Under the pieces are notes generated by a model. The model ran no database searches, was not told the DNA's origin, and worked only from the letters and a program-made list of their open reading frames with translations. DNA of 64,000 nt, from contig NZ_CP060298.1 of assembly GCF_014303395.1 (NCBI RefSeq), forward strand, positions 310,001 to 374,000, written 5' to 3'. Origin of the DNA: Nakamurella sp. PAMC28650 (GTDB taxonomy: Bacteria; Actinomycetota; Actinomycetes; Mycobacteriales; Nakamurellaceae). Shown one piece after another: positions 1 through 64,000 of the stretch; the stretch's first letter is position 1; every line of letters starts with the position of its first letter. The position numbers and the translations under genes were made by a program.

Positions 1-1137
1 GATTCCGCGCCACGCCGGGGTTGCGCCCTGGATGAAGTCGGTGCCGGTCCAGATGGGACCGGCAATGCCGCCCTTGCCGGCCCGGTTCAGGTGGACCGGT
101 TTCCAGCCGGGCTCGGAAGCATCGAGCGAGAAGGTGTCAGTTCCGGCAGAGCCGAAGCCGTCGGCGGTGTATCCCCAGAACGACCAGAGGTAGAGGTGTC
201 CGCCGCCGGCCGCGAGCTGGAGATCGACGGTCGGGTGGTGGCGGGGAAGCACGAGATCGGCATCCCTGCTCCAGGCGTTGGTGGTGGGGTCGTAGGAAGC
301 GGTCTGCACCAGCGAGGAGGAGGCGTCGACGGCTGGGGGGGCGTCGATAGCTGGGGTGGCGACCATGACCACCCTGGTCCCCGTCCACACCGTCTGCACC
401 TGCGGATCGGGGATGGTGATCGGGCTGGGTGGTAGCAGGCGCCAGGTGTTGGTGGCCGGGGTGTAGGTGGCACCGTCAATGGCCCTGGACGAGCCGGAAG
501 CGATGAATCCGCCCCAGATGAACCACGTGGAGCCGGCCCAGACGTTGCTCACCCCACTCCGGGCTTGCAGTGGCGCCGGGGGAAGAGACCGCCATCCGCC
601 GGTCCGGGGGTTGTAGGCAGCGCCGTCGGCGGCGACGGTCTGATCCGGGCGGCTTCCGCCCCAGATCAACATCTCTGAACCGGTCCAGGTGATTGCGGCG
701 TCCGTGCGGCCGCTGATGGGCGCGGGAGGCAGCCGAGTCCATCGCCCGGCCGCCAGCTGCCGTGCCGTCACGACGGGAGAGTCCGTCGGTGGTGGGTTCA
801 ATATCAACGACGGCGCCTGCAGCACAACGCATCTGGTTGTGGGCGCCAACTGGGAACCGGCGGGCCGGCATTGCCCGTCGGGGGCACTCGGTTGATCTGA
901 GGCAAGCTCCTTCGCCATGTTCGTTCCGCTCGAGTTCGTTCCGCTCGAGTTCGTTCCGCTCGAGGTGCTGCGGGAGGTCGGGCCCGAACATCCGATCGTC
1001 GACGCCACCACCAGGAGCGCTGCGATCGCCGCAGCGACCCGTCTCCGGCGATGCGGTGCAGTGGTCCGTCCGTGTCCGACGATGTCAGCTCTCCCTCTGC
1101 CGTGGCTGCCACTGTCCCTCAGGACAGCTGCGAGCAA
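1..1137 (-). CDS. Kelch-like beta-propeller lipoprotein (partial, runs off left edge)
   Basis: The frame is open from the left edge up to about 1137 and has no stop inside the window, so the C-terminus is missing. The N-terminus has an arginine-rich stretch, a hydrophobic segment and a lipobox ending STIGC (Cys codon at 990-988), so export and lipid anchoring are likely. A low-complexity SSGTN linker follows, then repeated kelch-like units: AITWTGSEMLIWGG, AAYNPRTGGWRSLPP, STWFIWGG, ATYTPATNTWRLLPP and ASYDPTTNAWS. These fit a six- or seven-bladed propeller facing the cell exterior. The start is uncertain: no ATG or GTG precedes the signal sequence in frame, and a TTG at 1137 is the best option. 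An in-frame ATG at 918 would remove the signal. It is divergent from the phosphoesterase at 1357. Substrate or partner unknown. Confidence 0.7.
   Translation of the reverse strand, partial: MLAAVLRDSGSHGRGRADIVGHGRTTAPHRRRRVAAAIAALLVVASTIGCSGPTSRSTSSGTNSSGTNSSGTNMAKELASDQPSAPDGQCRPAGSQLAPTTRCVVLQAPSLILNPPPTDSPVVTARQLAAGRWTRLPPAPISGRTDAAITWTGSEMLIWGGSRPDQTVAADGAAYNPRTGGWRSLPPAPLQARSGVSNVWAGSTWFIWGGFIASGSSRAIDGATYTPATNTWRLLPPSPITIPDPQVQTVWTGTRVVMVATPAIDAPPAVDASSSLVQTASYDPTTNAWSRDADLVLPRHHPTVDLQLAAGGGHLYLWSFWGYTADGFGSAGTDTFSLDASEPGWKPVHLNRAGKGGIAGPIWTGTDFIQGATPAWRGI
919..963 (-). repeat. Three tandem 15-bp repeats encoding the SSGTN linker
   Basis: The 15-bp unit GTTCGTTCCGCTCGA (plus strand) occurs three times in a row at 919-933, 934-948 and 949-963. 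Read on the minus strand it gives SSGTN x3 directly after the lipobox of the kelch-like lipoprotein. Because the unit is a multiple of three, copy-number change would alter linker length without breaking the frame. Confidence 0.9.
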
Positions 1138-1356
1138 CTCTGCGGACGAGACGGGACGTAGCCTGCTGCACGTTGCACAGGAATTCCGTTGCCCGCATCC
1201 GTCCTCGGCCTGCGAGCGCGGGCGGCGAGACACGGCCAGGCTGTAGCGAGGTCGTTCACCCGGCGGTAGCCTTTCGTCCACCAGCACCTCACCAGAGAAC
1301 GCTAGACAGGATCACAGAAAGCGCCGTGTCGCGGCGCCGAGGCCGAAAGGTGTCCC

Positions 1357-2700
1357 ATGCGTACCCGTACTGCGCTCCTGTCCGCGATTGTTCTCGCCGC
1401 AGCGGCGCTGGTTCCGGTGTGGAACAGCCACCCGTCGGCCGCGACCGCTGCCACCGCAGCTGCCGCGACGGCCCCTGCCGCAACGGCATCTGCCGCGACC
1501 CGCACTCCGATCCGGCACGTGGTGGTCATCGTGCAGGAGAACCATTCTTTCGACAGCTACTTCGCGGCCTATTGCGCGCAGACCCACACCTGCAACATGG
1601 CGCCGGTGACCAACCCCTACGCCCCGGTGCAGCCTGTGCCCCTGACGGACGCAAGCACGGCCGCCTACGACCCGAACCACTTCGCCGATTGCGAACGGGT
1701 CGAGATCAACGGCGGCCGGATGGACGGCTACATCACGCCGCACGCGGCCCAGACCCAGTCGACGGGCTACCCGTGCGGATCGCCGGCGAATTTCACCCAG
1801 GCCGGCACCGGACCGACCTCACCGGTAGCGACCTACCAGCAGTGGGCCGGCTCGCGGGCCTCGCTGGCCGACAACTACTTCCAATCCTCGGTCGGGGCCT
1901 CGTCGCAGAACGACATGTACCTGTGGATGGCGCGTTTCGTGTTCAAGGACAACACCGCAGAGCCCAACGCCGTCGGCAGCCAATGCCCCACCGCGCGGAC
2001 GACCACCAGCTTCAGCACACCGAACCTCGGCGGAGCGCTGGACGCGGGCCACGTGTCGTGGGCCTGGTACGCGGAGGGCTACTCCGCGATGAAGACCGCC
2101 AACGCCGCCGGAAGCTGCGCTCTGGCGCCGGCGGACTGCCCCTCCCACATCCCGAACTACCCGTGCGTGTTCGACCCGAGCGACCTGCCCCCCGAATACG
2201 TCACCGGCCAGAAGGACAACCCCACCCACATCCGCGACTACACCCAGCTCGCCGCGGATGTCAGTGCCCACGCCCTGCCGGCGGTCAGCTTCGTCAAGGG
2301 GATCGGCTATCGCAGCGAGCATCCGGGCTACGGCGACAACGTCAGCGCCGGAGTGCAGTTCATCGGTCAGACGGTCGCGGAGATCACCAGCCACGTCCCC
2401 GATGCGCTGGTGCTGGTCACCTGGGACGAGTCCGGCGGCTACTTCGACCACGTCGCGCCGCCGAGCGGCACGTCCGCCAACGCCGTCGACGGGCAGGCCT
2501 ACGGGCCGCGGGTACCGCTGCTGGCACTGGGTTACGGCGCGGCCGGTGGGACGGTGTCACATGCGCAGCTCGAGCACTCCTCGATCGTGAAGTTCATCGA
2601 ATGGAACTTCCTCGGCTCGACCGGTCAGCTCCACGCCCGGGACGCTGTCGTGCGCAACCTCGGCAGCCTGCTGTCGCCGAAGCTGCACGTCCCTTCCTGA
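1357..2700 (+). CDS. Secreted phosphoesterase (alkaline phosphatase superfamily, acid phosphatase/phospholipase C-like)
   Basis: A 447-aa protein with a Sec-type signal peptide (hydrophobic stretch at about residues 8-22, then an Ala/Thr-rich region). The mature N-terminus carries IRHVVVIVQENHSFDSYF, the hallmark of the PF04185 phosphoesterase family that includes bacterial phospholipases C and acid phosphatases; the Glu-Asn pair there belongs to the metal centre. A second family motif, VTWDESGGYFDHVAPP, lies near residue 360. The ATG at 1357 follows a GAAAGG ribosome-binding sequence. It probably acts outside the membrane to release phosphate or cleave phospholipid headgroups; the substrate cannot be read from sequence. 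It is followed after 83 bp by the DUF4091 gene on the same strand. Confidence 0.88.
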   Translation: MRTRTALLSAIVLAAAALVPVWNSHPSAATAATAAAATAPAATASAATRTPIRHVVVIVQENHSFDSYFAAYCAQTHTCNMAPVTNPYAPVQPVPLTDASTAAYDPNHFADCERVEINGGRMDGYITPHAAQTQSTGYPCGSPANFTQAGTGPTSPVATYQQWAGSRASLADNYFQSSVGASSQNDMYLWMARFVFKDNTAEPNAVGSQCPTARTTTSFSTPNLGGALDAGHVSWAWYAEGYSAMKTANAAGSCALAPADCPSHIPNYPCVFDPSDLPPEYVTGQKDNPTHIRDYTQLAADVSAHALPAVSFVKGIGYRSEHPGYGDNVSAGVQFIGQTVAEITSHVPDALVLVTWDESGGYFDHVAPPSGTSANAVDGQAYGPRVPLLALGYGAAGGTVSHAQLEHSSIVKFIEWNFLGSTGQLHARDAVVRNLGSLLSPKLHVPS

Positions 2701-2783
2701 GAGGGCCGCGTTCGATCCAGCAAGGACGATCCACTGGTTCGCACATCGAATGAACGGCGTGCCGGGGCCGGCGAAGGAGTGCG

Positions 2784-4463
2784 GTGATCCGCGAGACGGG
2801 CTGGCAGTTCAGCACGACCCACTCACTCGCCAAGATCTACCCCGACTCCAGCGTCGGTCCTGACGGAACCCTTCCTGACCTGAGTGTCGTTGCAGGAGAG
2901 ACAGCCTCGTTCCAGATCGCCTTCCGGCCGCCGCGGACCGCGCACTTCCGCGACAACTCTCCGCTGCGCATCGACGTCAACCCGGCCGCGGCCCCCTACG
3001 TGACGTTGCACAGCGTCGACCTGGTCCCCTGCGACCTGGCGGCCTTTCCGGGACACGACAACGGCTACGACCGCGACCTGCCAGGGCTGTACCCCGACCT
3101 GCTGCGTCCCCTCGCCGACGCCACGATCGCACCGATGCCGGGCAGCTGGCGAGGTCTGTGGGTCGATTTCCGCGTCGACGAGCCGGCACTGGCGGGCGTG
3201 CACGAGGTCGAGATCACCGTCAGCGACGCAAGGTCATCGGTGCTCTACCGCCGGACGGTGAACATCGAGGTGCTCGGTTGCCAGTTGTCGCCGCTGCCCA
3301 TCGCACACACCCAGTGGTTCCACTGCGACGGACTCGCACAGTTCTACGGCGTCGAGGTGTTCTCCGAGCGGCACTGGCAACTCATCGATTCCTTTCTCGG
3401 GTCTGCCTCCCGGATGCAGGTCAACACCCTGCTCACGCCGGTGTGGACTCCCCCGCTCGACACCGAGCGAGGTTGCCACCGGCTGACCACGCAGCTGCTG
3501 CGGATCACCCACCGCGTGGACGGGTACAGCGTCGACTTCGCCCTGTTGGACCGGTGGCTGGAGCTGTGCCGCAAGCACGGCATCCAGCGGATCGAGATCG
3601 CGCACCTGTTCACCCAGTGGGGCGCGCACGCGACGCCGTCGATCTACGTCATCCGAGCCGGGGTATGGGTCGAGGAATTCGGGTGGCACGTGGGTGCCAC
3701 GGACCCGAGCTACCGGCGGTTCCTCGAGCAGGTCCTGCCCGCGCTCAAGGCGCACCTGGCCGAGCACTGGGGGCTGGACCGCGTCCTGTTCCACATCTCC
3801 GACGAGCCGAACGGGCGCGCGGACCTGACGAGTTATCTGCGGGCCAAGGCAGTCGTCGAGGACCTCCTGGCGCCCTGCACCGTCATCGACGCCCTGAGCG
3901 ACGCCGAGTTCTACGACACCGGTGCGGTACCTCATCCTGTGGTCGCCACCGATGCCGTTGCGCCTTTCCTCACCCGCGGGGTCCGGGGGCTGTGGGTCTA
4001 CTACTGCGTCAGCCAGGACCGCGGGGTATCGAACAGATTCTTCGCGATGCCATCAAGTCGGAACCGCGTCATCGGCCACCAACTCTTCGCCCATGACTGT
4101 GTAGGTTTCCTGCACTGGGGTTTCAATTTCTACAACTCCGAACTCTCGCGGCGCCCGATCAACCCATTCCAGGACACCACCGCCTCCGGTGGCCTGCTCG
4201 GTGGGGACACGTTCATGGTCTACCCGGGAGATGACGGTCAGCCGTGGGAGTCCATTCGCTCCAGGGTGTTCACCCAGGCGATGTTCGACCTCCGTGCGTT
4301 TCACCAGCTGTCCGACGATGCCGGTCGGGCGGCGGTCATGGAATTGATCGACACCGACGGCCAGGACGGTGGGCTCCATTTCGACGCGTACAGTGCCGAC
4401 CCATTTCACTACCTGCAGGTGCGGGAGAAGGTCAACCAGCAGATCGCGGCGATGCGTCGATGA
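2784..4463 (+). CDS. DUF4091-domain protein (glycoside-hydrolase-like)
   Basis: A 559-aa protein with no clear signal peptide, starting at GTG 2784 after GGAG. The N-terminal third is a beta-rich domain, and the C-terminal two-thirds looks like a TIM-barrel glycoside-hydrolase-like fold. The segment LFHISDEPN near residue 335, followed by GLWVYYCV and DCVGFLHWGFNFYN, matches the pattern of DUF4091 (PF13320) proteins, which sit in carbohydrate-degradation loci. The Asp-Glu of SDEP is a plausible catalytic pair, by analogy only. It runs into the 3' end of the convergent regulator gene: the two overlap by 32 bp only because that regulator is frameshifted and reads through its original stop. No substrate can be assigned. 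Confidence 0.8.
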   Translation: MIRETGWQFSTTHSLAKIYPDSSVGPDGTLPDLSVVAGETASFQIAFRPPRTAHFRDNSPLRIDVNPAAAPYVTLHSVDLVPCDLAAFPGHDNGYDRDLPGLYPDLLRPLADATIAPMPGSWRGLWVDFRVDEPALAGVHEVEITVSDARSSVLYRRTVNIEVLGCQLSPLPIAHTQWFHCDGLAQFYGVEVFSERHWQLIDSFLGSASRMQVNTLLTPVWTPPLDTERGCHRLTTQLLRITHRVDGYSVDFALLDRWLELCRKHGIQRIEIAHLFTQWGAHATPSIYVIRAGVWVEEFGWHVGATDPSYRRFLEQVLPALKAHLAEHWGLDRVLFHISDEPNGRADLTSYLRAKAVVEDLLAPCTVIDALSDAEFYDTGAVPHPVVATDAVAPFLTRGVRGLWVYYCVSQDRGVSNRFFAMPSSRNRVIGHQLFAHDCVGFLHWGFNFYNSELSRRPINPFQDTTASGGLLGGDTFMVYPGDDGQPWESIRSRVFTQAMFDLRAFHQLSDDAGRAAVMELIDTDGQDGGLHFDAYSADPFHYLQVREKVNQQIAAMRR

Positions 4464-5247
4464 GATCGCCGACCTGGTGCGAGCTCCTCAGGCCGTGACC
4501 ACCCGCACGCCCGCAGTGCGCAGCTCGTCGAGCTCTGAGGGATCGCCGCCGCGGTCGGTCACGATATCGTCCACCTGGGACAACGGGGTGATCTGAGCGA
4601 ACCGGACCACACCCGATCTTCGAGCTGTCGGCGATCACGACGGCCCGGCGGGCCTGGCGCAGGAAGGCCCGGTCCGTCTGCGCCTCCATCTCGTCGTAGG
4701 TCGTGCACCCGTGCTCGGCCGTCAACCCGTCGACACCGATGAAAGCCACGTCCAAGTGGTAGCCGGCCAGCATCATCTCGGCCGCAGGCCCGACGAGCTC
4801 GGCGGACCGACGAGCGATTCCGCCGATGACCACGAGGTGGACCCCCCGAATGCCGACCAGCTCGGCAGCGATGTTGAGAGCATTGGTGACCACAGTGATG
4901 TGGCGCCGCGACGACAGGGCCCGGGCCAACTCGAGGGCGGTCGTCCCGCCCGTCATGCCGACAACCGTGCCGTCCTCGACCAGGTCGGCACCGGCACGGC
5001 CGATGCGGATCTTCTCCTCCTGCCGCAGGCTGGACTTGAGCCGGATGGGCAGCTCGTCGCCGACGTCATTGGCCACCGCGCCCCCGTGGGTGCGCAGGAG
5101 GAGCCCGCTTCCGGACAGCGCCTGCAGGTCACGGCGGATGGTCGCCTCGGAGACGCCGAGGGTGCTGGCCAGGTCCACCACCTGGATGCTGCGACTACCG
5201 CCGATCCGCTCGAGGATCGCAGCCTGCCGCACGAGCCTGTCAACCAT
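4432..5247 (-). CDS. DeoR/GlpR-family transcriptional regulator, C-terminus frameshifted
   Basis: From ATG 5247 the protein begins with a DeoR-type winged helix (RQAAILERI, then VSEATIRRDLQAL at about residues 30-42, then LLRTHGGAV). A sugar-phosphate-sensing DeoRC domain follows with GMTGGTTALELA, VVTNALNIA, VVIGGIAR and DVAFIGVDGL. After ADSSKIG the reading frame is lost near 4608-4613: one frame continues as arginine-rich nonsense to 4432. The next frame gives the expected family ending VRFAQITPLSQVDDIVTD and then DELRTAGVRVVTA with a stop at 4490-4488. A single extra base, or two missing, in the CCACACCC stretch explains this. Either the effector domain lost its last ~40 residues recently, or this is an assembly error. 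Such regulators usually repress sugar catabolic operons and respond to a phosphorylated sugar. The target is unknown; the convergent DUF4091 gene is nearest. Confidence 0.85.
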   Translation of the reverse strand: MVDRLVRQAAILERIGGSRSIQVVDLASTLGVSEATIRRDLQALSGSGLLLRTHGGAVANDVGDELPIRLKSSLRQEEKIRIGRAGADLVEDGTVVGMTGGTTALELARALSSRRHITVVTNALNIAAELVGIRGVHLVVIGGIARRSAELVGPAAEMMLAGYHLDVAFIGVDGLTAEHGCTTYDEMEAQTDRAFLRQARRAVVIADSSKIGCGPVRSDHPVVPGGRYRDRPRRRSLRARRAAHCGRAGGHGLRSSHQVGDLIDASPRSAG

Positions 5248-5364
5248 CACCACATCGTATCCAGCTGATGCTTGATCGTGCGCGAACTGCGCAATCAAAT
5301 GTTCACCAAATAGAAATCTTGCCCGGACCGTTGACGCGCCAGGAGCCAAGTCCTAGCCTAAGCC

Positions 5365-6940
5365 CAATGCCGTTAAGTTAGCGATCTCTCGGAAAAAGGC
5401 CCGTTCCGGTCCTGGTGATTCGATTGAATGGCGACCAGGAATGGCGTGGTGGCCATCTTGGAGCCATTAGTTGATGTCATCGTGGGCGTGGCACAATATG
5501 TGGTGTGAGTGACTTCGATATCGCTGCTGGGGCCTCCGGTCGTTTGACCGATGTGATCGGTGTGGGTGTGCTGACCCGGCTGATCGACCGGGACACCGTC
5601 GACGAGGTCATCGGTCGCGCCGACCGCCGTGAGGTCCGGTCCCGGCTGCTGCCGGCTCGGGTGGTCGTGTATCTGGTGTTGGCGATGTGCCTGTTCACCT
5701 CGACGGCTACGACGAGGTCATCCGCAAGCTGACGAACGGTTAGCGGGGTTCACGGATCTGGCAGGCCACTTGGAAAGTGCCCACTTCGTCGGCGATCTCC
5801 CAGGCCCGGACCCGGCTGGGGCATCAGGTGATGGCCGATCTGTTCGACCGGGTGTGCGTCCCGATCGCCAGCCGCGCCACCGTCGGCGCGTGGTATCAGC
5901 AGTGGCGGGTGATGGCCATCGACGGGACCGTCGGCGACGTCCAGGACACCGACGTCAACGCCGCCGAGTTCGGGCATCACAGCCCCGGCAAACCCAACCA
6001 GAGCGCCTACCCGCAGGTTCGGATCGTCTCGTTGGTGGAATGCGGCACCCACGCCAGCGTCGCCGCCGAATTCGACGCGATCAAAATCTCCGAGCGAGCG
6101 TTGACCGAACGGCTGTCGTATGCCTTCACCGACGACATGATCGTGCTGGCCGACCGCGGGTTCTACTCCTACGACCTGTTCACCACCGCCGCCGCCAATG
6201 GCGCGCAGTTGCTGTGGCGGATCTCCGACAACCTGGACCTGCCGGTCCTGCAGCTCTACCCGGACGGGTCGTTCCGCTCCGAGCTGCTGCCGGCGAAGAT
6301 GAAAGCCGCCGCCAAGACGGCCCGGACCCCGAAGAACGTGGACGCCCACCGCATCCCGGTCCGGGTCATCGAATACATGGTCACCAACCGCGGACAAACC
6401 CAGACGATCCGCCTGATCACCACCCTGCTGAACTACTCGGAGGCGCAGGCCGAATCGTTGGCCGCGCTCTACCAGCAACGATGGGAACAGGAACTGGTCT
6501 TCGACGAGGTCAAGACCCACCAGCTCAACGCCACCCGGCTGCTCCGGTCCCGGACACCGGACCTGGTGAAACAGGAGATCTGGGCGTTGCTGATCACCCA
6601 CTACGCCACCCACGTGTTCATCACCGAAGCCGCCGACGAGATCGGCGCCGACCCCGACCGGTACTCCTTCACCAAAACAATCAACATCATCCGCAGCCAG
6701 GTTTCCAACCAGGCTGCGTTTTCCCCCCTCACGACTTGATAACGCCCACCGGGAAATGCTCCATGATATCCAGGCCGAGAAACTACCGAAACGTCGCTAC
6801 CGGTCCTGCCCCCGAGTGGTCCGAAGAATCACCACCCGCAACACCAACGTCAAACACGACCACCACAAGATCATCAAATACGACGATCCACCAGAAATCT
6901 ACGTCTTCAACAGGACCGCAGCTTAACTAAACGGCATTGA
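5365..6940 (+). mobile_element. IS4-family insertion sequence remnant
   Basis: Terminal inverted repeats are visible: CAATGCCGTTAAGTTAG at 5365-5381, and at 6921-6940 the complement of TCAATGCCGTTTAGTTAAGC. They bracket a single transposase gene with multiple lesions. I saw no clear target-site duplication in the immediate flanks. The element lies between the DeoR regulator and the surface-protein block. Confidence 0.82.
5505..6926 (+). pseudogene. IS4-family transposase, inactivated by two frameshifts and an amber stop
   Basis: The N-terminal IS4 domain starts at GTG 5505 (SDFDIAAGASGRLTDVIGVG) and reads to about 5697, where the frame shifts by one. The next frame continues as DGYDEVIRKLTNG, hits an in-frame TAG at 5741, then resumes with WKVPTSSAISQARTRLG. 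The catalytic part is well preserved: VMAIDGTVGDVQDTDVNA contains the first Asp, MIVLADRGFYSYDLF the second, and YQQRWEQELVFDEVKTH the Glu (YREK-like region). A second frameshift at the C-run near 6721-6726 separates the last ~65 residues (DNAHREMLHDIQAEKLPKRR), which end at TAA 6924. The protein cannot be made whole, so the copy is probably immobile unless acted on in trans. Confidence 0.85.
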
Positions 6941-7272
6941 TACTAACACAGCGTTGCACCACCAACACTCAAGGTGCGTGTTGCGGCCTGGGGTGCAGTG
7001 ACGCTGCTGCTTAGGAGGCGTGCGCGGACGACTATCCCCATGAAAGCCTAAACCGGCCTAAACCTATAACTATTCGTCACCGCGGTATGGGCTAATGTTA
7101 ACAGCACCGCTTGGCCGGCTCCCCTTGTACCTACCTCGTAGATTCGGACTCTGCTTTCGCAATCCACCACAGAACGGCCCCGGGGATGGGCAGATTGCGC
7201 AGTATGGACTGCATGCTGACCGCCGCCTGCAACAGTTTACGAGTGCGGTCGTGGTTGACTGCCTTATTGAGG
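6941..7272. other. Intergenic region without recognisable gene
   Basis: This stretch of about 330 bp separates the right end of the IS4 remnant from the 3' end of the glycoside-hydrolase-like gene. Short open frames exist on both strands, but none has family features or a convincing ribosome-binding site. No clear terminator stem was found by eye. Confidence 0.5.
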
Positions 7273-8571
7273 TCAAGGGCTATTGGGAGCATTATTCTTG
7301 ATGACATTAAATGTCAACGGGAAGGCGGGGCCGATGTCGCAATGGCCAGGAATAGCACCGGCGTCCTTGAGGTTCCAGAATGTAGCCCCGACCGCGGGTA
7401 TAGTTGCTGGCTTGCTGCCGTGTTGAATGTCGTACATACGTTGGGCGTGGGTGGCCATAGCGGAGTCTGTGAGCATAGGGATCGGGTATTCAGGGTCGTC
7501 GTAGCAGGAGGACCAGGCCGCGAGATACCAGGGCTTACCTATTTGCTGGCAAAAGTTCGCGACTTTTCTCACGGCGCCGTTAAGGTCGCCTTCGGAGTTG
7601 ATTTCCAGTTCGCACAGCGGATTTGCTGGGTCCGACATGATGGTCTGCCAGGGAATTCCCAAGCTGTTTGTGCTGTTCAGGTGCGAGAAGCCGCCAGTAG
7701 TGATGAGAATGTTCGGGGCTAGCGCTTGCCACTCGGTCAGTGTTCGATGATAGAAGTTGACCATGTCAGTTGCGGTACCTGAGGTCCCGGCGGGGCACGT
7801 GCTGTCGGTTTCGCCAGGGAAACATGCCTCGCCCCAGATCTGCACCATGGCTATCGTTGGGTCGTCCTTGTAGGAGATACCAGTCACTGTATTGGTGCGA
7901 TTTGCGATAAAACGCAAATAGGGCTGCCAGTCAGTTCGGGTGGGTGTCTTGCCCGAATGTTGCAGGGACTGCGCGTAGCTACTCAGAGTGAGAATGATAT
8001 GAATTCCGTTGGCGTGGGCCATAGCGATGAACCTGTCGACGCGCGTCCAGGTCGCCAAGGACATTGCATCGGACAGATTATGGTGTTTTGTCTCGAACTC
8101 CACGACAGCAAGGGTATTGATGTGAGCGGCCATTGCGAGTGCCACCTCCGCGGCTGGCCGATCATAGGTGCCATACGCAGTCCCGCCGTGGATGCTGAAG
8201 GGGTTGGCTTCCAGGCACAGTTGGATTCCGCAGCGGTGCAAAAAAGGATCAGGCTCGGGCGGACGAATCACGACCCACCCTGTTAGCAGGACGACACCGA
8301 CCACGATGATGGAGACGAATAGTTTCCGTTCCGTCGTGAAGAATGGCCCGGGACTGTGCCTTGCGAATGCACTGATACCGACCTGGTCTGAGGTAATGCT
8401 GGCGGACCGAGGCGCCAGGTACGCCCGCCTATCCGGGAGAGTGCGGCGGGGTTGACTCACTGCAACCGTCCAGACATACGCTGCAGCACGACGGCGAAAG
8501 TGGGCGGGCGCAGGTGAAAACACGCCGGTACTGCGAGGATGGGCGTTGCCCGATACCCGCGGCCTCTCCAC
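7273..8571 (-). CDS. Membrane-anchored glycoside-hydrolase-like protein (GH5/mannanase-type barrel)
   Basis: A protein of up to 432 aa with one transmembrane segment (about residues 84-101, LFVSIIVVGVVLLTGWVV) and a large extracytoplasmic part. That part reads like a TIM-barrel endo-glycanase: LCLEANPFSIHG at the first strand, VDRFIAMAHANGIHIILTLS in the middle, and IAMVQIWGEACFPG with Glu at about residue 248 in the position of a clan-A acid/base. CELEINSEGD at about 320-330 supplies candidate nucleophile glutamates, and AVGATFWNLKD stands where the last barrel strand would be. The start is not resolved: GTG 8571 and GTG 8460 are both in frame, with no strong Shine-Dalgarno. It is the last gene of the minus-strand surface block and probably trims or binds a glycan outside the membrane. 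Family assignment is by motif feel only. Confidence 0.65.
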   Translation of the reverse strand: MERPRVSGNAHPRSTGVFSPAPAHFRRRAAAYVWTVAVSQPRRTLPDRRAYLAPRSASITSDQVGISAFARHSPGPFFTTERKLFVSIIVVGVVLLTGWVVIRPPEPDPFLHRCGIQLCLEANPFSIHGGTAYGTYDRPAAEVALAMAAHINTLAVVEFETKHHNLSDAMSLATWTRVDRFIAMAHANGIHIILTLSSYAQSLQHSGKTPTRTDWQPYLRFIANRTNTVTGISYKDDPTIAMVQIWGEACFPGETDSTCPAGTSGTATDMVNFYHRTLTEWQALAPNILITTGGFSHLNSTNSLGIPWQTIMSDPANPLCELEINSEGDLNGAVRKVANFCQQIGKPWYLAAWSSCYDDPEYPIPMLTDSAMATHAQRMYDIQHGSKPATIPAVGATFWNLKDAGAIPGHCDIGPAFPLTFNVIKNNAPNSP

Positions 8572-8875
8572 GGAAGGGATGGGGAATTGCGGGTAGCCCC
8601 CAGGAACCGTGTGAGGGTGATTCGAATCAACGCAGGGAAGAGAGCATCGAGGTGACGGGCAGATTCGGCGTGGATGAGGTGAGTGGCGCCAGTGGCCGTG
8701 CCTGCACTGCGCCGGTCACTGGCGTGATTCGCTCGATCGCATCTGTGGTTCACAACGGGTTGGCTTTCGATCGCCTGGGTCGTGATCGGCTTCCTGCGCT
8801 GCGATGGCTTCGACCTCAAGCGGTGGCGGTCGGCGGACATCGGTTTCTCCTGCCGGGGGTGAGGCGCGAGTGTGG
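8572..8875. other. Intergenic region
   Basis: About 300 bp between the secreted beta-propeller gene (stop at 8876) and the glycoside-hydrolase-like gene. It could hold a promoter for the latter, since it is the widest gap in the block. No gene or clear stem-loop is recognised. Confidence 0.45.
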
Positions 8876-11800
8876 TCAAGCTGGGGGGATGGGTGTGGTG
8901 CCGATGGTGACATTGTTGAGGGTGACAGCCGAGGCGGCACCTTGTTGGTGGGAAGTGATGGCAAAGCCCGCGAGCAGAGGTTGCGGGAGAGACAGCATCG
9001 TCGTCGAGCCCGGCACCAACGTCCACGCTGAACCATCAGGGGACGTGTAGGCGCTGAAGAGCGTCTGCGGCGCGGCACCGGCCGTGGTGTAACGGGTGAC
9101 ACGGAGGTAGGCGGGAACCGAAGCAGCCTGCAGGATCTGATTGCTGACATCGCCTGGGGTGGCCCGCCACTGGACGTCGATCCCGTGCCCGGGGGTGATG
9201 AACACCCCGTAATAAGCAGCGCCGGGGTCAGTGCCGGCTCGCAGGATCGCCCCGGCTTTAGCCCATGGATCGGTCGGTTGCTGCGTCGCCACCTGCGCGC
9301 TGACCGATCCGTCTCCGGTCAACGTCTGATTCACCAGATGGAAGGAGTCGGCGTTACCCCAGATATCCCCGCCACCACCGGTTTCGGACCAGGTGCCAGA
9401 GCTGGACAGATTGTCCTGACCGGACGGCAACGCCCCACCGACGTCCGTGCACGTCCACGAAGCCGGGCACAGTCCGGGCGGGGGGATGGGTGTGGTGCCG
9501 ATGGTGACATTGTTGAGGGTGACAGCCGAGGCGGCACCTTGTTGGTGGGAAGTGATGGCAAAGCCCGCGAGCAGAGGTTGCGGGAGAGACAGCATCGTCG
9601 TCGAGCCCGGCACCAACGTCCACGCTGAACCATCAGGGGACGTGTAGGCGCTGAAGAGCGTCTGCGGCGCGGCACCGGCCGTGGTGTAACGGGTGACACG
9701 GAGGTAGGCGGGAACCGAAGCAGCCTGCAGGATCTGATTGCTGACATCGCCTGGGGTGGCCCGCCACTGGACGTCGATCCCGTGCCCGGGGGTGATGAAC
9801 ACCCCGTAATAAGCAGCGCCGGGGTCAGTGCCGGCTCGCAGGATCGCCCCGGCTTTAGCCCATGGATCGGTCGGTTGCTGCGTCGCCACCTGCGCGCTGA
9901 CCGATCCGTCTCCGGTCAACGTCTGATTCACCAGATGGAAGGAGTCGGCGTTACCCCAGATATCCCCGCCACCACCGGTTTCGGACCAGGTGCCAGAGCT
10001 GGACAGATTGTCCTGACCGGACGGCAACGCCCCACCGACGTCCGTGCACGTCCACGAAGCCGGGCACAGTCCGGGCGGGGTTTGTGACCCGGGTAGTTGC
10101 GCGACGTTGTCGAAGGTGGCAATCGATTGCTGGGCAGAGTTGTAGGAGTCGCTGGCAATGCCGGCGACAAGGGCCCCGGGAAGGGTGAGCGCCACCGTCG
10201 AGCCCGGTACGTAGGTGAAGGTGTGGTCGTCGGTGGAGGTATAGGCGCTGAAATAGACCAGGCCGTGAGCGGTATCGGTGTAGCGGGAGGCGAGCACCCA
10301 CATGGGCGCAGCGCCGGTGGTCGTAATGCTGTTGGTTTGAGCGGCCTTGCTACTCCGCCATTGCACGGCGATGCCATTCGCGGCGGTCGCGAAGACCCCG
10401 TAGTAGGGGGCTTGCGGGTCGGTGCCCGAGCGGATCATGACGCCCGATTTCATCCAGGGGCCGCCTACCTGGGTCTGTGAGACGACACGGGCGCTGATGG
10501 TGCCATCGCCGTTGGCGGAGTTGGCCGGGTCCAGGGGGAACGGTTGAGAGGCGAACCGGAACGTGTCATAACTGGTCCAGATGTCCGACCCGCGGGCGCG
10601 CATCGTCCAGGTGCCGTTGGAGTAGAGCTGGTTTCCGGGAAGGCCGTCGACACCGATGTCGGCGCAGGAGAAGCGTTGCGCGCAGATTCCGGGTGGTGGG
10701 CTGGTGGTGGGGGTGATCTGCACGGAGTTGAATACCACCGGGGGCGCGACACGCGGCGCGGCGGCGGTAGCCGCCATCCCGGCCAAAAATTGCCCCGAGC
10801 CCATGTCGATGGCCACCGTTGATCCCAGCACCGGGGCCCAGGTGCTGCCGTCGCTGGACGTCACGGCGGAGAAGGTCGACGTTGCTGGCGTCGTGGTGGT
10901 ATCGGTGTAGCGGACGATCTGCAGGTAGGCGGGTGAGGTGGCCGTGACCACGGGGATTTTGGATCGCTGTACTACTCCGTCGTACGTGCGCCACAGGATC
11001 GTGGTGGATCCACCGGGGTTGAGGACCGCAGCGTAGAACGGCGAGGTGGCGCGGTCGTTGGCCCGCATCATGAGGCCTTCTTGTGCCGTGGGGGGCGCTC
11101 CGGGCTGGGTGACGACCTGACCGGCCAGGGTCTGGTCACCGGACACCGGGGTGAACACATAGTGCAACGAGTCGGCTGCGCCACCGATGCCGGTACCGGT
11201 GCCTGTCACCGTGTAGGAGCTTCCGGTCTGGGTGGTATCGCCGGGCGGGTTCGGGTTGCCGATGTCTTCGCAGGTCCAAGGCGAGGGGCAGGGATGGGTT
11301 GGCGCTTGTGGTGTCATCGTGGCGGTCACCGAGCCGATGGAGATGTTGGTGAATGACGCTGTTCCGGTATTGGTGGAGGAGCCGGAGTCCACGGCAAGGC
11401 CGGCCAAAGTGGTGGCGGGTAGGTCGAGGTCGGCGCTGGCCCCCGGGATGAGCTGATATTTGACTGCGTCGAAAGAAATTCCGGCACTGATGACGTTCCC
11501 GCGCCGCTGGAGCATGACGGAGACAGGTTTGTTGGCTGGATACCATTTGGTCAGTTCGATGGAGTTGCAACCGAAACAAGATCGGTACCAGATGACGACG
11601 TCGGGAGCGGGCAGGTTTTCGGTGAGGTCGTTGGGGTAGGCCAACGCAGCGAAGAACGGTGCTCCCGGGTCAGCGCTCTGCCGGATCATCACCCCGGCTT
11701 GGGGTTGGGCGTTCTGGGTGGATTGGGCGGTCACGGTGGCGCTGAGTTGGGTGTCGCCGGTGACCGGTGTGGAGATGAGCCGAAATTGGTCGGCGGTGCC

Positions 11801-13420
11801 GTGGATCGCCGACCCGGAAGCGGTGACGGTCAAGGTGCCTGCGGAGGTGTGTTCGCTGCCGGCAACTGCGGGGCTGCGGATGTCCTGGCAGGTGAAACCC
11901 TGAAGACAGTTGGGATCGGTGGGAAGGGCAGCGGGCGTCGCCAGTCCGAAGGCGTACAGATTGGTGTCGTAGTCGCCGACGTAGAATTGGCTGCGGGCGA
12001 AGGACACGGCGCCGTAGCCGGGCCCGCCCATGAGGTAGGAGTACAGCAGCTTGCCGTCAGCGGCGCTGACCGCCTCGAACGTAGAGCCCTCGACCACGCC
12101 GAGAATGCCGTTGACAAGGGCCGGGGCACCGATGACAGCCTGTTCAGTTTGTCGGGTCCAGATCAGGTGGCCGGTGGCGGGGTCCAGGGCGCTGATCGAG
12201 CCGCCGCTTCCATCGCCCGCTGCGATGTTGCTGCCACCCGCGTAATACAGCACATTATTGGCGAACACTCCTGAGGAGATACTCCCGTCTCCGCAGGTGG
12301 GGCAGTCGCCGCCGATGGCGATGGTTCGCGTCCAGATCGGTCCGGCCGTCAGGTTGTTGCGGTTGAAGGTGTAGACGATGCCGTTTTTATTGGCGACGCT
12401 GAGTAGTTTGTCGCCGTTGGTGTCGGTGACCAGAGTCGGTGTAGTGCCCCAGTCGGAGTCCTGGACGGCGGATTCGAACGGCAGTTGCCAAGAAGACTTA
12501 TAGGCCAAGGTGGCGGCATCGAGTGCGACGATCGCTTGGGACTGGGTTTGCGTGTAGTCGTTGATCGTCCCGGTGGAGACGAAGACGGTGTTGGTGGCAG
12601 TATCCAGCGTCGGTGTCGTCCAGATTCCCCCTCCCACCTGGCCGGCTGGGACCAGGCTGTAGTCGGCGTCAACCGCATGCGTGGCGAGATTCACCTTCAT
12701 CAGATGGCCAGCAACCAGGGGGTTGTCACAGTTGCTGGCCACCCCGATGTACGCGGCGCCGTTCACGATCAGCGGGCTCGACCAGTTGTAATGCGCTCCG
12801 GCCTGACTGTTGTCGCCGGTGAAGATCTTCCACAGGACCGCGCCCGTGCTGGCGCTCAGCGCATACCAGTAGGCATCCCCGCCGCCCACGTAGACCACGC
12901 CGTTGACGACCGCGGCGGCAGAGGTGATGCCGATGGTGGGCGGCTGACAGCCCGGGTCCTGGGTGAGGCCGAGGTATTGCTTCCAGATCAAGCCGCCGGT
13001 GCTGGTGTTCACCGCATATTCGTAGCCATCCCAGCTGCCGACGTAGGCGGTTGTGCCCACGACGCTGGCCGACGTGGCGATAGGTGCGCCGGTCTTGAAT
13101 TTCCACTTCACTTTCAGCGTGGCAGCGTTCGCCAGATTCAGCGTCGGGTCGACGGTGGCACCCGTGCGACTCACGTTCTGCAGTAAGGTAGGCCAGTCCT
13201 GGGCCGAAGCGGCCGAGGCGGCTGGTGCCGCGCCCAGCACCGTTGTCGCCACCGTGAACAGACCGATCATCAGAACTGCGGCGATGGCGCGCCTGCGACT
13301 GCGCGCCGCCTCTAATCGAGCAGACCGCACCCTTCTGGTCGGGCTCTGCGGCTCGGTGGTCTGCCGGTGGCGCCGTGCGGGAGATGTGGCGGGTGCGTGT
13401 CGGGTAGTCCCGGGTGTCAC
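8876..13420 (-). CDS. Secreted quinoprotein-like beta-propeller with five DUF1349/LamG-like modules
   Basis: A 1514-aa protein starting at GTG 13420, which overlaps the stop of the upstream gene by four bases (GTGA), so the two are probably translationally coupled. Residues about 45-70 are a signal peptide (AVLMIGLFTVATTVLG, then AAPAASAASA). Residues about 73-500 are an eight-strand-motif propeller of the PQQ-binding-like type (VKWKFKTGAPIATSASVVG, AYVGSWDGYEYAV, GVVYVGGGDAYWYAL). No dehydrogenase catalytic residues are evident, so it may bind rather than oxidise. Five ~200-aa modules follow, each opening with C-x4-[WF]-x-C-x-D-[IV]-G and containing G-x-D-x-F-x-[LF] and an [AK]-x-G-x-[MI]-[ILM]-R core. 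These resemble DUF1349/regulation-of-enolase-1-like concanavalin folds. The last two are identical. A cell-surface or matrix carbohydrate-binding role is likely. Confidence 0.8.
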   Translation of the reverse strand: MTPGTTRHAPATSPARRHRQTTEPQSPTRRVRSARLEAARSRRRAIAAVLMIGLFTVATTVLGAAPAASAASAQDWPTLLQNVSRTGATVDPTLNLANAATLKVKWKFKTGAPIATSASVVGTTAYVGSWDGYEYAVNTSTGGLIWKQYLGLTQDPGCQPPTIGITSAAAVVNGVVYVGGGDAYWYALSASTGAVLWKIFTGDNSQAGAHYNWSSPLIVNGAAYIGVASNCDNPLVAGHLMKVNLATHAVDADYSLVPAGQVGGGIWTTPTLDTATNTVFVSTGTINDYTQTQSQAIVALDAATLAYKSSWQLPFESAVQDSDWGTTPTLVTDTNGDKLLSVANKNGIVYTFNRNNLTAGPIWTRTIAIGGDCPTCGDGSISSGVFANNVLYYAGGSNIAAGDGSGGSISALDPATGHLIWTRQTEQAVIGAPALVNGILGVVEGSTFEAVSAADGKLLYSYLMGGPGYGAVSFARSQFYVGDYDTNLYAFGLATPAALPTDPNCLQGFTCQDIRSPAVAGSEHTSAGTLTVTASGSAIHGTADQFRLISTPVTGDTQLSATVTAQSTQNAQPQAGVMIRQSADPGAPFFAALAYPNDLTENLPAPDVVIWYRSCFGCNSIELTKWYPANKPVSVMLQRRGNVISAGISFDAVKYQLIPGASADLDLPATTLAGLAVDSGSSTNTGTASFTNISIGSVTATMTPQAPTHPCPSPWTCEDIGNPNPPGDTTQTGSSYTVTGTGTGIGGAADSLHYVFTPVSGDQTLAGQVVTQPGAPPTAQEGLMMRANDRATSPFYAAVLNPGGSTTILWRTYDGVVQRSKIPVVTATSPAYLQIVRYTDTTTTPATSTFSAVTSSDGSTWAPVLGSTVAIDMGSGQFLAGMAATAAAPRVAPPVVFNSVQITPTTSPPPGICAQRFSCADIGVDGLPGNQLYSNGTWTMRARGSDIWTSYDTFRFASQPFPLDPANSANGDGTISARVVSQTQVGGPWMKSGVMIRSGTDPQAPYYGVFATAANGIAVQWRSSKAAQTNSITTTGAAPMWVLASRYTDTAHGLVYFSAYTSTDDHTFTYVPGSTVALTLPGALVAGIASDSYNSAQQSIATFDNVAQLPGSQTPPGLCPASWTCTDVGGALPSGQDNLSSSGTWSETGGGGDIWGNADSFHLVNQTLTGDGSVSAQVATQQPTDPWAKAGAILRAGTDPGAAYYGVFITPGHGIDVQWRATPGDVSNQILQAASVPAYLRVTRYTTAGAAPQTLFSAYTSPDGSAWTLVPGSTTMLSLPQPLLAGFAITSHQQGAASAVTLNNVTIGTTPIPPPGLCPASWTCTDVGGALPSGQDNLSSSGTWSETGGGGDIWGNADSFHLVNQTLTGDGSVSAQVATQQPTDPWAKAGAILRAGTDPGAAYYGVFITPGHGIDVQWRATPGDVSNQILQAASVPAYLRVTRYTTAGAAPQTLFSAYTSPDGSAWTLVPGSTTMLSLPQPLLAGFAITSHQQGAASAVTLNNVTIGTTPIPPA
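8883..10080 (-). repeat. Tandem duplication, two identical 597-bp units
   Basis: The sequence from 8883 to 9483 recurs at an offset of 597 bp (9480-10080) with no difference seen in line-by-line comparison. The unit encodes exactly one 199-aa DUF1349-like module, so the duplication keeps frame. The three upstream modules of the same gene are clearly diverged, so this copy pair is recent. Confidence 0.95.
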
Positions 13421-15525
13421 GGGGTCGCTCCGATGGTGGCCGTCACGATACCGAGGGTGCCGGGATGGTGGGAGCTGACTGCCAGTCCCTCGAGCACGGT
13501 GGAAGGCAGGTTCATCGTGGTGGTCGAGCCGGGGATGAGGGCCCAGATGAGGCCGTCTGGTGAGGTGTAGGCGGTGAAGGTGGCGCCCGCTCGGGTCGCT
13601 TTGAGGAAGACCGGGGTGGTTCCGGTGGTGTTGGCCAGTTTGGTGGTGGTTGCGCCTTGGCTGCTGCGACTCTGAACTTTGATCCCGGTGCCCGGGGTCA
13701 CCAGTACGGCATAGTCGGGGGACCCGGGGTCGGCATCGGATCGAAACATCAGTCCGACTTTGGCCGATGAACTGGTGTTCGTTTGCGACGTGATGCGCGT
13801 CGTGATGGAACCGTCGCCGGACAGCGGCTGCCTCAGGAAGCGGAATTGATCGGCAATACCAGTGATGTCTGCGCCGGCCGCGCTGACGGTCCATGTGCCG
13901 CTGCCTGGATCGAAGGATTGGGAGCCGGTGGGGGTCGGATTTCCGATGTCCGCACACATCCACGGCGCTGGGCAGGGCACCGGTGGTGGTGGTGCAGGGG
14001 CCATGGAACTCACCGCCACATCGTCGAAAGTGGCGGTGCTCAGCTGGGTGGTGTCGCGCGATGTCACTGCCATGCCGGCCAGGACGCTGGAGCCCAGGTC
14101 CAGGGGAACGGTGGAGCCCGTCACCGGATACCAGAGGTACCCGTCGTCTGAAGCGTAGGTAGTGAGCAACCCGTTGGTGGTTGCTACCCATAGGTACGCA
14201 GGAATGATCGGGGTGGTGGTGACGGTGGCCGTCGGGCCGCCAGGGGTGGTCCGATCTTCAATGGTGATTCCCCTCCCGGCGGCGGCCGTCGCTGCGTAAT
14301 AGGGGGAACCAGGGTCAGTACCGCTGCGCAGCATCAGGCCGGCCTGACCGGAGCCGCCGCTGATGGCCGTCAGGTGCGCTCCGATACCCGCAGGATCGGG
14401 GACGCCTTTCCACAGAAAATGCAACTGGTCTGCGGTCATGCCGATGCCCGCGCCACCGCCGTGTACGGTCCATTGCCCGGTGGTGATGTCGAAGGTCTGT
14501 GTTGCGGCTGGGGTCGCCGATCCAACGTCGGCCGCCGTCCATCCGGTGGCGGTGCCGTTGGTCCACATCACTCGGGCGGGGACGGATTGGAAGCTGCCGA
14601 CGGTCGTGGCGGCCGCAATGAGCAGGTCTTCACCCTGGGATGCGCCCGTGTAGGTGTAATAGGCCAGGCCGTTACCATCAGTCGTGGCAGTGCCGGTCAG
14701 CCCGGCATCGGGCCCATAGGTCACGGTGAATCGGACCGCGGCGTTGGGGATCCCGACGCCGGCGCCGTCGAGCAGGGTCGCGGTGTGGGTGACCGGGTGT
14801 CCGGCGAAAGCCGTAGCGGATGTGGCGCCGAGGGTGAGTGTGGCGTTCTTGGTCCCGGCTGAGCCGATGGGGCGCCATTGTATCGATTCGTTCTGCTTGC
14901 AATAGCCGGCGTCGATACCGCCAGTATCCAGCACGTGGGTGCTGTCGACGAGGGTGGTGGAGGCGCCATTGATCGTCAACGTCACGGTCGGTGCGACATC
15001 GACGGGGGTGCAATGGTTGGCCGGATAGCCGCTGGTATCGAAATTGTCGTATTTAGGATTGTTGGTGCTCGGGTTTTCGGTGAGGATGGCGCTCTGCCCC
15101 GCCGGGACGATCACGGTACCCCAGAGGTTCTTGAACAGTTTCCCGCCGGTAATGCTGGCGTGGATGTCGACGGAAACATTGGTGACCGTGACCGGTGCCC
15201 CACCGTGATTGTCGAGTCGGATTGCGCCCGCGTCGTAGCAGGTGGTCAACGAACCGCAGGCGGTCTGTCCGGGTACAGGGCCGCCCAGAAAGACCGTGTT
15301 CGGTGCGCCGGCCCACGGTATCGGGAACGACGCCGGGTCAGGGGTGTTGATTTCTTTGTCCTCCGCGTATCCGACGAACACCGACAAGACTCCGGCGTTG
15401 GGGGGTGCGCTGGCGTACGCGGGCGCGGCCTTGACCGGGAGGTAACCGACGAGTGTCAAGGCGGGAATCAGAGCAACCGCCAAGACCCTGGCTCTCCCCC
15501 GCAGCGTGAGATCAGTGCGCTTCAT
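13417..15525 (-). CDS. Secreted protein with Ig-like (Big) domain and two DUF1349/LamG-like modules
   Basis: ATG 15525 is chosen because GGAG lies about 9 nt upstream and a signal peptide follows directly (KRTDLTLRGRARVLAVALIP then ALTLVGYLPVKAAPAYA). The mature protein (702 aa in total) has an N-terminal beta-rich domain (SVFVGYAEDKEINTPDP, later VTNVSVDIHAS). Next comes an Ig-like fold typical of bacterial Big domains (ATLLDGAGVGIPNAAVRFTV, ATTDGNGLAYYTYTG). Two modules of the shared DUF1349-like family follow (GWTAADVGSATPAATQTFDI and CPAPWMCADIGNPTPTGSQS). Its stop TGA overlaps the GTG of the next gene. It is probably an exported surface or matrix protein working with the neighbouring propeller proteins; no enzymatic motif is visible. 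Confidence 0.78.
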   Translation of the reverse strand: MKRTDLTLRGRARVLAVALIPALTLVGYLPVKAAPAYASAPPNAGVLSVFVGYAEDKEINTPDPASFPIPWAGAPNTVFLGGPVPGQTACGSLTTCYDAGAIRLDNHGGAPVTVTNVSVDIHASITGGKLFKNLWGTVIVPAGQSAILTENPSTNNPKYDNFDTSGYPANHCTPVDVAPTVTLTINGASTTLVDSTHVLDTGGIDAGYCKQNESIQWRPIGSAGTKNATLTLGATSATAFAGHPVTHTATLLDGAGVGIPNAAVRFTVTYGPDAGLTGTATTDGNGLAYYTYTGASQGEDLLIAAATTVGSFQSVPARVMWTNGTATGWTAADVGSATPAATQTFDITTGQWTVHGGGAGIGMTADQLHFLWKGVPDPAGIGAHLTAISGGSGQAGLMLRSGTDPGSPYYAATAAAGRGITIEDRTTPGGPTATVTTTPIIPAYLWVATTNGLLTTYASDDGYLWYPVTGSTVPLDLGSSVLAGMAVTSRDTTQLSTATFDDVAVSSMAPAPPPPVPCPAPWMCADIGNPTPTGSQSFDPGSGTWTVSAAGADITGIADQFRFLRQPLSGDGSITTRITSQTNTSSSAKVGLMFRSDADPGSPDYAVLVTPGTGIKVQSRSSQGATTTKLANTTGTTPVFLKATRAGATFTAYTSPDGLIWALIPGSTTTMNLPSTVLEGLAVSSHHPGTLGIVTATIGATP

Positions 15526-15629
15526 GAACGGCTCCGGGTATGCACCCGATCTGGGTCGAGCCAATGGCGAGGACGGCGATGGAACCGGGTTGTTCTGCGT
15601 GGATCATGGGCCCTGGACCTTTCGGGTTG

Positions 15630-18600
15630 TCATGGGCCGGAGGTGAAGCTGACGTGGTCGAACGTGGCTGTGCCCAGTACCTTGCTGTTATGTGAGCAGG
15701 TGAACAGGCCTACGGTCGCCGGGTCCGTAGTGGTCAAATTCTCGACGGCGACCTTCGTCCAGGTGAACCCGTCGCCGGAGAGGTATGCAGTGAATGTGCC
15801 GACCGCGCGGGTGAGCTTCATCCAGATATTCGGGTAGGTGTAGGTGCCGGCGCCGACCGAACCGTTGAAGTTGTACTGCACCTTCACCTGGCCGTTGGGG
15901 TCGGCGCCGATCAGCAGATAGGAGGACCCCGCTGCAGTGGACTGTTTGAACATCACGCCGGCCTTGGCGTTGGTACTGGAATCCGACAACGAGGTGAGGC
16001 GTGCGATCATGGTGCCGTTCCCGGTCATCGCCTGGTGCACGTAGTGGAACTGGTCGATGGTGCCCCAGATGTCCGCGCCCGCGCCGTTGACCGTGTAGGC
16101 GCTGCCGTCGAAGCTGGACGACCCCGCCACTGCGGGTGACCCGACATCGCTGTCGGACCAGGGCCCCGCCACTGGCGCAACCGCGGACACCTGCACGTGG
16201 TCGAACGCCGCATTACTGAATTGCCCGACGTCGTGGGAGGTGACAAACATTCCAATGGTGACAGGGCCGGTCATGGCCACGTTGACCGTGCCGACCAGCG
16301 TCCAGGTCTGCCCATCGACGGATTCCCAGGACTTGAAGGTCCCACCGGTCCGCTGCAGTTTCAACCACTTGCTCGGCGCGGCGTAACCCGGCAGGGTCGG
16401 CGCGGTGACCGATTTGGCGTTCGAGTACTGCATCCGAACACCGTGGCCCATGGTGGGTGTGACCGGTGGCAGGGGCGCCAGGCAACCATTGAGGGTGCAG
16501 CCGACACCGTTGATGTTCGGGGTTGCCGCAGCCACATCAGGGGTCACTATCGCGTCCACGAAGGTGGCGCCGGCCTGGGCGGCTTGTTTGATCATCAATC
16601 CGGCTTTGGCCCAGGGGTCGGAGTCGGTCTGGTAGCGGACCCTGGCGGTGATTGTTCCGTCACCGGGCATGATCTGATACACGTAGTGGAACTGGTCTTT
16701 GGTCCCGGTCACGTCCGAGCCTGACCCGTCGACGTAGAACGATTGATCGGTCGCGTCGTAGTCGGCGGTGCCGGCTTTCAGCGGAGCGCCGACGTCCACA
16801 CTCGTCCAGGCCGAGGGCAACGTGGAGGTCACCGGTGTGTAGTCGGCAACGTGGTTGCTGCCCTGGGCGGCGCTGGAGAACGAGTCGGTCAGTGCGCTGC
16901 CGTCGGACCAACCCTGGAACCGGTACCTGATACCGGCCAGGTTCTGCACCGGCAGCCCGGCCAGGACGTGGGTGATCCCGGACCGGTCCGTGACCGTTCG
17001 GGCACCAGTGGTGAGGAGTCCGTCGACGTAGTAGGCGGCGCCGGGGACGCTGGCGGTGGTTGACCACGAGGCCGGGGTTGGGGCGACGTCTTTGGTGACG
17101 GTGGTGGTGAGGCCCAGCGAATCGACAACGGTGAGCGTGATTCGGTAGAAGCTGGTCGGATCAGTGGAAATGTCCCGCTGCACGAGGACGCTGCCGGTCG
17201 TGCTTCCGCTGACGGGGCCGTAGAACGGGTGCGGCGCCTCGGAAAGGTAGAACGGCTGGGGGACGCCGTGGGTGATGTAGTCGACCTGCCACGTGTAAGC
17301 GCCGGGTGGCAGGGTGCCGTCGGCGGGGTCGGTGGCCGTTCCGCTGAAGGACAGCAGGTCGCCAGCGCTGTAGGTCGCCGGTGAGTTAATCGCGACGCTG
17401 GGCGGGGTGTGGCCAGCAACTACCGGTGTGGTTGTGGTCGCGGTTTGTGTTCCGCCGGTCCCGCCGGTGACCGTCAGGGTGGCGGTGTAGGCACCGGCAA
17501 CGTAGGTGTGGGTCGGGTTAGGGGTGTTGGACGGGGCTGAGCCGTCCCCGAAGTCCCAGGCATAGCCGAGCGGTTGGCCGTGCGGGTCGGTCGAACCGGC
17601 GGATGAGAATACGACAGTGAGTGGCGCGGGACCTGTCTGCGGCGTGGCGGTGGCCACGGCGGTCGGTGGAAAGGGCCCGATTGCAGTGATCTTGCTGAAG
17701 GTGCCCTCGAAGATGCTGACGAAGTACAGGGCCCCGTCTGGGCCCTGTTGCAGGTCGGCGATGGTCCCGGCGGCGCTGTCGAAGACGGTGTGCGAAATTT
17801 CCGTGCTGTAGCTGGAATCGAACTGCACCGCCTCGATATCAGTGCGGTTGTAGTCTCCGACAAAGACCACATTTCGATATTTTTCGGGGAAGGAGGTCCC
17901 CGAGTAGGCAGCGACAGCCGAGACCGCTCCATCTACGGGGAGGTGGCCGTAGGCGTACGACGGATCGAGATATCCGCAGTTGAAGCATTGACCTTCATAA
18001 AAGGGCCAGCCATAATTGCCACCCGATTGGATGGTGTCCAGCTCCTCCCAGAAGCTAGACCCGGTATCGGCGGTCATGGCGCGGCCGTCCGGCAGAAAAG
18101 TGAATCGGAACGGGTTCCGCAAGCCCAAAGCGTAGATGTAGGGCGTGGCGCCTGGTACGTTCACGAATGGGTTGTCGGCCGGGACCGTCCCGTCCAGGTT
18201 CAAGCGGAGGATCTTCCCATAGATGTTGGCGAGTGTTTGCGCGTTTGTCAACGACGGGTCATTGTCGCCGACGGACCACCACAGCTTGTCGTCCGGGCCG
18301 ACCTTCAGGTCGTTGCCGGCGTGATGCAGATTTTGAATTTGGTTGCCTCGGAGAAAAATTCGCTCACTTGCGAGGCTGGCTGTGCCATTCAGTACGGTGA
18401 ACCGCGACAATTGGGTCAACGGGTGGACAACGCCGGATGTGAACGTGACTGGTGCGGTGTAGGACACGTAGAGGTAGCCGTTGACGGCAAAGTTGGGGTC
18501 GAGAGCCATTCCCAGCAGGCCCGTCTCGCCCACATTGTTGGCGTTCAGGGACACAACCGGCGTCGGGAGCAGGAGCCCGTTTCTGTAGAGCAGGATGACG

Positions 18601-18881
18601 CCGGACTGTTCCCCGATGTAGATGTCGCCGTTCGGTGCGAACGCGAAGACGCTCGGATCTTTGAGGCCGTGTAGTAACTGGGTTTGCGAAAATCCAGCTG
18701 GCACCGGCGAGGACGTGGCCGATGCGGTGGACGTGGCGGGGGCGGCCGCGGGCCCCGACGCCACCGCAGCCGCCCGCATGGGAGTGGTCATGGTGACCAC
18801 GATGACGCCAAGGGCCAGGCTCGCAGCAAGCGCCCGCCCGCGCGTCGCTGCCCGGACCCGACTGACTGCGGTGTTCCTCAT
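15630..18881 (-). CDS. Secreted PQQ-type sugar dehydrogenase-like protein with PKD and two DUF1349 modules
   Basis: ATG 18881 follows AAAGGGCAGCAC and gives a 1083-aa protein with a signal peptide (LAASLALGVIVVTMTTPM). Residues about 60-400 match the soluble glucose/sorbosone dehydrogenase six-bladed propeller: FAPNGDIYIGEQSG, LLGMALDPNFAVNGYLYVSY, HHAGNDLKVGPDDKLW (His in the catalytic region), ALGLRNPFRFTF and GGNYGWPFYEG. A PKD domain follows (LTVVFSSAGSTDPHG, YAWDFGDGS, THTYVAGAYTATLTV), then an uncharacterised beta region and two DUF1349-like modules (SAWTSVDVGAPLKAGTADYD and PWSDSDVGSPAVAGSSSFDG). Family members oxidise sugars with PQQ at the cell surface. Whether this one holds PQQ cannot be told; no pqq biosynthesis genes are in the window. 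It lies in the surface block, 53 bp downstream of the next propeller gene. Confidence 0.82.
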   Translation of the reverse strand: MRNTAVSRVRAATRGRALAASLALGVIVVTMTTPMRAAAVASGPAAAPATSTASATSSPVPAGFSQTQLLHGLKDPSVFAFAPNGDIYIGEQSGVILLYRNGLLLPTPVVSLNANNVGETGLLGMALDPNFAVNGYLYVSYTAPVTFTSGVVHPLTQLSRFTVLNGTASLASERIFLRGNQIQNLHHAGNDLKVGPDDKLWWSVGDNDPSLTNAQTLANIYGKILRLNLDGTVPADNPFVNVPGATPYIYALGLRNPFRFTFLPDGRAMTADTGSSFWEELDTIQSGGNYGWPFYEGQCFNCGYLDPSYAYGHLPVDGAVSAVAAYSGTSFPEKYRNVVFVGDYNRTDIEAVQFDSSYSTEISHTVFDSAAGTIADLQQGPDGALYFVSIFEGTFSKITAIGPFPPTAVATATPQTGPAPLTVVFSSAGSTDPHGQPLGYAWDFGDGSAPSNTPNPTHTYVAGAYTATLTVTGGTGGTQTATTTTPVVAGHTPPSVAINSPATYSAGDLLSFSGTATDPADGTLPPGAYTWQVDYITHGVPQPFYLSEAPHPFYGPVSGSTTGSVLVQRDISTDPTSFYRITLTVVDSLGLTTTVTKDVAPTPASWSTTASVPGAAYYVDGLLTTGARTVTDRSGITHVLAGLPVQNLAGIRYRFQGWSDGSALTDSFSSAAQGSNHVADYTPVTSTLPSAWTSVDVGAPLKAGTADYDATDQSFYVDGSGSDVTGTKDQFHYVYQIMPGDGTITARVRYQTDSDPWAKAGLMIKQAAQAGATFVDAIVTPDVAAATPNINGVGCTLNGCLAPLPPVTPTMGHGVRMQYSNAKSVTAPTLPGYAAPSKWLKLQRTGGTFKSWESVDGQTWTLVGTVNVAMTGPVTIGMFVTSHDVGQFSNAAFDHVQVSAVAPVAGPWSDSDVGSPAVAGSSSFDGSAYTVNGAGADIWGTIDQFHYVHQAMTGNGTMIARLTSLSDSSTNAKAGVMFKQSTAAGSSYLLIGADPNGQVKVQYNFNGSVGAGTYTYPNIWMKLTRAVGTFTAYLSGDGFTWTKVAVENLTTTDPATVGLFTCSHNSKVLGTATFDHVSFTSGP

Positions 18882-18934
18882 GTGCTGCCCTTTCCCGTCC
18901 TGACGATCCGTTGTTGACGTGGGGCCGTGTGCGT

Positions 18935-21900
18935 TCATCCGATGCTCACGCCTGCGTAGGTAACTTGAGACACAGTGGTGTTGTTGTGGGAGCTGACGGC
19001 CATGCCGGCGAGCAAGGGTCCGGTGCCCAAGGCGGTGACGGTCTTCGCCGAACCGATCACCGGAGTCCAGGTCACCCCGTCGGTTGAGGTGAAAGCCGTG
19101 AACGTGGTCCCCGCCCGGGTCACCCTCAGGTATGCCGGCACGGTCCCGGCCGGGGTCGCCGCATTGGCCGTACCTCCGCCCAGGGTGCTGCGGTACTGCA
19201 CCCGGATCCCGTACTGCGGGGTGATCAACGCCGCGTAATACGGTGCTGCCGGGTCTGAACTCGACCGCAGCATCACCCCGGCCTTGGCGTAGGAGTTGCT
19301 GGCCTGCTGAGCGGTGACCTGACCGCTCACCGCGCCGTCGCCGGGCAACGACTGCGACACGAAATGAAAAGCATCAGCAGTGCCGGAAATATCGGCGCCA
19401 CCGCCGGCGACCGTCCAGGTCGAGCCGGACAGAGCCTGCGACCCGGCCACCCCCACCGCACCCACATCCGCGCACCCCCACCCCACCGGACACGCCGCCG
19501 GTGCGACCGTTGGTGTGACCGCGACACCGTCGAAGGTGACCGGTGACAAGGCCGCCACATTGTGGGAGCTGACGGCCATGCCGGCGAGCAAGGGTCCGGT
19601 GCCCAAGGCGGTGACGGTCTTCGCCGAACCGATCACCGGAGTCCAGGTCACCCCGTCGGTTGAGGTGAAAGCCGTGAACGTGGTCCCCGCCCGGGTCACC
19701 CTCAGGTATGCCGGCACGGTCCCGGCCGGGGTCGCCGCATTGGCCGTACCTCCGCCCAGGGTGCTGCGGTACTGCACCCGGATCCCGTACTGCGGGGTGA
19801 TCAACGCCGCGTAATACGGTGCTGCCGGGTCTGAACTCGACCGCAGCATCACCCCGGCCTTGGCGTAGGAGTTGCTGGCCTGCTGAGCGGTGACCTGACC
19901 GCTCACCGCGCCGTCGCCGGGCAACGACTGCGACACGAAATGAAAAGCATCAGCAGTGCCGGAAATATCGGCGCCACCGCCGGCGACCGTCCAGGTCGAG
20001 CCGGACAGAGCCTGCGACCCGGCCACCCCCACCGCACCCACATCCGCGCACCCCCACCCCACCGGACACGCCGCCGGTGCGACCGTTGGTGTGACCGCGA
20101 CACCGTCGAAGGTGACCGGTGACAAGGCCGCCACATTGTGGGAGCTGACGGCCATGCCGGCGAGCAAGGGTCCGGTGCCCAAGGCGGTGACGGTCTTCGC
20201 CGAACCGATCACCGGAGTCCAGGTCACCCCGTCGGTTGAGGTGAAAGCCGTGAACGTGGTCCCCGCCCGGGTCACCCTCAGGTATGCCGGCACGGTCCCG
20301 GCCGGGGTCGCCGCATTGGCCGTACCTCCGCCCAGGGTGCTGCGGTACTGCACCCGGATCCCGTACTGCGGGGTGATCAACGCCGCGTAATACGGTGCTG
20401 CCGGGTCTGAACTCGACCGCAGCATCACCCCGGCCTTGGCGTAGGAGTTGCTGGCCTGCTGAGCGGTGACCTGACCGCTCACCGCGCCGTCGCCGGGCAA
20501 CGACTGCGACACGAAATGAAAAGCATCAGCAGTGCCGGAAATATCGGCGCCACCGCCGGCGACCGTCCAGGTCGAGCCGGACAGAGCCTGCGACCCGGCC
20601 ACCCCCACCGCACCCACATCCGCGCACCCCCACCCCACCGGACACGCCGTCGGGGCGAAGGCGTACACGGTCCCATCGACGGAGTTCGCAAAGATGACCC
20701 CGTTGGCCACGCTGGGCGGGCCATAGGTGTTGGAGGACAATGCGGTGCTGTACAGGACTGCACCGGTGCTCGCGTTGAGGACCTCCAGTGTCGGACCTGC
20801 CGCGTCGACGATCATGCCGTTGGTGTAGGCAATTGCCGGGATGACCGGGGCGGATTCACCGTGCTGCCAATTGAAGGCGCCCGTCGCGGGGTCCAGGGAG
20901 CGAACGGAGCCCTTGAAAGACGCCCCGCTGATGGTGGTTGTACCACCGGCTTGGAAGATGGCGCCGCTTGCGAAAGCACCGGAGGACACCGATCCGTCAC
21001 CACACGTCGGGCATGTGCCACCCACTGCGACGGCCGTCTGCCATAGCGGGCCGGCACTCAGATTGGCACGGTCGAAGGCATAGAACACCCCATTCTTGTT
21101 GACCGAGCCCACCATCGTCCTACCGTTGGCATCGACGAAGAGGAGGGGTGTGGTGCCGAAGTCCGAGTCGGTGACAGCCTGGGCGGCAGGCAGCTTCCAG
21201 GAATCCTTGAGGCTCAGGGAGGTGGCGTCCAGGGCGATGAGAGCCTGGGCCAGTGGTTCAGTCCCACCCTCGGTGCCGGTGGACAAGAAGATGGTGTTGG
21301 TTGTCTGGTCCAGCGTGGGCGATGTCCACACTCCGCCCCCGACCCGACCGCTGGCCACTGCGTTCCAGGTGGCGGCAACTTGGCCGGTCGTGAGATCCAC
21401 CTTCAGCAGTTGGCCGGGCACCAGTGGGCAATCACCGAGGCTGGACACGCCGATGTATGCGAACCCATTGGCCAACAGCGGACTGGCCCAGTTGTAGTGG
21501 CCGCCGCTGGGACTGTTGTCGCCGGTGAAAACCTTCCACAGGACGGCACCACTCGTGGCGTCGAGCGCGTACCAGTACTGGTCGCCACCCCCGACGTACA
21601 CCACGCCATTTTGGACGGTAGCGGAAGATGACACCCCGGCGGTGGCCGGTGAGCAGCCCGGAACGGAGGTGATACCGAGGTAGGTTTTCCATTTGAGCGC
21701 TCCGGTACCGGCGTCAATGGCGTATTCGTAACCGTCCCAGGAACCGATGTACGTTGTCCCGCCCACGACGGCCGCCGAGGTGGCGATGGGCCCTCCCGTT
21801 TTGAACCTCCACAATAACCCCAGTGAAGGGGCACTGGAAATGGTGAGACCACTGGGATCGCTACTCGCCGACGAACGCTGTGCATCGTGCAGGTACGTCG

Positions 21901-22027
21901 GCCAATCCCCGGACGGGGTAGCCGCCAACGCTAACGCCGCCGGTGCCGAGGGCGCCAACATCGAGCACAGGAACAAAGCGACAAGGAACGGATAGGACCT
22001 CGACCTCGGGCGGAATATTCTCACCAT
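18935..22027 (-). CDS. Secreted quinoprotein-like beta-propeller with three identical DUF1349/LamG-like modules
   Basis: ATG 22027 is preferred over the upstream GTG and TTG because AGGAAGG sits 8 nt before it; it yields a 1030-aa protein. The signal peptide is YPFLVALFLCSMLAPSAPAA. Residues about 40-450 form a PQQ-binding-like propeller closely resembling that of the gene at 8876-13420 (LLWRFKTGGPIATSAAVVGG, YIGSWDGYEYAIDAG, VVYVGGGDQYWYALDA), so the two are paralogues. From about residue 455 to the end are three 192-aa modules beginning CPVGWGCADVGAVGVAGSQ. The first two are identical and the third differs only in its last ~20 residues (SSHNNTTVSQVTYAGVSIG). It has no transmembrane anchor or sortase motif, so it is probably released or held by glycan binding. 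Confidence 0.82.
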   Translation of the reverse strand: MVRIFRPRSRSYPFLVALFLCSMLAPSAPAALALAATPSGDWPTYLHDAQRSSASSDPSGLTISSAPSLGLLWRFKTGGPIATSAAVVGGTTYIGSWDGYEYAIDAGTGALKWKTYLGITSVPGCSPATAGVSSSATVQNGVVYVGGGDQYWYALDATSGAVLWKVFTGDNSPSGGHYNWASPLLANGFAYIGVSSLGDCPLVPGQLLKVDLTTGQVAATWNAVASGRVGGGVWTSPTLDQTTNTIFLSTGTEGGTEPLAQALIALDATSLSLKDSWKLPAAQAVTDSDFGTTPLLFVDANGRTMVGSVNKNGVFYAFDRANLSAGPLWQTAVAVGGTCPTCGDGSVSSGAFASGAIFQAGGTTTISGASFKGSVRSLDPATGAFNWQHGESAPVIPAIAYTNGMIVDAAGPTLEVLNASTGAVLYSTALSSNTYGPPSVANGVIFANSVDGTVYAFAPTACPVGWGCADVGAVGVAGSQALSGSTWTVAGGGADISGTADAFHFVSQSLPGDGAVSGQVTAQQASNSYAKAGVMLRSSSDPAAPYYAALITPQYGIRVQYRSTLGGGTANAATPAGTVPAYLRVTRAGTTFTAFTSTDGVTWTPVIGSAKTVTALGTGPLLAGMAVSSHNVAALSPVTFDGVAVTPTVAPAACPVGWGCADVGAVGVAGSQALSGSTWTVAGGGADISGTADAFHFVSQSLPGDGAVSGQVTAQQASNSYAKAGVMLRSSSDPAAPYYAALITPQYGIRVQYRSTLGGGTANAATPAGTVPAYLRVTRAGTTFTAFTSTDGVTWTPVIGSAKTVTALGTGPLLAGMAVSSHNVAALSPVTFDGVAVTPTVAPAACPVGWGCADVGAVGVAGSQALSGSTWTVAGGGADISGTADAFHFVSQSLPGDGAVSGQVTAQQASNSYAKAGVMLRSSSDPAAPYYAALITPQYGIRVQYRSTLGGGTANAATPAGTVPAYLRVTRAGTTFTAFTSTDGVTWTPVIGSAKTVTALGTGPLLAGMAVSSHNNTTVSQVTYAGVSIG
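18984..20649 (-). repeat. Tandem triplication, 576-bp unit (2.9 copies, identical)
   Basis: The block from 18984 repeats with a 576-bp period (19560, 20136) up to 20649, with no mismatch seen by eye. Each unit encodes one 192-aa module in frame. Outside the block the sequence changes abruptly at both ends. Confidence 0.95.
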
Positions 22028-22107
22028 TGACAACACCTTCCTGCGGCCGAAGACTCCGGCGATCGGTCAAGCAGATGACACATTTAGTCTGAAGTCATGG
22101 GCTTTCG

Positions 22108-23745
22108 TCATACGGCGCCCTCTCCCACCGCCTCGGCATCGAGTGGCCGCGTGGAGCGCCTTTCCCCCTGGGCGGGCAAAAGGACATGCACGGTGGTGCG
22201 TGTCTGCGCCACTGGCAAGAGATACTCACCCCCCGACGGACCACGTTGGGCGGGGACAGAAATCATCGGGGCGATCTGCGCGGTCGGCGTTTCCTGCCCG
22301 GCTCCGTACAAGGGCACTGACATGATCGCATGTTCGTCGGCGACCAGACCGTGGGTGGTCTTTTCCCAGTGGTGGCGCAACCGCGGGTTCAGCAGTTGAC
22401 CTAACGCCTTGAACGCTGCCATCGACATGAGTACCCAGTAGGCCGGGACTGCCAGGAGCCATTTGACGCTAGGATATAGTCCGCGCTTCATACAGGCTGC
22501 CATCTGAAACCACAGCGTGAGGAGGTTGCCGACGATCATGCTGAACACTCCCAGGTACAGCACGGGGGTAGGGAATACTGCGGAGACCCAGTGCTGGCCG
22601 AATCCAACGTAGGCCACGGTTAGCAGCCAGAACACCGGATTGACCAGGAGGGTTAGCGGTGTTCCACCTACCATGCACTGGAAGGACCAGAAGTTTCGCA
22701 CACCCAGTTGACGACCTAGAGTGATGGGGTGCCGCATGTGGACCAGGTACGTCTGCAGGTAGCCCTTGATCCACCGCGAGCGCTGACGAATCCAGTTTCC
22801 GGGCTTACTGTTTGCCTCTTCCCACGTCACCGAGTCGATCATTTCGACTTGCAGTCCGGCTCGGGCGATCCAAATGCCCAGGTCTGCATCTTCGGTCACG
22901 TTGAAGCCGTCCCACCCACCCAATTCTCGAAGGATCGCTGTTCGAAAGTGGTTCGAGGTACCGCCTAGAGGAACCGGTGCTCCCGAACGTGTCAACCCTG
23001 GCAGCATCAAGCTGAAATTCAGTGCGTATTCAGCTGCGAACCAACGAGTGAGGACATTCGTCGAGGGGTTGAAGTACTGCAGTTCCGCCTGGACGCAGAC
23101 CACCTTGCGCGGCGCCCGCGCGAACGCATCCAGCGCCTGCCAGAGCTGGTCGGGGTCAGGACGATCCTCGGCGTCGTAGATGACGCAGAACTCGCCGTTT
23201 GCGTGCTCAAGCCCTACGTTGCACGCTTTGGGCTTGGTGCGTGGGAAAGACTCGGGAACCAGAACAATCTCGAAGTAGTTCGGCAGAGCTATCGCTCCGA
23301 GAGCCGTGATGGTCTCGAGGTCATCATCTTCAACGAGAACCAGTACCTGCAATTTGTCATGCGGGTAATTGATACTCTGAAGATTCATGATCAATTGGCT
23401 AAGGACCGCTGCCTCTTTGTACAAAGGCACGAGGATAGTATACCTGGCTGCAGACACCTCTTCGAGTGTGCGCAGGGATCCACGTCGAGCCGGCTCCCTA
23501 GCGCCGCGCAGAACCAGCATTGACTTGTACCAGATGACTCCGACGTAGCTCACCGTCATCAACGCAATCAATAGGATCAATACCGCCTTCAGGCCAAACC
23601 ACCGAGCCGGGAGAATACCCAAGCTTGCAGATACGATAGATATTGCCACGACCCAGATCACCATCAACAGGATCGCCCGCTGGGCTCGCGAAAGGAATTC
23701 ACTTGCGTCTTCCCGGACCAAAGGGACAGATCTCCTAGGAATCAT
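22108..23745 (-). CDS. Membrane processive glycosyltransferase family 2 (cellulose/hyaluronan synthase-like)
   Basis: ATG 23745 is preferred, with GGAAGG about 8 nt upstream; an ATG two codons earlier is too close to the Shine-Dalgarno. The 545-aa protein has two N-terminal transmembrane helices (about residues 22-42 and 52-73) and a cytosolic GT-A domain. The processive GT2 motifs are all present: VEDDD at 138-142, YDAEDRPD with the metal-binding D-x-D at 190-197, TEDADLG at 284-290 and QRSRW at 321-325. The C-terminal part has three or four further transmembrane helices (TLLVNPVFWLLTVAYVGF, LYLGVFSMIVGNLLTLWFQM, LLAVPAYWVLMSMAAF). It should polymerise and extrude a beta-linked exopolysaccharide from UDP-sugar. 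It is upstream of and same-strand with the secreted glycan-binding-type proteins. The polymer is unknown; no PilZ domain is seen. Confidence 0.85.
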   Translation of the reverse strand: MIPRRSVPLVREDASEFLSRAQRAILLMVIWVVAISIVSASLGILPARWFGLKAVLILLIALMTVSYVGVIWYKSMLVLRGAREPARRGSLRTLEEVSAARYTILVPLYKEAAVLSQLIMNLQSINYPHDKLQVLVLVEDDDLETITALGAIALPNYFEIVLVPESFPRTKPKACNVGLEHANGEFCVIYDAEDRPDPDQLWQALDAFARAPRKVVCVQAELQYFNPSTNVLTRWFAAEYALNFSLMLPGLTRSGAPVPLGGTSNHFRTAILRELGGWDGFNVTEDADLGIWIARAGLQVEMIDSVTWEEANSKPGNWIRQRSRWIKGYLQTYLVHMRHPITLGRQLGVRNFWSFQCMVGGTPLTLLVNPVFWLLTVAYVGFGQHWVSAVFPTPVLYLGVFSMIVGNLLTLWFQMAACMKRGLYPSVKWLLAVPAYWVLMSMAAFKALGQLLNPRLRHHWEKTTHGLVADEHAIMSVPLYGAGQETPTAQIAPMISVPAQRGPSGGEYLLPVAQTRTTVHVLLPAQGERRSTRPLDAEAVGEGAV

Positions 23746-23869
23746 GCACATGCCCTTCCTGTACACCCGGGCCGCCGTCATGTAAGTTGGGGTCGGATCG
23801 TTGTTTAGTGGTGAGCTCTTATATTGATCGAGCACCGGTTGCCTCGCCATCCGTCCGGAGCGGTATTGA

Positions 23870-26767
23870 TTACCTCAATTCGTAGATCACCCGCGTCCCG
23901 TCGTCGAACCGGATACGATAGTTAGCCAGTTGACCCGATCGACCCAGCGCCCGCCAGACCATGTCCGTGGTATTGCGCGACAGGTAAATCCATTTGATCT
24001 GCTGCTGCGCCGGATGGGTCAGCGCGGACTGCCACAAGTGGTAGCTGCCCTCGTAGATGATTTCATCAGAGGGGACTTCAGAGGTGAAGGCGACATACTC
24101 GTTGCCGAACCCCTCCATGAGGACCCGGCCGTTGTCGTAGTCCACTCTCAGTGCCGCCGCCACCGTGGTCAGCTCAGTTCTTCCTCTGGCCCACTGCAAA
24201 GGTTCCTTCAGTGTCAGCACACCGCCACTGAGGAAAGTGCCGCTCACCACAACTCCCAGGATACCGATCGTGACGACAGTCAACGCCCGCCTGCCGGTCA
24301 GCTGCTGAGCTCCAGCAGTGTGTCGTCGTCGACTGGTGGCCATCACTATTCGCCGCAACAAGCCGTCGACAAACACCGCCGCGAAGAGCGCAATCGGGAG
24401 CAGCATCACCAGCCCGAACCTCGTGTTGTACAGATCCCCAGTGATGGCCTGGACGTGCAGCGGGCGTTGACCGCTGAACAGGGCGACGATGAAGAACGGT
24501 AGAAAGACCAGAAGAGTCAGTGGTGCGCAGTACTGGGCACGAAGCCGACCAAACCACAAATACCTGATGAGACCGCCGACTCCTAGCGCGACCACCGGCA
24601 ACCCGACTGTACCTGTCACCGCCAAAAGATACGTCTGGCTTGAGACCTTGAGATTACCCACTGCTATGTCAGAATTGCCGACCCAGAGCGACGGTTTAGA
24701 AAATTGGCCACTCTCGAAATCCGTGAAAGATCCGAAGATCGCTCGGTTCCACACCAGCCAGCCGACCACCCCCGCTGCCGCAAAAACCAGGAAGAAGAGC
24801 CAATTCGCAACGGACTGGGAACGTCGATAGGACCGCCGGATGGTGATGTACAGGACCATGACTGCGAAGCTGATGAGCAGAACCCATCCCTCGTAACGTG
24901 TCAGAGTGGCGAGCAGTATTGCGGCTGCCGCGCCCGAAAGATGCTGCCATCGCTCGCTGTGCGACCACAGAACCAGCTCGTACACTGCTACGGCCATACA
25001 TGCAAACAGTAGGGTCTCGGTCATCGGAGTGCTCTGAAGGTACAAGATGTTCGGATTCAATGCAAATATCAGTCCGGCCGCCCAACCCCCTAGGCGCGAT
25101 CCGGTCAGCACGGCGCCGGTTTTGAACAGAAAGACTGTTGCAACTACAAAAGAGATCATTGATATGGCGGCCCCGGCTATACCAGAGTAGAACAGTGAAT
25201 CATCCCAAATTAGTGGCTGTAGGAGAAGGTGCGGAAGGGGTAGCCACACAGACCCCAGCTGGGCCACCCCGGGCGTGGAACCGTCAAGCAGACGACGTGC
25301 AATCAGGAGATGTGAAATACTGTCATCGTAAGCCAGCACATCTCCACGAAGATAAAAGTACAAGAAGCTGGCGAGAGCCAGTGCCGAGGCGGCGAACGTC
25401 ACCCCCACCGCGCTGAGCGCTTGTGCCGCTGTGGCGCCGCCGCTCACCGCCGGCCGGCTCCCCCGTGTGAGTGACCTTCGAAGCCTGAAGAGGAAGGCGA
25501 GCGAACGCAGGATCACTACAAGATTTGCACCCGTCTGCTCGCCGGACAGTCTGGGATAGTGATGGACACCAACCTCCGCACACGTATAACCCGCCCTACG
25601 ACTCCGGGCCAGGAGCTCAGGCGAAACCGCAGCGTACCGCCCGTGGAGGTCGATGCTCTGCAGGACGTTTCGGTGCACTAGCTTGAATCCGCAATCCACA
25701 TCCCGTTCGCGTATCCCGACGACCAATCGAGTGAGCAAGTGCCACATCCGGCCGATGACCAGCCGCCCGACACCATCCGCGCGTCTGATGCGGAAGCCCG
25801 CAACCAGGTCGACATGTTGATAGTAGGCCGCTGCCAACAGATCCTCTACCTCCCGAGGGTCGAACTGATTGTCCGAATCGATGAACCCGATCCAGTCCCA
25901 GCCACCAGCGATTCCTGCCGCGAAGCCGGATCGGAGCGCATTCCCATAGCCAAGGTTCTGGTCGTGCGTCACTACAGTGACCGTTTGCGGATAGAGAGTG
26001 GCCAACTGCCGCGCGACGGCCCCGGTGTCGTCGGTACTTCCGTCATCGACAAGGATCACTTGGTACGGTGCCGCAATTGACTCCAGAACGTTCAAAGTCC
26101 GCTGGACCACCAACGGAATATTTTCCGATTCGTTATAACATGGAAGGAAAATTGCGACCCCGCGCCCGAGCATCTCCAGGAGACGATGACGCGGGATTGT
26201 ATCCAGAGGAGATGTTTGATGCGCCATTGCGGTGTGTCGACCTTCTGAGCCTGGCCGGTCCCAAGGGGTAGTTTGTGCTCGCTCGGTCAGTTCGGACGGT
26301 AGGTCCAATGAAACCTGTGTCACTCCTGACGCCGGGCGACTTGCGAAGATCAGCCGATCACCAACGAAAAAAGTGAGACAAGCTCCTGCGGCGATACCGC
26401 CGCCGACGGCCAGGCTGTTACCGACCTTAGGCAACAGCATCACAAAGGCCGCGGAACTGAGTCCCAACGCTACAAGTGACGATGCGTTGTAAGCCACCCA
26501 TGCCTTCAGGCTCTGGCCGTTCGCGACCATATGATGTCGCCGACTCCTCCAGGTGAAGTGCGAGCTCAAAACGAAATTTAGCTGAGACGAGACGACAAAG
26601 CTAAGGGCGAAAGATCCCGTAGGCGGCAGGGGCATTTGAAGGAATATAGTATTAAGAAAATATTGGAACGTTGCACAGGTCAAGCCAACCAAGCCAAAAC
26701 GCGACACAGTGAGAGTCGTGACACGGCGAGCACCCTGAAGCACCCCAGTCATGGGACCCCTTTTCAT
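23870..26767 (-). CDS. Three-part fusion: GtrA-like flippase domain, GT2 glycosyltransferase and GT-C membrane transferase
   Basis: A 965-aa polytopic protein. Residues about 20-145 are a GtrA-like four-helix domain (RFGLVGLTCATFQYFLNT, SSQLNFVLSSHFTW, FFVGDRLIFAS). Residues about 200-430 are a dolichyl-phosphate-mannose-synthase-type GT2 (FLPCYNESENIPLVV, VILVDDGSTDDTG, FIDSDNQFDPREVEDL, RDVDCGFKLVHR). Residues about 450-965 are a GT-C/ArnT-like multipass domain (YFYLRGDVLAYDDSISHLLI with an acidic loop, then many helices and a periplasmic tail). In other systems these three activities (making a polyprenyl-phosphate sugar, flipping it, and transferring it outside the membrane) are separate proteins. 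The start is ATG 26767; ATG 26752 has a better AAAAGGGG sequence upstream and is an alternative. It begins the minus-strand surface block, so it may glycosylate the exported proteins encoded downstream. Confidence 0.85.
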   Translation of the reverse strand: MKRGPMTGVLQGARRVTTLTVSRFGLVGLTCATFQYFLNTIFLQMPLPPTGSFALSFVVSSQLNFVLSSHFTWRSRRHHMVANGQSLKAWVAYNASSLVALGLSSAAFVMLLPKVGNSLAVGGGIAAGACLTFFVGDRLIFASRPASGVTQVSLDLPSELTERAQTTPWDRPGSEGRHTAMAHQTSPLDTIPRHRLLEMLGRGVAIFLPCYNESENIPLVVQRTLNVLESIAAPYQVILVDDGSTDDTGAVARQLATLYPQTVTVVTHDQNLGYGNALRSGFAAGIAGGWDWIGFIDSDNQFDPREVEDLLAAAYYQHVDLVAGFRIRRADGVGRLVIGRMWHLLTRLVVGIRERDVDCGFKLVHRNVLQSIDLHGRYAAVSPELLARSRRAGYTCAEVGVHHYPRLSGEQTGANLVVILRSLAFLFRLRRSLTRGSRPAVSGGATAAQALSAVGVTFAASALALASFLYFYLRGDVLAYDDSISHLLIARRLLDGSTPGVAQLGSVWLPLPHLLLQPLIWDDSLFYSGIAGAAISMISFVVATVFLFKTGAVLTGSRLGGWAAGLIFALNPNILYLQSTPMTETLLFACMAVAVYELVLWSHSERWQHLSGAAAAILLATLTRYEGWVLLISFAVMVLYITIRRSYRRSQSVANWLFFLVFAAAGVVGWLVWNRAIFGSFTDFESGQFSKPSLWVGNSDIAVGNLKVSSQTYLLAVTGTVGLPVVALGVGGLIRYLWFGRLRAQYCAPLTLLVFLPFFIVALFSGQRPLHVQAITGDLYNTRFGLVMLLPIALFAAVFVDGLLRRIVMATSRRRHTAGAQQLTGRRALTVVTIGILGVVVSGTFLSGGVLTLKEPLQWARGRTELTTVAAALRVDYDNGRVLMEGFGNEYVAFTSEVPSDEIIYEGSYHLWQSALTHPAQQQIKWIYLSRNTTDMVWRALGRSGQLANYRIRFDDGTRVIYELR

Positions 26768-27540
26768 CTTGCTTGCTGTTACGGACGTGGGGTCGAGCTT
26801 GTCTCGAACTGCTGTATTTCCCGTCGTGGGACCGCGGCGCAGAGCATTTCACAGCCAGCTGGCTCTACACTATCTCGAGACATAGACGGACCTAGGAAGC
26901 AGGTAGAAGCCCGCGATTCGGGGCAATTACCGCGCGTCCCCCGATGGCCGCACCAAATGACCGCTGGTAGCTGAGCTGCTGAACTTCGCGAAACCGACAC
27001 TAAGCCACCTACGGGACATTGTCACTGTTGGTAGCAGAATTTGGGCCACCCGGGTATTCTTTCCACCCAATTGCTCACACGCACCCCTTTGGGATCGGCG
27101 GCCACGTGGAGCTCCTTTGCTGGCGACGAGCCGCTTCATTGGCGTATGGGTGAGTCCACCACTGAATGCCACGTTCTGCGAAGTGCCATGGGTAATGCTT
27201 GTTCGGTCCGTATCCCCCACCAGTTCCCTGTGACGCCGACCCGCCCCGTCGGTGGAGTTGGGGAATGGGACCAACAATCGGAGTCCGCAGTCCCGCTGCT
27301 CGCGATCAAGCTCGTGGCACAACGCGATTTGTCAGACGCCCCGCGCGACCCCATAGCCCACCACTGGTGGCTCCTGACACAACGCGATTGACCAGTCGAC
27401 CGGCGCGACCCAGTGGCCCACCACTGGTGGTTGGCGTAGCCACCTCGCTCCGAAGGCCAACCGCTGCAGCCGGATCGACCGGTCCGAATCCGGAACGGCC
27501 GGGATCAGCCGGGGGCTTGGGTTGGCACCGTGCCGCAGGG
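26768..27540. other. Gene-poor junction between surface block and IS cluster
   Basis: About 770 bp with no frame I can assign to a family on either strand. It contains a pair of 60-bp direct repeats at 27311-27430 (listed separately) and must hold the promoter of the minus-strand surface block just above 26767. No clear -35/-10 pair stands out. Confidence 0.45.
27311..27430. repeat. Two imperfect 60-bp tandem repeats ending in a palindrome
   Basis: 27311-27370 and 27371-27430 align with a 60-bp period: CACAACGCGATT, GCGCGACCC and the terminal GCCCACCACTGGTGG are shared. The last 13 bases, CCACCACTGGTGG, form a hairpin-capable palindrome around one central base. The repeat lies just beyond the degenerate IS1182 fragment. 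Confidence 0.75.
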
Positions 27541-28150
27541 TGCGCCGTGACCTGCGGCCGGGCGGCCAGTTCGGCCCTGGACTGGCCGGATCCCGTACGC
27601 CGAATCGGCCAACGCCGGCACCGCAGTGTCCTCGCCGCCGCGCAGGCCGGGGTCCGACCTGCGCGTCGCTGCGCTCGCCGAATGCTCTGGTGATTTCGCA
27701 GTCGGTGATGATGCCGGTGTCCGGTTCGATCGCGAGGTGCGCCTTGAACCGGTCGTGCCAACGCGAAACCGCCTTGTGGGCGTGCCGGGCGTCGGGGTCG
27801 ATCACCGAGATCACCCGGTCCGGGGCGACCTTCCGGGCGGCCTGCCACCGCCCGTGGTGCCGTCAGATCCTTCGACGGGTTCGACGTCCTGACCGGCGAT
27901 CAACGCCAACAACGCAACCGCCTCCGCACCTTTGGGGCCCAACTCCTGATCGGGCAGATGCCGCAACAGTCGGTGCGCATCCCCGACCAGCTCATCGACC
28001 AGCCGGGCCGCGCATCGGCGTCGTTCCACGCGATCGCCGGTTTGCCCGGATCGTCGTAATCGTGGGCGTGGCAGTGCTGCGCGATGACCTCCGGGGCCTA
28101 CACCACCCCACCGGCCGTCATCACCGACGTCAACAGCAGCACCCTGGGAG
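27540..28150 (-). pseudogene. IS1182-family transposase fragment, several frameshifts
   Basis: Reading the minus strand through three frames gives family-like segments in order: VIAQHCHAHDYDDPGKPAIA, then ARLVDELVGDAHRLLRHLPD, then VISVIDPDARHAHKAVSRWH and AIEPDTGIITDCEIT, then PALADSAYG. These match the middle and catalytic part of IS1182-type DDE transposases (DPDARxxHK, ADSAYG). The N-terminus, the C-terminus and both ends of the element are missing. It is non-functional and marks an old insertion next to the intact IS66 copy. Confidence 0.72.
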
Positions 28151-28204
28151 ACTCATGAAGTGGTGATGCAAGCCGGATGATCGACTGACAAGGGTAAAAT
28201 GAGG

Positions 28205-29762
28205 GTAACTGGTCAGGTCTCACCGCGGTGAAATAGACTGTCATTCATTGGGCGAATAGACCGGAGAATGTCGATCTATGTGGGGTGAGCCGTGTCGGCG
28301 TGTCGCCGAACAATGGTGTTGTCTGATGCGATAATAATGGAATGACGCAGCCGACGTACGCCGAACTGGTGGAACTGATCGTCGAAATGCGCACCGAACT
28401 GAACATCCTCCGCGCCGAGAATGCGGCATTAAAGGTGCGGGTCGCGGACCTGGAAGCACGGTTGCGGACCAACTCGCAGAACTCCTCGAAGCCACCATCG
28501 GCGGACGGACCCGGCAAGGCGAAGACCAGGTCGCTGCGCACGCCGTCCACACGCAAGCCCGGCGGACAGGACGGGCACCGCGGGCAGACTTCAGCCCAGG
28601 TCGCCGACCCGGATGTGGTGATCCGCCACGAACCGAGCTGGCGCACTGGCTGCGGATCGGATCTGGCCGATGCGACCGAGGTTGGCTGCTCACGCCGGCA
28701 GGTCTTCGACATCCCGCCGATCAAAGTGCACGTCACCGAACATCAGATCATCAGCCGCCGCTGCCACTGCGGGAAGACCTCGACCGGCGACACACCCGCC
28801 CAGGCGGGCGGACCCGTGCAGTACGGGCCGGTGATGTGCGCGGTCGTCATCTATCTGTTCATGGGGCAGTTCCTGTCCAAGAAGCGGACCGCCCAGGCCA
28901 TCAGCGAACTGTTCGGCATTCCTGTCTCTGATGGCACCGTCGCCGCGGTGACCAGTCGCGCCGCCGGTGACCTGGGCGAATTTTTGGCCCAGGTCACCGC
29001 CCGCTTGAAATCCTCTCCGGTGGTGCACTTTGATGAGACCGGGCTGCGCTGCGAAGGTCGCAACCACTGGCTGCACTCCGCGTCCACCCCGGCCTTCACC
29101 AGACTGTTCTTCCACCGCAGACGCGGTACCGAAGCGATGGCCAAGATGAACATCCTGCCCGGCTTCACCGGCACCGCCGTCCACGACGCGTGGGCACCGT
29201 ATGACACCTACACCGCCGCGCGGCATGCGCTGTGCAATGCGCATCTGCTCCGCGAGCTACAGGCCGTCACCGACCACCACCACGCCAGCAACACAGACCT
29301 GCCCGGCGCCTGGTGCTGGGCGCAGCAAGTCCGCGACGCGCTGCTCACCCTGCACAAAGCGGCCGCCGCCCACCCCGACACCCCCGTCGACCAGGCGGTC
29401 ATCGCCGCCGAAACCGTCAAGATCCGGCACGCCCTCCTCGCCGCCACCCACCCCGACGGCGCCATCGGCCGCAAACACCGAGCACTGGCCCGCCGCATCC
29501 ACCGCAGAGAAGTCGACTACCTCAAATTCGCCTCCGACCCGGCGATCCCGTTCACCAACAACCCCGCCGAACAAGAGATCCGCATGACCAAGATCCGACA
29601 GAAAATATCGGGCACCATGCGCACCGAAAAAGGAGCCGGACACTTCGCGGACCTCCGCTCCTACCTACAAACGACCGCAAAACACAGCGTACCAGCCCTG
29701 GCCGCCCTCACCCAGCTGACCAGCAGGAACCCCTGGCTACCCGCCCACACCTGACCAGTTAC
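28205..29762 (+). mobile_element. IS66-family insertion sequence, complete, single-gene type
   Basis: Perfect 14-bp terminal inverted repeats GTAACTGGTCAGGT occur at 28205-28218 and, inverted, at 29749-29762. The outermost GTAA is typical of IS66 ends. The element is 1558 bp and has only the transposase gene, with no tnpA or tnpB accessory genes. The 8-bp flanks (AAATGAGG left, TGGTGCGT right) do not match, so no target duplication is left. Confidence 0.9.
28342..29754 (+). CDS. IS66-family transposase (TnpC-type)
   Basis: A 470-aa protein with the usual IS66 order. An N-terminal coiled-coil/leucine-zipper helix (ELIVEMRTELNILRAENAAL) comes first, then the SSKPPSADG region. A zinc-binding segment (CGSDLADATE, CHCGKTSTGD) has one expected Cys replaced by Ser, reading TGCGSDL rather than CxxC. 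The catalytic core follows with VVHFDETGLR (first Asp), AVHDAWAPYDTY (second Asp) and FTNNPAEQEIRMTKIRQKIS (Glu). The length is normal for the single-gene subgroup, and both inverted repeats are intact, so it may still be active. Confidence 0.93.
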   Translation: MTQPTYAELVELIVEMRTELNILRAENAALKVRVADLEARLRTNSQNSSKPPSADGPGKAKTRSLRTPSTRKPGGQDGHRGQTSAQVADPDVVIRHEPSWRTGCGSDLADATEVGCSRRQVFDIPPIKVHVTEHQIISRRCHCGKTSTGDTPAQAGGPVQYGPVMCAVVIYLFMGQFLSKKRTAQAISELFGIPVSDGTVAAVTSRAAGDLGEFLAQVTARLKSSPVVHFDETGLRCEGRNHWLHSASTPAFTRLFFHRRRGTEAMAKMNILPGFTGTAVHDAWAPYDTYTAARHALCNAHLLRELQAVTDHHHASNTDLPGAWCWAQQVRDALLTLHKAAAAHPDTPVDQAVIAAETVKIRHALLAATHPDGAIGRKHRALARRIHRREVDYLKFASDPAIPFTNNPAEQEIRMTKIRQKISGTMRTEKGAGHFADLRSYLQTTAKHSVPALAALTQLTSRNPWLPAHT

Positions 29763-29823
29763 CTGGTGCGTTGGGCTGGCCGGAAATTCAAACGGTTACG
29801 CGGATTCAATCGGGCCTATAACT

Positions 29824-31204
29824 GGGTCTCCTGACGTTTTCGTGGGTGGTTTAGCGTCCGGGAAGCGGCGGGCATAACCCGCCGCGGGTGAGCATTGCCA
29901 TGGCTATCAACGCTTCTGGGCTGTGAAAGCCGTACGACCTGCGGGTCAAGGCCCGTAGGTGGGTGTTGGTGGCCTCGGATTGGGCGTTGCTCATGTGGTG
30001 GATCAGGGTGTTCCAAATCAGCTGCTGGAACCGCTTCAACGTTGCGGCCAGGGCGATGAACCCGGGGAGTTGGGAGCGGCGGGCCCAGGCGATCCAGCCG
30101 GCCAGCAGTTCACGGCCGGCCTGGCCCTTGACCTGGAACACCGCGCGCAGTTGCTCCTTCAGCAGATACGCCCGATACAGATGCCGGTTGGTCTGGGCGA
30201 TCGAAGCGAGGGACCCGCGTTGCTCCGGGGACAGGTCCGCCGGGTTTTTCAGCAATGCCCAGCGGCTGCCCTTCACCGACGACGCCTGCGCAGAGCTACT
30301 CCTACCCCGCAGCGTGTTCCACGTCTGACGACGGACCTTGTCCAACTCCCGGGTGGCCCACCCCACGATATGAAACGGATCCAATCCCAGCACCGCCTGC
30401 GGCGCGCGGGCCGTCACGGTGTCGTGGATCCACTGCGCCCCGTCGGCCGAGACGTGCGTCAACGCCGCCGCCCGGTCCGGGCCGAGCTCGTCGAAGAACC
30501 GACCCAGGGTGTCGCTGTTGCGGCCCGGTGCGGCCCACACCAACCTGCCGGAGTCTTGATCGACCACGCACGTCAGATACCGCTGGCCTTTGCGGTGGGA
30601 GATTTCATCGATGCCGATCCGCTGCAGCCCCGCGAGCACGTCCCGGCCGGCCAAACCGTCGGCGACGACGTGCTCGATGATTGCGCTCACGTGCCGCCAC
30701 GACGTCCGCATCAACTGCGCCACCACCGACGAAGCGGTGTGCGCCGCCAACCACGCGCACTGGTCCTCAAACGCTCGGGTTGCCCGCGCGCCGGGTCGGG
30801 CCCACGGCACCGCCGCGACGACCACCCCGTGCGTCCGGCAGTTCACCCGCGGAGCCGCAGCCTGCAGGAATACCATCGTCGACCCCCAGTCCAGCGACCG
30901 CCACCGCCGGGTTCCGCCGCCCTGGTCATAGCCCGGCCGTCTACGCCGGCATCGACTGCACCTACTCCGGGCGCCCTTCGTCGCACGCACCGAAACGACC
31001 AGCACCTGCCGGTCGTCGGCCTCCTCCCACGCCACATCGCACACCTGCAGTTGCTCGACACCGAGCAGCTTTCGCCATATCGTTACACCGCGCACACCGT
31101 GCTCCTGGATAGTGACTGACCCTAGATAAGCCAGAACCTATACGCAGCCCGGTGTGTCGCCCACAACCAGGGGTCAAACCACCCACGAGAACGTCACAAG
31201 AGCC
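29824..31204 (-). mobile_element. ISL3-family insertion sequence, complete
   Basis: Imperfect 29-bp inverted repeats lie at 29824-29852 and 31176-31204; both contain TGACGTT-T/C-TCGTGGGTGGTTT in the element's outside-in direction. They enclose one transposase gene, total 1381 bp. The 8-bp flanks do not match. The right repeat supplies the stop codon of the interrupted VSC-repeat gene. Confidence 0.87.
29851..31095 (-). CDS. ISL3-family transposase
   Basis: A 414-aa protein with an N-terminal zinc-finger-like region (CSRCRRRRPGYD) followed by WRSLDWGSTMVFLQA and VNCRTHGVVVAAVPWA, the standard ISL3 opening. The DDE domain reads IGIDEISHRKGQRYLTCVVD (first Asp), HVSADGAQWIHD and VLGLDPFHIVGWA (second Asp), and NAQSEATNTHLRALTRRSYG (Glu). 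The gene almost fills the element and starts at GTG 31095. The length is normal, with no lesion seen, so the element is probably functional. Confidence 0.92.
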   Translation of the reverse strand: MRGVTIWRKLLGVEQLQVCDVAWEEADDRQVLVVSVRATKGARSRCSRCRRRRPGYDQGGGTRRWRSLDWGSTMVFLQAAAPRVNCRTHGVVVAAVPWARPGARATRAFEDQCAWLAAHTASSVVAQLMRTSWRHVSAIIEHVVADGLAGRDVLAGLQRIGIDEISHRKGQRYLTCVVDQDSGRLVWAAPGRNSDTLGRFFDELGPDRAAALTHVSADGAQWIHDTVTARAPQAVLGLDPFHIVGWATRELDKVRRQTWNTLRGRSSSAQASSVKGSRWALLKNPADLSPEQRGSLASIAQTNRHLYRAYLLKEQLRAVFQVKGQAGRELLAGWIAWARRSQLPGFIALAATLKRFQQLIWNTLIHHMSNAQSEATNTHLRALTRRSYGFHSPEALIAMAMLTRGGLCPPLPGR

Positions 31205-31800
31205 GAATTGAGGGCATCGCAGGACACCGAGACGACAGGGCCGGCTGTGGGCGGCGCCGGCGCCATGGTCCACGTTGCGCCGCGGTAGACCGCAGTGCGT
31301 CCGGAAGAACTGGCCGCGACGCAGAACGTCGCCGACGAACAGGAAACGCTCACGTAGCCGGTGGACGAACCGAAGGTCTGCTGCTTCTTCCACCCCGATC
31401 CGGTGTTGAACGTGTAGGTCTGGCCCTGCCATCCCCCGGCGAGGCAGAGGCCCACCGCGGGGCAGGACAAGGTCAAGGGCGTCTCGCCGCCGGGCACGAA
31501 GTATTCCCCGAGCGACTTGGTGCCATCGAAAATCGCCGACAGGCCCCCATGTCCCACCACTAAGCAGAAGGTCACCGTCGCGCAGGACACCGGGCTGAAC
31601 GCCCCGTATTGCTCGTCCGTCAGCACGTCGACGTTGGGTCCCCAACTGGTTCCGTTGAACACCCGAACCATTTTGTCGCCGCGGTATCCGACGCAGAATG
31701 TGTCGGTGACGCAAGAGACCGAGGTCATCGGATCGCCGATCGTCGCTTGTTGTGGCGCGCTCCAGCTCGCGCCGTTGTACACCGGGTGCCAGTCGGAGCG
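31174..31800 (-). pseudogene. Fragment of a secreted VSC-repeat (beta-propeller-like) protein trapped between two transposons
   Basis: About 200 residues of a repetitive protein remain, with four units of the form SVSC-x4-FCV-x(~12)-Y/FNGTSW, for example SVSCVTDTFCVGYRGDKMVR, SPVSCATVTFCLVVGHGGLS and VSVSCSSATFCVAASSSGRT. Such cysteine-bearing repeats occur in exported actinobacterial proteins of unknown role. The C-terminus ends inside the right inverted repeat of the ISL3 element, which provides the final codons and stop (ALVTFSWVV). The N-terminus is lost next to the TniA-like gene at 31826. It is therefore a double-truncated remnant. Confidence 0.7.
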
Positions 31801-31825
31801 GTGGTCGGCGTAGGGCGGTGACGAG

Positions 31826-33256
31826 ATGCCGAGCTTGGAGGAGCGGTTGGCGGTGCTCAGTCCTCACTTGCACGACGCGGTGCCGTTGACTGTTGCGGCG
31901 AAGGCGGCGGGGGTTTCGACGCGGACGGCGCGGCGGTGGCTGGCGGGTTATCGGGCGGAGGGCGCGGCTGCGTTGGTGCGGTCCGGTCGTGCTGATAACG
32001 GCGGGTGGCGGATTCCGGCGGAGCTGGTGGAGTTGATCGAGGGGTTGGCGTTGCGTCGGCCGCCGCCGCAGATCGCGCAGGTGCATCGCAAGGTGGTGGA
32101 GGTGGCCGCGGAGCGTGGTCTGCGTGCTCCTTCCTACAACTCTGTGCGGCGGGTCATCGGGCGACTGGACCGGGGGCTGGTGGCGCTGGCCCATCACGAT
32201 CCCGACGTCTACCGCGATGAGTTCGAGCTGGTGCTCCGCCGTGAGGCGGCCTATGCGAATGATGTGTGGCAGGCCGACCACACCGAACTCGACGTACAGG
32301 TCCTGGACGAGTCGGGTCGGGCGGTGCGTCCGTGGTTGACGGTGATCCTGGACGACAATTCACGGGCGGTCGCCGGTTTCACCGTGTTCCTGGGCAACCC
32401 GACCGCGGTGCAGACGGCGTTGGCGCTGCGGCAGGCGATCTGGCGCAAGACCGACCCGCGGTGGCCGGTGTGTGGGATCCCGGCGACGCTGTACTCCGAC
32501 CACGGCGCCGATTTCACCAGCACCCACATCAGCCAGGTGTGCGCTGACCTGCGGATGCAGCTGATCCATTCCACACCGGGTGTGCCCCGGGGCCGCGGCA
32601 AAGGGGAACGGTTCTTCGGCAGCGTCACCACCGAACTGCTGCCCACCCTGGCCGGGCACATCCCGCCGGGCAACCACGGCCGGCCGGTCACCCCACCGGT
32701 GTTGACGCTCACGCAGCTCGACGAAGCGGTCGGGGAGTGGATCGTCGGCACCTACATGCAACGCCGGCACCCCGAAACCGGCCAGCCGCCAGCCGAGCGG
32801 TGGACAGCGGGCGGGTGGCTGCCCCGGATGCCGGAGTCGTTGGAGGCGTTGAACCTGCTGCTGCTGACAGTGTCGACGCCGCGGAAGGTGCAACGTGACG
32901 GCATCCACCTGCACGGGCTGCGGTACTTCGCCACCACATTGGCGCCCTACGTCGGGGAAGCGGTGGCCATCCGGTACGACCCGCGGGACTTGGCCGAAAT
33001 CCGCGTCTACCACCGGGATGAGTACCTGTGCCGAGCCGTCGCCCCCGACATCGCCGCCGCCACCATCTCCATGCACGACCTGCAGGCCGCACGGAACGAA
33101 CGCCGCCGGGAGCTGCGGGAGCACCTCACCGCCCGCCGCAGCCTTGCCGAAATGCTCAACGCTCCACGGCCGATAGCTGGTCCGCCGGCTGGGGCCAAGA
33201 CTGTCGCGCCGCCAGCACCAGCCAAGCCTCGTCTGAAAATGTACCGCGAAGACTGA
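31826..33256 (+). CDS. TniA/TnsB-like DDE transposase (rve and Mu C-terminal domains)
   Basis: A 476-aa transposase: an N-terminal helix-turn-helix (VPLTVAAKAAGVSTRTARRW), a second DNA-binding region, and an integrase core. The catalytic residues are seen in VWQADHTELDVQV (Asp), TLYSDHGADFTS (Asp) and RGRGKGERFFGSV (Glu). A C-terminal Mu-type beta-barrel domain follows (DGIHLHGLRYFATTLAPYVG, VAIRYDPRDLAEIRVYHRDE). Followed 26 bp later by an AAA ATPase, it forms the two-gene core found in Tn5053/Tn552/Tn7-type elements. No TniQ/TnsD or resolvase is adjacent, so the element is minimal or eroded. Only about 25 bp separate its start from the foreign VSC-repeat fragment, too little for a normal left end. 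Confidence 0.88.
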   Translation: MPSLEERLAVLSPHLHDAVPLTVAAKAAGVSTRTARRWLAGYRAEGAAALVRSGRADNGGWRIPAELVELIEGLALRRPPPQIAQVHRKVVEVAAERGLRAPSYNSVRRVIGRLDRGLVALAHHDPDVYRDEFELVLRREAAYANDVWQADHTELDVQVLDESGRAVRPWLTVILDDNSRAVAGFTVFLGNPTAVQTALALRQAIWRKTDPRWPVCGIPATLYSDHGADFTSTHISQVCADLRMQLIHSTPGVPRGRGKGERFFGSVTTELLPTLAGHIPPGNHGRPVTPPVLTLTQLDEAVGEWIVGTYMQRRHPETGQPPAERWTAGGWLPRMPESLEALNLLLLTVSTPRKVQRDGIHLHGLRYFATTLAPYVGEAVAIRYDPRDLAEIRVYHRDEYLCRAVAPDIAAATISMHDLQAARNERRRELREHLTARRSLAEMLNAPRPIAGPPAGAKTVAPPAPAKPRLKMYRED

Positions 33257-33282
33257 ACCACCAGCGAAAGGTGCATCGGGCC

Positions 33283-34131
33283 ATGGCAGAACAGATTGAG
33301 TGGGTTCCACGGCCGCGCCCGCCGCGCCGGCTGGTCGAGTTCCAGGTGACCAAACAGCACCGCCGGTTCGTCGAGTTCGCCGACGCTGTCCGCCGCCACC
33401 GCTACATCGGCGCCTGCTATGGCGCGCCCGGCCTTGGCAAGACCCTGTCGGCTCGCACGTACGCCGGCGCAGACGACTACGACGAGTGGGACCGGGACCG
33501 ATACAGCCGCCGTACCGCCCTACCTGCCTCGCTGGTCGCCAGCCGCACCCTGTTCTACACACCCTTGGTGCACATCACCGGCCGCCGACTGAACCTCGAG
33601 GTCGACATGTTTGCCGGTTCCCTCAGCGCCGACATCAACAGGGCCCTGAACCCCAACTGCCAACCGGACATCGACGAGGACGTCGACATCCCCTACCTCA
33701 CCGAGCTGGTCATCATCGACGAGGCAGACCGGCTCAAAACCAACGCGCTCGAGCAGCTCCGCGACTTCTTCGACCGCAATGACGTCGGACTGATCCTCAT
33801 CGGCATGCCCGGGTTCGAACGGCAGCTCGCCCGCTACCCCCAGCTCTACAGCCGCATTGGCTTCGCCCACCAATACCGGCCCATCGACGCCGAAGATGTC
33901 CCCACCGTGCTGGCGCACTACTGGGCGGAGCTCGGCCGCATCTACGACCCCGCCGACCCGGTCGATGCCGAGTCGGCCAACGCGATCACCACCATCACCG
34001 GCGGAAACTTCCGCCTCATCGAACGGCTCATGACCCAGATCGCCCGCGTCATGGCCATCAACGAGCTCGACACCATCGCACCCGAAGTCGTCCACGCCGC
34101 CCGGCAGATGCTCGTCGTCGGCACCCAGTAG
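33283..34131 (+). CDS. TniB/TnsC-like AAA+ ATPase, transposition target regulator
   Basis: ATG 33283 (MAEQIEWVPRPRPPRR) gives 282 aa. The Walker A motif is GAPGLGKTLSAR (about residues 47-58), Walker B is LVIIDEADRLK, and sensor-type residues follow in LILIGMPGFERQLARYPQLY. In TniA/TniB, IstA/IstB and TnsB/TnsC pairs this ATPase binds target DNA and activates the DDE transposase. The C-terminal lid helices (GGNFRLIERLMTQIARVM) fit. It stops 3 bp before the right-end repeats of the transposon. RBS-like AAAGG is 12 nt upstream. Confidence 0.88.
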   Translation: MAEQIEWVPRPRPPRRLVEFQVTKQHRRFVEFADAVRRHRYIGACYGAPGLGKTLSARTYAGADDYDEWDRDRYSRRTALPASLVASRTLFYTPLVHITGRRLNLEVDMFAGSLSADINRALNPNCQPDIDEDVDIPYLTELVIIDEADRLKTNALEQLRDFFDRNDVGLILIGMPGFERQLARYPQLYSRIGFAHQYRPIDAEDVPTVLAHYWAELGRIYDPADPVDAESANAITTITGGNFRLIERLMTQIARVMAINELDTIAPEVVHAARQMLVVGTQ

Positions 34132-34133
34132 GA

Positions 34134-34177
34134 CAAATAATTTGGCGAAAGGGTGCCAGATAATTTGGCGATTCACA
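34134..34177 (+). repeat. Right-end transposase binding repeats of the TniA/TniB element
   Basis: CAAATAATTTGGCGA at 34134-34148 recurs as CAGATAATTTGGCGA at 34157-34171, 23 bp (about two helical turns) apart, immediately after the TniB stop. The second copy is followed by TTCACA, giving a CA-3' end (TG...CA type). Beyond it the sequence becomes the truncated IS3 orfB, so the terminus is near 34177. Spaced direct repeats at the end are what TnsB/TniA-type transposases bind. Confidence 0.7.
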
Positions 34178-34830
34178 CCGCAGGTCAGATACGTGATGTC
34201 CGAAGCCCAGACCACATCGACTCGTCCCTGATCGAAGTGCCGGTTCACCAGATCCGGCGGCATGAACGCCGACCGGTCCACGACCGTCGTGGGCACCTTG
34301 AACGTCCGCGGACTGATCCCGGCGATGCCGTGAGCAGCCATGATCGCCGCGACCGTCTTCTCCGTCACCAAGGTACCGGCCTCCCGCAGCTCCGCGGTGA
34401 TCCGCGGCGCACCGTAGGTCCGGTCCGAGTCCCGGTGGATCGCCATGATCTTCACCAACAGATCGGCCCGCCGCACGGTGGCCGCGGACGGGCCCTGACC
34501 GGTCGCCCGCCGGCACCAGGCATAAAACCCCGACGGTGACACCGATAAATTCCGGAACATCACCGACTTGTTGGAACCAACACCGGAATCGATGCTCGCG
34601 CACTCCGCTGCGATGAACTCGAAGTAGGTCACTTCGGTTGCATCGCGGCAAAGTACGCCGAGGCTTTTTTTAAGAATGCAACATCCTCCGCCTGGTCCTG
34701 CAGTTTTCTGTCCTGTTCGGCGATGCGCCGACGCAACCGAGCTAATTCGGCCCGTTCCGTTTCGGTCAACTCTTCCTCGACCGGGGCCGCCTCCGCGGCA
34801 CCCTGAGCAGCCCGGTACTTCCCGGACTTG
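34178..34830 (-). pseudogene. IS3-family orfB (5' part) and orfA (3' part) remnant
   Basis: On the minus strand, the C-terminal half of an orfA (ELTETERAELARLRRRIAEQ ... EDVAFLKKASAYFAAMQPK, stop at 34629) overlaps the start of an orfB. OrfB begins at GTG near 34632 (VTYFEFIAAECASIDSGVGS). OrfB runs through SPSGFYAWCRR, DRTYGAPRITAELREAG and MAAHGIAGISPRTFKVPTT to VVWASDITYLTCG. There it is cut, just after the first catalytic Asp, by the right end of the TniA/TniB element. The missing orfA N-terminus lies at 36060-36239, on the far side of the intact IS3. Confidence 0.82.
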
Positions 34831-34866
34831 GACCCCCAAGTAGAATCGCCGGAAAGGATCGGAGAA

Positions 34867-35160
34867 ATGGTGAGCAAGTTTCGAGGCAAGTACACCCCGG
34901 AGTTTCGGGATACGGCCGTGCGGGAGGTGACCGACAAATCTCGGCCCATCGCTGACGTTGCTCGCGAACTGGGCTTGGTGGAGCAGACCCTGCGGAACTG
35001 GGTGGCGGCCCATCGCGAGCGTCACGGCGGCGACACGCAGGAACTGACCGTGTCGGAGCGGGCGAAGCTGAAGGCGTTGGAGAAAGAAGTGCGTGAGCTT
35101 CGTATGGAGAACGAATTTCTGGGAAAAGCAACGGCCTTCTTCGCCAAGAAATCGCAGTGA
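34867..35160 (+). CDS. IS3-family OrfA, DNA-binding subunit
   Basis: The 97-aa protein from ATG 34867 (preceded by GGATCGGAGAA) starts VSKFRGKYTPEFRDTAVREV, a helix-turn-helix with PIADVARELGLVEQTLRNW. It ends with a leucine-zipper helix (KLKALEKEVRELRMENEFLG, KATAFFAKKSQ) used for OrfA-OrfA and OrfA-OrfB contacts. Its TGA overlaps the GTG of orfB, so orfB is expressed by coupling or by frameshifting. Confidence 0.9.
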   Translation: MVSKFRGKYTPEFRDTAVREVTDKSRPIADVARELGLVEQTLRNWVAAHRERHGGDTQELTVSERAKLKALEKEVRELRMENEFLGKATAFFAKKSQ

Positions 35161-36041
35161 GCAGAAAGTATGCATTCATTGCGAGTGAAGAAGGCCACTA
35201 CCCGCTGCACCTGATGTTCCGCTGGGCGAAGGTGTCGAAGTCCGGCTTCTACGAGTGGAAGGGTCGCGGGCCGTCCTACACCAGCCGGCGCCGCACCCAT
35301 CTTGCTCGGCTGATCACGGCGTTGTTCGAGGCCTCCGATGGGACCTACGGCTACCGTCGGGTACACGCTGACCTGCTGCGATCGGGCTATTGGGCTGATG
35401 ACGACACGGTCCGGCAGATCATGCGGGAGCTCGACCTGGTGCCATGCCAGCCCCGTCCGTTTCGGCCGGTCACTACCATCGCCGGCGACACCGGTCAGAC
35501 CCCTGACCTGGTAAAACGGCACTTCAACGCGGTCGTGCCGGGTACGAAGCTGGTCGGTGACATCACCTATATCCCGACCTGGGAGGGCTGGCTGTACTTG
35601 GCGACCGTGCTGGACTGCGCTACGAAGAAAGTCGTCGGCTACGCAATGGCAGATCACATGCGGGCATCGCTGGTGGTTGACGCTCTGAAAATGGCCGCAC
35701 GTAATGTCAGGATTGTTCCCGATGTCAGCATATTTCACAGTGACCGCGGAAGCCAGTACTGCTCTCAGGACTTCGCTGACCTCACTACCCACCTCAAAGT
35801 TCGTCGGTCGGTAGGACGAACTGGTGTGTGTTATGACAATGCTTGGGCAGAATCATTCAACGGCACACTGAAAGTGGAAAGGGTGAATCGTACTAGTTAT
35901 CCGACCCGTGAACAGGCGGAGATGGACATCACGCGGTACATTGAATTAAGATACAATCAGGTTCGGTTGCACTCGGCGCTGGGATACATTACGCCCAACG
36001 AAGCAGAGCAATGGTGGTTGGCCAACAACTCCGCAGCGTAG
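35157..36041 (+). CDS. IS3-family OrfB, DDE transposase
   Basis: A 294-aa protein with the HTH_21 region (MFRWAKVSKSGFYEWKGR, DGTYGYRRVHADLLRSG) and an rve core. The catalytic triad is in GDITYIPTWEGWLYLATVLD (Asp), IFHSDRGSQYCS (Asp) and YDNAWAESFNGTLKVE (Glu). The tail RLHSALGYITPNEAE is standard. GTG 35157 overlaps the orfA stop by four bases. No damage is seen, so the element may be active. Confidence 0.92.
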   Translation: MSRKYAFIASEEGHYPLHLMFRWAKVSKSGFYEWKGRGPSYTSRRRTHLARLITALFEASDGTYGYRRVHADLLRSGYWADDDTVRQIMRELDLVPCQPRPFRPVTTIAGDTGQTPDLVKRHFNAVVPGTKLVGDITYIPTWEGWLYLATVLDCATKKVVGYAMADHMRASLVVDALKMAARNVRIVPDVSIFHSDRGSQYCSQDFADLTTHLKVRRSVGRTGVCYDNAWAESFNGTLKVERVNRTSYPTREQAEMDITRYIELRYNQVRLHSALGYITPNEAEQWWLANNSAA

Positions 36042-36059
36042 TAGTCACCGTTCTACAGT

Positions 36060-36239
36060 CCGGAAAACGGCGGGCGGCTCACCCTGCCGAATCCGTTCAT
36101 CACGAACCCACCGCCCCAACAACTGCTCACCGACCCCCAAATCTCGGGCCACCTCAGCAACCGTCCGACCGGTATCGATCACCCGGTGCGCTGCCTCCAC
36201 CCGGTACTCCGCAGTGAACGACCTCCGTGTCCTTGCCAT
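36060..36239 (-). pseudogene. IS3-family orfA, 5' part (rest at 34629-34830)
   Basis: From ATG 36239 the sequence reads MARTRRSFTAEYRVEAAHRV, then TVAEVARDLGVGEQLLGRWV and RDERIRQGEPP, a typical OrfA N-terminus with its helix-turn-helix. It is interrupted at about 36065 by the intact IS3; the matching C-terminal half resumes on the other side in the same strand and frame. The two halves together make a normal-length OrfA. Confidence 0.8.
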
Positions 36240-36379
36240 GAAACACATCCTCCCAGCCGGCCCACCAGGGAGCCCGCTTCGGATGTCCACCAGACCAGGG
36301 GAACCCGAGGTCTCTCACCTCCACTCGCACAAACAGCACCTCATGGCGCACATCCACAGGTCTTGATTATTCCTCCAAG

Positions 36380-36549
36380 TATTCCACCGTGGCCCGTACC
36401 GGACCATCGGCGACGTCGAGTACGCCACCGCCGGGGTGGGTCGATTGGTACAACAACCGCCGGCTGCACTCCAGCCTTGACACGGTCCCACCCGCCGAAC
36501 ATGAGCAGGCCTACTACGCTGCACTCAACCGAGAGCAGCAACCCGTATA
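36380..36549 (+). pseudogene. IS3-family orfB C-terminal fragment with its right terminal repeat
   Basis: Plus-strand remains of a third IS3-type element read DVEYATAG, then after a one-base slip in the GGGGTGGG run WVDWYNNRRLHSSLDTVPP and AEHEQAYYAALNREQQPV, stop 36547-36549. This is the conserved end of OrfB. About 28 bp later CCTGGGGCGGTTCA (ending 36577) matches a common IS3 terminus (TGAACCGCCCC inverted), so this is the right end of that element. Confidence 0.78.
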
Positions 36550-36660
36550 GGTGCGGTACAGAACCTGGGGCGGTTCAGTCTGAGTAGCGTTGAAAACTCG
36601 TCCATGATTGCCCAGTTCGTGGCCCGGACCGGGGTGTCCACATCTGTGGTCCATGTGTGT

Positions 36661-38952
36661 TTAGGTTTGGATAATGTACGTTGACCCAGCCGAGGTGGGG
36701 AATTGGGTGACACCGGCAGCATGTTCGGTGGCTATGGCGACACCGTCGCTGGTGATGGTGAGTGGTTCCGGCGATCCGATTGAGCAGGTACGCCCACCGG
36801 CCGAACTGATGCGCGCGCGGTCCAGCTGGCCGCGTGACCAGGTGAGGTCGACTTCGAATCCGCCGCGGGCGCGCAGGCCATGTACTTCACCCTGCGGCCA
36901 GGCGGTGGGTAGGGCTGGAAGGAATCGGAGGGTGCCGCTGTGCGATTGCAGCAGCATTTCGGCGATGGCCGCGACCATGCCCAGATTGCCATCGATCTGG
37001 AAGGTGGTCAGCGGGTTGGTACCCTGTGGCGGGTGGGTGTCGAACAGGTTGTCGACCGTCCGCTCGCGCAGCAACCTGTACAACGCATCCCTGGCGAGAT
37101 CCCCTTCTCCGAAGCGGGCCCACAGGCAGGCTACCCAGGCCAGGCTCCAGCCTGAAGCGCCACCGCCGGCTGCCAGCCGGCGTTCCAAGGAGACCCGGGC
37201 GGCTGCGACCAGCGCGGGATCGGCCAGTAACTGGTCGTCGGGGTATATCCCGAACAGGTGGGAGTAATGCCGGTGTCCGGGTTCTATTTCCTGATAATCC
37301 TCCAGCCACTCGAGCAACTGCCCGTGTTGTCCCACTGCCGGCGGCGGCACGGTAGGTAAAGCGCGACCGATGCGTTCAGTCAACTCGTCGCTGTCTTCGA
37401 GGATGAGAGCGGCCTGAAGTGTGCGGCTGAACAGCCAGGTGGCAAGTTGGTTGTCCAGCGCCGGGCTCATGCACAGCGCGATCCGCACGCCATCGGTGTC
37501 GACATAGGCGTTCTCGGGTGAGACGGACGGCCCGATCAGCAATCGTCCTTGGTCGTCGGTGACGGCAAGGTCGAGCAGGAATTCCGCTGCCTCGCGCATT
37601 GCTGGATACGTTCGCTTCAGCAAGAATGTCTCGTCAAGTGAGAACTCGAATCGTTGCCACAGATGCCAGACCAACCACGCAGCGCCGGTGGGCCACAGCC
37701 CGCAGTAGACGTTGTCCAGTGGCGCGGTATCGGCCCACAAATCAAGGTTGTGATGGACTACGAAGCCTTTGGCGCCATAGTGGACCTTCGCCGTTTCCGC
37801 CCCGGTTACGCGGGCGCGGTCGATCAGGTCGAACATCGGCTCGTGCGTGTGCGTCAGATGTGACACCTCGGCCGGCCAGTAATTCATCGGCAAGTTGATG
37901 TTGGTGGTGAACTTGCTGTCCCAGGCGGGCGTAAAACTCTCGTTCCAGATTCCCTGGAGGTTGGCCGGTTGGGTTCCGGGGCGGCTGCTGCCGGCCAGCA
38001 GATAGCGGCCGAGATCCATTTGAGTCACGAGCAAATCATCGTCGGTATCGCCGGCCCGTACCGCGGCAAGTCGCACGTCGGTTGCCCGAACCTCGTCCTG
38101 GTCACCGAGCCCCAGTTGCAGCGACATTCCGCTGAGCATTGCTCGATGATCGGAGATGTGACGCTCGCGAAGAACGGCGAATCCCGTCGCTGCAGCTTTT
38201 CTGGCCACGGACTCTGCTTGATCGGTCAGCTGGTCGCGGCCGAAATCGGTGTCGGCCGCGATGATGAAGGTGACCGCGGACCCGCCCTTGACCAGCAGAT
38301 GGTCCCCGAGGACAGACACTTGCCCGCTCTCGGACGCAGCGAGCACGACCGCTTCGAACTGCACGCCGTAGGCGCCGGCTTGGCCGAACAGGCGCAACAT
38401 GTCGCTGCCGATGGCGACAGCATCGCCGTCGTAGCGTCGGGTGATTTCGGCGCCCAGTTGCAGTGGCAGTGGGCCGTCGTGCTCCACTCTGACCACGATG
38501 ACGTCGTCGAGGGCGCTGGCAAATATCTCGCGTCGGATCCGGGTGTTGCCGATGGTGAACTGAACCGACGCGATGCCCGTGGTCAGGTCGAGTTCACGCG
38601 AATATGAACTGGCTAGCGCCTCATGCTGGTCCCGGCTGAGCAGGGTGAACTGACCCATCGTCTGATAGGCGCTTTGCCAGTGCGGGGTGCCGAAGGAGAC
38701 TAGTTCGGCCAGAAATTGAGCGTCTCTGGGCTGCCCGGCCATCAGTAGTCGGCGGACTTCTGCCAGATGTGCCTGGGACTCCGGGTTGTTCCGGTTCTTG
38801 GGCCGTCGGGTCCAGATTGTCTCCTCATTCAGCTGAATTTGTTCCTTGTAGACCCTGCCGTGCACCATGGCACCGAGTCGGCCGTTGCCGACCGGTAACG
38901 CGCCGAACCATTCACCGGCGGGCGATCCGTACCACAACCGACGCCCCGTCAT
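36661..38952 (-). CDS. Glycoside hydrolase family 95, probable alpha-L-fucosidase
   Basis: ATG 38952 overlaps the stop of the upstream peptidase gene (ATGA), giving 763 aa with no signal peptide, so it is probably cytoplasmic. The N-terminal beta domain opens [20 protein letters not shown] and RLGAMVHG, with [10 protein letters not shown], all GH95 signatures. The (alpha/alpha)6 barrel carries [20 protein letters not shown] and [16 protein letters not shown]; the NxN pair corresponds to the catalytic-base asparagines known for this family. [11 protein letters not shown] has a candidate general-acid Glu and [19 protein letters not shown] a conserved Asp. GH95 enzymes invert alpha-1,2-L-fucosides, and a few act on L-galactosides. 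Its coupling to proline-peptide genes is unusual. The stop is 84 bp from IS3 debris. Confidence 0.88.
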
Positions 38953-40412
38953 CGGTTCCGTCCGTGCTGGGCGACCACCACGGGCGACGACTGCGCCGTC
39001 GACCAACTGCGGGTCGGGAAAGCCTGTAGGAGGCCGGGTTCCTTCATCACTGCCTCGATCTCATCGCAGTCCAGCGGCGCAGCGGCGGTGAAGACTTCGC
39101 AACCGTCCTCGGTGACGACCAGGGTGTCCTCGCAGCGGATATACCCCTTCTCCTGTTCGACCCACAACATCGGGTCCACCGAGAGCACCGTTCCTACCTC
39201 CAACGGTCGCCCCCGGTAGCCGCCTACGTCGTGAACGCTCATGCCGACCGGATGCGAGAGGTGACCACGAAAGTCCAGCGCGCCGCGCGCCGCTCTGCGG
39301 TGGACGTCCGAGGTAAAGTTGGTCTGATCCACAACCGGTGACATCACTTCGGCCACATCGTCCATGACGTCGTCGGCCAGCACACCCGGTCGTATGCGGG
39401 ACAGCAGTTCGCGATGATACCGAACGATAAACCCGTAGAGCGCACGCTGGGTGGTGGAGAACGTCCCGTTGACCGGCCACATCCGGCCGATGTCGCTGGT
39501 GTAGTAGGCAAAATCTGGCGCAAAGTCCATCAGCACCAGATCGCCGTCTGCGAGCCGGCCGCTCTGCCGACCGTAGTGGCCGTGCCAGGCATTGGTGCCG
39601 CCCGCGACGATGGCCCGGTAACCGTCACCGCGGGCTCCGCCGGCGGCAAACACAAATCCGGCAGTGGCGGCCAGTTCGTATTCATACCGGCCTGGTTCGG
39701 TCGACCTCATGGCTTCGGTCACTCCGGCTGCGCAGAGCTCACCGGCCCGGCGCAGCAAATTGATCTCGTCGATGTCCTTGTGCGCGCGCAACTCGTCCAA
39801 CAGGGGGGAGAGGTTGTCGATATGAAGTTCCGGAAAGGCACCGCGCAATCGCCGGATGAGCGCTGCCGGTCTGGTGATCGGCGTCATCCACGGGTCAGAC
39901 AGCGCGGATCCGACGGCGGCGAGCACGTCGTCGCGGCTTTCAGTTCCCAGCTCGGCCGACCGCAGGGGGACGACGAGCCGCGGGTGGGTTGCGCGTTCGA
40001 CGTAGAACGAGAGGTCACTACCGAGTGTCTCCAGCGGCCGGACGCGCTGCACGCCGACGAGCGCGGTGACTTGATCCGGATCGTCGCAATGCAGATAGGC
40101 ACCTTGCACCCGGGCCGTCGACTCGTCCAGATGCGGCAGGTACAGGGTGGAGGCGCCGGTCCCCCCGGCGATGGTGAGGTAGGCGTGCGGGACCTCGATG
40201 CCGCTGAGGTGGTACATCTCGTTGGTCTGCCGGAACAGACCTGACCCTGAGGGCTTGGGTGCGCCCTGCAGCAATGCGATCGATCCAGCACCGATGCGTG
40301 TCGAAACCGCGGTACGTCGGCGCTCCAGCGCTGCAACAGAAACTGTCTGTTGATACAGCGAGGGCAGACCCTGCAGGGGCTGGCCGGTCGGGTTGGTGTG
40401 CGGTCCGTTCAT
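38949..40412 (-). CDS. M24-family aminopeptidase (Xaa-Pro aminopeptidase/dipeptidase type)
   Basis: A 487-aa protein whose ATG shares its A with the TGA of the AcnX small-subunit gene and is preceded by GAGGAG. It has an N-terminal creatinase-like domain ([35 protein letters not shown]) and a pita-bread catalytic domain. The dinuclear metal ligands appear in order: [20 protein letters not shown] (two Asp), [13 protein letters not shown] (His), [11 protein letters not shown] (Glu) and [14 protein letters not shown] (Glu). AWHGHYGR has the substrate-binding His. The family cleaves N-terminal residues before proline (and hydroxyproline). Its place between AcnX and GH95 and next to a peptide importer fits intracellular breakdown of imported proline-containing peptides. 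Confidence 0.88.
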
Positions 40413-40975
40413 CAGGCGATCTCCTCGATCTCGGATGGAAGTGTTCGAGCGGTGAAACGCTCGCCTTCTGCGGATGTGGTGTGGGCGTCAATGGGCTGCG
40501 TTTGGCCAGGTTCGCCTGCGGGCCAGATCTGGAGGTTGCCGGCGCCGGCGGTGATAGCGCTGGTCCCGGCCTCAGCGCACAGCTGGGCCCAGTCGCCGGT
40601 GCGCAGCTGGGCGAAGACGGACGCTGACAAGACGGCCACGGGGCAGTACAGCCCATAGGTCTCGGCGGCGACGATGACACCGAGGCTCAGAATGAGGTCC
40701 GGCTCGGCGAGCAGGACGGCGGCCGGTCCGTTGCCGTTGCGCAGTACCTCGGCCAGCACACTGGAGCCGGAACTGGATCCGCGGCCCGCGCGCATCGCAA
40801 GCACTCGCCCAGCTAATCCGGCGCCGTGCTGCGGATGGTGCACATCGATGATGGCCCCGGTTCTGCGGTCCACGCCCCCCCAGAACGACAGCGGCGCGGT
40901 CAGCACCACCAGTTCGCCGCTACCCACACCCGGGTGCAGCGGGCGCAGGTCAGTTGAGGGCCCAGTCAGGATCAT
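40412..40975 (-). CDS. Aconitase X small subunit (swivel domain), probable cis-3-hydroxy-L-proline dehydratase
   Basis: A 187-aa protein from ATG 40975, overlapping the large-subunit gene by 26 bp. It matches the AcnX swivel domain (DUF126/PF01989): LTAPLSFWGGVDRRTG, IIDVHHPQHGAGLAGRVLAM, RAGRGSSSGSSVLAEVLRNG and GPAAVLLAEPDLILSLGVIV. The GRGSSSGSS loop binds the substrate carboxylate in related enzymes. In bacteria the split (type II) AcnX is known to dehydrate cis-3-hydroxy-L-proline to delta-1-pyrroline-2-carboxylate. The 1-bp overlap with the peptidase gene shows a tight operon. Confidence 0.88.
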   Translation of the reverse strand: MILTGPSTDLRPLHPGVGSGELVVLTAPLSFWGGVDRRTGAIIDVHHPQHGAGLAGRVLAMRAGRGSSSGSSVLAEVLRNGNGPAAVLLAEPDLILSLGVIVAAETYGLYCPVAVLSASVFAQLRTGDWAQLCAEAGTSAITAGAGNLQIWPAGEPGQTQPIDAHTTSAEGERFTARTLPSEIEEIA

Positions 40976-42218
40976 GGCGTACCGCCTTTCCGTTGCACGC
41001 CGTCGTCACGCATTCGGAGAGGCTGGCCATCACCACCTCGACATCCAAATTTCCTGGCGCGTAGTGCGCCCACTTCGCCGAATTCGTCATCACAGTGCGA
41101 TGCCCGGCACGCAGGACAGGGGTGATGTAGGTGCACGTGTCCGTGACGAACTGCACCCCAGCCTGCTCGCAGACTTGGCTGATGCCGGCGGCGGTCGCCT
41201 GGGCCAGGACGGTTCGGCCGGTGCAGGCGTAGAAGTCGACGTCAGGATGGATCCGCCGGCCGTCCACCAATTCGGCCAGCCTGGTCAGCTCCGTCAGCGA
41301 GCAGTGCGGAGTGCCGATGCTCACGGCATCGATCAAATCCCCCGTCGCGGTGATCAGCTCGGCGCGCGCCGCGGCGAGGTCGTGGCGGGTCAGCCGCACC
41401 CATTCGACGGCGTCCGCATCGGTCAGGACGGATTTCAGGTCCGGTGCCTCCGGCGTAGTGCCGACTGCATGGAACAGCCCAACGCCACCGGACGACGCGG
41501 CCGCCGCGCCGAACGCCTTGAGCGCATCCTCATCGAGGTGGGGCAGCCCAACTATGGCTGGAACGCCGGTGCCGCAGCGTGCGCCGACCAGATACCCCAG
41601 AACAGCAGCCAGGATCTCGCTGTGCAGCATCGGAGGCGGGAGTGCCGAAACATCGAAGACCATTGTTGCTAAACGATTTTCATCCAGATGCAGGCCCGAT
41701 AGCGGGGCTAGACCGGTGATTGCCGCGCAGATGTCGAGAAAGTCGCCGTACCGATCGGTCCTGGCGCCGAGCACCGAGTTGGCGAAGACGATGGCATTGG
41801 ACTCGGCCCAGGCCACGTGCTCGCCAAAGCCCGGCCGGGAGTCGGCTTGGTAGGGCGCGCAGGTCCAGGTCGGCCTGCCGCCCATCGCGACATAGGCATC
41901 CATCAGCCGACGCCCATTGACCATCGTTTCGGCGTCACCGTGCACCAGACGCGGATGCAGTAGGTCCAATGAGGACACGTTCAGCGTGGTCGGCACTGTG
42001 ACGGCTGCGCCGTGTCCGACCAATTGCTCCGCGAAGTCGAGCCCGGCCCGCCCGTGGTAGAGGCAGGAGTCGATATGAGCGGATCCGATGGGGATCAGTT
42101 CCTTAGCCCCGCCTACCTCGCCGACCCCGACAATCACCCGCATGGCCGTGGCCACCGCTGGTCCAGCCGAGCCGGCCAGCATGGCCCGTTGCTCCGCGGT
42201 CAGGTTCAGGGTGCTCAC
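40950..42218 (-). CDS. Aconitase X large (catalytic) subunit, probable cis-3-hydroxy-L-proline dehydratase
   Basis: GTG 42218 (VSTLNLTAEQRAMLAGSAG) gives a 422-aa protein of the AcnX catalytic family (DUF521/PF04412). It shows IPIGSAHIDSCLYHGRAGLD, FAEQLVGHGAAVTVPTTLNV, WTCAPYQADSRPGFGEHVAW, ESNAIVFANSVLGARTDRYG, DFYACTGRTV and TDTCTYITPVLR. Conserved cysteines in CLYHG, TCAPY, ACTGR and DTCTY are the likely [2Fe-2S] or catalytic residues known from this family. First gene of the operon, divergent from the FadR-type regulator at 42356. The next pathway enzyme, a pyrroline-carboxylate reductase, is not in the window. Mevalonate-5-phosphate dehydratase, the archaeal AcnX activity, is a less likely alternative given the peptide context. 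Confidence 0.88.
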   Translation of the reverse strand: MSTLNLTAEQRAMLAGSAGPAVATAMRVIVGVGEVGGAKELIPIGSAHIDSCLYHGRAGLDFAEQLVGHGAAVTVPTTLNVSSLDLLHPRLVHGDAETMVNGRRLMDAYVAMGGRPTWTCAPYQADSRPGFGEHVAWAESNAIVFANSVLGARTDRYGDFLDICAAITGLAPLSGLHLDENRLATMVFDVSALPPPMLHSEILAAVLGYLVGARCGTGVPAIVGLPHLDEDALKAFGAAAASSGGVGLFHAVGTTPEAPDLKSVLTDADAVEWVRLTRHDLAAARAELITATGDLIDAVSIGTPHCSLTELTRLAELVDGRRIHPDVDFYACTGRTVLAQATAAGISQVCEQAGVQFVTDTCTYITPVLRAGHRTVMTNSAKWAHYAPGNLDVEVVMASLSECVTTACNGKAVRHDPDWALN

Positions 42219-42355
42219 GATGTGACACACACCGGCTCGGCCGATTTGTTCGGTAATATGACAACCGGGTCGACGGTGAGTCGCCGATCGAGACCACGCC
42301 CGGATGGAGCAAAGATCCGCGGCTGATTCGAGTTTGCAGGAGGGTTGCACGCACC
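42219..42355. promoter_or_regulatory. Divergent promoter/operator region between acnX and the GntR regulator
   Basis: The 137-bp gap must hold both promoters. TTGT near 42248 and ACAA near 42263 form short arms around GTAATAT, which also contains a TAATAT -10-like box. This is a weak candidate for the operator of the adjacent FadR-type regulator. AGGAGGG at about 42341 is the ribosome-binding site of the regulator. The operator is an inference from position only. Confidence 0.4.
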
Positions 42356-43078
42356 GTGTTCACAGCGTTGAACAACGAAACACTGTCCAGCCGCGTCGGC
42401 CGGGAGCTGATCCGCAGCATCGTGTCCGGCCGTTTCCCGCCGGGTGAGCTGCTGCCCACCGAGGAGCAGCTCTGCTCGGAGTTCGGAGTGAGCCGATCCG
42501 TGGTCCGGGAAGCGATGAAGGCCGTGACCGGCGTCGGCATGGCCCGCAGTCGACAGGGTCAGGGCACCGTGGTGTTGGCCTCGACCAGCTGGAACAACTT
42601 CGCCACCGAGGTGGTGCAGGCCCGCCGGGACACCGGAGCCATCGGCGATGTGTTGTCCGAGGTGTTGGAACTGCGCACTGTTATCGAGGTGCAGGCGTCC
42701 GGCTTCGCCGCGGAGCGAGGTAGCGACGAGGATCTGGATCGGATGTCCGAACTGATCGAGGCGATGCAAGCTGCTACGGGCGACACAGATGTCTTCATCC
42801 GTCTCGACGTAGAGTTTCATGACGAGATCCTCCGCGCGAGCGCCAACCACCTGATCGTCAGCTTGTTCGGGCTCCTGCATCCGCTGTTGCTGGCCGCGCG
42901 AGAGATCGGTGTCCACCGGCAGCAGCAGCCGGTGGGTATGAACAACGCTGTGATGGAGCACTGGAACATCCTCGAGTCCATCCGCAGTGGCTCGGCGCCG
43001 CGGTCCCGGCAAGCGATGGTCGAGCATCTGGCCAACTCCGCGGCCCGCGAAACCACGACAACAGCCGGTGTTGCCTAA
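42356..43078 (+). CDS. GntR-family transcriptional regulator, FadR subfamily
   Basis: A 240-aa protein from GTG 42356. The N-terminal winged helix reads SSRVGRELIRSIVSGRFPPG, LLPTEEQLCSEFGVSRSVVR and EAMKAVTGVGMARSRQGQGT. The C-terminal all-helical FCD ligand domain has LELRTVIEVQASGFAAERGS, RLDVEFHDEIL (metal-binding Asp and His) and AVMEHWNILESIRSG. FadR-type regulators usually repress neighbouring catabolic genes until a carboxylate-bearing metabolite binds. Its position between the AcnX operon (divergent) and the peptide-import operon (convergent) makes it the likely local regulator of both; the ligand may be hydroxyproline or a product. Confidence 0.88.
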   Translation: MFTALNNETLSSRVGRELIRSIVSGRFPPGELLPTEEQLCSEFGVSRSVVREAMKAVTGVGMARSRQGQGTVVLASTSWNNFATEVVQARRDTGAIGDVLSEVLELRTVIEVQASGFAAERGSDEDLDRMSELIEAMQAATGDTDVFIRLDVEFHDEILRASANHLIVSLFGLLHPLLLAAREIGVHRQQQPVGMNNAVMEHWNILESIRSGSAPRSRQAMVEHLANSAARETTTTAGVA

Positions 43079-43086
43079 GCTTTTGT

Positions 43087-45051
43087 TCATCGGTCGATCA
43101 CATCCTCGATGGGTGGTGTTGTGGCTGGTGGCGGTGTGGCCGCAGGTTGAGTGACCGACCGGTCGGAGAAGGTTGCCGACGTAGGAATCGAGTCGAGCAG
43201 TCGCCTGGTGTAATCATGTTTCGGACGGTCCATCACGTCGTCGACTTTGCCCTGCTCGACAATCGCGCCACGGTGCAGGACGTAGACGCGGTCGGCGACC
43301 TGACGGACCACCGCCAGGTCGTGGGTGATGAACAGATAGCTCACGCCGGTCCGTCCGCGGATGTCCTGTAGCAGCGTCAAGATCTGCGCCTGCACGGAGA
43401 CGTCCAGCGCCGACACGGGCTCATCACAGACTATCAGGGCTGGATCGACGGCCAGCGCTCTGGCGATGGCCACCCGCTGCCGCTCGCCACCCGAAAGTGC
43501 TGCTGGCATCCGCGAGCCGTAGTCCGCCGGGAGTCCCACGTCTGCCAGCAGTTCGCCGACCCGCTGGCGCGCCATATCCCGGCCGGCGCCGTTGACCCTT
43601 AGGGTCTCCAGCAGGGCTGATCCCACACTCTGCTTAGGGTCGAGCGAAGAATATGGATCTTGGAAGATGATCTGCGCCGTTTTGCGCAGTTCGCGCCGAA
43701 CGCCGGCCGTCACTTTGGAGTAGTCGTTGGCGGCCAAACCGTTCAACGAGATGGCACCTGAGGTCGGTGTTTCCAGACCCACCACGCACCGGCCGATAGT
43801 GGTCTTACCGGACCCGGATTCACCCACCAGACCGACACTTTCGTTACGGCCCACCGTGATGCTGACGCCGTCCAGGGCGCGGGTGTGCCGGCCGCGGTGG
43901 CCGCTGAAGACCTTCACCAGATCTTTGACCGTCAGCAGGGGTGCAATCTGCGCCGATGCGTCCGCCGGGGCCGCAGTAGCGCCGGAGACCGCCCGTCGCG
44001 CGGCAAGTTCACTGCTGATCTCATCAGTCCGGACGCAGGCGCTGAGTCGGCCGCCGATCTCCCGCAGTAAGGGGGTGCCTGCGACACAGACGTCACGAAC
44101 GAATTCACAGCGTGGTGCGAAGACACATTGCCCCGCGACGTCGTCCGGCGCTGGAACCGAACCCCCGATCGCGGCCATGACGGCCAGCTTCCGGTCGACC
44201 GCCGGTTCTGACAGCAGCAGGCCCTGTGTGTAGGGGTGCAGCGGCTGGCGCTCCAGATCCTGCGCCTTGCCGACCTCCATCAGCGAACCCGCGTACAGCA
44301 CGTAGATGCGGTCACACACCGAGAACGCCACCCGCAGGTCGTGAGTGATCAGGACCAAACCCATGGACCGCGCCCTTTGCACCGACTTCAGCAGTGCCAG
44401 GATTTCTGCCTGGGTGGTGACATCCAGTGCCGTCGACGGTTCATCGGCGACCAGCAACCGCGGGTCCCGGGCCAATGCGGTCGCCAGCGCCACGCGCTGT
44501 CGCATCCCACCCGAGAGCTGAAACGGGTAGCGATGCAACACATCAGAATCAGCGATCCCGACCTCGGTCATCCGCCGCTGGGCGTCGATGACGGCCTCAC
44601 GGCGAGAGGGCCGGAATTCCCGACCCCGACCCGCCCGCAGCGCCTCCACGACGTGGCCGCCGGCGCTCAGCAGCGGATTGAGCATGGTGAACGGGTCTTG
44701 GTAGAGCAACGTCATCTGCCCCCCGCGCAGCGCGCCGGCTTGACGATCGGACGCTGCCAGCACGTCTTGCCCGTCGAAGTAGACCTGGCCGTTGGCATGG
44801 ACGTCTCTGGGCAGCAACCGCATGACCGCCTTGGCCAACATTGACTTGCCACTGCCGGATTCACCGACGATTCCAATCGTCTCACCGGTTCCGACCGTCA
44901 GGTCGACTCCAGAAAGAATGGTGCGATCACCCTTGCGGGCGGCGTGTTTCACCGTCAGTCCAGTTACTGACAGTAACATCTGCGAGCCGGAAGTCACTGA
45001 TGCGGCGGCCTTCCCCGGGTAACCGGGCCTGTTTGCCTGCGTGCTGCTCAC
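43087..45051 (-). CDS. Oligopeptide ABC transporter, fused OppD-OppF ATPase
   Basis: A 654-aa tandem ATPase. The first half has Walker A GESGSGKSML at about 63-72, signature LSGGMRQRVA and Walker B LLVADEPSTALD, followed by the oligopeptide-transporter C-terminal Cys cluster (GQCVFAPRCEFVRDVC). The second half has GESGSGKTTIG near 410, LSGGERQRVA and LIVCDEPVSALD. A Thr/Pro-rich tail ends it. Such fusions replace separate OppD and OppF. GTG 45051 overlaps the stop of the permease gene by four bases. It powers the importer formed with the two upstream permeases. Confidence 0.93.
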   Translation of the reverse strand: MSSTQANRPGYPGKAAASVTSGSQMLLSVTGLTVKHAARKGDRTILSGVDLTVGTGETIGIVGESGSGKSMLAKAVMRLLPRDVHANGQVYFDGQDVLAASDRQAGALRGGQMTLLYQDPFTMLNPLLSAGGHVVEALRAGRGREFRPSRREAVIDAQRRMTEVGIADSDVLHRYPFQLSGGMRQRVALATALARDPRLLVADEPSTALDVTTQAEILALLKSVQRARSMGLVLITHDLRVAFSVCDRIYVLYAGSLMEVGKAQDLERQPLHPYTQGLLLSEPAVDRKLAVMAAIGGSVPAPDDVAGQCVFAPRCEFVRDVCVAGTPLLREIGGRLSACVRTDEISSELAARRAVSGATAAPADASAQIAPLLTVKDLVKVFSGHRGRHTRALDGVSITVGRNESVGLVGESGSGKTTIGRCVVGLETPTSGAISLNGLAANDYSKVTAGVRRELRKTAQIIFQDPYSSLDPKQSVGSALLETLRVNGAGRDMARQRVGELLADVGLPADYGSRMPAALSGGERQRVAIARALAVDPALIVCDEPVSALDVSVQAQILTLLQDIRGRTGVSYLFITHDLAVVRQVADRVYVLHRGAIVEQGKVDDVMDRPKHDYTRRLLDSIPTSATFSDRSVTQPAATPPPATTPPIEDVIDR

Positions 45052-45914
45052 AGTGATCTCAAATCACGGTTGGAATACCGCTCGTACATCCAGTCGCCGA
45101 TCAGATTGACCGAGACTGCCAGGACGACGATGGCCAACCCCGGGGCAATGGCGGCCATCGGATTGTCGAACAGCAACGCCTGACCGTCGGTCAGCATTCG
45201 CCCCCATTCGGCAGTACCCGGTTGCGAGCCAAGCCCGAGGAAGGCCAGTCCGGACAGCGCTACCAGTGCACCTGCGAAATCGACGGCGAAATCGGCCACG
45301 AGCACGGGGGCGATATTGGGGAAAATGTGTCGGTACATGATTCGCCAACGCGGAACGCCGACGGTGCGGGCTGCTTCCACATAGGGCAAGGCCCGCTGTT
45401 CCAGCGCGACACCGCGGACGATACGGATGTCGCCTTGCGCATTGAGGACACTGAGCACCACAATCGCCATCCAGTACCCACCGCCGGTCACGGCGACCAC
45501 GACGATGGTCAGCAAAAGGCCCGGGAGCGAGAAGATGAAATCGACGGTCCGCATGATCACGCTATCTGTCACACCACCGACGTAGCCGGCGAGAATCCCG
45601 ACGAGAACCGAGATCACCAGCCCGCTGAACGCGATGATCACAGGCCCGATCATCGCCGGCCTTGCGCCGGCGATGACCCGGGAAAAGACATCTCGGCCGA
45701 TTTCGTCAGTCCCGAACCAGTGCGCACCAGAGGGGGCCTGGCTCACAGCCAATAGATTCTGCGTGTCGGGCGAGGTATGGAGCAGCGTTCGCCCGATCAC
45801 CGCAGCCACGAGCATGAGAAATAGAAGGAACAGGGCGACCCCGATGGTCAGGGGTGTGCGGCGTCGTCTGCGGCGTCGCCGGGTCGTCAATACGCCGGTG
45901 GCAGTGAGTGTCAT
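45048..45914 (-). CDS. Oligopeptide ABC transporter permease, OppC type
   Basis: ATG 45914 overlaps the stop of the OppB gene (ATGA) and gives 288 aa. There is an arginine-rich cytosolic start, a first transmembrane helix (LFLLFLMLVAAVIGRTLL), the OppC N-terminal motif GAHWFGTDEIGRDVFSRVI, then five more helices. The EAA loop is YVEAARTVGVPRWRIMYRHI, which contacts the ATPase. Topology and length are normal for the family. Pairs with OppB at 45911-46879. Confidence 0.93.
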   Translation of the reverse strand: MTLTATGVLTTRRRRRRRRTPLTIGVALFLLFLMLVAAVIGRTLLHTSPDTQNLLAVSQAPSGAHWFGTDEIGRDVFSRVIAGARPAMIGPVIIAFSGLVISVLVGILAGYVGGVTDSVIMRTVDFIFSLPGLLLTIVVVAVTGGGYWMAIVVLSVLNAQGDIRIVRGVALEQRALPYVEAARTVGVPRWRIMYRHIFPNIAPVLVADFAVDFAGALVALSGLAFLGLGSQPGTAEWGRMLTDGQALLFDNPMAAIAPGLAIVVLAVSVNLIGDWMYERYSNRDLRSL

Positions 45915-46879
45915 GATTTCCCTCGTCCGAAACTGACCCGCGGATCCACTACGGCATACAACAAGTCGATGCCAATATTTGCCAGAATTATCCAGATCGC
46001 CACGATCAACACGATTCCCTGGATCACCGGGATATCGGAGTTGTTGATGGCAGTCACCAGTAGCCCGCCGAGACCGGGAATCGCAAAGACCGATTCGACG
46101 AAGACGGTCCCGGTCAGCAGGCCGATCAGCAGCAGACCGGATGCGGTGATGATCGGGATCAGCGCATTGCGCAGTCCGTATCGGACGACGATCCGCAGTT
46201 CGGACAGTCCGCGGGCTCTTGCGAACGAGACGTGGTCTCGGTCGAGTTGATCGAGCATGGAGGCTCGGGTGATCTTGGTGATGAACGCCAACGGACCGAT
46301 CGCCATCACCATGGCCGGCAGGGTGAGATGCCAGAGCCAATCAAGGGTCGAGCCGTCACCAAGACCGAAGATCGGGAAGATGCCGAACTTCAGGGCGAAG
46401 AGGTAGAGGGCGATGATGGCGATGACGAACGGTGGAGAACTACTCAGGACCGTCGTGATCGCCACCACCATCCGATCCAGTAGCCGGCCGCGACGCACGG
46501 CAGCGATGGTTCCGGTTGTCACGCCGATCAGCAAAGTGAGGATGATGCCGACAACGTTGAGGGTCAACGTGACGCCAACCCTGTCGCCGATGGCGGTCAG
46601 TACCGGCTGCGAGGTGAAGATGGATTGCCCGAGATCCCCGTGCAACACATCCCGCAGCCAGTAGATGTACCTCAGGTACAGCGGGTCGTTCAGGTGGTAC
46701 TTCACCTGCAGTGCTTGGACTGTCGCGGTGTTGGTGGCGTGTTCGCCGATGAGCGCAGCCACCGGTCCACCCGGCACCAGCGAGAGCAGCAGGAAGACCA
46801 CGATGCTGACGGCCAGGGCTAACGGGATCAGCATGAGCAGCCGGCGCAGCATGTACCCGCCGATGCCTCTGCCTCTCAC
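45911..46879 (-). CDS. Oligopeptide ABC transporter permease, OppB type
   Basis: A 322-aa six-helix permease starting at GTG 46879, overlapping the stop of the S9 peptidase gene by four bases. Features: MLRRLLMLIPLALAVSIVVF, the OppB periplasmic segment ALQVKYHLNDPLYLRYIYWL with DVLHGDLGQSIFTSQPV, and the EAA loop FARARGLSELRIVVRYGLRN. It ends with the usual LLYAVVDPRVSFGRGKS. Together with OppC it forms the channel for short peptides. Confidence 0.94.
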   Translation of the reverse strand: MRGRGIGGYMLRRLLMLIPLALAVSIVVFLLLSLVPGGPVAALIGEHATNTATVQALQVKYHLNDPLYLRYIYWLRDVLHGDLGQSIFTSQPVLTAIGDRVGVTLTLNVVGIILTLLIGVTTGTIAAVRRGRLLDRMVVAITTVLSSSPPFVIAIIALYLFALKFGIFPIFGLGDGSTLDWLWHLTLPAMVMAIGPLAFITKITRASMLDQLDRDHVSFARARGLSELRIVVRYGLRNALIPIITASGLLLIGLLTGTVFVESVFAIPGLGGLLVTAINNSDIPVIQGIVLIVAIWIILANIGIDLLYAVVDPRVSFGRGKS

Positions 46880-48933
46880 GGCTGTTCGAGCCCAAGGTAG
46901 AGGCCGAGCCAGTCGGCGGCCCGGGCCCAGCAGTCGCTGCGGGCCTTGACGCTGTGCAAACCATGCCCTTCCTCTGGGTACACCACCAGCTTGGTATCGA
47001 TCTGGCAGTCGATCAACGCGCGGTACATCTCTTCCGCCTGGCCAAGTGGGCTGCAGCGATCTTCGGCGCCATGGAGGAGCAGGGTTGGGGCGGTGGCGGT
47101 GGTGACGTGGATGATCGGCGACCGCTCGACGAACGCCGTCGCGTTACCGGAGGCGGGTGCACCCAACATAAGCTTGTCGTAGAACGCCGGGTTGTTGCTG
47201 CCGTAGCGGGCACTGAGCAGGTCGGGGTGTCCGAACATCATGACTGCGCAGGCGAAGCGGTCGGTCATAGCGGCGGCGCAGGCAGCCAGGTAGCCGCCGT
47301 AGCTGCCGCCGACAATTCCGACTCTGCCGACATCAACCCCGTCAACCTTGGCGCAGGCGTCGATGCCGCCAACGAGATCGGTGAGCTCCGCGCCGCCGGC
47401 ATCACCGAGGTTGGCCCTGGCGAAATCTTGGCCGCGGCCGACACTGCCGCGCGGATTCGGCAGTAGGACTGCAAATCCCGCATCAACCAAAAAGCGGACT
47501 TCTATCGGCACCGCGACATTCCACAGCCCGGCCGGGCCCCCGTGGGCGTAGATGACAAGCGGTGCGGGGCCGGTACCGGCGACGGCCGGGGTGGCCAGGA
47601 GGCCATCTATTTGCAGTCCGTCTGCCGCGGTCCAGCTCAGTTGTCGAGTGTTGGCCAGTTCGAGCTGTGCGATATGGCCGCGGGACAGCCTGGTGACCGA
47701 GATCATATGAGGCGACTCATCTCTCGGGTCTCCGACGACAATTTCCGGGGACGTGCTATCCAAGGGCGCGCTGGCGGCCCAGACCAGTGGTTCGGCCGGT
47801 GCGCTACAACGCGGGAAGGCCATCGTGCCCGGCTGGATGTCATCGTGGCGCAGCAACCCTATGGAGCCGTCCGCGGCCACCCAGCCCCAGGTCGCCTGCA
47901 TTCCGCTCCACCCGGTGAACCACAAGCTGTCCTCGGTGCGCCACTCGACCGAGACGACATCGACACCGAACCACGGCAGCTGGTCTACCGCGGCCGAGTC
48001 GAGATCGACAATCCGGATGTCTCCGCACACCCGGCCGCGGTCGCTGGACCATCCTTCTACGACTGCGACCCGGCCGCCCGAGGGTGAAGTCGCCATCGGG
48101 GAAAGCTGCCATTGCGGGCTATACACCTTCTCCACTTCACCGGTCTGCCTGTTCAGTACACCGACAATAGAGTCGTACCAACCGGACTCGGAAGAATCCG
48201 CCGACCAGATCACTGCGATGGTCCCGTCCGGGCAAAGTCCAACATCCCAGACAGTGCCGCTGCGCGGGCCAAGAAAACGCGGACGAGAGCCAGCAGTGGC
48301 GGTCATCTCGTACAACCGGCGTTGACCCGAACCCGGCCGCGTGACCGTCGGCCGGTGGCGCCGGGATGGGGCGGCATACCTGACCGCACCCGCCGTCACG
48401 ACGCTATCGGCCCCGGGTGCAGCACAGGCCACCAGCAGCTGCTGCCCATCCGCAGACCAGATCAGGTCCTCGACATGACCGGGTGCCGTGCCTATCGCGA
48501 CGCTGCGGTCAAAAGGATCGTCCAGGATCAGGATTTGTGCCTCTAATGGCGTCTCAGGTCGCTGCAACGCGACAGCAAGGCGCCTCCCGTCGGGCGACCA
48601 CCGAGGTGTGGAGGCGGAGGTATCCGGCCCCGCACCGACGATTCGCATTGGCGGCCCGGCGGCGGCAGTCAACCAGACACTTGTAGCTATTCCGCTGACG
48701 TCCATCCGGGTCACCGTGAACACGGCAGTGCCGTTGGCCGGGTTGAGCCCGATGTCGCTGGGGGTCCGACGTTCGGTCAGCTGCTCGGTGAATCTGCGGC
48801 GGCGTTCACCGCGGCCCAGGTTAGCCGAACGGCTTGCCGCAGCCGTCCCGGTGGGCATCGGTGCGATCGGGGTGGCCCCCACCTCGTCGGCCCTGGCGAT
48901 AGTGCTCAATTCGGGTGAATGACATTGAGCCAC
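46876..48933 (-). CDS. S9-family prolyl-oligopeptidase/acylaminoacyl-peptidase-like serine peptidase
   Basis: Up to 685 aa: an N-terminal WD/TolB-like propeller (TPRWSPDGRRLAVAL, VEDLIWSADGQQLLVACA) and a C-terminal alpha/beta-hydrolase. The catalytic triad is Ser544 in GGSYGGY, Asp625 in HGAEDRCSP and His657 in EEGHGLHS, counted from GTG 48933. An in-frame TTG at 48909, overlapping the previous TGA as TTGA, is an equally plausible start. No signal peptide is seen, so it should act on peptides already imported. S9 enzymes often cleave after proline. It lies between the binding protein and OppB in one operon, an uncommon arrangement that ties it to peptide import. Confidence 0.9.
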   Translation of the reverse strand: MAQCHSPELSTIARADEVGATPIAPMPTGTAAASRSANLGRGERRRRFTEQLTERRTPSDIGLNPANGTAVFTVTRMDVSGIATSVWLTAAAGPPMRIVGAGPDTSASTPRWSPDGRRLAVALQRPETPLEAQILILDDPFDRSVAIGTAPGHVEDLIWSADGQQLLVACAAPGADSVVTAGAVRYAAPSRRHRPTVTRPGSGQRRLYEMTATAGSRPRFLGPRSGTVWDVGLCPDGTIAVIWSADSSESGWYDSIVGVLNRQTGEVEKVYSPQWQLSPMATSPSGGRVAVVEGWSSDRGRVCGDIRIVDLDSAAVDQLPWFGVDVVSVEWRTEDSLWFTGWSGMQATWGWVAADGSIGLLRHDDIQPGTMAFPRCSAPAEPLVWAASAPLDSTSPEIVVGDPRDESPHMISVTRLSRGHIAQLELANTRQLSWTAADGLQIDGLLATPAVAGTGPAPLVIYAHGGPAGLWNVAVPIEVRFLVDAGFAVLLPNPRGSVGRGQDFARANLGDAGGAELTDLVGGIDACAKVDGVDVGRVGIVGGSYGGYLAACAAAMTDRFACAVMMFGHPDLLSARYGSNNPAFYDKLMLGAPASGNATAFVERSPIIHVTTATAPTLLLHGAEDRCSPLGQAEEMYRALIDCQIDTKLVVYPEEGHGLHSVKARSDCWARAADWLGLYLGLEQP

Positions 48934-50630
48934 ATCGACGTCGAGAAGAAGGCCCCCGGCGCATCGGCCGTCCAGCCCTTCTTCACCGCCATCGCCTGAT
49001 CACCCCAGCTGATCGGAATAATCGGCACTTGCTGGGAGGCCAGCGCTTGTGCTTGCAGCGCGTAGGTCGCCGCGCTCTTGACGTCGGTTGCCGACTGAGC
49101 CTTATCGATCAGGGCATCAACCGCCGGATCCTTCAGGTTTGAAGAGTTGTTGCCGTTCTTCACCGCCTGGGCGCTCGAAAAATACTGCTGCACCAGCTCA
49201 ACAGGATCGGGCGCGTCCGGGGAGTTACCGATGATCTGAACGCCCAGGTTTGGCTTGTGATCAAGGATGACCTGGAACCGCGGCCCACCGGCCATCAGAT
49301 TCAACTTCAGAGTGACGCCGATTTGTGCCCAATCCTGAACCAGCACCTGGGCGATCTTGACGACCGTCGGCGAATCACTGGGAACGTTGAGGGTAGTGGT
49401 GAACCCGCTCGGCATCGACGATTGCGCCAGTTCCGCCTTCGCCTTGTTCACATCGAAATCGTAGGTGGCGACGGACTTGTATCCGGCATCGATCGTGGGT
49501 TGATCCAGAGCAGCGGCGAAAATAGCAGGCTGGTTGATGGTCGAAGAGACCGTGGCAAGGCCCGGCGTCAGACCAGCCGTGATGCCTGCCCGGTCAGTGG
49601 CGTAGTAAAGCGCCCTGCGAACATGGATATCGTTGAACGGCGCCTGCGTCATGTCCATGGTGAGGCCCCGCCAAACAAGAGCGGGAATGGACTGCACGGT
49701 TGCGGCAGCCGACCACTGCTTGAACGCGGAGGCCGGAACATCGAAGGTGCCCTGAATGTTGCCGCTCTGAAGTGCGAGCAGACGGGTTTGGTCGTCAGGG
49801 ATGATCTGGAAAGTAATCTTGTCGAACGGCGTCTGAGCGCCGGTGTAATAAGGATTTCGGACGAGAGTGATGTGCGAGTCGGGCACGAATTCCGACACCT
49901 TGTACGGCCCGCTGCCCACCGGAAGCGTCTGTGGAGTGCCATAGCTTGAGAGGCTGGCCGACACTGACTTTCTCTCCCAGACATAGCCGGTCAGGCTCGC
50001 AGGAAGAAACTGCCACAGAGCGTCCGGCTGGCTCAGGGTCACCGTGACGACGCTGCCCGCGGCCGTCACTGATTTGACGTTCGACATCAGGGAGGCCTCT
50101 TGGGAGGCCACCTTGGGGTCGAGCTGCAAGTTCAGCGAGTATGCGACGTCCTCGGCGGTCACCGGGTTTCCATCGGAGAATTTGTGACCCGCGCCAATGG
50201 TGTACTGGAACTCAGTGGCGCTGACCGACTTGAAGCTGGACGCCACGGCAGGCAGTAGTTGACCCTTGGTACCAAAAGTCAACAGTTGACCTTGCACCAG
50301 CGACATCACCAGGTTGCTGTCGGTCGAATAGTTGGTCGGAGCGAAAAGCGTGCGGGGGGTGTTGCTCAGTGCCCAAATCAGATCCTTACCGGTGTCAGTC
50401 GGCGCCGTAGCCGAGCCTGTTGCCCCTGCTGCAGAGCTGCTCAGCAATCCGGAAGAGGAACTTGAACTCGAGTTGGGTGGCGGGGCGGCCGCACTACTGG
50501 GCGAACCGCCGCCACTGGACGACGAGCACGCCGTCAGCAGTAGCGCGCCAGTGAGCCCCAGGGCTGCAGCGACCCCGGTACGACTGGGCTTCCCCACAGT
50601 CCATGGACGTGCAGAACGAATCCTCATCAT
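48906..50630 (-). CDS. Peptide-binding lipoprotein of the ABC importer (SBP family 5)
   Basis: A 574-aa lipoprotein: the signal peptide GVAAALGLTGALLLTACSSS has a lipobox LTAC, then a long Ser/Pro/Gly linker. The body is a family-5 extracellular binding protein: VTAEDVAYSLNLQLDP, LPVGSGPYKVSEFVPDSHIT, LVRNPYYTGAQTPFDKITF and NDIHVRRALYYATDRAGI. The C-terminus has PVELVQQYFSS and QQVPIIPISWGDQAMAVKKG. It captures oligopeptides for the OppBC-DF complex. It starts the five-gene minus-strand operon; upstream is a non-coding region with a possible operator. Confidence 0.93.
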   Translation of the reverse strand: MMRIRSARPWTVGKPSRTGVAAALGLTGALLLTACSSSSGGGSPSSAAAPPPNSSSSSSSGLLSSSAAGATGSATAPTDTGKDLIWALSNTPRTLFAPTNYSTDSNLVMSLVQGQLLTFGTKGQLLPAVASSFKSVSATEFQYTIGAGHKFSDGNPVTAEDVAYSLNLQLDPKVASQEASLMSNVKSVTAAGSVVTVTLSQPDALWQFLPASLTGYVWERKSVSASLSSYGTPQTLPVGSGPYKVSEFVPDSHITLVRNPYYTGAQTPFDKITFQIIPDDQTRLLALQSGNIQGTFDVPASAFKQWSAAATVQSIPALVWRGLTMDMTQAPFNDIHVRRALYYATDRAGITAGLTPGLATVSSTINQPAIFAAALDQPTIDAGYKSVATYDFDVNKAKAELAQSSMPSGFTTTLNVPSDSPTVVKIAQVLVQDWAQIGVTLKLNLMAGGPRFQVILDHKPNLGVQIIGNSPDAPDPVELVQQYFSSAQAVKNGNNSSNLKDPAVDALIDKAQSATDVKSAATYALQAQALASQQVPIIPISWGDQAMAVKKGWTADAPGAFFSTSMWLNVIHPN

Positions 50631-50707
50631 GTGCTCTCCCGATCTTTGCAGGAAATGTCGATGAGGCGCTTCATCGCTGAAGACACCGTGGCGTGAAGTT
50701 ATCAGAC

Positions 50708-50723
50708 GACCAGTTAACCCGTC
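50708..50723. promoter_or_regulatory. Candidate operator upstream of the peptide-import operon
   Basis: GACCAGTTAACCCGTC is an imperfect 16-bp palindrome (GAC, central GTTAAC, GTC all symmetric), 78 bp upstream of the binding-protein start. It is a plausible regulator site, perhaps for the FadR-type protein at 42356, but I found no second clear copy in the 42219-42355 region. Confidence 0.3.
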
Positions 50724-51200
50724 TAGCAGGTTGGCTTAGAACTTTGCAGTGTTGGTTGTCGCAGTACGGGACCACGGGGGTCTACCGGGCTTCCAGCGCT
50801 TCACGCTCCGCCCGCCTGTTTCGTTCTGTGGACGAGCTGTGTGCCGCCTATCTTGGGCAGAAGCCAGGCGTCCACATCTGTGGTTAAGGCGCAGATGGAG
50901 CCGGCGGAGGCGGCGGGTCAACGGCCATCGCTGGTCTGACCGCCGCCGCTGCGGTCAGTCCGCCCAAGGCGGGCGAGACGGTCAGCTGCGGGGCGTGCAA
51001 GCTCGAGCGACGCGCCGTCGCGCTCCCCCGCGAGCAGCTGACCCACCGCTGGGAGGCCAGGTCCGGCAGGGTTTACCACTAGCCTCGCGCTTTCACGCGG
51101 ATAGCTGACGGGGCGTTTCGGAGTGAGGGAAAGGTGCCCCGACCTGCGATAATGAGGGTCTCTGAGGTCCATATCGTCAGCAAACTGGAGCACCTTTCTA
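50724..51200. other. Intergenic region upstream of IS1380 transposase
   Basis: Nearly 480 bp with no assignable gene. It should contain the left end of the IS1380 element, but I could not match it with an inverted partner beyond 52598. A CCACATCTGTGG palindrome occurs at 50872-50883. Confidence 0.45.
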
Positions 51201-52598
51201 GTGTCGAAGCGTACTGGTTTCTACCCGCCGTTGACAGTGGACACGACCGCGAAGCGGGTGGTGTCCCACGCCGGTGCTGTGCTGCTGGTCACCACCGCCG
51301 GGAAGGTCGGGTTGGACCGGGCTTTGTCTGCGGCGTTGGCGCCGTGGCGCAAGCAGTGGGCGGTGCTGGATCCGGGGAAGATCCTGCTGGACCTGGCGGT
51401 CAGCGTCGCCATCGGCGGGGACTGCCTGGCCGACATCTCGGCGTTGCGGTCTGAGCCGGCGGTGTTCGGCCGGGTCGCCTCGGACCCAACAGTGTCCCGC
51501 CTGGTCGACTCGTTGGCCGCGACCCCGCAGGCCGCGTTGGCGGCGATCAACCAGGCCAGAGCAGCAGTCCGACAGCGGGTGTGGAAGATGGCCGGGAAGG
51601 ACGCCCCTGACTTCGGAATCGACCGGGACCGGCCGTTGATCATCGACCTGGACGCTACGTTGATCACCTCCCATTCGGAGAAGGAACTGGCGGCGCCGAC
51701 CTACAAGCGCGGTTTCGGGTTCCATCCGTTGGGATCGTGGGTGGATCACGGCCCCGACGGCACCGGTGAGCCACTGTCGATGATGCTGCGCCCCGGAAGG
51801 GCCGGATCCAACACCGCCGCCGACCACATCGCGGTCACCAAGGATGCGTTGCGGCAGTTGCCCTTCAACCGCCGCGGTGGCCGGATTGGGCGCAGGGTGC
51901 TGGTCCGCGCCGACAGCGGCGGCGGCACCCACGAATACCTGAAGTGGCTGGCCGGGCAGGGCCTGTCGTATTCGGTGGGGTTCGGGCTGACGCAGGACAT
52001 CGTCGACAAGATCAACCTGATCCCCGACCAAGGGTGGACCCCGGCCTACGACGGCGATGGGAAGGTCCGCGACGGGGCGTGGGTCACCGAACTCACCGGC
52101 CTGCTGGACCTGGCGACGTGGCCACCGGGGATGCGGGTGATCGTGCGGGCCGAACGTCCGCACCCCGGGGCGCAGCTGCGGTTCACCGACTCAGGCGGGA
52201 ACCGGCTGACCGCGTTTGTCACCAACACCACCGGCGGGCAACTCGCGGACCTGGAGTTGCGGCACCGCCACCGGGCCCGCTGCGAGGACCGGATCCGCAA
52301 TGCGAAAGACACCGGCCTGCGGAACCTACCCTTGACTGCCTTCGCTCAGAATCAGATCTGGGTCGCTGTCGTCCAGTTGGCGACGGAGCTGACCGCGTGG
52401 CTGCAGATGCTGGCGTTGACCGGCACCGGCGCCCGCCGGTGGGAACCGAAACGGCTGCGGCTGCAACTGTTCTCCGTGGCGGCGACCATTGCGCGCCGAT
52501 CCCGACGAGTCTGGCTGCGGCTGTCCGGGCACGCCCCGCACCAGCACCTGTTCGCCACCGGCCTGACCCGACTGCACGCCCTCAAGCAGGCCACCTGA
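51201..52598 (+). CDS. IS1380-family transposase
   Basis: A 465-aa transposase from GTG 51201 (GGAGCACC upstream). Family features: DPGKILLDLAVSVAIGGDCL, PLIIDLDATLITSHSEK (first catalytic Asp), GFGFHPLGSWVDHG, RRVLVRADSGGGTHEYLKWL (second Asp) and RHRARCEDRIRNAKDTGLRN (Glu), then NQIWVAVVQLATELTAWLQM. Length and motifs are normal and no lesion was seen, so the gene could be functional. The inverted repeats were not identified by eye, so the limits of the element are open. It separates the peptide and sugar transport operons. Confidence 0.9.
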   Translation: MSKRTGFYPPLTVDTTAKRVVSHAGAVLLVTTAGKVGLDRALSAALAPWRKQWAVLDPGKILLDLAVSVAIGGDCLADISALRSEPAVFGRVASDPTVSRLVDSLAATPQAALAAINQARAAVRQRVWKMAGKDAPDFGIDRDRPLIIDLDATLITSHSEKELAAPTYKRGFGFHPLGSWVDHGPDGTGEPLSMMLRPGRAGSNTAADHIAVTKDALRQLPFNRRGGRIGRRVLVRADSGGGTHEYLKWLAGQGLSYSVGFGLTQDIVDKINLIPDQGWTPAYDGDGKVRDGAWVTELTGLLDLATWPPGMRVIVRAERPHPGAQLRFTDSGGNRLTAFVTNTTGGQLADLELRHRHRARCEDRIRNAKDTGLRNLPLTAFAQNQIWVAVVQLATELTAWLQMLALTGTGARRWEPKRLRLQLFSVAATIARRSRRVWLRLSGHAPHQHLFATGLTRLHALKQAT

Positions 52599-52751
52599 CC
52601 GCAGCACCCCCACCCCGACCAACATCGAGAAGACCCACCGGAACGTGGAATCCGGCACCACCCAGATGACCCTGGGTCGCTCTGACGAACCCGCAGACCC
52701 GCGGTGGGCGTCACAACACCAGATCTATCGCGCCGAGGGAAGGCCAGTCAT

Positions 52752-52767
52752 CTCAAGAAAGATTGAG
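52752..52767. promoter_or_regulatory. Candidate operator upstream of the sugar ABC operon
   Basis: CTCAAGAAAGATTGAG contains perfect 5-bp inverted arms (CTCAA/TTGAG) around six bases, 112 bp before the binding-protein ATG. The position fits an operator in the 280-bp gap after the IS1380 gene. The regulator is unknown. Confidence 0.25.
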
Positions 52768-52878
52768 GCTAAGCCCACCAATCGCTCACAAATGCGCAGC
52801 GTTGTGGGACCGAATCGCGCATCATTCGGACAGATCCGGCAGCGTGAGGTCCGCCGAGCGCTCACCCTGGGAGGCAAC

Positions 52879-54222
52879 ATGCGCAGAAGCTCCGGACCAT
52901 TCCCCGCCTCGCGGCGACGCGCCCCGACGCTGGCCGCGGTCGCGGTCCTGGCCATGGTCACCACCGCCTGCGGTGGAGGCGGGTCCACCTCGAACGCCTC
53001 GGACCAGACGAAGGGCGTGACGATCACGGTGGCGCTGGCCGCCGACCCGCCGCCCGCCGCTGACCTTGCCGCCTTCACCCAGCAGACCGGCATCACGGTC
53101 AATTGGGTCAACATCGACTGGGACAGCCTGCAGACCAAGATCTCCGCCGCGGCCACCGCCAAGACCTATTTCGCCGACGCCACCGACGTCGATTGGTCGC
53201 GGGTGGGCCAACTGGGCAAGCTCGGCTGGTTCCGGCCGATGGAGAAATACACGGACACCGCCGGGCTCAAGGCCGACGTGCCGCAGTTGACCTCTTTCAT
53301 CTCCGACGGTCACGTCGTGGCGATCCCCTACGACGCCTCCTACATGGTGAGCACGGTCAACACCGACATGTTCTCGAAGGCCGGCATCACGACCATGCCG
53401 ACGACCATAGACGGATACACCAGCGCTCTCCAACAGGTCAAGAGCAAAGGCGTGGTCCAGTACCCGCTGAACATCCCGTTCGCCGCGGCCGAGGGTCTGT
53501 CGACCTATTGGTACCAGACCACCAACGCCTTCGGCGGCGCGATCCTGGACGGCAAAGGCAAACCCCAGTTCACGCAACGAACTTCCGCCGGCTACCAGGC
53601 CGCGGCCTGGATGGTCGAGGCGATGAAGACCGGCCTGGTTCCGCCGGGCAACATCAACGTCACGGACAGCCAGGGCGAACAGACCCTGATGGCCAAAGGT
53701 CAGGTCGCCAGTACGTTCTCGGACTACTCGGGGACCGTCGGATCGCTGTACAACGACAAGTCCCAGTCTTCGGTCGTCGGCAGGACCCAGTACATAGCGA
53801 CCCCCGGCGTCGGCAAGGTCGCCGGGAACCTGTCCAACCCCGACGGCATCGGCATCCCGCAGGAGGCCAAGTACCCAGAGGCGGCGGCGAAGTTCATCGA
53901 GTGGTTCACCTCCGCCGCCACGCAGGAGGACTTCGCGGGGCTCAACGGGCCCGAAAAGGCCTGGAGTGCCTACACCCTGCCGTCGCACCTGTCCGCGGTC
54001 CAGAAGCTGGCCACCAGTGGAGGTCTGGCCAAGGGCCAGATGCTGGCCGAGCTGCTGAAGACTTCGAGGCCGGTCTTCCTGGACGGCGCCCCCACCTGGT
54101 ATCCGAAGTTCTCCAACGCGGTCTACACCAACCTGCATGCCGCCGCCACCGGCGCGATGAGCACCGACCAAGCCATCGGGGCCATCGCCTCCGCCGCGGA
54201 CAGCCTCTCGAGCGGGTCGTGA
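52879..54222 (+). CDS. Sugar ABC transporter substrate-binding lipoprotein (SBP family 1)
   Basis: ATG 52879, preceded by GGGAGGCAAC, gives 447 aa. The signal peptide LAAVAVLAMVTTACGGG has a lipobox TTAC. The body is a maltose-type family-1 binding protein: VTITVALAADPPPAADLAAF, WDSLQTKISAAATAKTYFAD, HVVAIPYDASYMVSTVNTDM and YPEAAAKFIEWFTSAATQED. It captures a sugar or glycoside outside the membrane. The gene overlaps the next permease gene by four bases (GTGA). With agaS downstream, the ligand may be an amino sugar such as N-acetylgalactosamine. Confidence 0.92.
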   Translation: MRRSSGPFPASRRRAPTLAAVAVLAMVTTACGGGGSTSNASDQTKGVTITVALAADPPPAADLAAFTQQTGITVNWVNIDWDSLQTKISAAATAKTYFADATDVDWSRVGQLGKLGWFRPMEKYTDTAGLKADVPQLTSFISDGHVVAIPYDASYMVSTVNTDMFSKAGITTMPTTIDGYTSALQQVKSKGVVQYPLNIPFAAAEGLSTYWYQTTNAFGGAILDGKGKPQFTQRTSAGYQAAAWMVEAMKTGLVPPGNINVTDSQGEQTLMAKGQVASTFSDYSGTVGSLYNDKSQSSVVGRTQYIATPGVGKVAGNLSNPDGIGIPQEAKYPEAAAKFIEWFTSAATQEDFAGLNGPEKAWSAYTLPSHLSAVQKLATSGGLAKGQMLAELLKTSRPVFLDGAPTWYPKFSNAVYTNLHAAATGAMSTDQAIGAIASAADSLSSGS

Positions 54223-55229
54223 CCCCCTCTCCACCACAGGATCCGGGCCGGGCACGACCGTCGACCGGCCGACCCCGGCCACCGACCGAATCAGATTCCG
54301 AATCAGATTCCGAATCGCAATCCGAAGCTCGATCCGTCGCGCCGGGGGCAGTGCGCGTGCGCCGGCGGCCCGACCTGTTGCCGTACCTGCTCATCGCCCC
54401 GGTCGCCATCTTCATCCTCGGCCTGGCGTTCGTCCCCGCTGCCTTCACGATCGTCCAGTCGTTCTTCACCGTCGACGAACTCGATCCACCGGTGCGATTC
54501 AGTGGACTGCACAACTTCGTCCAGGTCTTCCACGACCCCGCGGTGCTGAACAGCATCGGCAATACCGCGTTCTACATGTTCGTCGGCGTGGGTCTTTCGA
54601 CCGTGCTCGGCCTGGCCATGGCCGTCCTGCTCCAGGGCGCCTTCCGCGGGCGCAGCGTGGTCATCGCCATCCTGATCCTCCCGTGGGCGCTGCCCGGCGT
54701 GGTGGAGGGCATCCTGTGGACCGGCATCTTCGATCCCAACTCCGGCCTGATCAACAGTCTGGTGTCCACCCTGCACCTGGGTTCCGGCACCGGCATCCTC
54801 ATCGGCCAGAACCGTTTGCTGACCATCTCTCTCATCGAACTGGTCCAGGTCTGGCAGATCACCCCGCTGTCTGCTCTGCTCATCCTGGCGGCGCTGCAGC
54901 TGATCCCGGGTGAGCTCTACGAAGCCGCCGCGATCGATGGCGCCGGCCCGTGGCGCGCGTTCCTGCGCGTCACCCTGCCGCTGGCCCGCCCCGATATTGC
55001 GGTGGCGATGGTCCAGGCCGTCATCGCCACCTTCAACGTGTTCGACCAGCCCTATGTGCTGAACGGGGCCGCCTCGACGGGGGCCTCGCTGACGATGCAG
55101 ACGTACTTCATCAGCTTCCAGAACCTCAACTTCGGCCAGGGCTACGCACTCTCGCTGCTGATCGCGGTAGCGACCTGCGTCGTGTGCGCAGGAGTCGTGC
55201 GGGTCATCTACCGCAGGGTCGAGCTGTGA
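54219..55229 (+). CDS. Sugar ABC transporter permease (MalF type)
   Basis: GTG 54219 overlaps the binding-protein stop; 336 aa. The ~50-residue cytosolic N-terminus is unusually acidic and repetitive (SDSESDSESQSE) and then Arg-rich. Six transmembrane helices follow: LLPYLLIAPVAIFILGLAFV, AFYMFVGVGLSTVLGLAMAV, VVIAILILPWALPGVVEGIL and others. The EAA loop reads LYEAAAIDGAGPWRAFLRVT, for contact with a shared ATPase that is not encoded here. It forms the channel with the next permease. Confidence 0.92.
   Translation: MTPSPPQDPGRARPSTGRPRPPTESDSESDSESQSEARSVAPGAVRVRRRPDLLPYLLIAPVAIFILGLAFVPAAFTIVQSFFTVDELDPPVRFSGLHNFVQVFHDPAVLNSIGNTAFYMFVGVGLSTVLGLAMAVLLQGAFRGRSVVIAILILPWALPGVVEGILWTGIFDPNSGLINSLVSTLHLGSGTGILIGQNRLLTISLIELVQVWQITPLSALLILAALQLIPGELYEAAAIDGAGPWRAFLRVTLPLARPDIAVAMVQAVIATFNVFDQPYVLNGAASTGASLTMQTYFISFQNLNFGQGYALSLLIAVATCVVCAGVVRVIYRRVEL
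54288..54311 (+). repeat. 12-bp tandem repeat in the permease N-terminus
   Basis: GAATCAGATTCC occurs twice directly (54288-54299 and 54300-54311), followed by a degenerate third unit. It encodes the ESDS/SDSE stretch in the cytosolic tail of the permease. Confidence 0.85.
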
Positions 55230-56062
55230 ACCGGCGCCGGCACCCGGTGCGCGCCGTGGGTATCGCCCTGCTGGTGATCTGGTCCCTCGTCCCGATCTAC
55301 TGGGCCGCAAAAGCCAGCCTGCAGACCGAGAACGATGCCCACGCCCGACCGGCGCAATACTTTCCGCTGAATCCCACGCTGGTCAACTTCCGGACTCTGC
55401 TCAATCCCAACAGCAGCGTCGCGTCCGGCATCCGCCGTTCCATGCTCAACATCATCGTCGAGTGCGGGCTCGCCACCATCGTGACCGTCCTGCTCGCCAC
55501 CCTGGCTGCCTATGCCTTTGCCCGCATGCACTTCCGGGGGCGCAACGTGCTGTTCTTCGCGGTGCTGGCCACCATGGCCTTCCCGCCCTACACCACCCTG
55601 ATCCCGCTGTACCGCATCATGAGCACCTTCGGTCTGGTCAACACCTACACCGGCATCGTGCTCGTCTACGTCTCGGGGTTTCTCCCGCTGGCCACCTGGG
55701 TGCTGCACAACTACTTCGCCAGCCTGCCGATGACGATCGAGAAGGCCGGCCTCATCGACGGCGCCAGCCGGATGCAGGTGCTGTGGTACCTCCTGCTGCC
55801 GCTGGCCCGACCCGGGATCGTCTCCACCGCGCTGATCACCTTCCTGTTCGCCTGGGCGCAGTTCCTCTTCCCCCTGGTGCTCTCCAGCGACCTCTCCACC
55901 CAGCCGCTGACCGTCGTCATCGCCGCGCTGCAGGGGCGACATGTCGTGCCGTCGACCCTGTTGTCCGCTGCCGGCATCCTGGCCATCGCCGTCCCCGCCG
56001 TGCTCGCGCTCAGCTTCAACCGCTACATCGTCAACGGGCTGCTGGCCGGAAGCGCCAAATAG
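55226..56062 (+). CDS. Sugar ABC transporter permease (MalG type)
   Basis: GTG 55226 overlaps the upstream permease stop by four bases; 278 aa. Six helices begin with VGIALLVIWSLVPIYWAAKA. The MalG-type segment AAYAFARMHFRGRNVLFFAV and the EAA loop IEKAGLIDGASRMQVLWYLL are present, and the C-terminus LALSFNRYIVNGLLAGSAK is typical. No ATPase gene follows, so a housekeeping MsiK-like ATPase encoded elsewhere probably drives this importer, as is common in actinomycetes. Confidence 0.92.
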   Translation: MNRRRHPVRAVGIALLVIWSLVPIYWAAKASLQTENDAHARPAQYFPLNPTLVNFRTLLNPNSSVASGIRRSMLNIIVECGLATIVTVLLATLAAYAFARMHFRGRNVLFFAVLATMAFPPYTTLIPLYRIMSTFGLVNTYTGIVLVYVSGFLPLATWVLHNYFASLPMTIEKAGLIDGASRMQVLWYLLLPLARPGIVSTALITFLFAWAQFLFPLVLSSDLSTQPLTVVIAALQGRHVVPSTLLSAAGILAIAVPAVLALSFNRYIVNGLLAGSAK

Positions 56063-56178
56063 TTGCACCGCCGTGTCAGACCATCCCCGCGCGGCACTAC
56101 ATTCTTGAAGCGCACCGCCACCGACGAGCGTCAACGTCCCGGCGACCCTGCCTCTACCGCCCTCGAGGAGCTACCCGC

Positions 56179-57348
56179 ATGACAACGATCCTGGGGCAAC
56201 CGCCCATCGACTTCGACGCCGCCGGTGCCCGGTGGACCGCCCGCGAGATCGCCCAGCAACCCGCCCTGTGGCGGGAGGTGGCCCGTACGGTGGCCTCGGT
56301 CGGCGCAGAGACCGACGCGTTCCTCCGCCCGCTGCTGGACATCAGTGACCTGCGCATCGTCCTCACCGGGGCCGGCACCTCCGCGTTCGCCGGAGAAGTG
56401 CTTGCCCCGTACCTCGCCCGTGCCACCGGCCGACGGGTGGAGGCCATCGCCACCACGGACCTGGTCTCCAATCCGCGGTTGAACTTCGCCGAGAACGTTC
56501 CCACGCTCCTGGTGTCGTTCGCCCGATCTGGTGACAGTCCGGAAAGTGTCGCGGCCACCCGCCTCGCCGACCAGTGCCTCACCCGATGCCATCACCTCGT
56601 ACTGACCTGCAACAGCGGCGGCGAGCTGTACCGCGATCACAGCGGAGCACCGCGCTCTCTCGTGCGGGTCATGCCGACGGCCGCCAACGACCGCAGCTTC
56701 GCGATGACGTCGAGCTACACCTGCATGCTCCTCACCGCGTTGCTCGTTCTCGGTGCGGATCAGGGCGACGACCTCGCCGAGCGACTCGCCACCTCGGCAG
56801 AACGATTGCTGGCCACCAGCGCCGCCGAGATCCGGGCCGTTGCCCATCGGCCCTACCGCAGGATCGTCTACCTCGGTAGCGGCCCGTTGAAGGGAATTGC
56901 CCGGGAGTCCGCGCTGAAGATGCTCGAACTCAGTGCCGGCACGATCGCCACCTGGTACGACTCGCCGCTGGGGTTCCGGCACGGGCCCAAGTCGGTTCTC
57001 GACGACACGACGCTCGTCCTCGTCTTCATCTCCACCGACCCCTACACGCGAAAGTACGATCTCGACATCGTCGCCGAACTCCGGGCGACGCTCGCACCGG
57101 GAGCGGTCGTCGCTGTGACGGCACACCCGGACGACCACGACGGGAACAACACCTGGACGATCGACGGTGTCCAGGATGTCGATGACGCGGCCATCTCCCT
57201 ACCTTTCGTCCTGTGCGCCCAGCTGCTGGCGCTGTACATGTCGATCGCGCTCGGTCACACCCCTGACAATCCGTTCCCCGCCGGGGAGGTCAACCGGGTG
57301 GTCCAGGGCGTCACGATCCACCCCCTCGAAGGATTGGCGCAGCAGTGA
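56179..57348 (+). CDS. agaS: AgaS-like SIS-domain sugar-phosphate isomerase/deaminase
   Basis: ATG 56179 with GAGGAG 9 nt upstream; 389 aa. It has two SIS domains. The first shows IVLTGAGTSAFAGEVLAPYL and VSFARSGDSPESVAATRLAD; the second shows IVYLGSGPLKGIARESALKM with LELSAGTIATWYDSPLGFRH and GPKSVLDDTTLVLVFIS. The C-terminus ends EVNRVVQGVTIHPL. This is the AgaS pattern, whose members deaminate and isomerise galactosamine-6-phosphate to tagatose-6-phosphate. Just downstream of the sugar importer, it suggests amino-sugar catabolism. The kinase, deacetylase (agaA/nagA) and aldolase are not in the window. Confidence 0.85.
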   Translation: MTTILGQPPIDFDAAGARWTAREIAQQPALWREVARTVASVGAETDAFLRPLLDISDLRIVLTGAGTSAFAGEVLAPYLARATGRRVEAIATTDLVSNPRLNFAENVPTLLVSFARSGDSPESVAATRLADQCLTRCHHLVLTCNSGGELYRDHSGAPRSLVRVMPTAANDRSFAMTSSYTCMLLTALLVLGADQGDDLAERLATSAERLLATSAAEIRAVAHRPYRRIVYLGSGPLKGIARESALKMLELSAGTIATWYDSPLGFRHGPKSVLDDTTLVLVFISTDPYTRKYDLDIVAELRATLAPGAVVAVTAHPDDHDGNNTWTIDGVQDVDDAAISLPFVLCAQLLALYMSIALGHTPDNPFPAGEVNRVVQGVTIHPLEGLAQQ

Positions 57349-57496
57349 TCCCCGGCGGCCGGTGACGTCGACCTGATCGATCATCGGAGGAAGCCGGGGT
57401 CGGGCGGTGCGGGGCGTCCGGTCTTGTGGTGGGAGCGAGCGTTCCGCTAGCGTGCGCGGAACGTGCAGCGATCGCCTCAACGTGGAGGATTCGAGT

Positions 57497-57514
57497 ATGG
57501 ACCGGGCTCGATGA
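57497..57514 (+). promoter_or_regulatory. Possible 5-codon leader ORF (MDRAR) coupled to the LuxR-type gene
   Basis: ATG 57497 follows GGAGGATTCGAGT and reads MDRAR then TGA; this TGA (57512-57514) overlaps ATG 57511 of the regulator as ATGA. The only strong Shine-Dalgarno in the area (GGAGG at 57484-57488) is correctly spaced for the leader but about 22 nt from the regulator ATG. Translation of the leader may therefore deliver ribosomes to the regulator. Alternatively the regulator starts at GTG 57463 and the short frame is accidental. Confidence 0.4.
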
Positions 57515-58350
57515 CCGTGATTCCCTGGGCCCGACCGGACGCCGAGAATCAGCTGCGTGCGACCATCCGGGCCTGTCACGAGGTGTCCGGGACCGACTTC
57601 GTCTACGGCGGGCTGATCTGCGCCGGCGGGGTCCGCCTGTCATCGTTCATCGGTGCCAGGACGCGGGGACTTCATGGCCTGCTGGTGCGTCCGGGGATGG
57701 GTCTGGGCGGCCAGGTGTCCGAGGCGCAGCGGCCGCAGACCGTCTTCGACTACGCGGCCGACAAGGGCATCACCCACGACTACGACCGGCCGGTCCTGCG
57801 GGAGGGAATCCGTTCGGCGGCAGCGATTCCGGTGCTCGTGGGACAACAGACCCGGGGCCTTCTCTACGCCGCGACCAGAGCGGACACCCCGGTCGGCGGC
57901 CGGGTCGTCGAAGAGATGGTGAAGTTGGCCGGACGTCTGGCCGATCGCCTGCAGATCGACGACGAGGTCGACATCCGGCTGCGGTTGATGGGCGCGTCCC
58001 TGAGCCCGGCACCGGCGTCGTCGGAGGACGTTCGAGACGTCTACCGCGAATTGCGGGTGCTCTCGCAGATGGTCGACGACCCGATCCTCCGCGGCCGCCT
58101 GCTGCAGGCGACCCAGAGGCTGATCGGGCGTCCGGGAGCTGTGCCGGAACCAGATCCCGGCCTGACCCTACGCGAGATCGATGTGCTGGCCGAGGTTGCC
58201 CTGGGCTGCACCAACCGACAGATCGCCGATCGGCTGTCGCTGGCCACCGAAACGGTCAAGGCCTACCTGAAATCGGCCAGCCACAAGCTCGGGACCGAGA
58301 ACAGGTTCCAAGCCCTCTCGGAGGCTCGACGCCGCGGATTGGTGCCGTAG
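57511..58350 (+). CDS. GAF-domain LuxR-family transcriptional regulator
   Basis: From ATG 57511 the protein has 279 aa; GTG 57463 would add 16 residues. The N-terminal ~150 residues are GAF-like (LRATIRACHEVSGTDFVYGG, LLVRPGMGLGGQVSEAQRPQ, AAAIPVLVGQQTRGLLYAAT). The C-terminal LuxR helix-turn-helix reads GLTLREIDVLAEVALGCTNR, QIADRLSLATETVKAYLKSA and SHKLGTENRFQALSEARRRG. It is a one-component regulator that may sense a small aromatic or acyl ligand. It precedes the LLM oxidoreductase by 161 bp on the same strand and may control the 58.5-62.8 kb genes. Confidence 0.87.
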   Translation: MTVIPWARPDAENQLRATIRACHEVSGTDFVYGGLICAGGVRLSSFIGARTRGLHGLLVRPGMGLGGQVSEAQRPQTVFDYAADKGITHDYDRPVLREGIRSAAAIPVLVGQQTRGLLYAATRADTPVGGRVVEEMVKLAGRLADRLQIDDEVDIRLRLMGASLSPAPASSEDVRDVYRELRVLSQMVDDPILRGRLLQATQRLIGRPGAVPEPDPGLTLREIDVLAEVALGCTNRQIADRLSLATETVKAYLKSASHKLGTENRFQALSEARRRGLVP

Positions 58351-58511
58351 CCCAGCCCAGCCCCGCCCGCCCCGGTCGGTCCGGCACCCTCTTTCGTGGG
58401 TAGCGACGGACGAAGTGCATGCCACATGCTGTCGCTTGCACCAGCCGCCCTGCAGGCGGTGATGGTGGAGACCAGTCAATTCCATGCGTTCGTCCCGAGG
58501 AGGGCCAAGCA

Positions 58512-59501
58512 ATGAAGCTCGCGCTGTATCTTCCCAATTTCCGGGACAAGGTAACCCTGAAAGAGCTCGAAGACCTCACCGCGCTGGCCGAGGATCTCGA
58601 TTTCGACTCGGTCTGGACGCTCGACCGGATCATCGTTCCGGAGGCTTCCGATCGCGGGGAGCTGAAGTTTCCCTTCGGGATGATGACTGATTTCCCGTTG
58701 CAGATGCCAGTGATCGCCAGGGGTGAATGGTTCCAGGGCATGACGCTGATTCCATGGCTCGCTGCGAAGACCGAGAAGGTGCGGATCGGCATGAGCATCA
58801 TCGACACGCCCTATCGCTCGCCGGGTGTGCTCGCCGCCGAGCTCGCCACGCAGGACCACCTGTGCAATGGTCGGCTCAACGTCGGCATCGGGTCCGGTTG
58901 GATGCCCGAGGAGTTCGCCGCGGCGAGCGTCACCGACCTGTTCCCGCGCCGCCATGCCCATGTGCGCGAGACGATCGAGATCATGCAGGGCATCTGGACC
59001 AATGATCTTTTCGAATACCACGGCGAATTCGCCGATTTCGAACTGTCCGGGTTCGGGCACAAACCCATTCAGAAGCCGCACCCGCCGATCTACTTCAGCG
59101 GACTGAAGGATGCCAAGCGGTCGGCGAGACGCATTGCCAAATACGGACTCTCGGGCTGGATCGGTATCCAGGACGCGCCAGAGGACATCAAACGCTGGCG
59201 CACCGAGATCGAGCGTGAACTGAACGAGATGGGTGGCACCCTGCCGGAGAACTTCGACATGTGCAGCATGATCTGGTTCATGATCACCGACGAGGACGTG
59301 GACCAGACCCCGGCCGGCAAGGTCTCCAATCTGCTGGTGGGATCCGCGCGTCAGGTGGAGGACATCCTGAAGCGCTACCAGGAAGCCGGCATGACGATGC
59401 CTCTGCTGTGGCCGCCGTTCCGCGACGTGCCGACGTCCAAGACGCTCGATGACCTCAAGCGCCTGAACGAGGAGATCATGCCCAAGGTCAACGCGGTCTG
59501 A
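58512..59501 (+). CDS. LLM-class flavin/F420-dependent oxidoreductase
   Basis: ATG 58512 (GAGGAGGG upstream) gives 329 aa. It is a luciferase-like TIM barrel: MKLALYLPNFRDKVTLKELE, DFDSVWTLDRIIVPE, KVRIGMSIIDTPYRSPGVLA, AELATQDHLCNGRLNVGIGS and GWMPEEFAAASV. KPHPPIYFSG follows the standard family order. Both F420- and FMN-dependent enzymes share this fold; actinobacterial context favours F420, but the sequence does not decide. The substrate is unknown. Its 3' end overlaps the convergent PPOX gene by 14 bp. Confidence 0.9.
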   Translation: MKLALYLPNFRDKVTLKELEDLTALAEDLDFDSVWTLDRIIVPEASDRGELKFPFGMMTDFPLQMPVIARGEWFQGMTLIPWLAAKTEKVRIGMSIIDTPYRSPGVLAAELATQDHLCNGRLNVGIGSGWMPEEFAAASVTDLFPRRHAHVRETIEIMQGIWTNDLFEYHGEFADFELSGFGHKPIQKPHPPIYFSGLKDAKRSARRIAKYGLSGWIGIQDAPEDIKRWRTEIERELNEMGGTLPENFDMCSMIWFMITDEDVDQTPAGKVSNLLVGSARQVEDILKRYQEAGMTMPLLWPPFRDVPTSKTLDDLKRLNEEIMPKVNAV

Positions 59502-59919
59502 GGTGCGTGGTAGGAGTCGCCGTCCAGCCGCTCCACGAGGCGACGTCGATCGAGACGACCGGGCCGCGTGGGCGGCGCTCGCGGTAGACCGCGTAACGGT
59601 CCGCGAGCACGTCGACTGCCTCGTCGTCGGTGTCCAGCACGGATGCCCTACCGTCCGCCCTGGCCCACCACAGCCTGCTCCAGTCGTCATCGTAGAAATC
59701 GACAAGCAGGCAGACGGCGGGCCGGGCTGCGATGTTGTCGAGGCGGCGCAGATGTGTTGTGCTCTTAGGCTTGTCGTCGATCACGAAGACGATCCGCTCG
59801 TCGATGACGGCGAACGTCACCGGCACCAGGTGCGGGATGCCGTCAGCCGAAACGGTGGCCAGCCTGGCCACCCGGCCGGTGGCGAACCGGGCACGGGCCT
59901 GGGCCGCAGGCAGTCGCAT
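59488..59919 (-). CDS. PPOX-class (F420-dependent type) oxidoreductase, small split-barrel protein
   Basis: From ATG 59919 the protein has 143 aa: RFATGRVARLATVSADGIPH, LVPVTFAVIDERIVFVIDDK, PKSTTHLRRLDNIAARPAVC and LLVDFYDDDWSRLWWARADG, a split-barrel flavin/F420-binding fold of the TIGR03668-like group. A GTG about 60 bp upstream is also in frame; neither start has a strong Shine-Dalgarno, so the N-terminus is uncertain. It may reduce a small substrate with F420H2 or simply bind flavin. It lies antisense between LLM and acetoacetyl-CoA synthetase genes. Confidence 0.82.
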   Translation of the reverse strand: MRLPAAQARARFATGRVARLATVSADGIPHLVPVTFAVIDERIVFVIDDKPKSTTHLRRLDNIAARPAVCLLVDFYDDDWSRLWWARADGRASVLDTDDEAVDVLADRYAVYRERRPRGPVVSIDVASWSGWTATPTTHLRPR

Positions 59920-60075
59920 CAGGACCGTGCCGCTGGTGCGGCGTGGCAGTTGTCCATGACCATCCGGCACTCCATCTCGGTCGCTTGTCCGGCGAGTATG
60001 GCAACTCACCGGCTGTCCCGCTCGACCGGTGTGCGGTGGTGCCGGTGGTCGGCCGATATCGGTAAGGAGAGTTGA

Positions 60076-62055
60076 ATGGCAGAGACGCTGTGGAGTCCTT
60101 CGGCCGTACGCATCGAGAAGTCGGCTCTGCGAGCCTTTCTCGACTGGCTCGAAATCCGGGAGGGCCGGCCGTTCGACGACCACGATGCCCTGTGGGCCTG
60201 GTCCGTCGAGGACCTGGATCGGTTCTGGCTCTCCGTGGTCGACTACTTCGGGGTCGCGTTCTCTACCGCGTGGACGCAGGTGCGCACGGGCGACCCGATG
60301 CCCCGCACCCGTTGGTTCACCGGGGCCCGGCTGAACTGGGCGCAGCACCTGCTGCGCAAGGGGGCACCGGACGCGGTCGCCCTGGTCTGCGTCCAGGAGG
60401 GTGGCCACCCGGCCCGGGAGATCACCTTCGGCGAACTGCGTCTGGCGGTGGCGGCGGCGGCCGGCTGGTTGCGCCGGGCGGGTGTCCGTCCCGGCGACCG
60501 GGTGGCCGCCTACCTGCCGAACACGGAGCACGCCGCCATCGCCTGCCTCGCCACCGCCTCGGTCGGCGCGGTGTGGGCGTGCTGCTCCCCCGACTTCGGG
60601 GCCGAAGGCACCATCGGTCGTCTGGCGCAGCTGGATCCCACGGTGCTGATCGCCGCGGACGGATACCACTGGAACGGCAAGGATGTCGACCGCAGCGACG
60701 TCGTCGCGCGACTGCGGGCGGAGTTGCCGACGCTTCGTCACTTCGTCCACGTCCCCTATGTGTTCGACCGTCCGCCGCCGGACGGCTCGACGCCGTGGGA
60801 GGAGTTGCTGGCCCGCCAGGAGCCGCCGGATTTCGAGCAGGTGGAGTTCTCGCACCCGCTGTGGGTGCTGTTCTCCTCCGGGACGACGGGGCTGCCCAAA
60901 GGCCTGGTGCACGGACACGGCGGGATCACCCTGGAGGGTCTCAAGTGGTCAGGGCTCTACGCCGGGCTCCGTCCGGGCGAGCGGATCTTCACCTACACCT
61001 CCACCGGCTGGGCGCTGTGGAACATCCAGATCAACGCGCTCATGCAGGGGGCGAGCCTGGTCCTGTACGAGGGCAGCCCCGGATATCCGGCGGGAGCGAT
61101 CTGGGAGGTCGCGGCCCGCACGGGGACGCAGGTGATGTTGCTCGGCGCCGCGGTGATCACCGCCACCGCCAATGCCGGTATCTCCCCACGGCAGCAGGGA
61201 CTCGACCTGGGCCGGCTGCGTCATCTGCTGGTCAGCGGGTCCGCCCTGCCGTCGGCAGGCTACCTCTGGGTGATGGAGCACGTCAGTGCCGATCTGCGGA
61301 TCGACTCGACCAGCGGCGGCACCGACATCTCGGGCTCCTTCGTCGGTGCGAACGAGTACTCGCCCGTCCGGGTCGGACGGATCGGCGGCATCCTGGCGGG
61401 GGTCGACTGCGCGTCCTGGGACGAGAACGGTGAGCCGGTGATCGACTCGGTCGGCGACCTGGTCGTCACCCAGCCGATGCCGGCCATGCCGGTGTACCTG
61501 TGGAACGACCCCGACGGGGTGCGCTACACGGAGTCCTACTTCGAGACCTGGCCCGGTGTCTGGCGACACGGGGACTGGGTGACCATGCACTCCGACGGGA
61601 GCATCTCCGTGCACGGGCGTTCGGACGCGACCCTGAACCGGCAGGGCGTGCGGCTGGGCAGTGCCGACTTCTACGACGTCCTGGACACCATGCCGGAGAT
61701 CAGCGAGACCCTGGTCGTCGGCCTCGATCTGCCCGATGACGGCTACTGGCTGGGACTTTTCGTGGTTCCGGCCCCCGGCGAAGCATTCGATGACCTGTTG
61801 AAGAACAAGATCACCGCGACGCTCCGCACCCGTCTGACGGCCCGTCACGTGCCGGACGAGATCGTCGAGGCCCCCGCCGTCCCGCACACCCTCACCGGTA
61901 AGCGACTCGAGGTTCCGATCAAGAAGCTGCTCGCCGGACAGCCGCTCGAGAAGGTCGCCAACATCGCATCGGTCGACGACCCCGACGCGCTGCGCTGGTA
62001 CGCGCGTTTCGCAGCGGACCGGTTCGCAGCGGACCTGTCCGAGACAGCGGACTGA
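60076..62055 (+). CDS. aacS: Acetoacetyl-CoA synthetase (acetoacetate-CoA ligase)
   Basis: ATG 60076 follows AAGGAGAG; 659 aa, the normal length. It is an ANL-superfamily adenylating enzyme. The N-terminal AACS domain has LWAWSVEDLDRFWLSVVDYF, WFTGARLNWAQHLLR and ACCSPDFGAEGTIGRLAQLD. The P-loop is VLFSSGTTGLPKGLVHGHGG, and the A5-A8 motifs include STSGGTDISGSFVGANEYSP and RHGDWVTMHSDGSISVHGRS. The catalytic lysine lies in TGKRLEVPIKKLL near the end. It makes acetoacetyl-CoA from acetoacetate, ATP and CoA in the cytosol, feeding ketone-body or leucine catabolism. It is followed after 10 bp by a second LLM gene. Confidence 0.92.
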   Translation: MAETLWSPSAVRIEKSALRAFLDWLEIREGRPFDDHDALWAWSVEDLDRFWLSVVDYFGVAFSTAWTQVRTGDPMPRTRWFTGARLNWAQHLLRKGAPDAVALVCVQEGGHPAREITFGELRLAVAAAAGWLRRAGVRPGDRVAAYLPNTEHAAIACLATASVGAVWACCSPDFGAEGTIGRLAQLDPTVLIAADGYHWNGKDVDRSDVVARLRAELPTLRHFVHVPYVFDRPPPDGSTPWEELLARQEPPDFEQVEFSHPLWVLFSSGTTGLPKGLVHGHGGITLEGLKWSGLYAGLRPGERIFTYTSTGWALWNIQINALMQGASLVLYEGSPGYPAGAIWEVAARTGTQVMLLGAAVITATANAGISPRQQGLDLGRLRHLLVSGSALPSAGYLWVMEHVSADLRIDSTSGGTDISGSFVGANEYSPVRVGRIGGILAGVDCASWDENGEPVIDSVGDLVVTQPMPAMPVYLWNDPDGVRYTESYFETWPGVWRHGDWVTMHSDGSISVHGRSDATLNRQGVRLGSADFYDVLDTMPEISETLVVGLDLPDDGYWLGLFVVPAPGEAFDDLLKNKITATLRTRLTARHVPDEIVEAPAVPHTLTGKRLEVPIKKLLAGQPLEKVANIASVDDPDALRWYARFAADRFAADLSETAD

Positions 62056-62065
62056 CGGCGGACGG

Positions 62066-62815
62066 ATGCGTCTGGGTGCGACGCTCGCCCACCTGTCCCC
62101 GGGGCCTCCGATGGTGATCGCCGAACGGGCGAAACGACTGGTGGGCGCCGGGTTCGAGAGTCTGTGGGTGCCGCAGGTGATCGGGCGCGGTTTCATGGTC
62201 GCGGATCCGTTCGTCACCCTGGCCGTGGCGGCCACGGCGACCGAGGGCGTGGAGCTCGGGACGGCGACGGTGCAGGTCGCTCTGCACCATCCCGTCGACC
62301 TGGCCCATCGGATGCTGTCGCTGGCACTGGTGTGCGGCGACCGGCTCACCCTCGGTGTCAGCCCCGGGTCGACCGACACCGACTACGCCGCGTTCGACCA
62401 GGACTACGCCGCGCGCTTTCGCACCTTCGAGCAGAACATGGCGCGGCTGCGGCCTCTACTGCAATACGGCCGGGACGCCCGGGTCGACATCGCCCCGGCG
62501 GACGTGGCCCGCAGGATCCCACTCCTCCTGGGTTCCTGGGGCGCCAACGTCGAGCGTGCAGCTCGCGAATTCGATGGCTGGCTCGCCTCCGGCGTTCGCC
62601 GTTCGACGGACCAGATCATCGCCGCCCACGAACGGTTCCGGGCGGCGGGTGGCCGGCGCGCCATCGTGTGTGCCCTCCGGCTGGCCGACGAGCACGACCT
62701 CGGCCCGATGGGAGAAGCGTTGCAGCGCTATGCAGAAGCCGGTTTCGACGATGCTGTCGTACTCATCGACCCCGACGGCCCGCCGCCAGAGCAGGTACGG
62801 GCCACGCTGGGTTAG
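62066..62815 (+). CDS. LLM-class F420-dependent oxidoreductase, short form
   Basis: A 249-aa luciferase-like protein: MRLGATLAHLSPGPPMVIAE, GFESLWVPQVIGRGFMVADP, VELGTATVQVALHHPVDLAH and RMLSLALVCGDRLTLGVSPG. IPLLLGSWGANVERAAREFD and GFDDAVVLIDP close the barrel. It is 50-80 residues shorter than the usual LLM length, with a short C-terminal half but no sign of a frameshift. It starts 10 bp after aacS, so it is probably co-transcribed. The cofactor and substrate are inferred from the family only. Confidence 0.82.
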   Translation: MRLGATLAHLSPGPPMVIAERAKRLVGAGFESLWVPQVIGRGFMVADPFVTLAVAATATEGVELGTATVQVALHHPVDLAHRMLSLALVCGDRLTLGVSPGSTDTDYAAFDQDYAARFRTFEQNMARLRPLLQYGRDARVDIAPADVARRIPLLLGSWGANVERAAREFDGWLASGVRRSTDQIIAAHERFRAAGGRRAIVCALRLADEHDLGPMGEALQRYAEAGFDDAVVLIDPDGPPPEQVRATLG

Positions 62816-62932
62816 CCGGCGAAGGACCCGGCAACACTTCCACGCAAACTTCGATCGGGACATCCACCCGACATCGCAGATCGCGGGGCGCTGATCGTCC
62901 ACCTCGCGACACCGGAGCGCTAGTCTCGCGAG

Positions 62933-64000
62933 GTGTCGTTGGTCGAGCGCGATGATCTCGTCGCCCGCATTGCGGCCGCCCATGCGGCAGCCCGGGCTGG
63001 ACACGGCTCCATCGTTGCGGTGTCCGGGGAAGCCGGCGCCGGCAAGACTTCACTGGTGCGCGCGGCCTTTCCTGGCCGGACGGCGGCCTGGGGGTTCTGT
63101 GAACCGCTCTCCACGCCACGCCCGCTCGGGCCGTTCCGCGACATCTCCCGGATCATCTGGGGCGGCAGGGCCGACCACGATCTGCGGGAGACGCTTCTGG
63201 ACTGGATGGGCGGCGAGCCCATCCCACTGGTCGTGGAGGACGCACACTGGATCGACGACGCGAGCGCGGAACTGCTGCGGTTTCTGGGACGACGGATCGA
63301 ATTCTCCCGTGGCCTCGTCGTGGTCACGTTCCGCGACGAGCTGGCCCCCGCCCATCCCCTCCAATCATTCTTCGGCGACCTGGCTTCCGCGCGCACCGTC
63401 GAGCGCATCGTGCTGGCACCGTTGTCCGCGGACGCCGTCGCGCAGCTGACGGGCCGAGCGCAGGACGTGGAGAACATCTACCAGCTCACCAAGGGCAACG
63501 CGTTCCTCGTCGTGGAACTCGCCCAGGCGTCGGGTCGCCGGATCTCACCGACCCTGGCCGACGAGGTCGCCTCCCGGGTCGGTCGACTGTCCGACCCGTC
63601 CCGACATCTGGTCGAAATGCTGTCGGTGATCCCGGGAAGGACGGACACCCGACTGCTCGCCGAGGACTGGCGACACCTCGACGAGGCCGTTGTGGCCGCC
63701 ATCCTGGAGGCGGACGACACCCACGTCGAATTTCGACACGAACTCATCCGACTGACGATCGAGGACGGTCTCCACCCCGCCCGGAAGGCCTCGCTGCACG
63801 CCGAGGTGCTGGAACGGTTGATCGGACTGGGCGACACCGAGCCGGCGGTGATCGCCTTCCACGCCCACCACGCGCATGCGGTCCGGACCGCCTTCGATGC
63901 CGAGCAGGCTGCGGGTGACCGTGCCGTGGAGACTCGATCGCATCGCGCCGCGGCCGAACACTTCAGCCGCGCGGTCGAAGGCGCGCCCGCGGGCACGGGC
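62933..64000 (+). CDS. AAA-ATPase LuxR-type (LAL/MalT-like) regulator, N-terminal part, cut by right edge
   Basis: GTG 62933 opens a frame that stays open to the end of the window (356 codons). It begins SLVERDDLVARIAAAHAAAR, then the P-loop VSGEAGAGKTSLVR (about residues 33-46). Walker B is IPLVVEDAHWIDDASAELLR, with a VVVTFRDEL sensor region and YQLTKGNAFLVVELAQASGR. This matches the ATPase half of large LuxR-family regulators, which end in a helix-turn-helix beyond this window. The target is unknown. Confidence 0.82.
   Translation, partial: MSLVERDDLVARIAAAHAAARAGHGSIVAVSGEAGAGKTSLVRAAFPGRTAAWGFCEPLSTPRPLGPFRDISRIIWGGRADHDLRETLLDWMGGEPIPLVVEDAHWIDDASAELLRFLGRRIEFSRGLVVVTFRDELAPAHPLQSFFGDLASARTVERIVLAPLSADAVAQLTGRAQDVENIYQLTKGNAFLVVELAQASGRRISPTLADEVASRVGRLSDPSRHLVEMLSVIPGRTDTRLLAEDWRHLDEAVVAAILEADDTHVEFRHELIRLTIEDGLHPARKASLHAEVLERLIGLGDTEPAVIAFHAHHAHAVRTAFDAEQAAGDRAVETRSHRAAAEHFSRAVEGAPAGTG

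Follow-up and report, generated by a model that had tools for sequence, protein, structure and literature searches.

In the window, by which we mean the whole stretch of 64,000 nucleotides from Nakamurella sp. PAMC28650 that was analysed, ORF calling finds seven genes between positions 7273 and 26767, all on the minus strand, just as an earlier note made from the letters of the sequence had counted them. Read in the direction of that strand, the block opens with two membrane glycosyltransferase genes. The first, P0007 (23870..26767; 965 aa), is a single continuous open reading frame that contains a GtrA domain (residues 23-141), a GT2 domain like those of polyprenyl-phosphate-sugar synthases (residues ~203-413) and a GT-C-like membrane part. 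The second, P0006 (22108..23850; 580 aa), is a membrane GT2 with a predicted cellulose/hyaluronan-synthase-like fold and with acidic, DAED, TED and QxxRW motifs. These are followed by four genes for putatively exported proteins that carry copies of a DUF1349 module: P0005 (18935..22036, with the ATG at 22027 as its likely start), a PQQ_2-type propeller with three modules; P0004 (15630..18938, its start overlapping the P0005 stop by 4 bases), a GSDH-type propeller with a PKD domain and two modules; P0003 (13417..15564, possibly starting at 15525), a weak Big_1 Ig-like domain with two modules; and P0002 (8876..13330), a PQQ_2-type propeller with five modules. The open frame of P0002 as listed begins too far upstream, at 14191 and so inside P0003, and the GTG at 13330 is its likely start. 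The last gene, P0001 (7273..8571), encodes a GH5-like protein in which the nucleophile glutamate is replaced.

We assign export to P0002-P0005 on the basis of signal-peptide-like N-termini, judged by eye and with no predictor. Under the listed starts, the successive gaps between the first six genes measure 19, 71, -4, 65 and 86 bases, and up to ~100 bases if the later starts are used; with these small gaps, the six genes appear to form an operon-like block. P0001 lies 304 bases past P0002, and its membership of the operon is less sure. We set it aside as a candidate core part, because copies of it occur elsewhere away from these glycosyltransferase genes, namely at 1.04 Mb and among ten neighbouring ORFs on a contig of genome G025; as a counterpoint, a paralogous locus at 3.86-3.88 Mb has a GH5-like gene of its own, and membership is uncertain.

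The earlier note described a module of ~195 aa in 5, 2, 2 and 3 copies, and exactly these twelve copies are found, with lengths of 180-216 aa. On the minus strand, the five copies in P0002 (8879..11908) lie at 11294-11908 (m1), 10688-11293 (m2), 10073-10687 (m3), 9476-10072 (m4) and 8879-9475 (m5); the two in P0003 (13420..14547) at 13981-14547 (m1) and 13420-13980 (m2); the two in P0004 (15633..16820) at 16173-16820 (m1) and 15633-16172 (m2); and the three in P0005 (18938..20647) at 20072-20647 (m1), 19496-20071 (m2) and 18938-19495 (m3). The earlier note gave C/W-x-C/S-x-D-[IV]-G as the opening of most copies; here 11 of the 12 begin with the motif [WF]-x-[CASD]-x-D-[IV]-G, and m1 of P0002 has D-I-R instead. 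An alignment of the nine distinct modules contains seven invariant columns, with 32-46% identity to its first row. When these nine are used as a profile, which is the HMM search that the earlier note had suggested, nothing in the genome (a single contig of 5,629,850 bases) apart from the same twelve stretches is matched at E<=0.01, and since the worst of the twelve has an E-value of 1.5e-70, the resemblance is not due to chance.

The Pfam model PF07081 (DUF1349) is matched above its cut-off of 32.4 by P0004 (49.3) and P0005 (49.6), and no match is listed for P0002 or P0003 at E<=0.05. Run in six frames over the genome, the same model finds two stretches only, both below the cut-off. Since PF07081 itself misses the divergent modules of P0002 and P0003, their membership of DUF1349 follows from their alignment to the other copies.

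We predicted the structure of one module, m1 of P0005, with AlphaFold, from an alignment of 25 rows (the 9 window modules and 16 from relatives). The model is an all-beta sandwich (mean pLDDT 96.3, pTM 0.92). Among solved structures it is nearest to 3o12 and 3mep (Z 20.6 and 20.5), both of which we take to be DUF1349 proteins; GH43 xylosidases follow with their C-terminal domains, at Z values reaching 18.5, and then the CBM66 structure 4azz (Z 16.3, 2.6 A over 154 residues), in a look-up where the absence of a family from the listing does not exclude that family. According to this model, the module is a concanavalin-type sandwich close to the CBM66 and GH43 accessory domains, which is the kind of fold that the earlier note had wished to see checked; the likeness to CBM66 is one of fold only, and a shared fold does not by itself prove that the modules bind sugar. 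Unlike the DUF1349, CBM66 and GH43 cases that share its fold, the module of this block occurs in two to six copies attached to propellers or to other exported parts, and it is found beside biosynthetic glycosyltransferases rather than hydrolases.

Some of the modules are nearly indistinguishable at the DNA level. In P0005, m1 and m2 are identical at 576 of 576 positions and m3 matches over 534/558; in P0002, m4 and m5 agree at 594 of 597. Tandem modules as alike as these (18938-20647 and 8879-10072) suggest very recent duplication, gene conversion or an artefact of the assembly. P0002 can also be compared with a relative at locus L149, in a MAG labelled Acidimicrobiales, where a PQQ_2 propeller with six modules, in the same module order, lies beside the glycosyltransferase genes. 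The two proteins are colinear, each module being the best match of its counterpart (48% identity for m1, 56% for m2, 58% for m3 and 63% for m4), and the last three modules of the L149 protein are 74-82% identical among themselves. This colinearity, together with the separate multiplication of the last module, suggests that the different modules keep their order and that the recent copying took place at the C-terminus.

The non-repeated parts of the exported proteins agree for the most part with what had been noticed before. Pfam matches confirm the quinoprotein-like propellers (PQQ_2, in P0002 and P0005) and the sugar-dehydrogenase-like propeller with its PKD domain (GSDH and PKD, in P0004); the Ig-like domain of P0003 is present as a Big_1 match, of 27.7 bits against a cut-off of 34.9. 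Every one of 22 aligned rows of GSDH propellers, among which one protein figures twice (as P0009 and as L129), retains the catalytic His together with Arg-Asn. At the position of Lys377 of sGDH all 22 rows have Asn or Thr, and the Arg-x-Arg found in sGDH (Arg406/Arg408) and in 2ism is replaced by Thr-x-Ala/Val in the 20 of 22 rows printed, in a residue register to which the sGDH stretch aligns with a poor score and the 2ism stretch with a good one. Arg406 presumably also holds PQQ in sGDH. It is sited in a pocket by the active site, according to the excerpted text of PMC1781467, and the roles of His144, Arg228, Asn229, Lys377 and Arg408 are given in excerpts of PMC6881789 and PMC6881810. Enzymes of family AA12 use PQQ even though they have no Lys377 (PMC6881789, in excerpt), and so the GSDH propellers of this block may still use PQQ.

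P0001 is weakly GH5-like, and both it and its relatives keep the acid/base glutamate, where we assume the identity of the nucleophile and the acid/base roles from the GH5 (mannanase-like) family. At the nucleophile site P0001 reads KPWYLAAWSS and its relative in G025 reads KPWFLSAWSS, and the paralogue P0015 reads KPWIIEEFG. Judged by these signatures, enzymatic roles for the secreted proteins are doubtful: given a GSDH propeller lacking the basic residues that anchor PQQ and a P0001 lacking its nucleophile, structural or binding roles seem as likely as catalytic ones.

The alignment of P0006 with 12 relatives keeps QRSRW, D-[AT]-E-D and E-x-x-D in 13/13 rows each, and TED in 12 of the 13, the L149 protein having AED. 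The predicted model of P0006 (mean pLDDT 77.1, with residues 1-36 and 506-580 under 50) superimposes on BcsA 9b8v with Z 30.8 (3.7 A over 399 residues) and on hyaluronan synthase 8snc with Z 25.4. The motifs, this fold and the membrane helices support the processive GT2 of the earlier note. By curated score P0006 is not a member of the BcsA family TIGR03030 (53.5 bits, cut-off 699.1), and we therefore call it, from its model, a polymer-synthase-like GT2 that resembles BcsA from outside that family. An archaeal mannosyltransferase, 6yv7, is also near (Z 27.1), so that a non-polymerising role for P0006 is possible.

In P0007, the GtrA domain scores 41.8 bits against PF04138 (cut-off 26.1), and the GT2 domain of P0007/P0008 matches the structures of ArnC, sll0501 (which we take to be GtrB) and DPM synthase, with E-values from 1.3e-19 to 1.7e-11. 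The GT-C part reaches 25.6 bits with PMT_2 (PF13231), under the cut-off of 26.1, and its Glycomyces homologue passes the cut-off at 32.3; no solved GT-C structure is among the structure matches listed. The GtrA-GT2-GT-C fusion that had been proposed is thus confirmed as one frame, weakly so by family score for GT-C. Among the best 80 of 286 relatives, GtrA was found at 22 loci, each time as an ORF of its own; its fusion to the GT2-GT-C protein in the window ties these parts to one pathway.

Conservation of the block, which the earlier note had offered as a check, was assessed by using P0007 and its Glycomyces homologue as queries against one genome for each named species (84,980 species), and the counts that follow concern the best 80 of the 286 relatives so obtained. 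A GT-C part is found at 37 of these loci (L117-L153), all of them actinobacterial, and a P0006-type GT2 adjoins it in every one (37/37; in L153, GT2 and GT-C are on separate ORFs). In 21 of the 37, the next gene on the same strand encodes a secreted propeller-DUF1349 protein. Twenty of these 21, the exception being L149 with its PQQ_2 propeller, have GSDH-PKD with 2-4 modules (L131 is cut by a contig end), in the order GtrA / GT2-GT-C / GT2 / secreted GSDH-PKD-DUF1349: eight in Glycomyces, seven in Herbidospora, three in Paractinoplanes, one in Catellatospora and one in NEAU-GS5. A rough start finder places the beginning of the secreted gene no more than ~30 bases from where the GT2 gene stops in 13 of these loci; in the remaining 8 the start that it gives is wrong or over-long. 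At two further loci, L117 and L119, the contigs end too early to tell, that of L119 after the first part of a GSDH gene. At the other 14 of the 37, the flanks that were retrieved show no DUF1349 protein (at L148 the contig ends 0.5 kb past the glycosyltransferase genes), which argues that the secreted arm is dispensable for the glycosyltransferase pair.

None of the other 43 of the best 80 loci has a P0006-type GT2, and one of them, L171, has a DUF1349 gene ~6 kb off on the opposite strand. Of the 22 loci with GtrA, 20 also have GSDH-DUF1349, one shows where a GSDH gene starts and another is truncated, and L149 is the only DUF1349 locus with no detected GtrA. On the tree of GT2-GT-C proteins, where the branch of the window is long (0.95) and its placement not firm, the DUF1349 label needs four changes, and at least two by the starred branches, with the cut contigs L117 and L119 counted either way.

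We also asked the question in reverse, among 394 genomes of the class, which are related to each other and yield a small sample. The P0004/P0009 profile has matches at E<=1e-60 in nineteen of them, one being the host, and matches to the module part are confined to four (G000, G449, G420 and G381). A full-length GT2-GT-C protein is encoded, at E<=1e-200, in five genomes, which are these four and G388. In G420 and G381 the glycosyltransferase genes and the secreted gene fall on separate contigs, and the secreted gene takes up its whole contig or sits at its end, which fits the same gene order broken in assembly. We conclude that GT2-GT-C, GT2 and secreted propeller-DUF1349 genes are kept in a fixed order in many distant actinobacteria.

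The modules are not restricted to this cassette. An order-wide search finds them in 30 of 200 genomes, host included, at E<=1e-4, and among loci fetched for 12 of the other 29, G105, whose contig 22 overlaps the Glycomyces harbinensis record L129, alone has the glycosyltransferase genes (11/12 are without them). Of the genus, 16 genomes were listed; none has a module match as strong as those of the block, and four have weaker ones (best E 3.3e-29). One of these four, G032, encodes a GSDH-PKD-DUF1349 protein with no such glycosyltransferases in the 11.9 kb read; G003 encodes a large GSDH-PKD protein with none in 20 kb. The corresponding open frames are very large (L055 6111-11933 in G032, with two modules, and L255 7883-14725 in G003). 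Thus, as G032 and the 11 of 12 loci demonstrate, DUF1349 proteins, and even GSDH-PKD-DUF1349 proteins, exist outside the cassette.

The host genome has a second locus, at 3.86-3.88 Mb, which from its sequence is a like layout with different lectin-type domains. It encodes a GT2-GtrA protein, a homologue of P0006 (47%), a protein resembling GT-C (19.8 bits with PMT_2, below cut-off), a secreted protein of 1848 aa and the GH5-like P0015, which retains its nucleophile. The 1848-aa protein (L064 2511-8057) combines a quinoprotein-like propeller, ASH/HYDIN Ig domains, two L-type-lectin-like stretches (score 56.9, under the Pfam cut-off of 78.3) and four Calx-beta stretches. GT-C relatives of the second-locus type occur in 13 other genomes of the order (14/200 with the host), with GT2 in the same fetched locus in 11 of the 13 and ~2 kb off by coordinates in the other two. 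No L064-type propeller-lectin protein was found beside these pairs in the 13 genomes, in a search that reached ~10 kb on each side in G026, G034, G074, G088 and G154, and ~1.5 kb or a short contig in the other eight.

The reading that we favour, tentatively and at close to an even chance, is that the block is a surface-glycan operon, composed of a synthase, a decorating glycosyltransferase system and lectin-like exported binders. It is supported by the synteny of 21 loci, the reverse test, the P0007 fusion, the folds, the second locus and the small gaps, and it is weakened by the 14/37 loci without a DUF1349 protein, the modules found away from glycosyltransferases, the result for the genus, the PMT_2 score under the cut-off and the nearness of 6yv7. 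Under this reading, to judge from fold and motifs, P0006 would make and extrude a linear glycan; from the roles of their families, the GT2 domain of P0007 would load a sugar onto polyprenyl phosphate, its GtrA domain would flip the lipid-sugar over, and its GT-C part would transfer the sugar outside the membrane, most likely as side groups on the P0006 glycan. The exported propeller proteins may then use their several concanavalin-type modules to bind this glycan, acting as cross-linkers or as partners of the synthase at the surface. Neither of the two outcomes that the earlier note had named as refuting arose, although the adjacency was not seen in 14 of 37 loci, and we count the proposal as supported in part. 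Of the earlier proposal, an exopolysaccharide or surface matrix with its own binding and processing proteins, the matrix and binding parts gain from the synthase-like GT2, the concanavalin-like fold and the adjacency to glycosyltransferases in relatives, and the processing part is weakened by the GSDH basic residues and the P0001 nucleophile.

Two kinds of known system are close to the block, and we suggest by analogy that CslA-GlxA of Streptomyces may be the nearest functional model and the GtrA/GT-C systems the nearest family model. In excerpts of PMC11022532, CslA-GlxA-CslZ pairs a BcsA-like GT2 with the gene of an extracellular propeller protein, required for synthase activity, and has a glucanase gene downstream. 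The present block differs in that its propellers are of PQQ_2 and GSDH type with lectin-like modules, its GH5-like P0001 lacks the nucleophile, and transmembrane glycosylation parts are added; among the matches at E<=0.05 listed for its seven gene products, there is no radical copper oxidase family. The three-component transmembrane glycosylation systems (GtrA/GtrB/GT-C; PMC8035078 and PMC11127046, both in excerpt) consist of a lipid-sugar synthase, a GtrA flippase and a GT-C; the first two are also present in P0007, with the GT-C-like part as the probable third, and the flippase step of these systems is said in the latter source to be without direct experimental evidence. Unlike them, P0007 is one polypeptide, and it is joined by a synthase-type GT2 and by secreted module proteins. 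The gsf cluster of Actinoplanes missouriensis is likewise a GtrA-linked glycosyltransferase cluster in an actinomycete, and necessary for normal sporangia; it differs in being a separate cluster, with a membrane glycosyltransferase stated not to be GT-C and, in the main text of its paper, no mention of DUF1349 or PKD (PMC13390465). The titles and opening abstract lines returned by searches on DUF1349, GtrA/GT-C, sugar dehydrogenase-PKD and Herbidospora EPS, which cover subscription journals thinly, leave the cluster undescribed: the parts are known, and no paper that we found describes their combination.

A more specific version of the surface-glycan reading, which we consider possible and rather improbable, is that a one-chain decorator and a synthase work with propellers that, like GlxA with CslA, take up a place where the polymer leaves the synthase, that the lectin arms of these propellers are exchangeable (DUF1349 here, L-type-lectin-like and Calx-beta at the second locus), that the recently multiplied terminal lectin modules tune avidity by their copy number, and that the whole is an undescribed actinobacterial machine. 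If the propellers are indeed partners of the synthase, CslA-GlxA would become one case of a broader design. Whichever version holds, the block offers a concrete, widely kept set of genes in which an actinobacterial surface polymer could be sought, it links DUF1349, a family of unknown function, to biosynthesis, and in P0007 it provides what is probably a natural one-chain version of a three-component glycosylation system.

The alternative that survives best, though we think it unlikely, is protein glycosylation, in which P0007, with its PMT-like GT-C, and P0006 glycosylate the secreted propeller proteins, so that these are substrates rather than binders of a polymer. The placement of the secreted genes directly after the glycosyltransferase genes is as this would have it, as is the PMT_2 match in the GT-C part, under the cut-off in P0007 and over it in Glycomyces; but the fold of P0006 is nearest to that of a polymer synthase, and the glycosyltransferase pair occurs without a secreted protein in 14/37 loci. 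Less probable again is scavenging, where the secreted and GH5-like proteins capture or degrade foreign polysaccharide and the glycosyltransferase genes serve a separate function. Synteny with synthase-type glycosyltransferases in distant relatives speaks against such a separation, as do the missing nucleophile of P0001 and secreted proteins that match no listed glycoside hydrolase or lyase family, despite modules that resemble GH43 accessory domains, GH123 and GH95 genes within the same window, and module proteins that lack these glycosyltransferases in 11/12 other loci of the order. That a repeat-rich secreted family lies beside glycosyltransferase genes merely by chance is very improbable, even with repeated or mobile elements on both borders and no such block in the listed genomes of the genus, because it is contradicted by adjacency in 21/37 loci from several families and an Acidimicrobiales-labelled MAG.

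A search of a plasmid collection gave no DNA match for one neighbouring stretch, and relatives of P0006 in 11 records, none with a single place covering 80% of the query. The repeated and mobile elements at the borders lie outside the system. On one side, the block is bordered by a repeated element of 1.57 kb (5369..6939), with a 99.3% second copy at 1.04 Mb (L208 13230-14800) and a 433-aa ORF that has no Pfam match at E<=0.001; it is perhaps an unclassified insertion sequence. On the other side lie an IS66-family element (28200-29764) and an ISL3-family element (29824-31204), the latter with ~99% identical copies at L208 9233-10613 and 11852-13232. The second P0001 gene at 1.04 Mb, ~93% identical, is split by one such ISL3-family copy. 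Further out, a GH123 gene (2784-4463) and a GH95 gene (36661-39006) flank the block on either side, and the same window holds an aconitase X gene (40950-42350) and an oligopeptide-type ABC transporter set (43087-50630).
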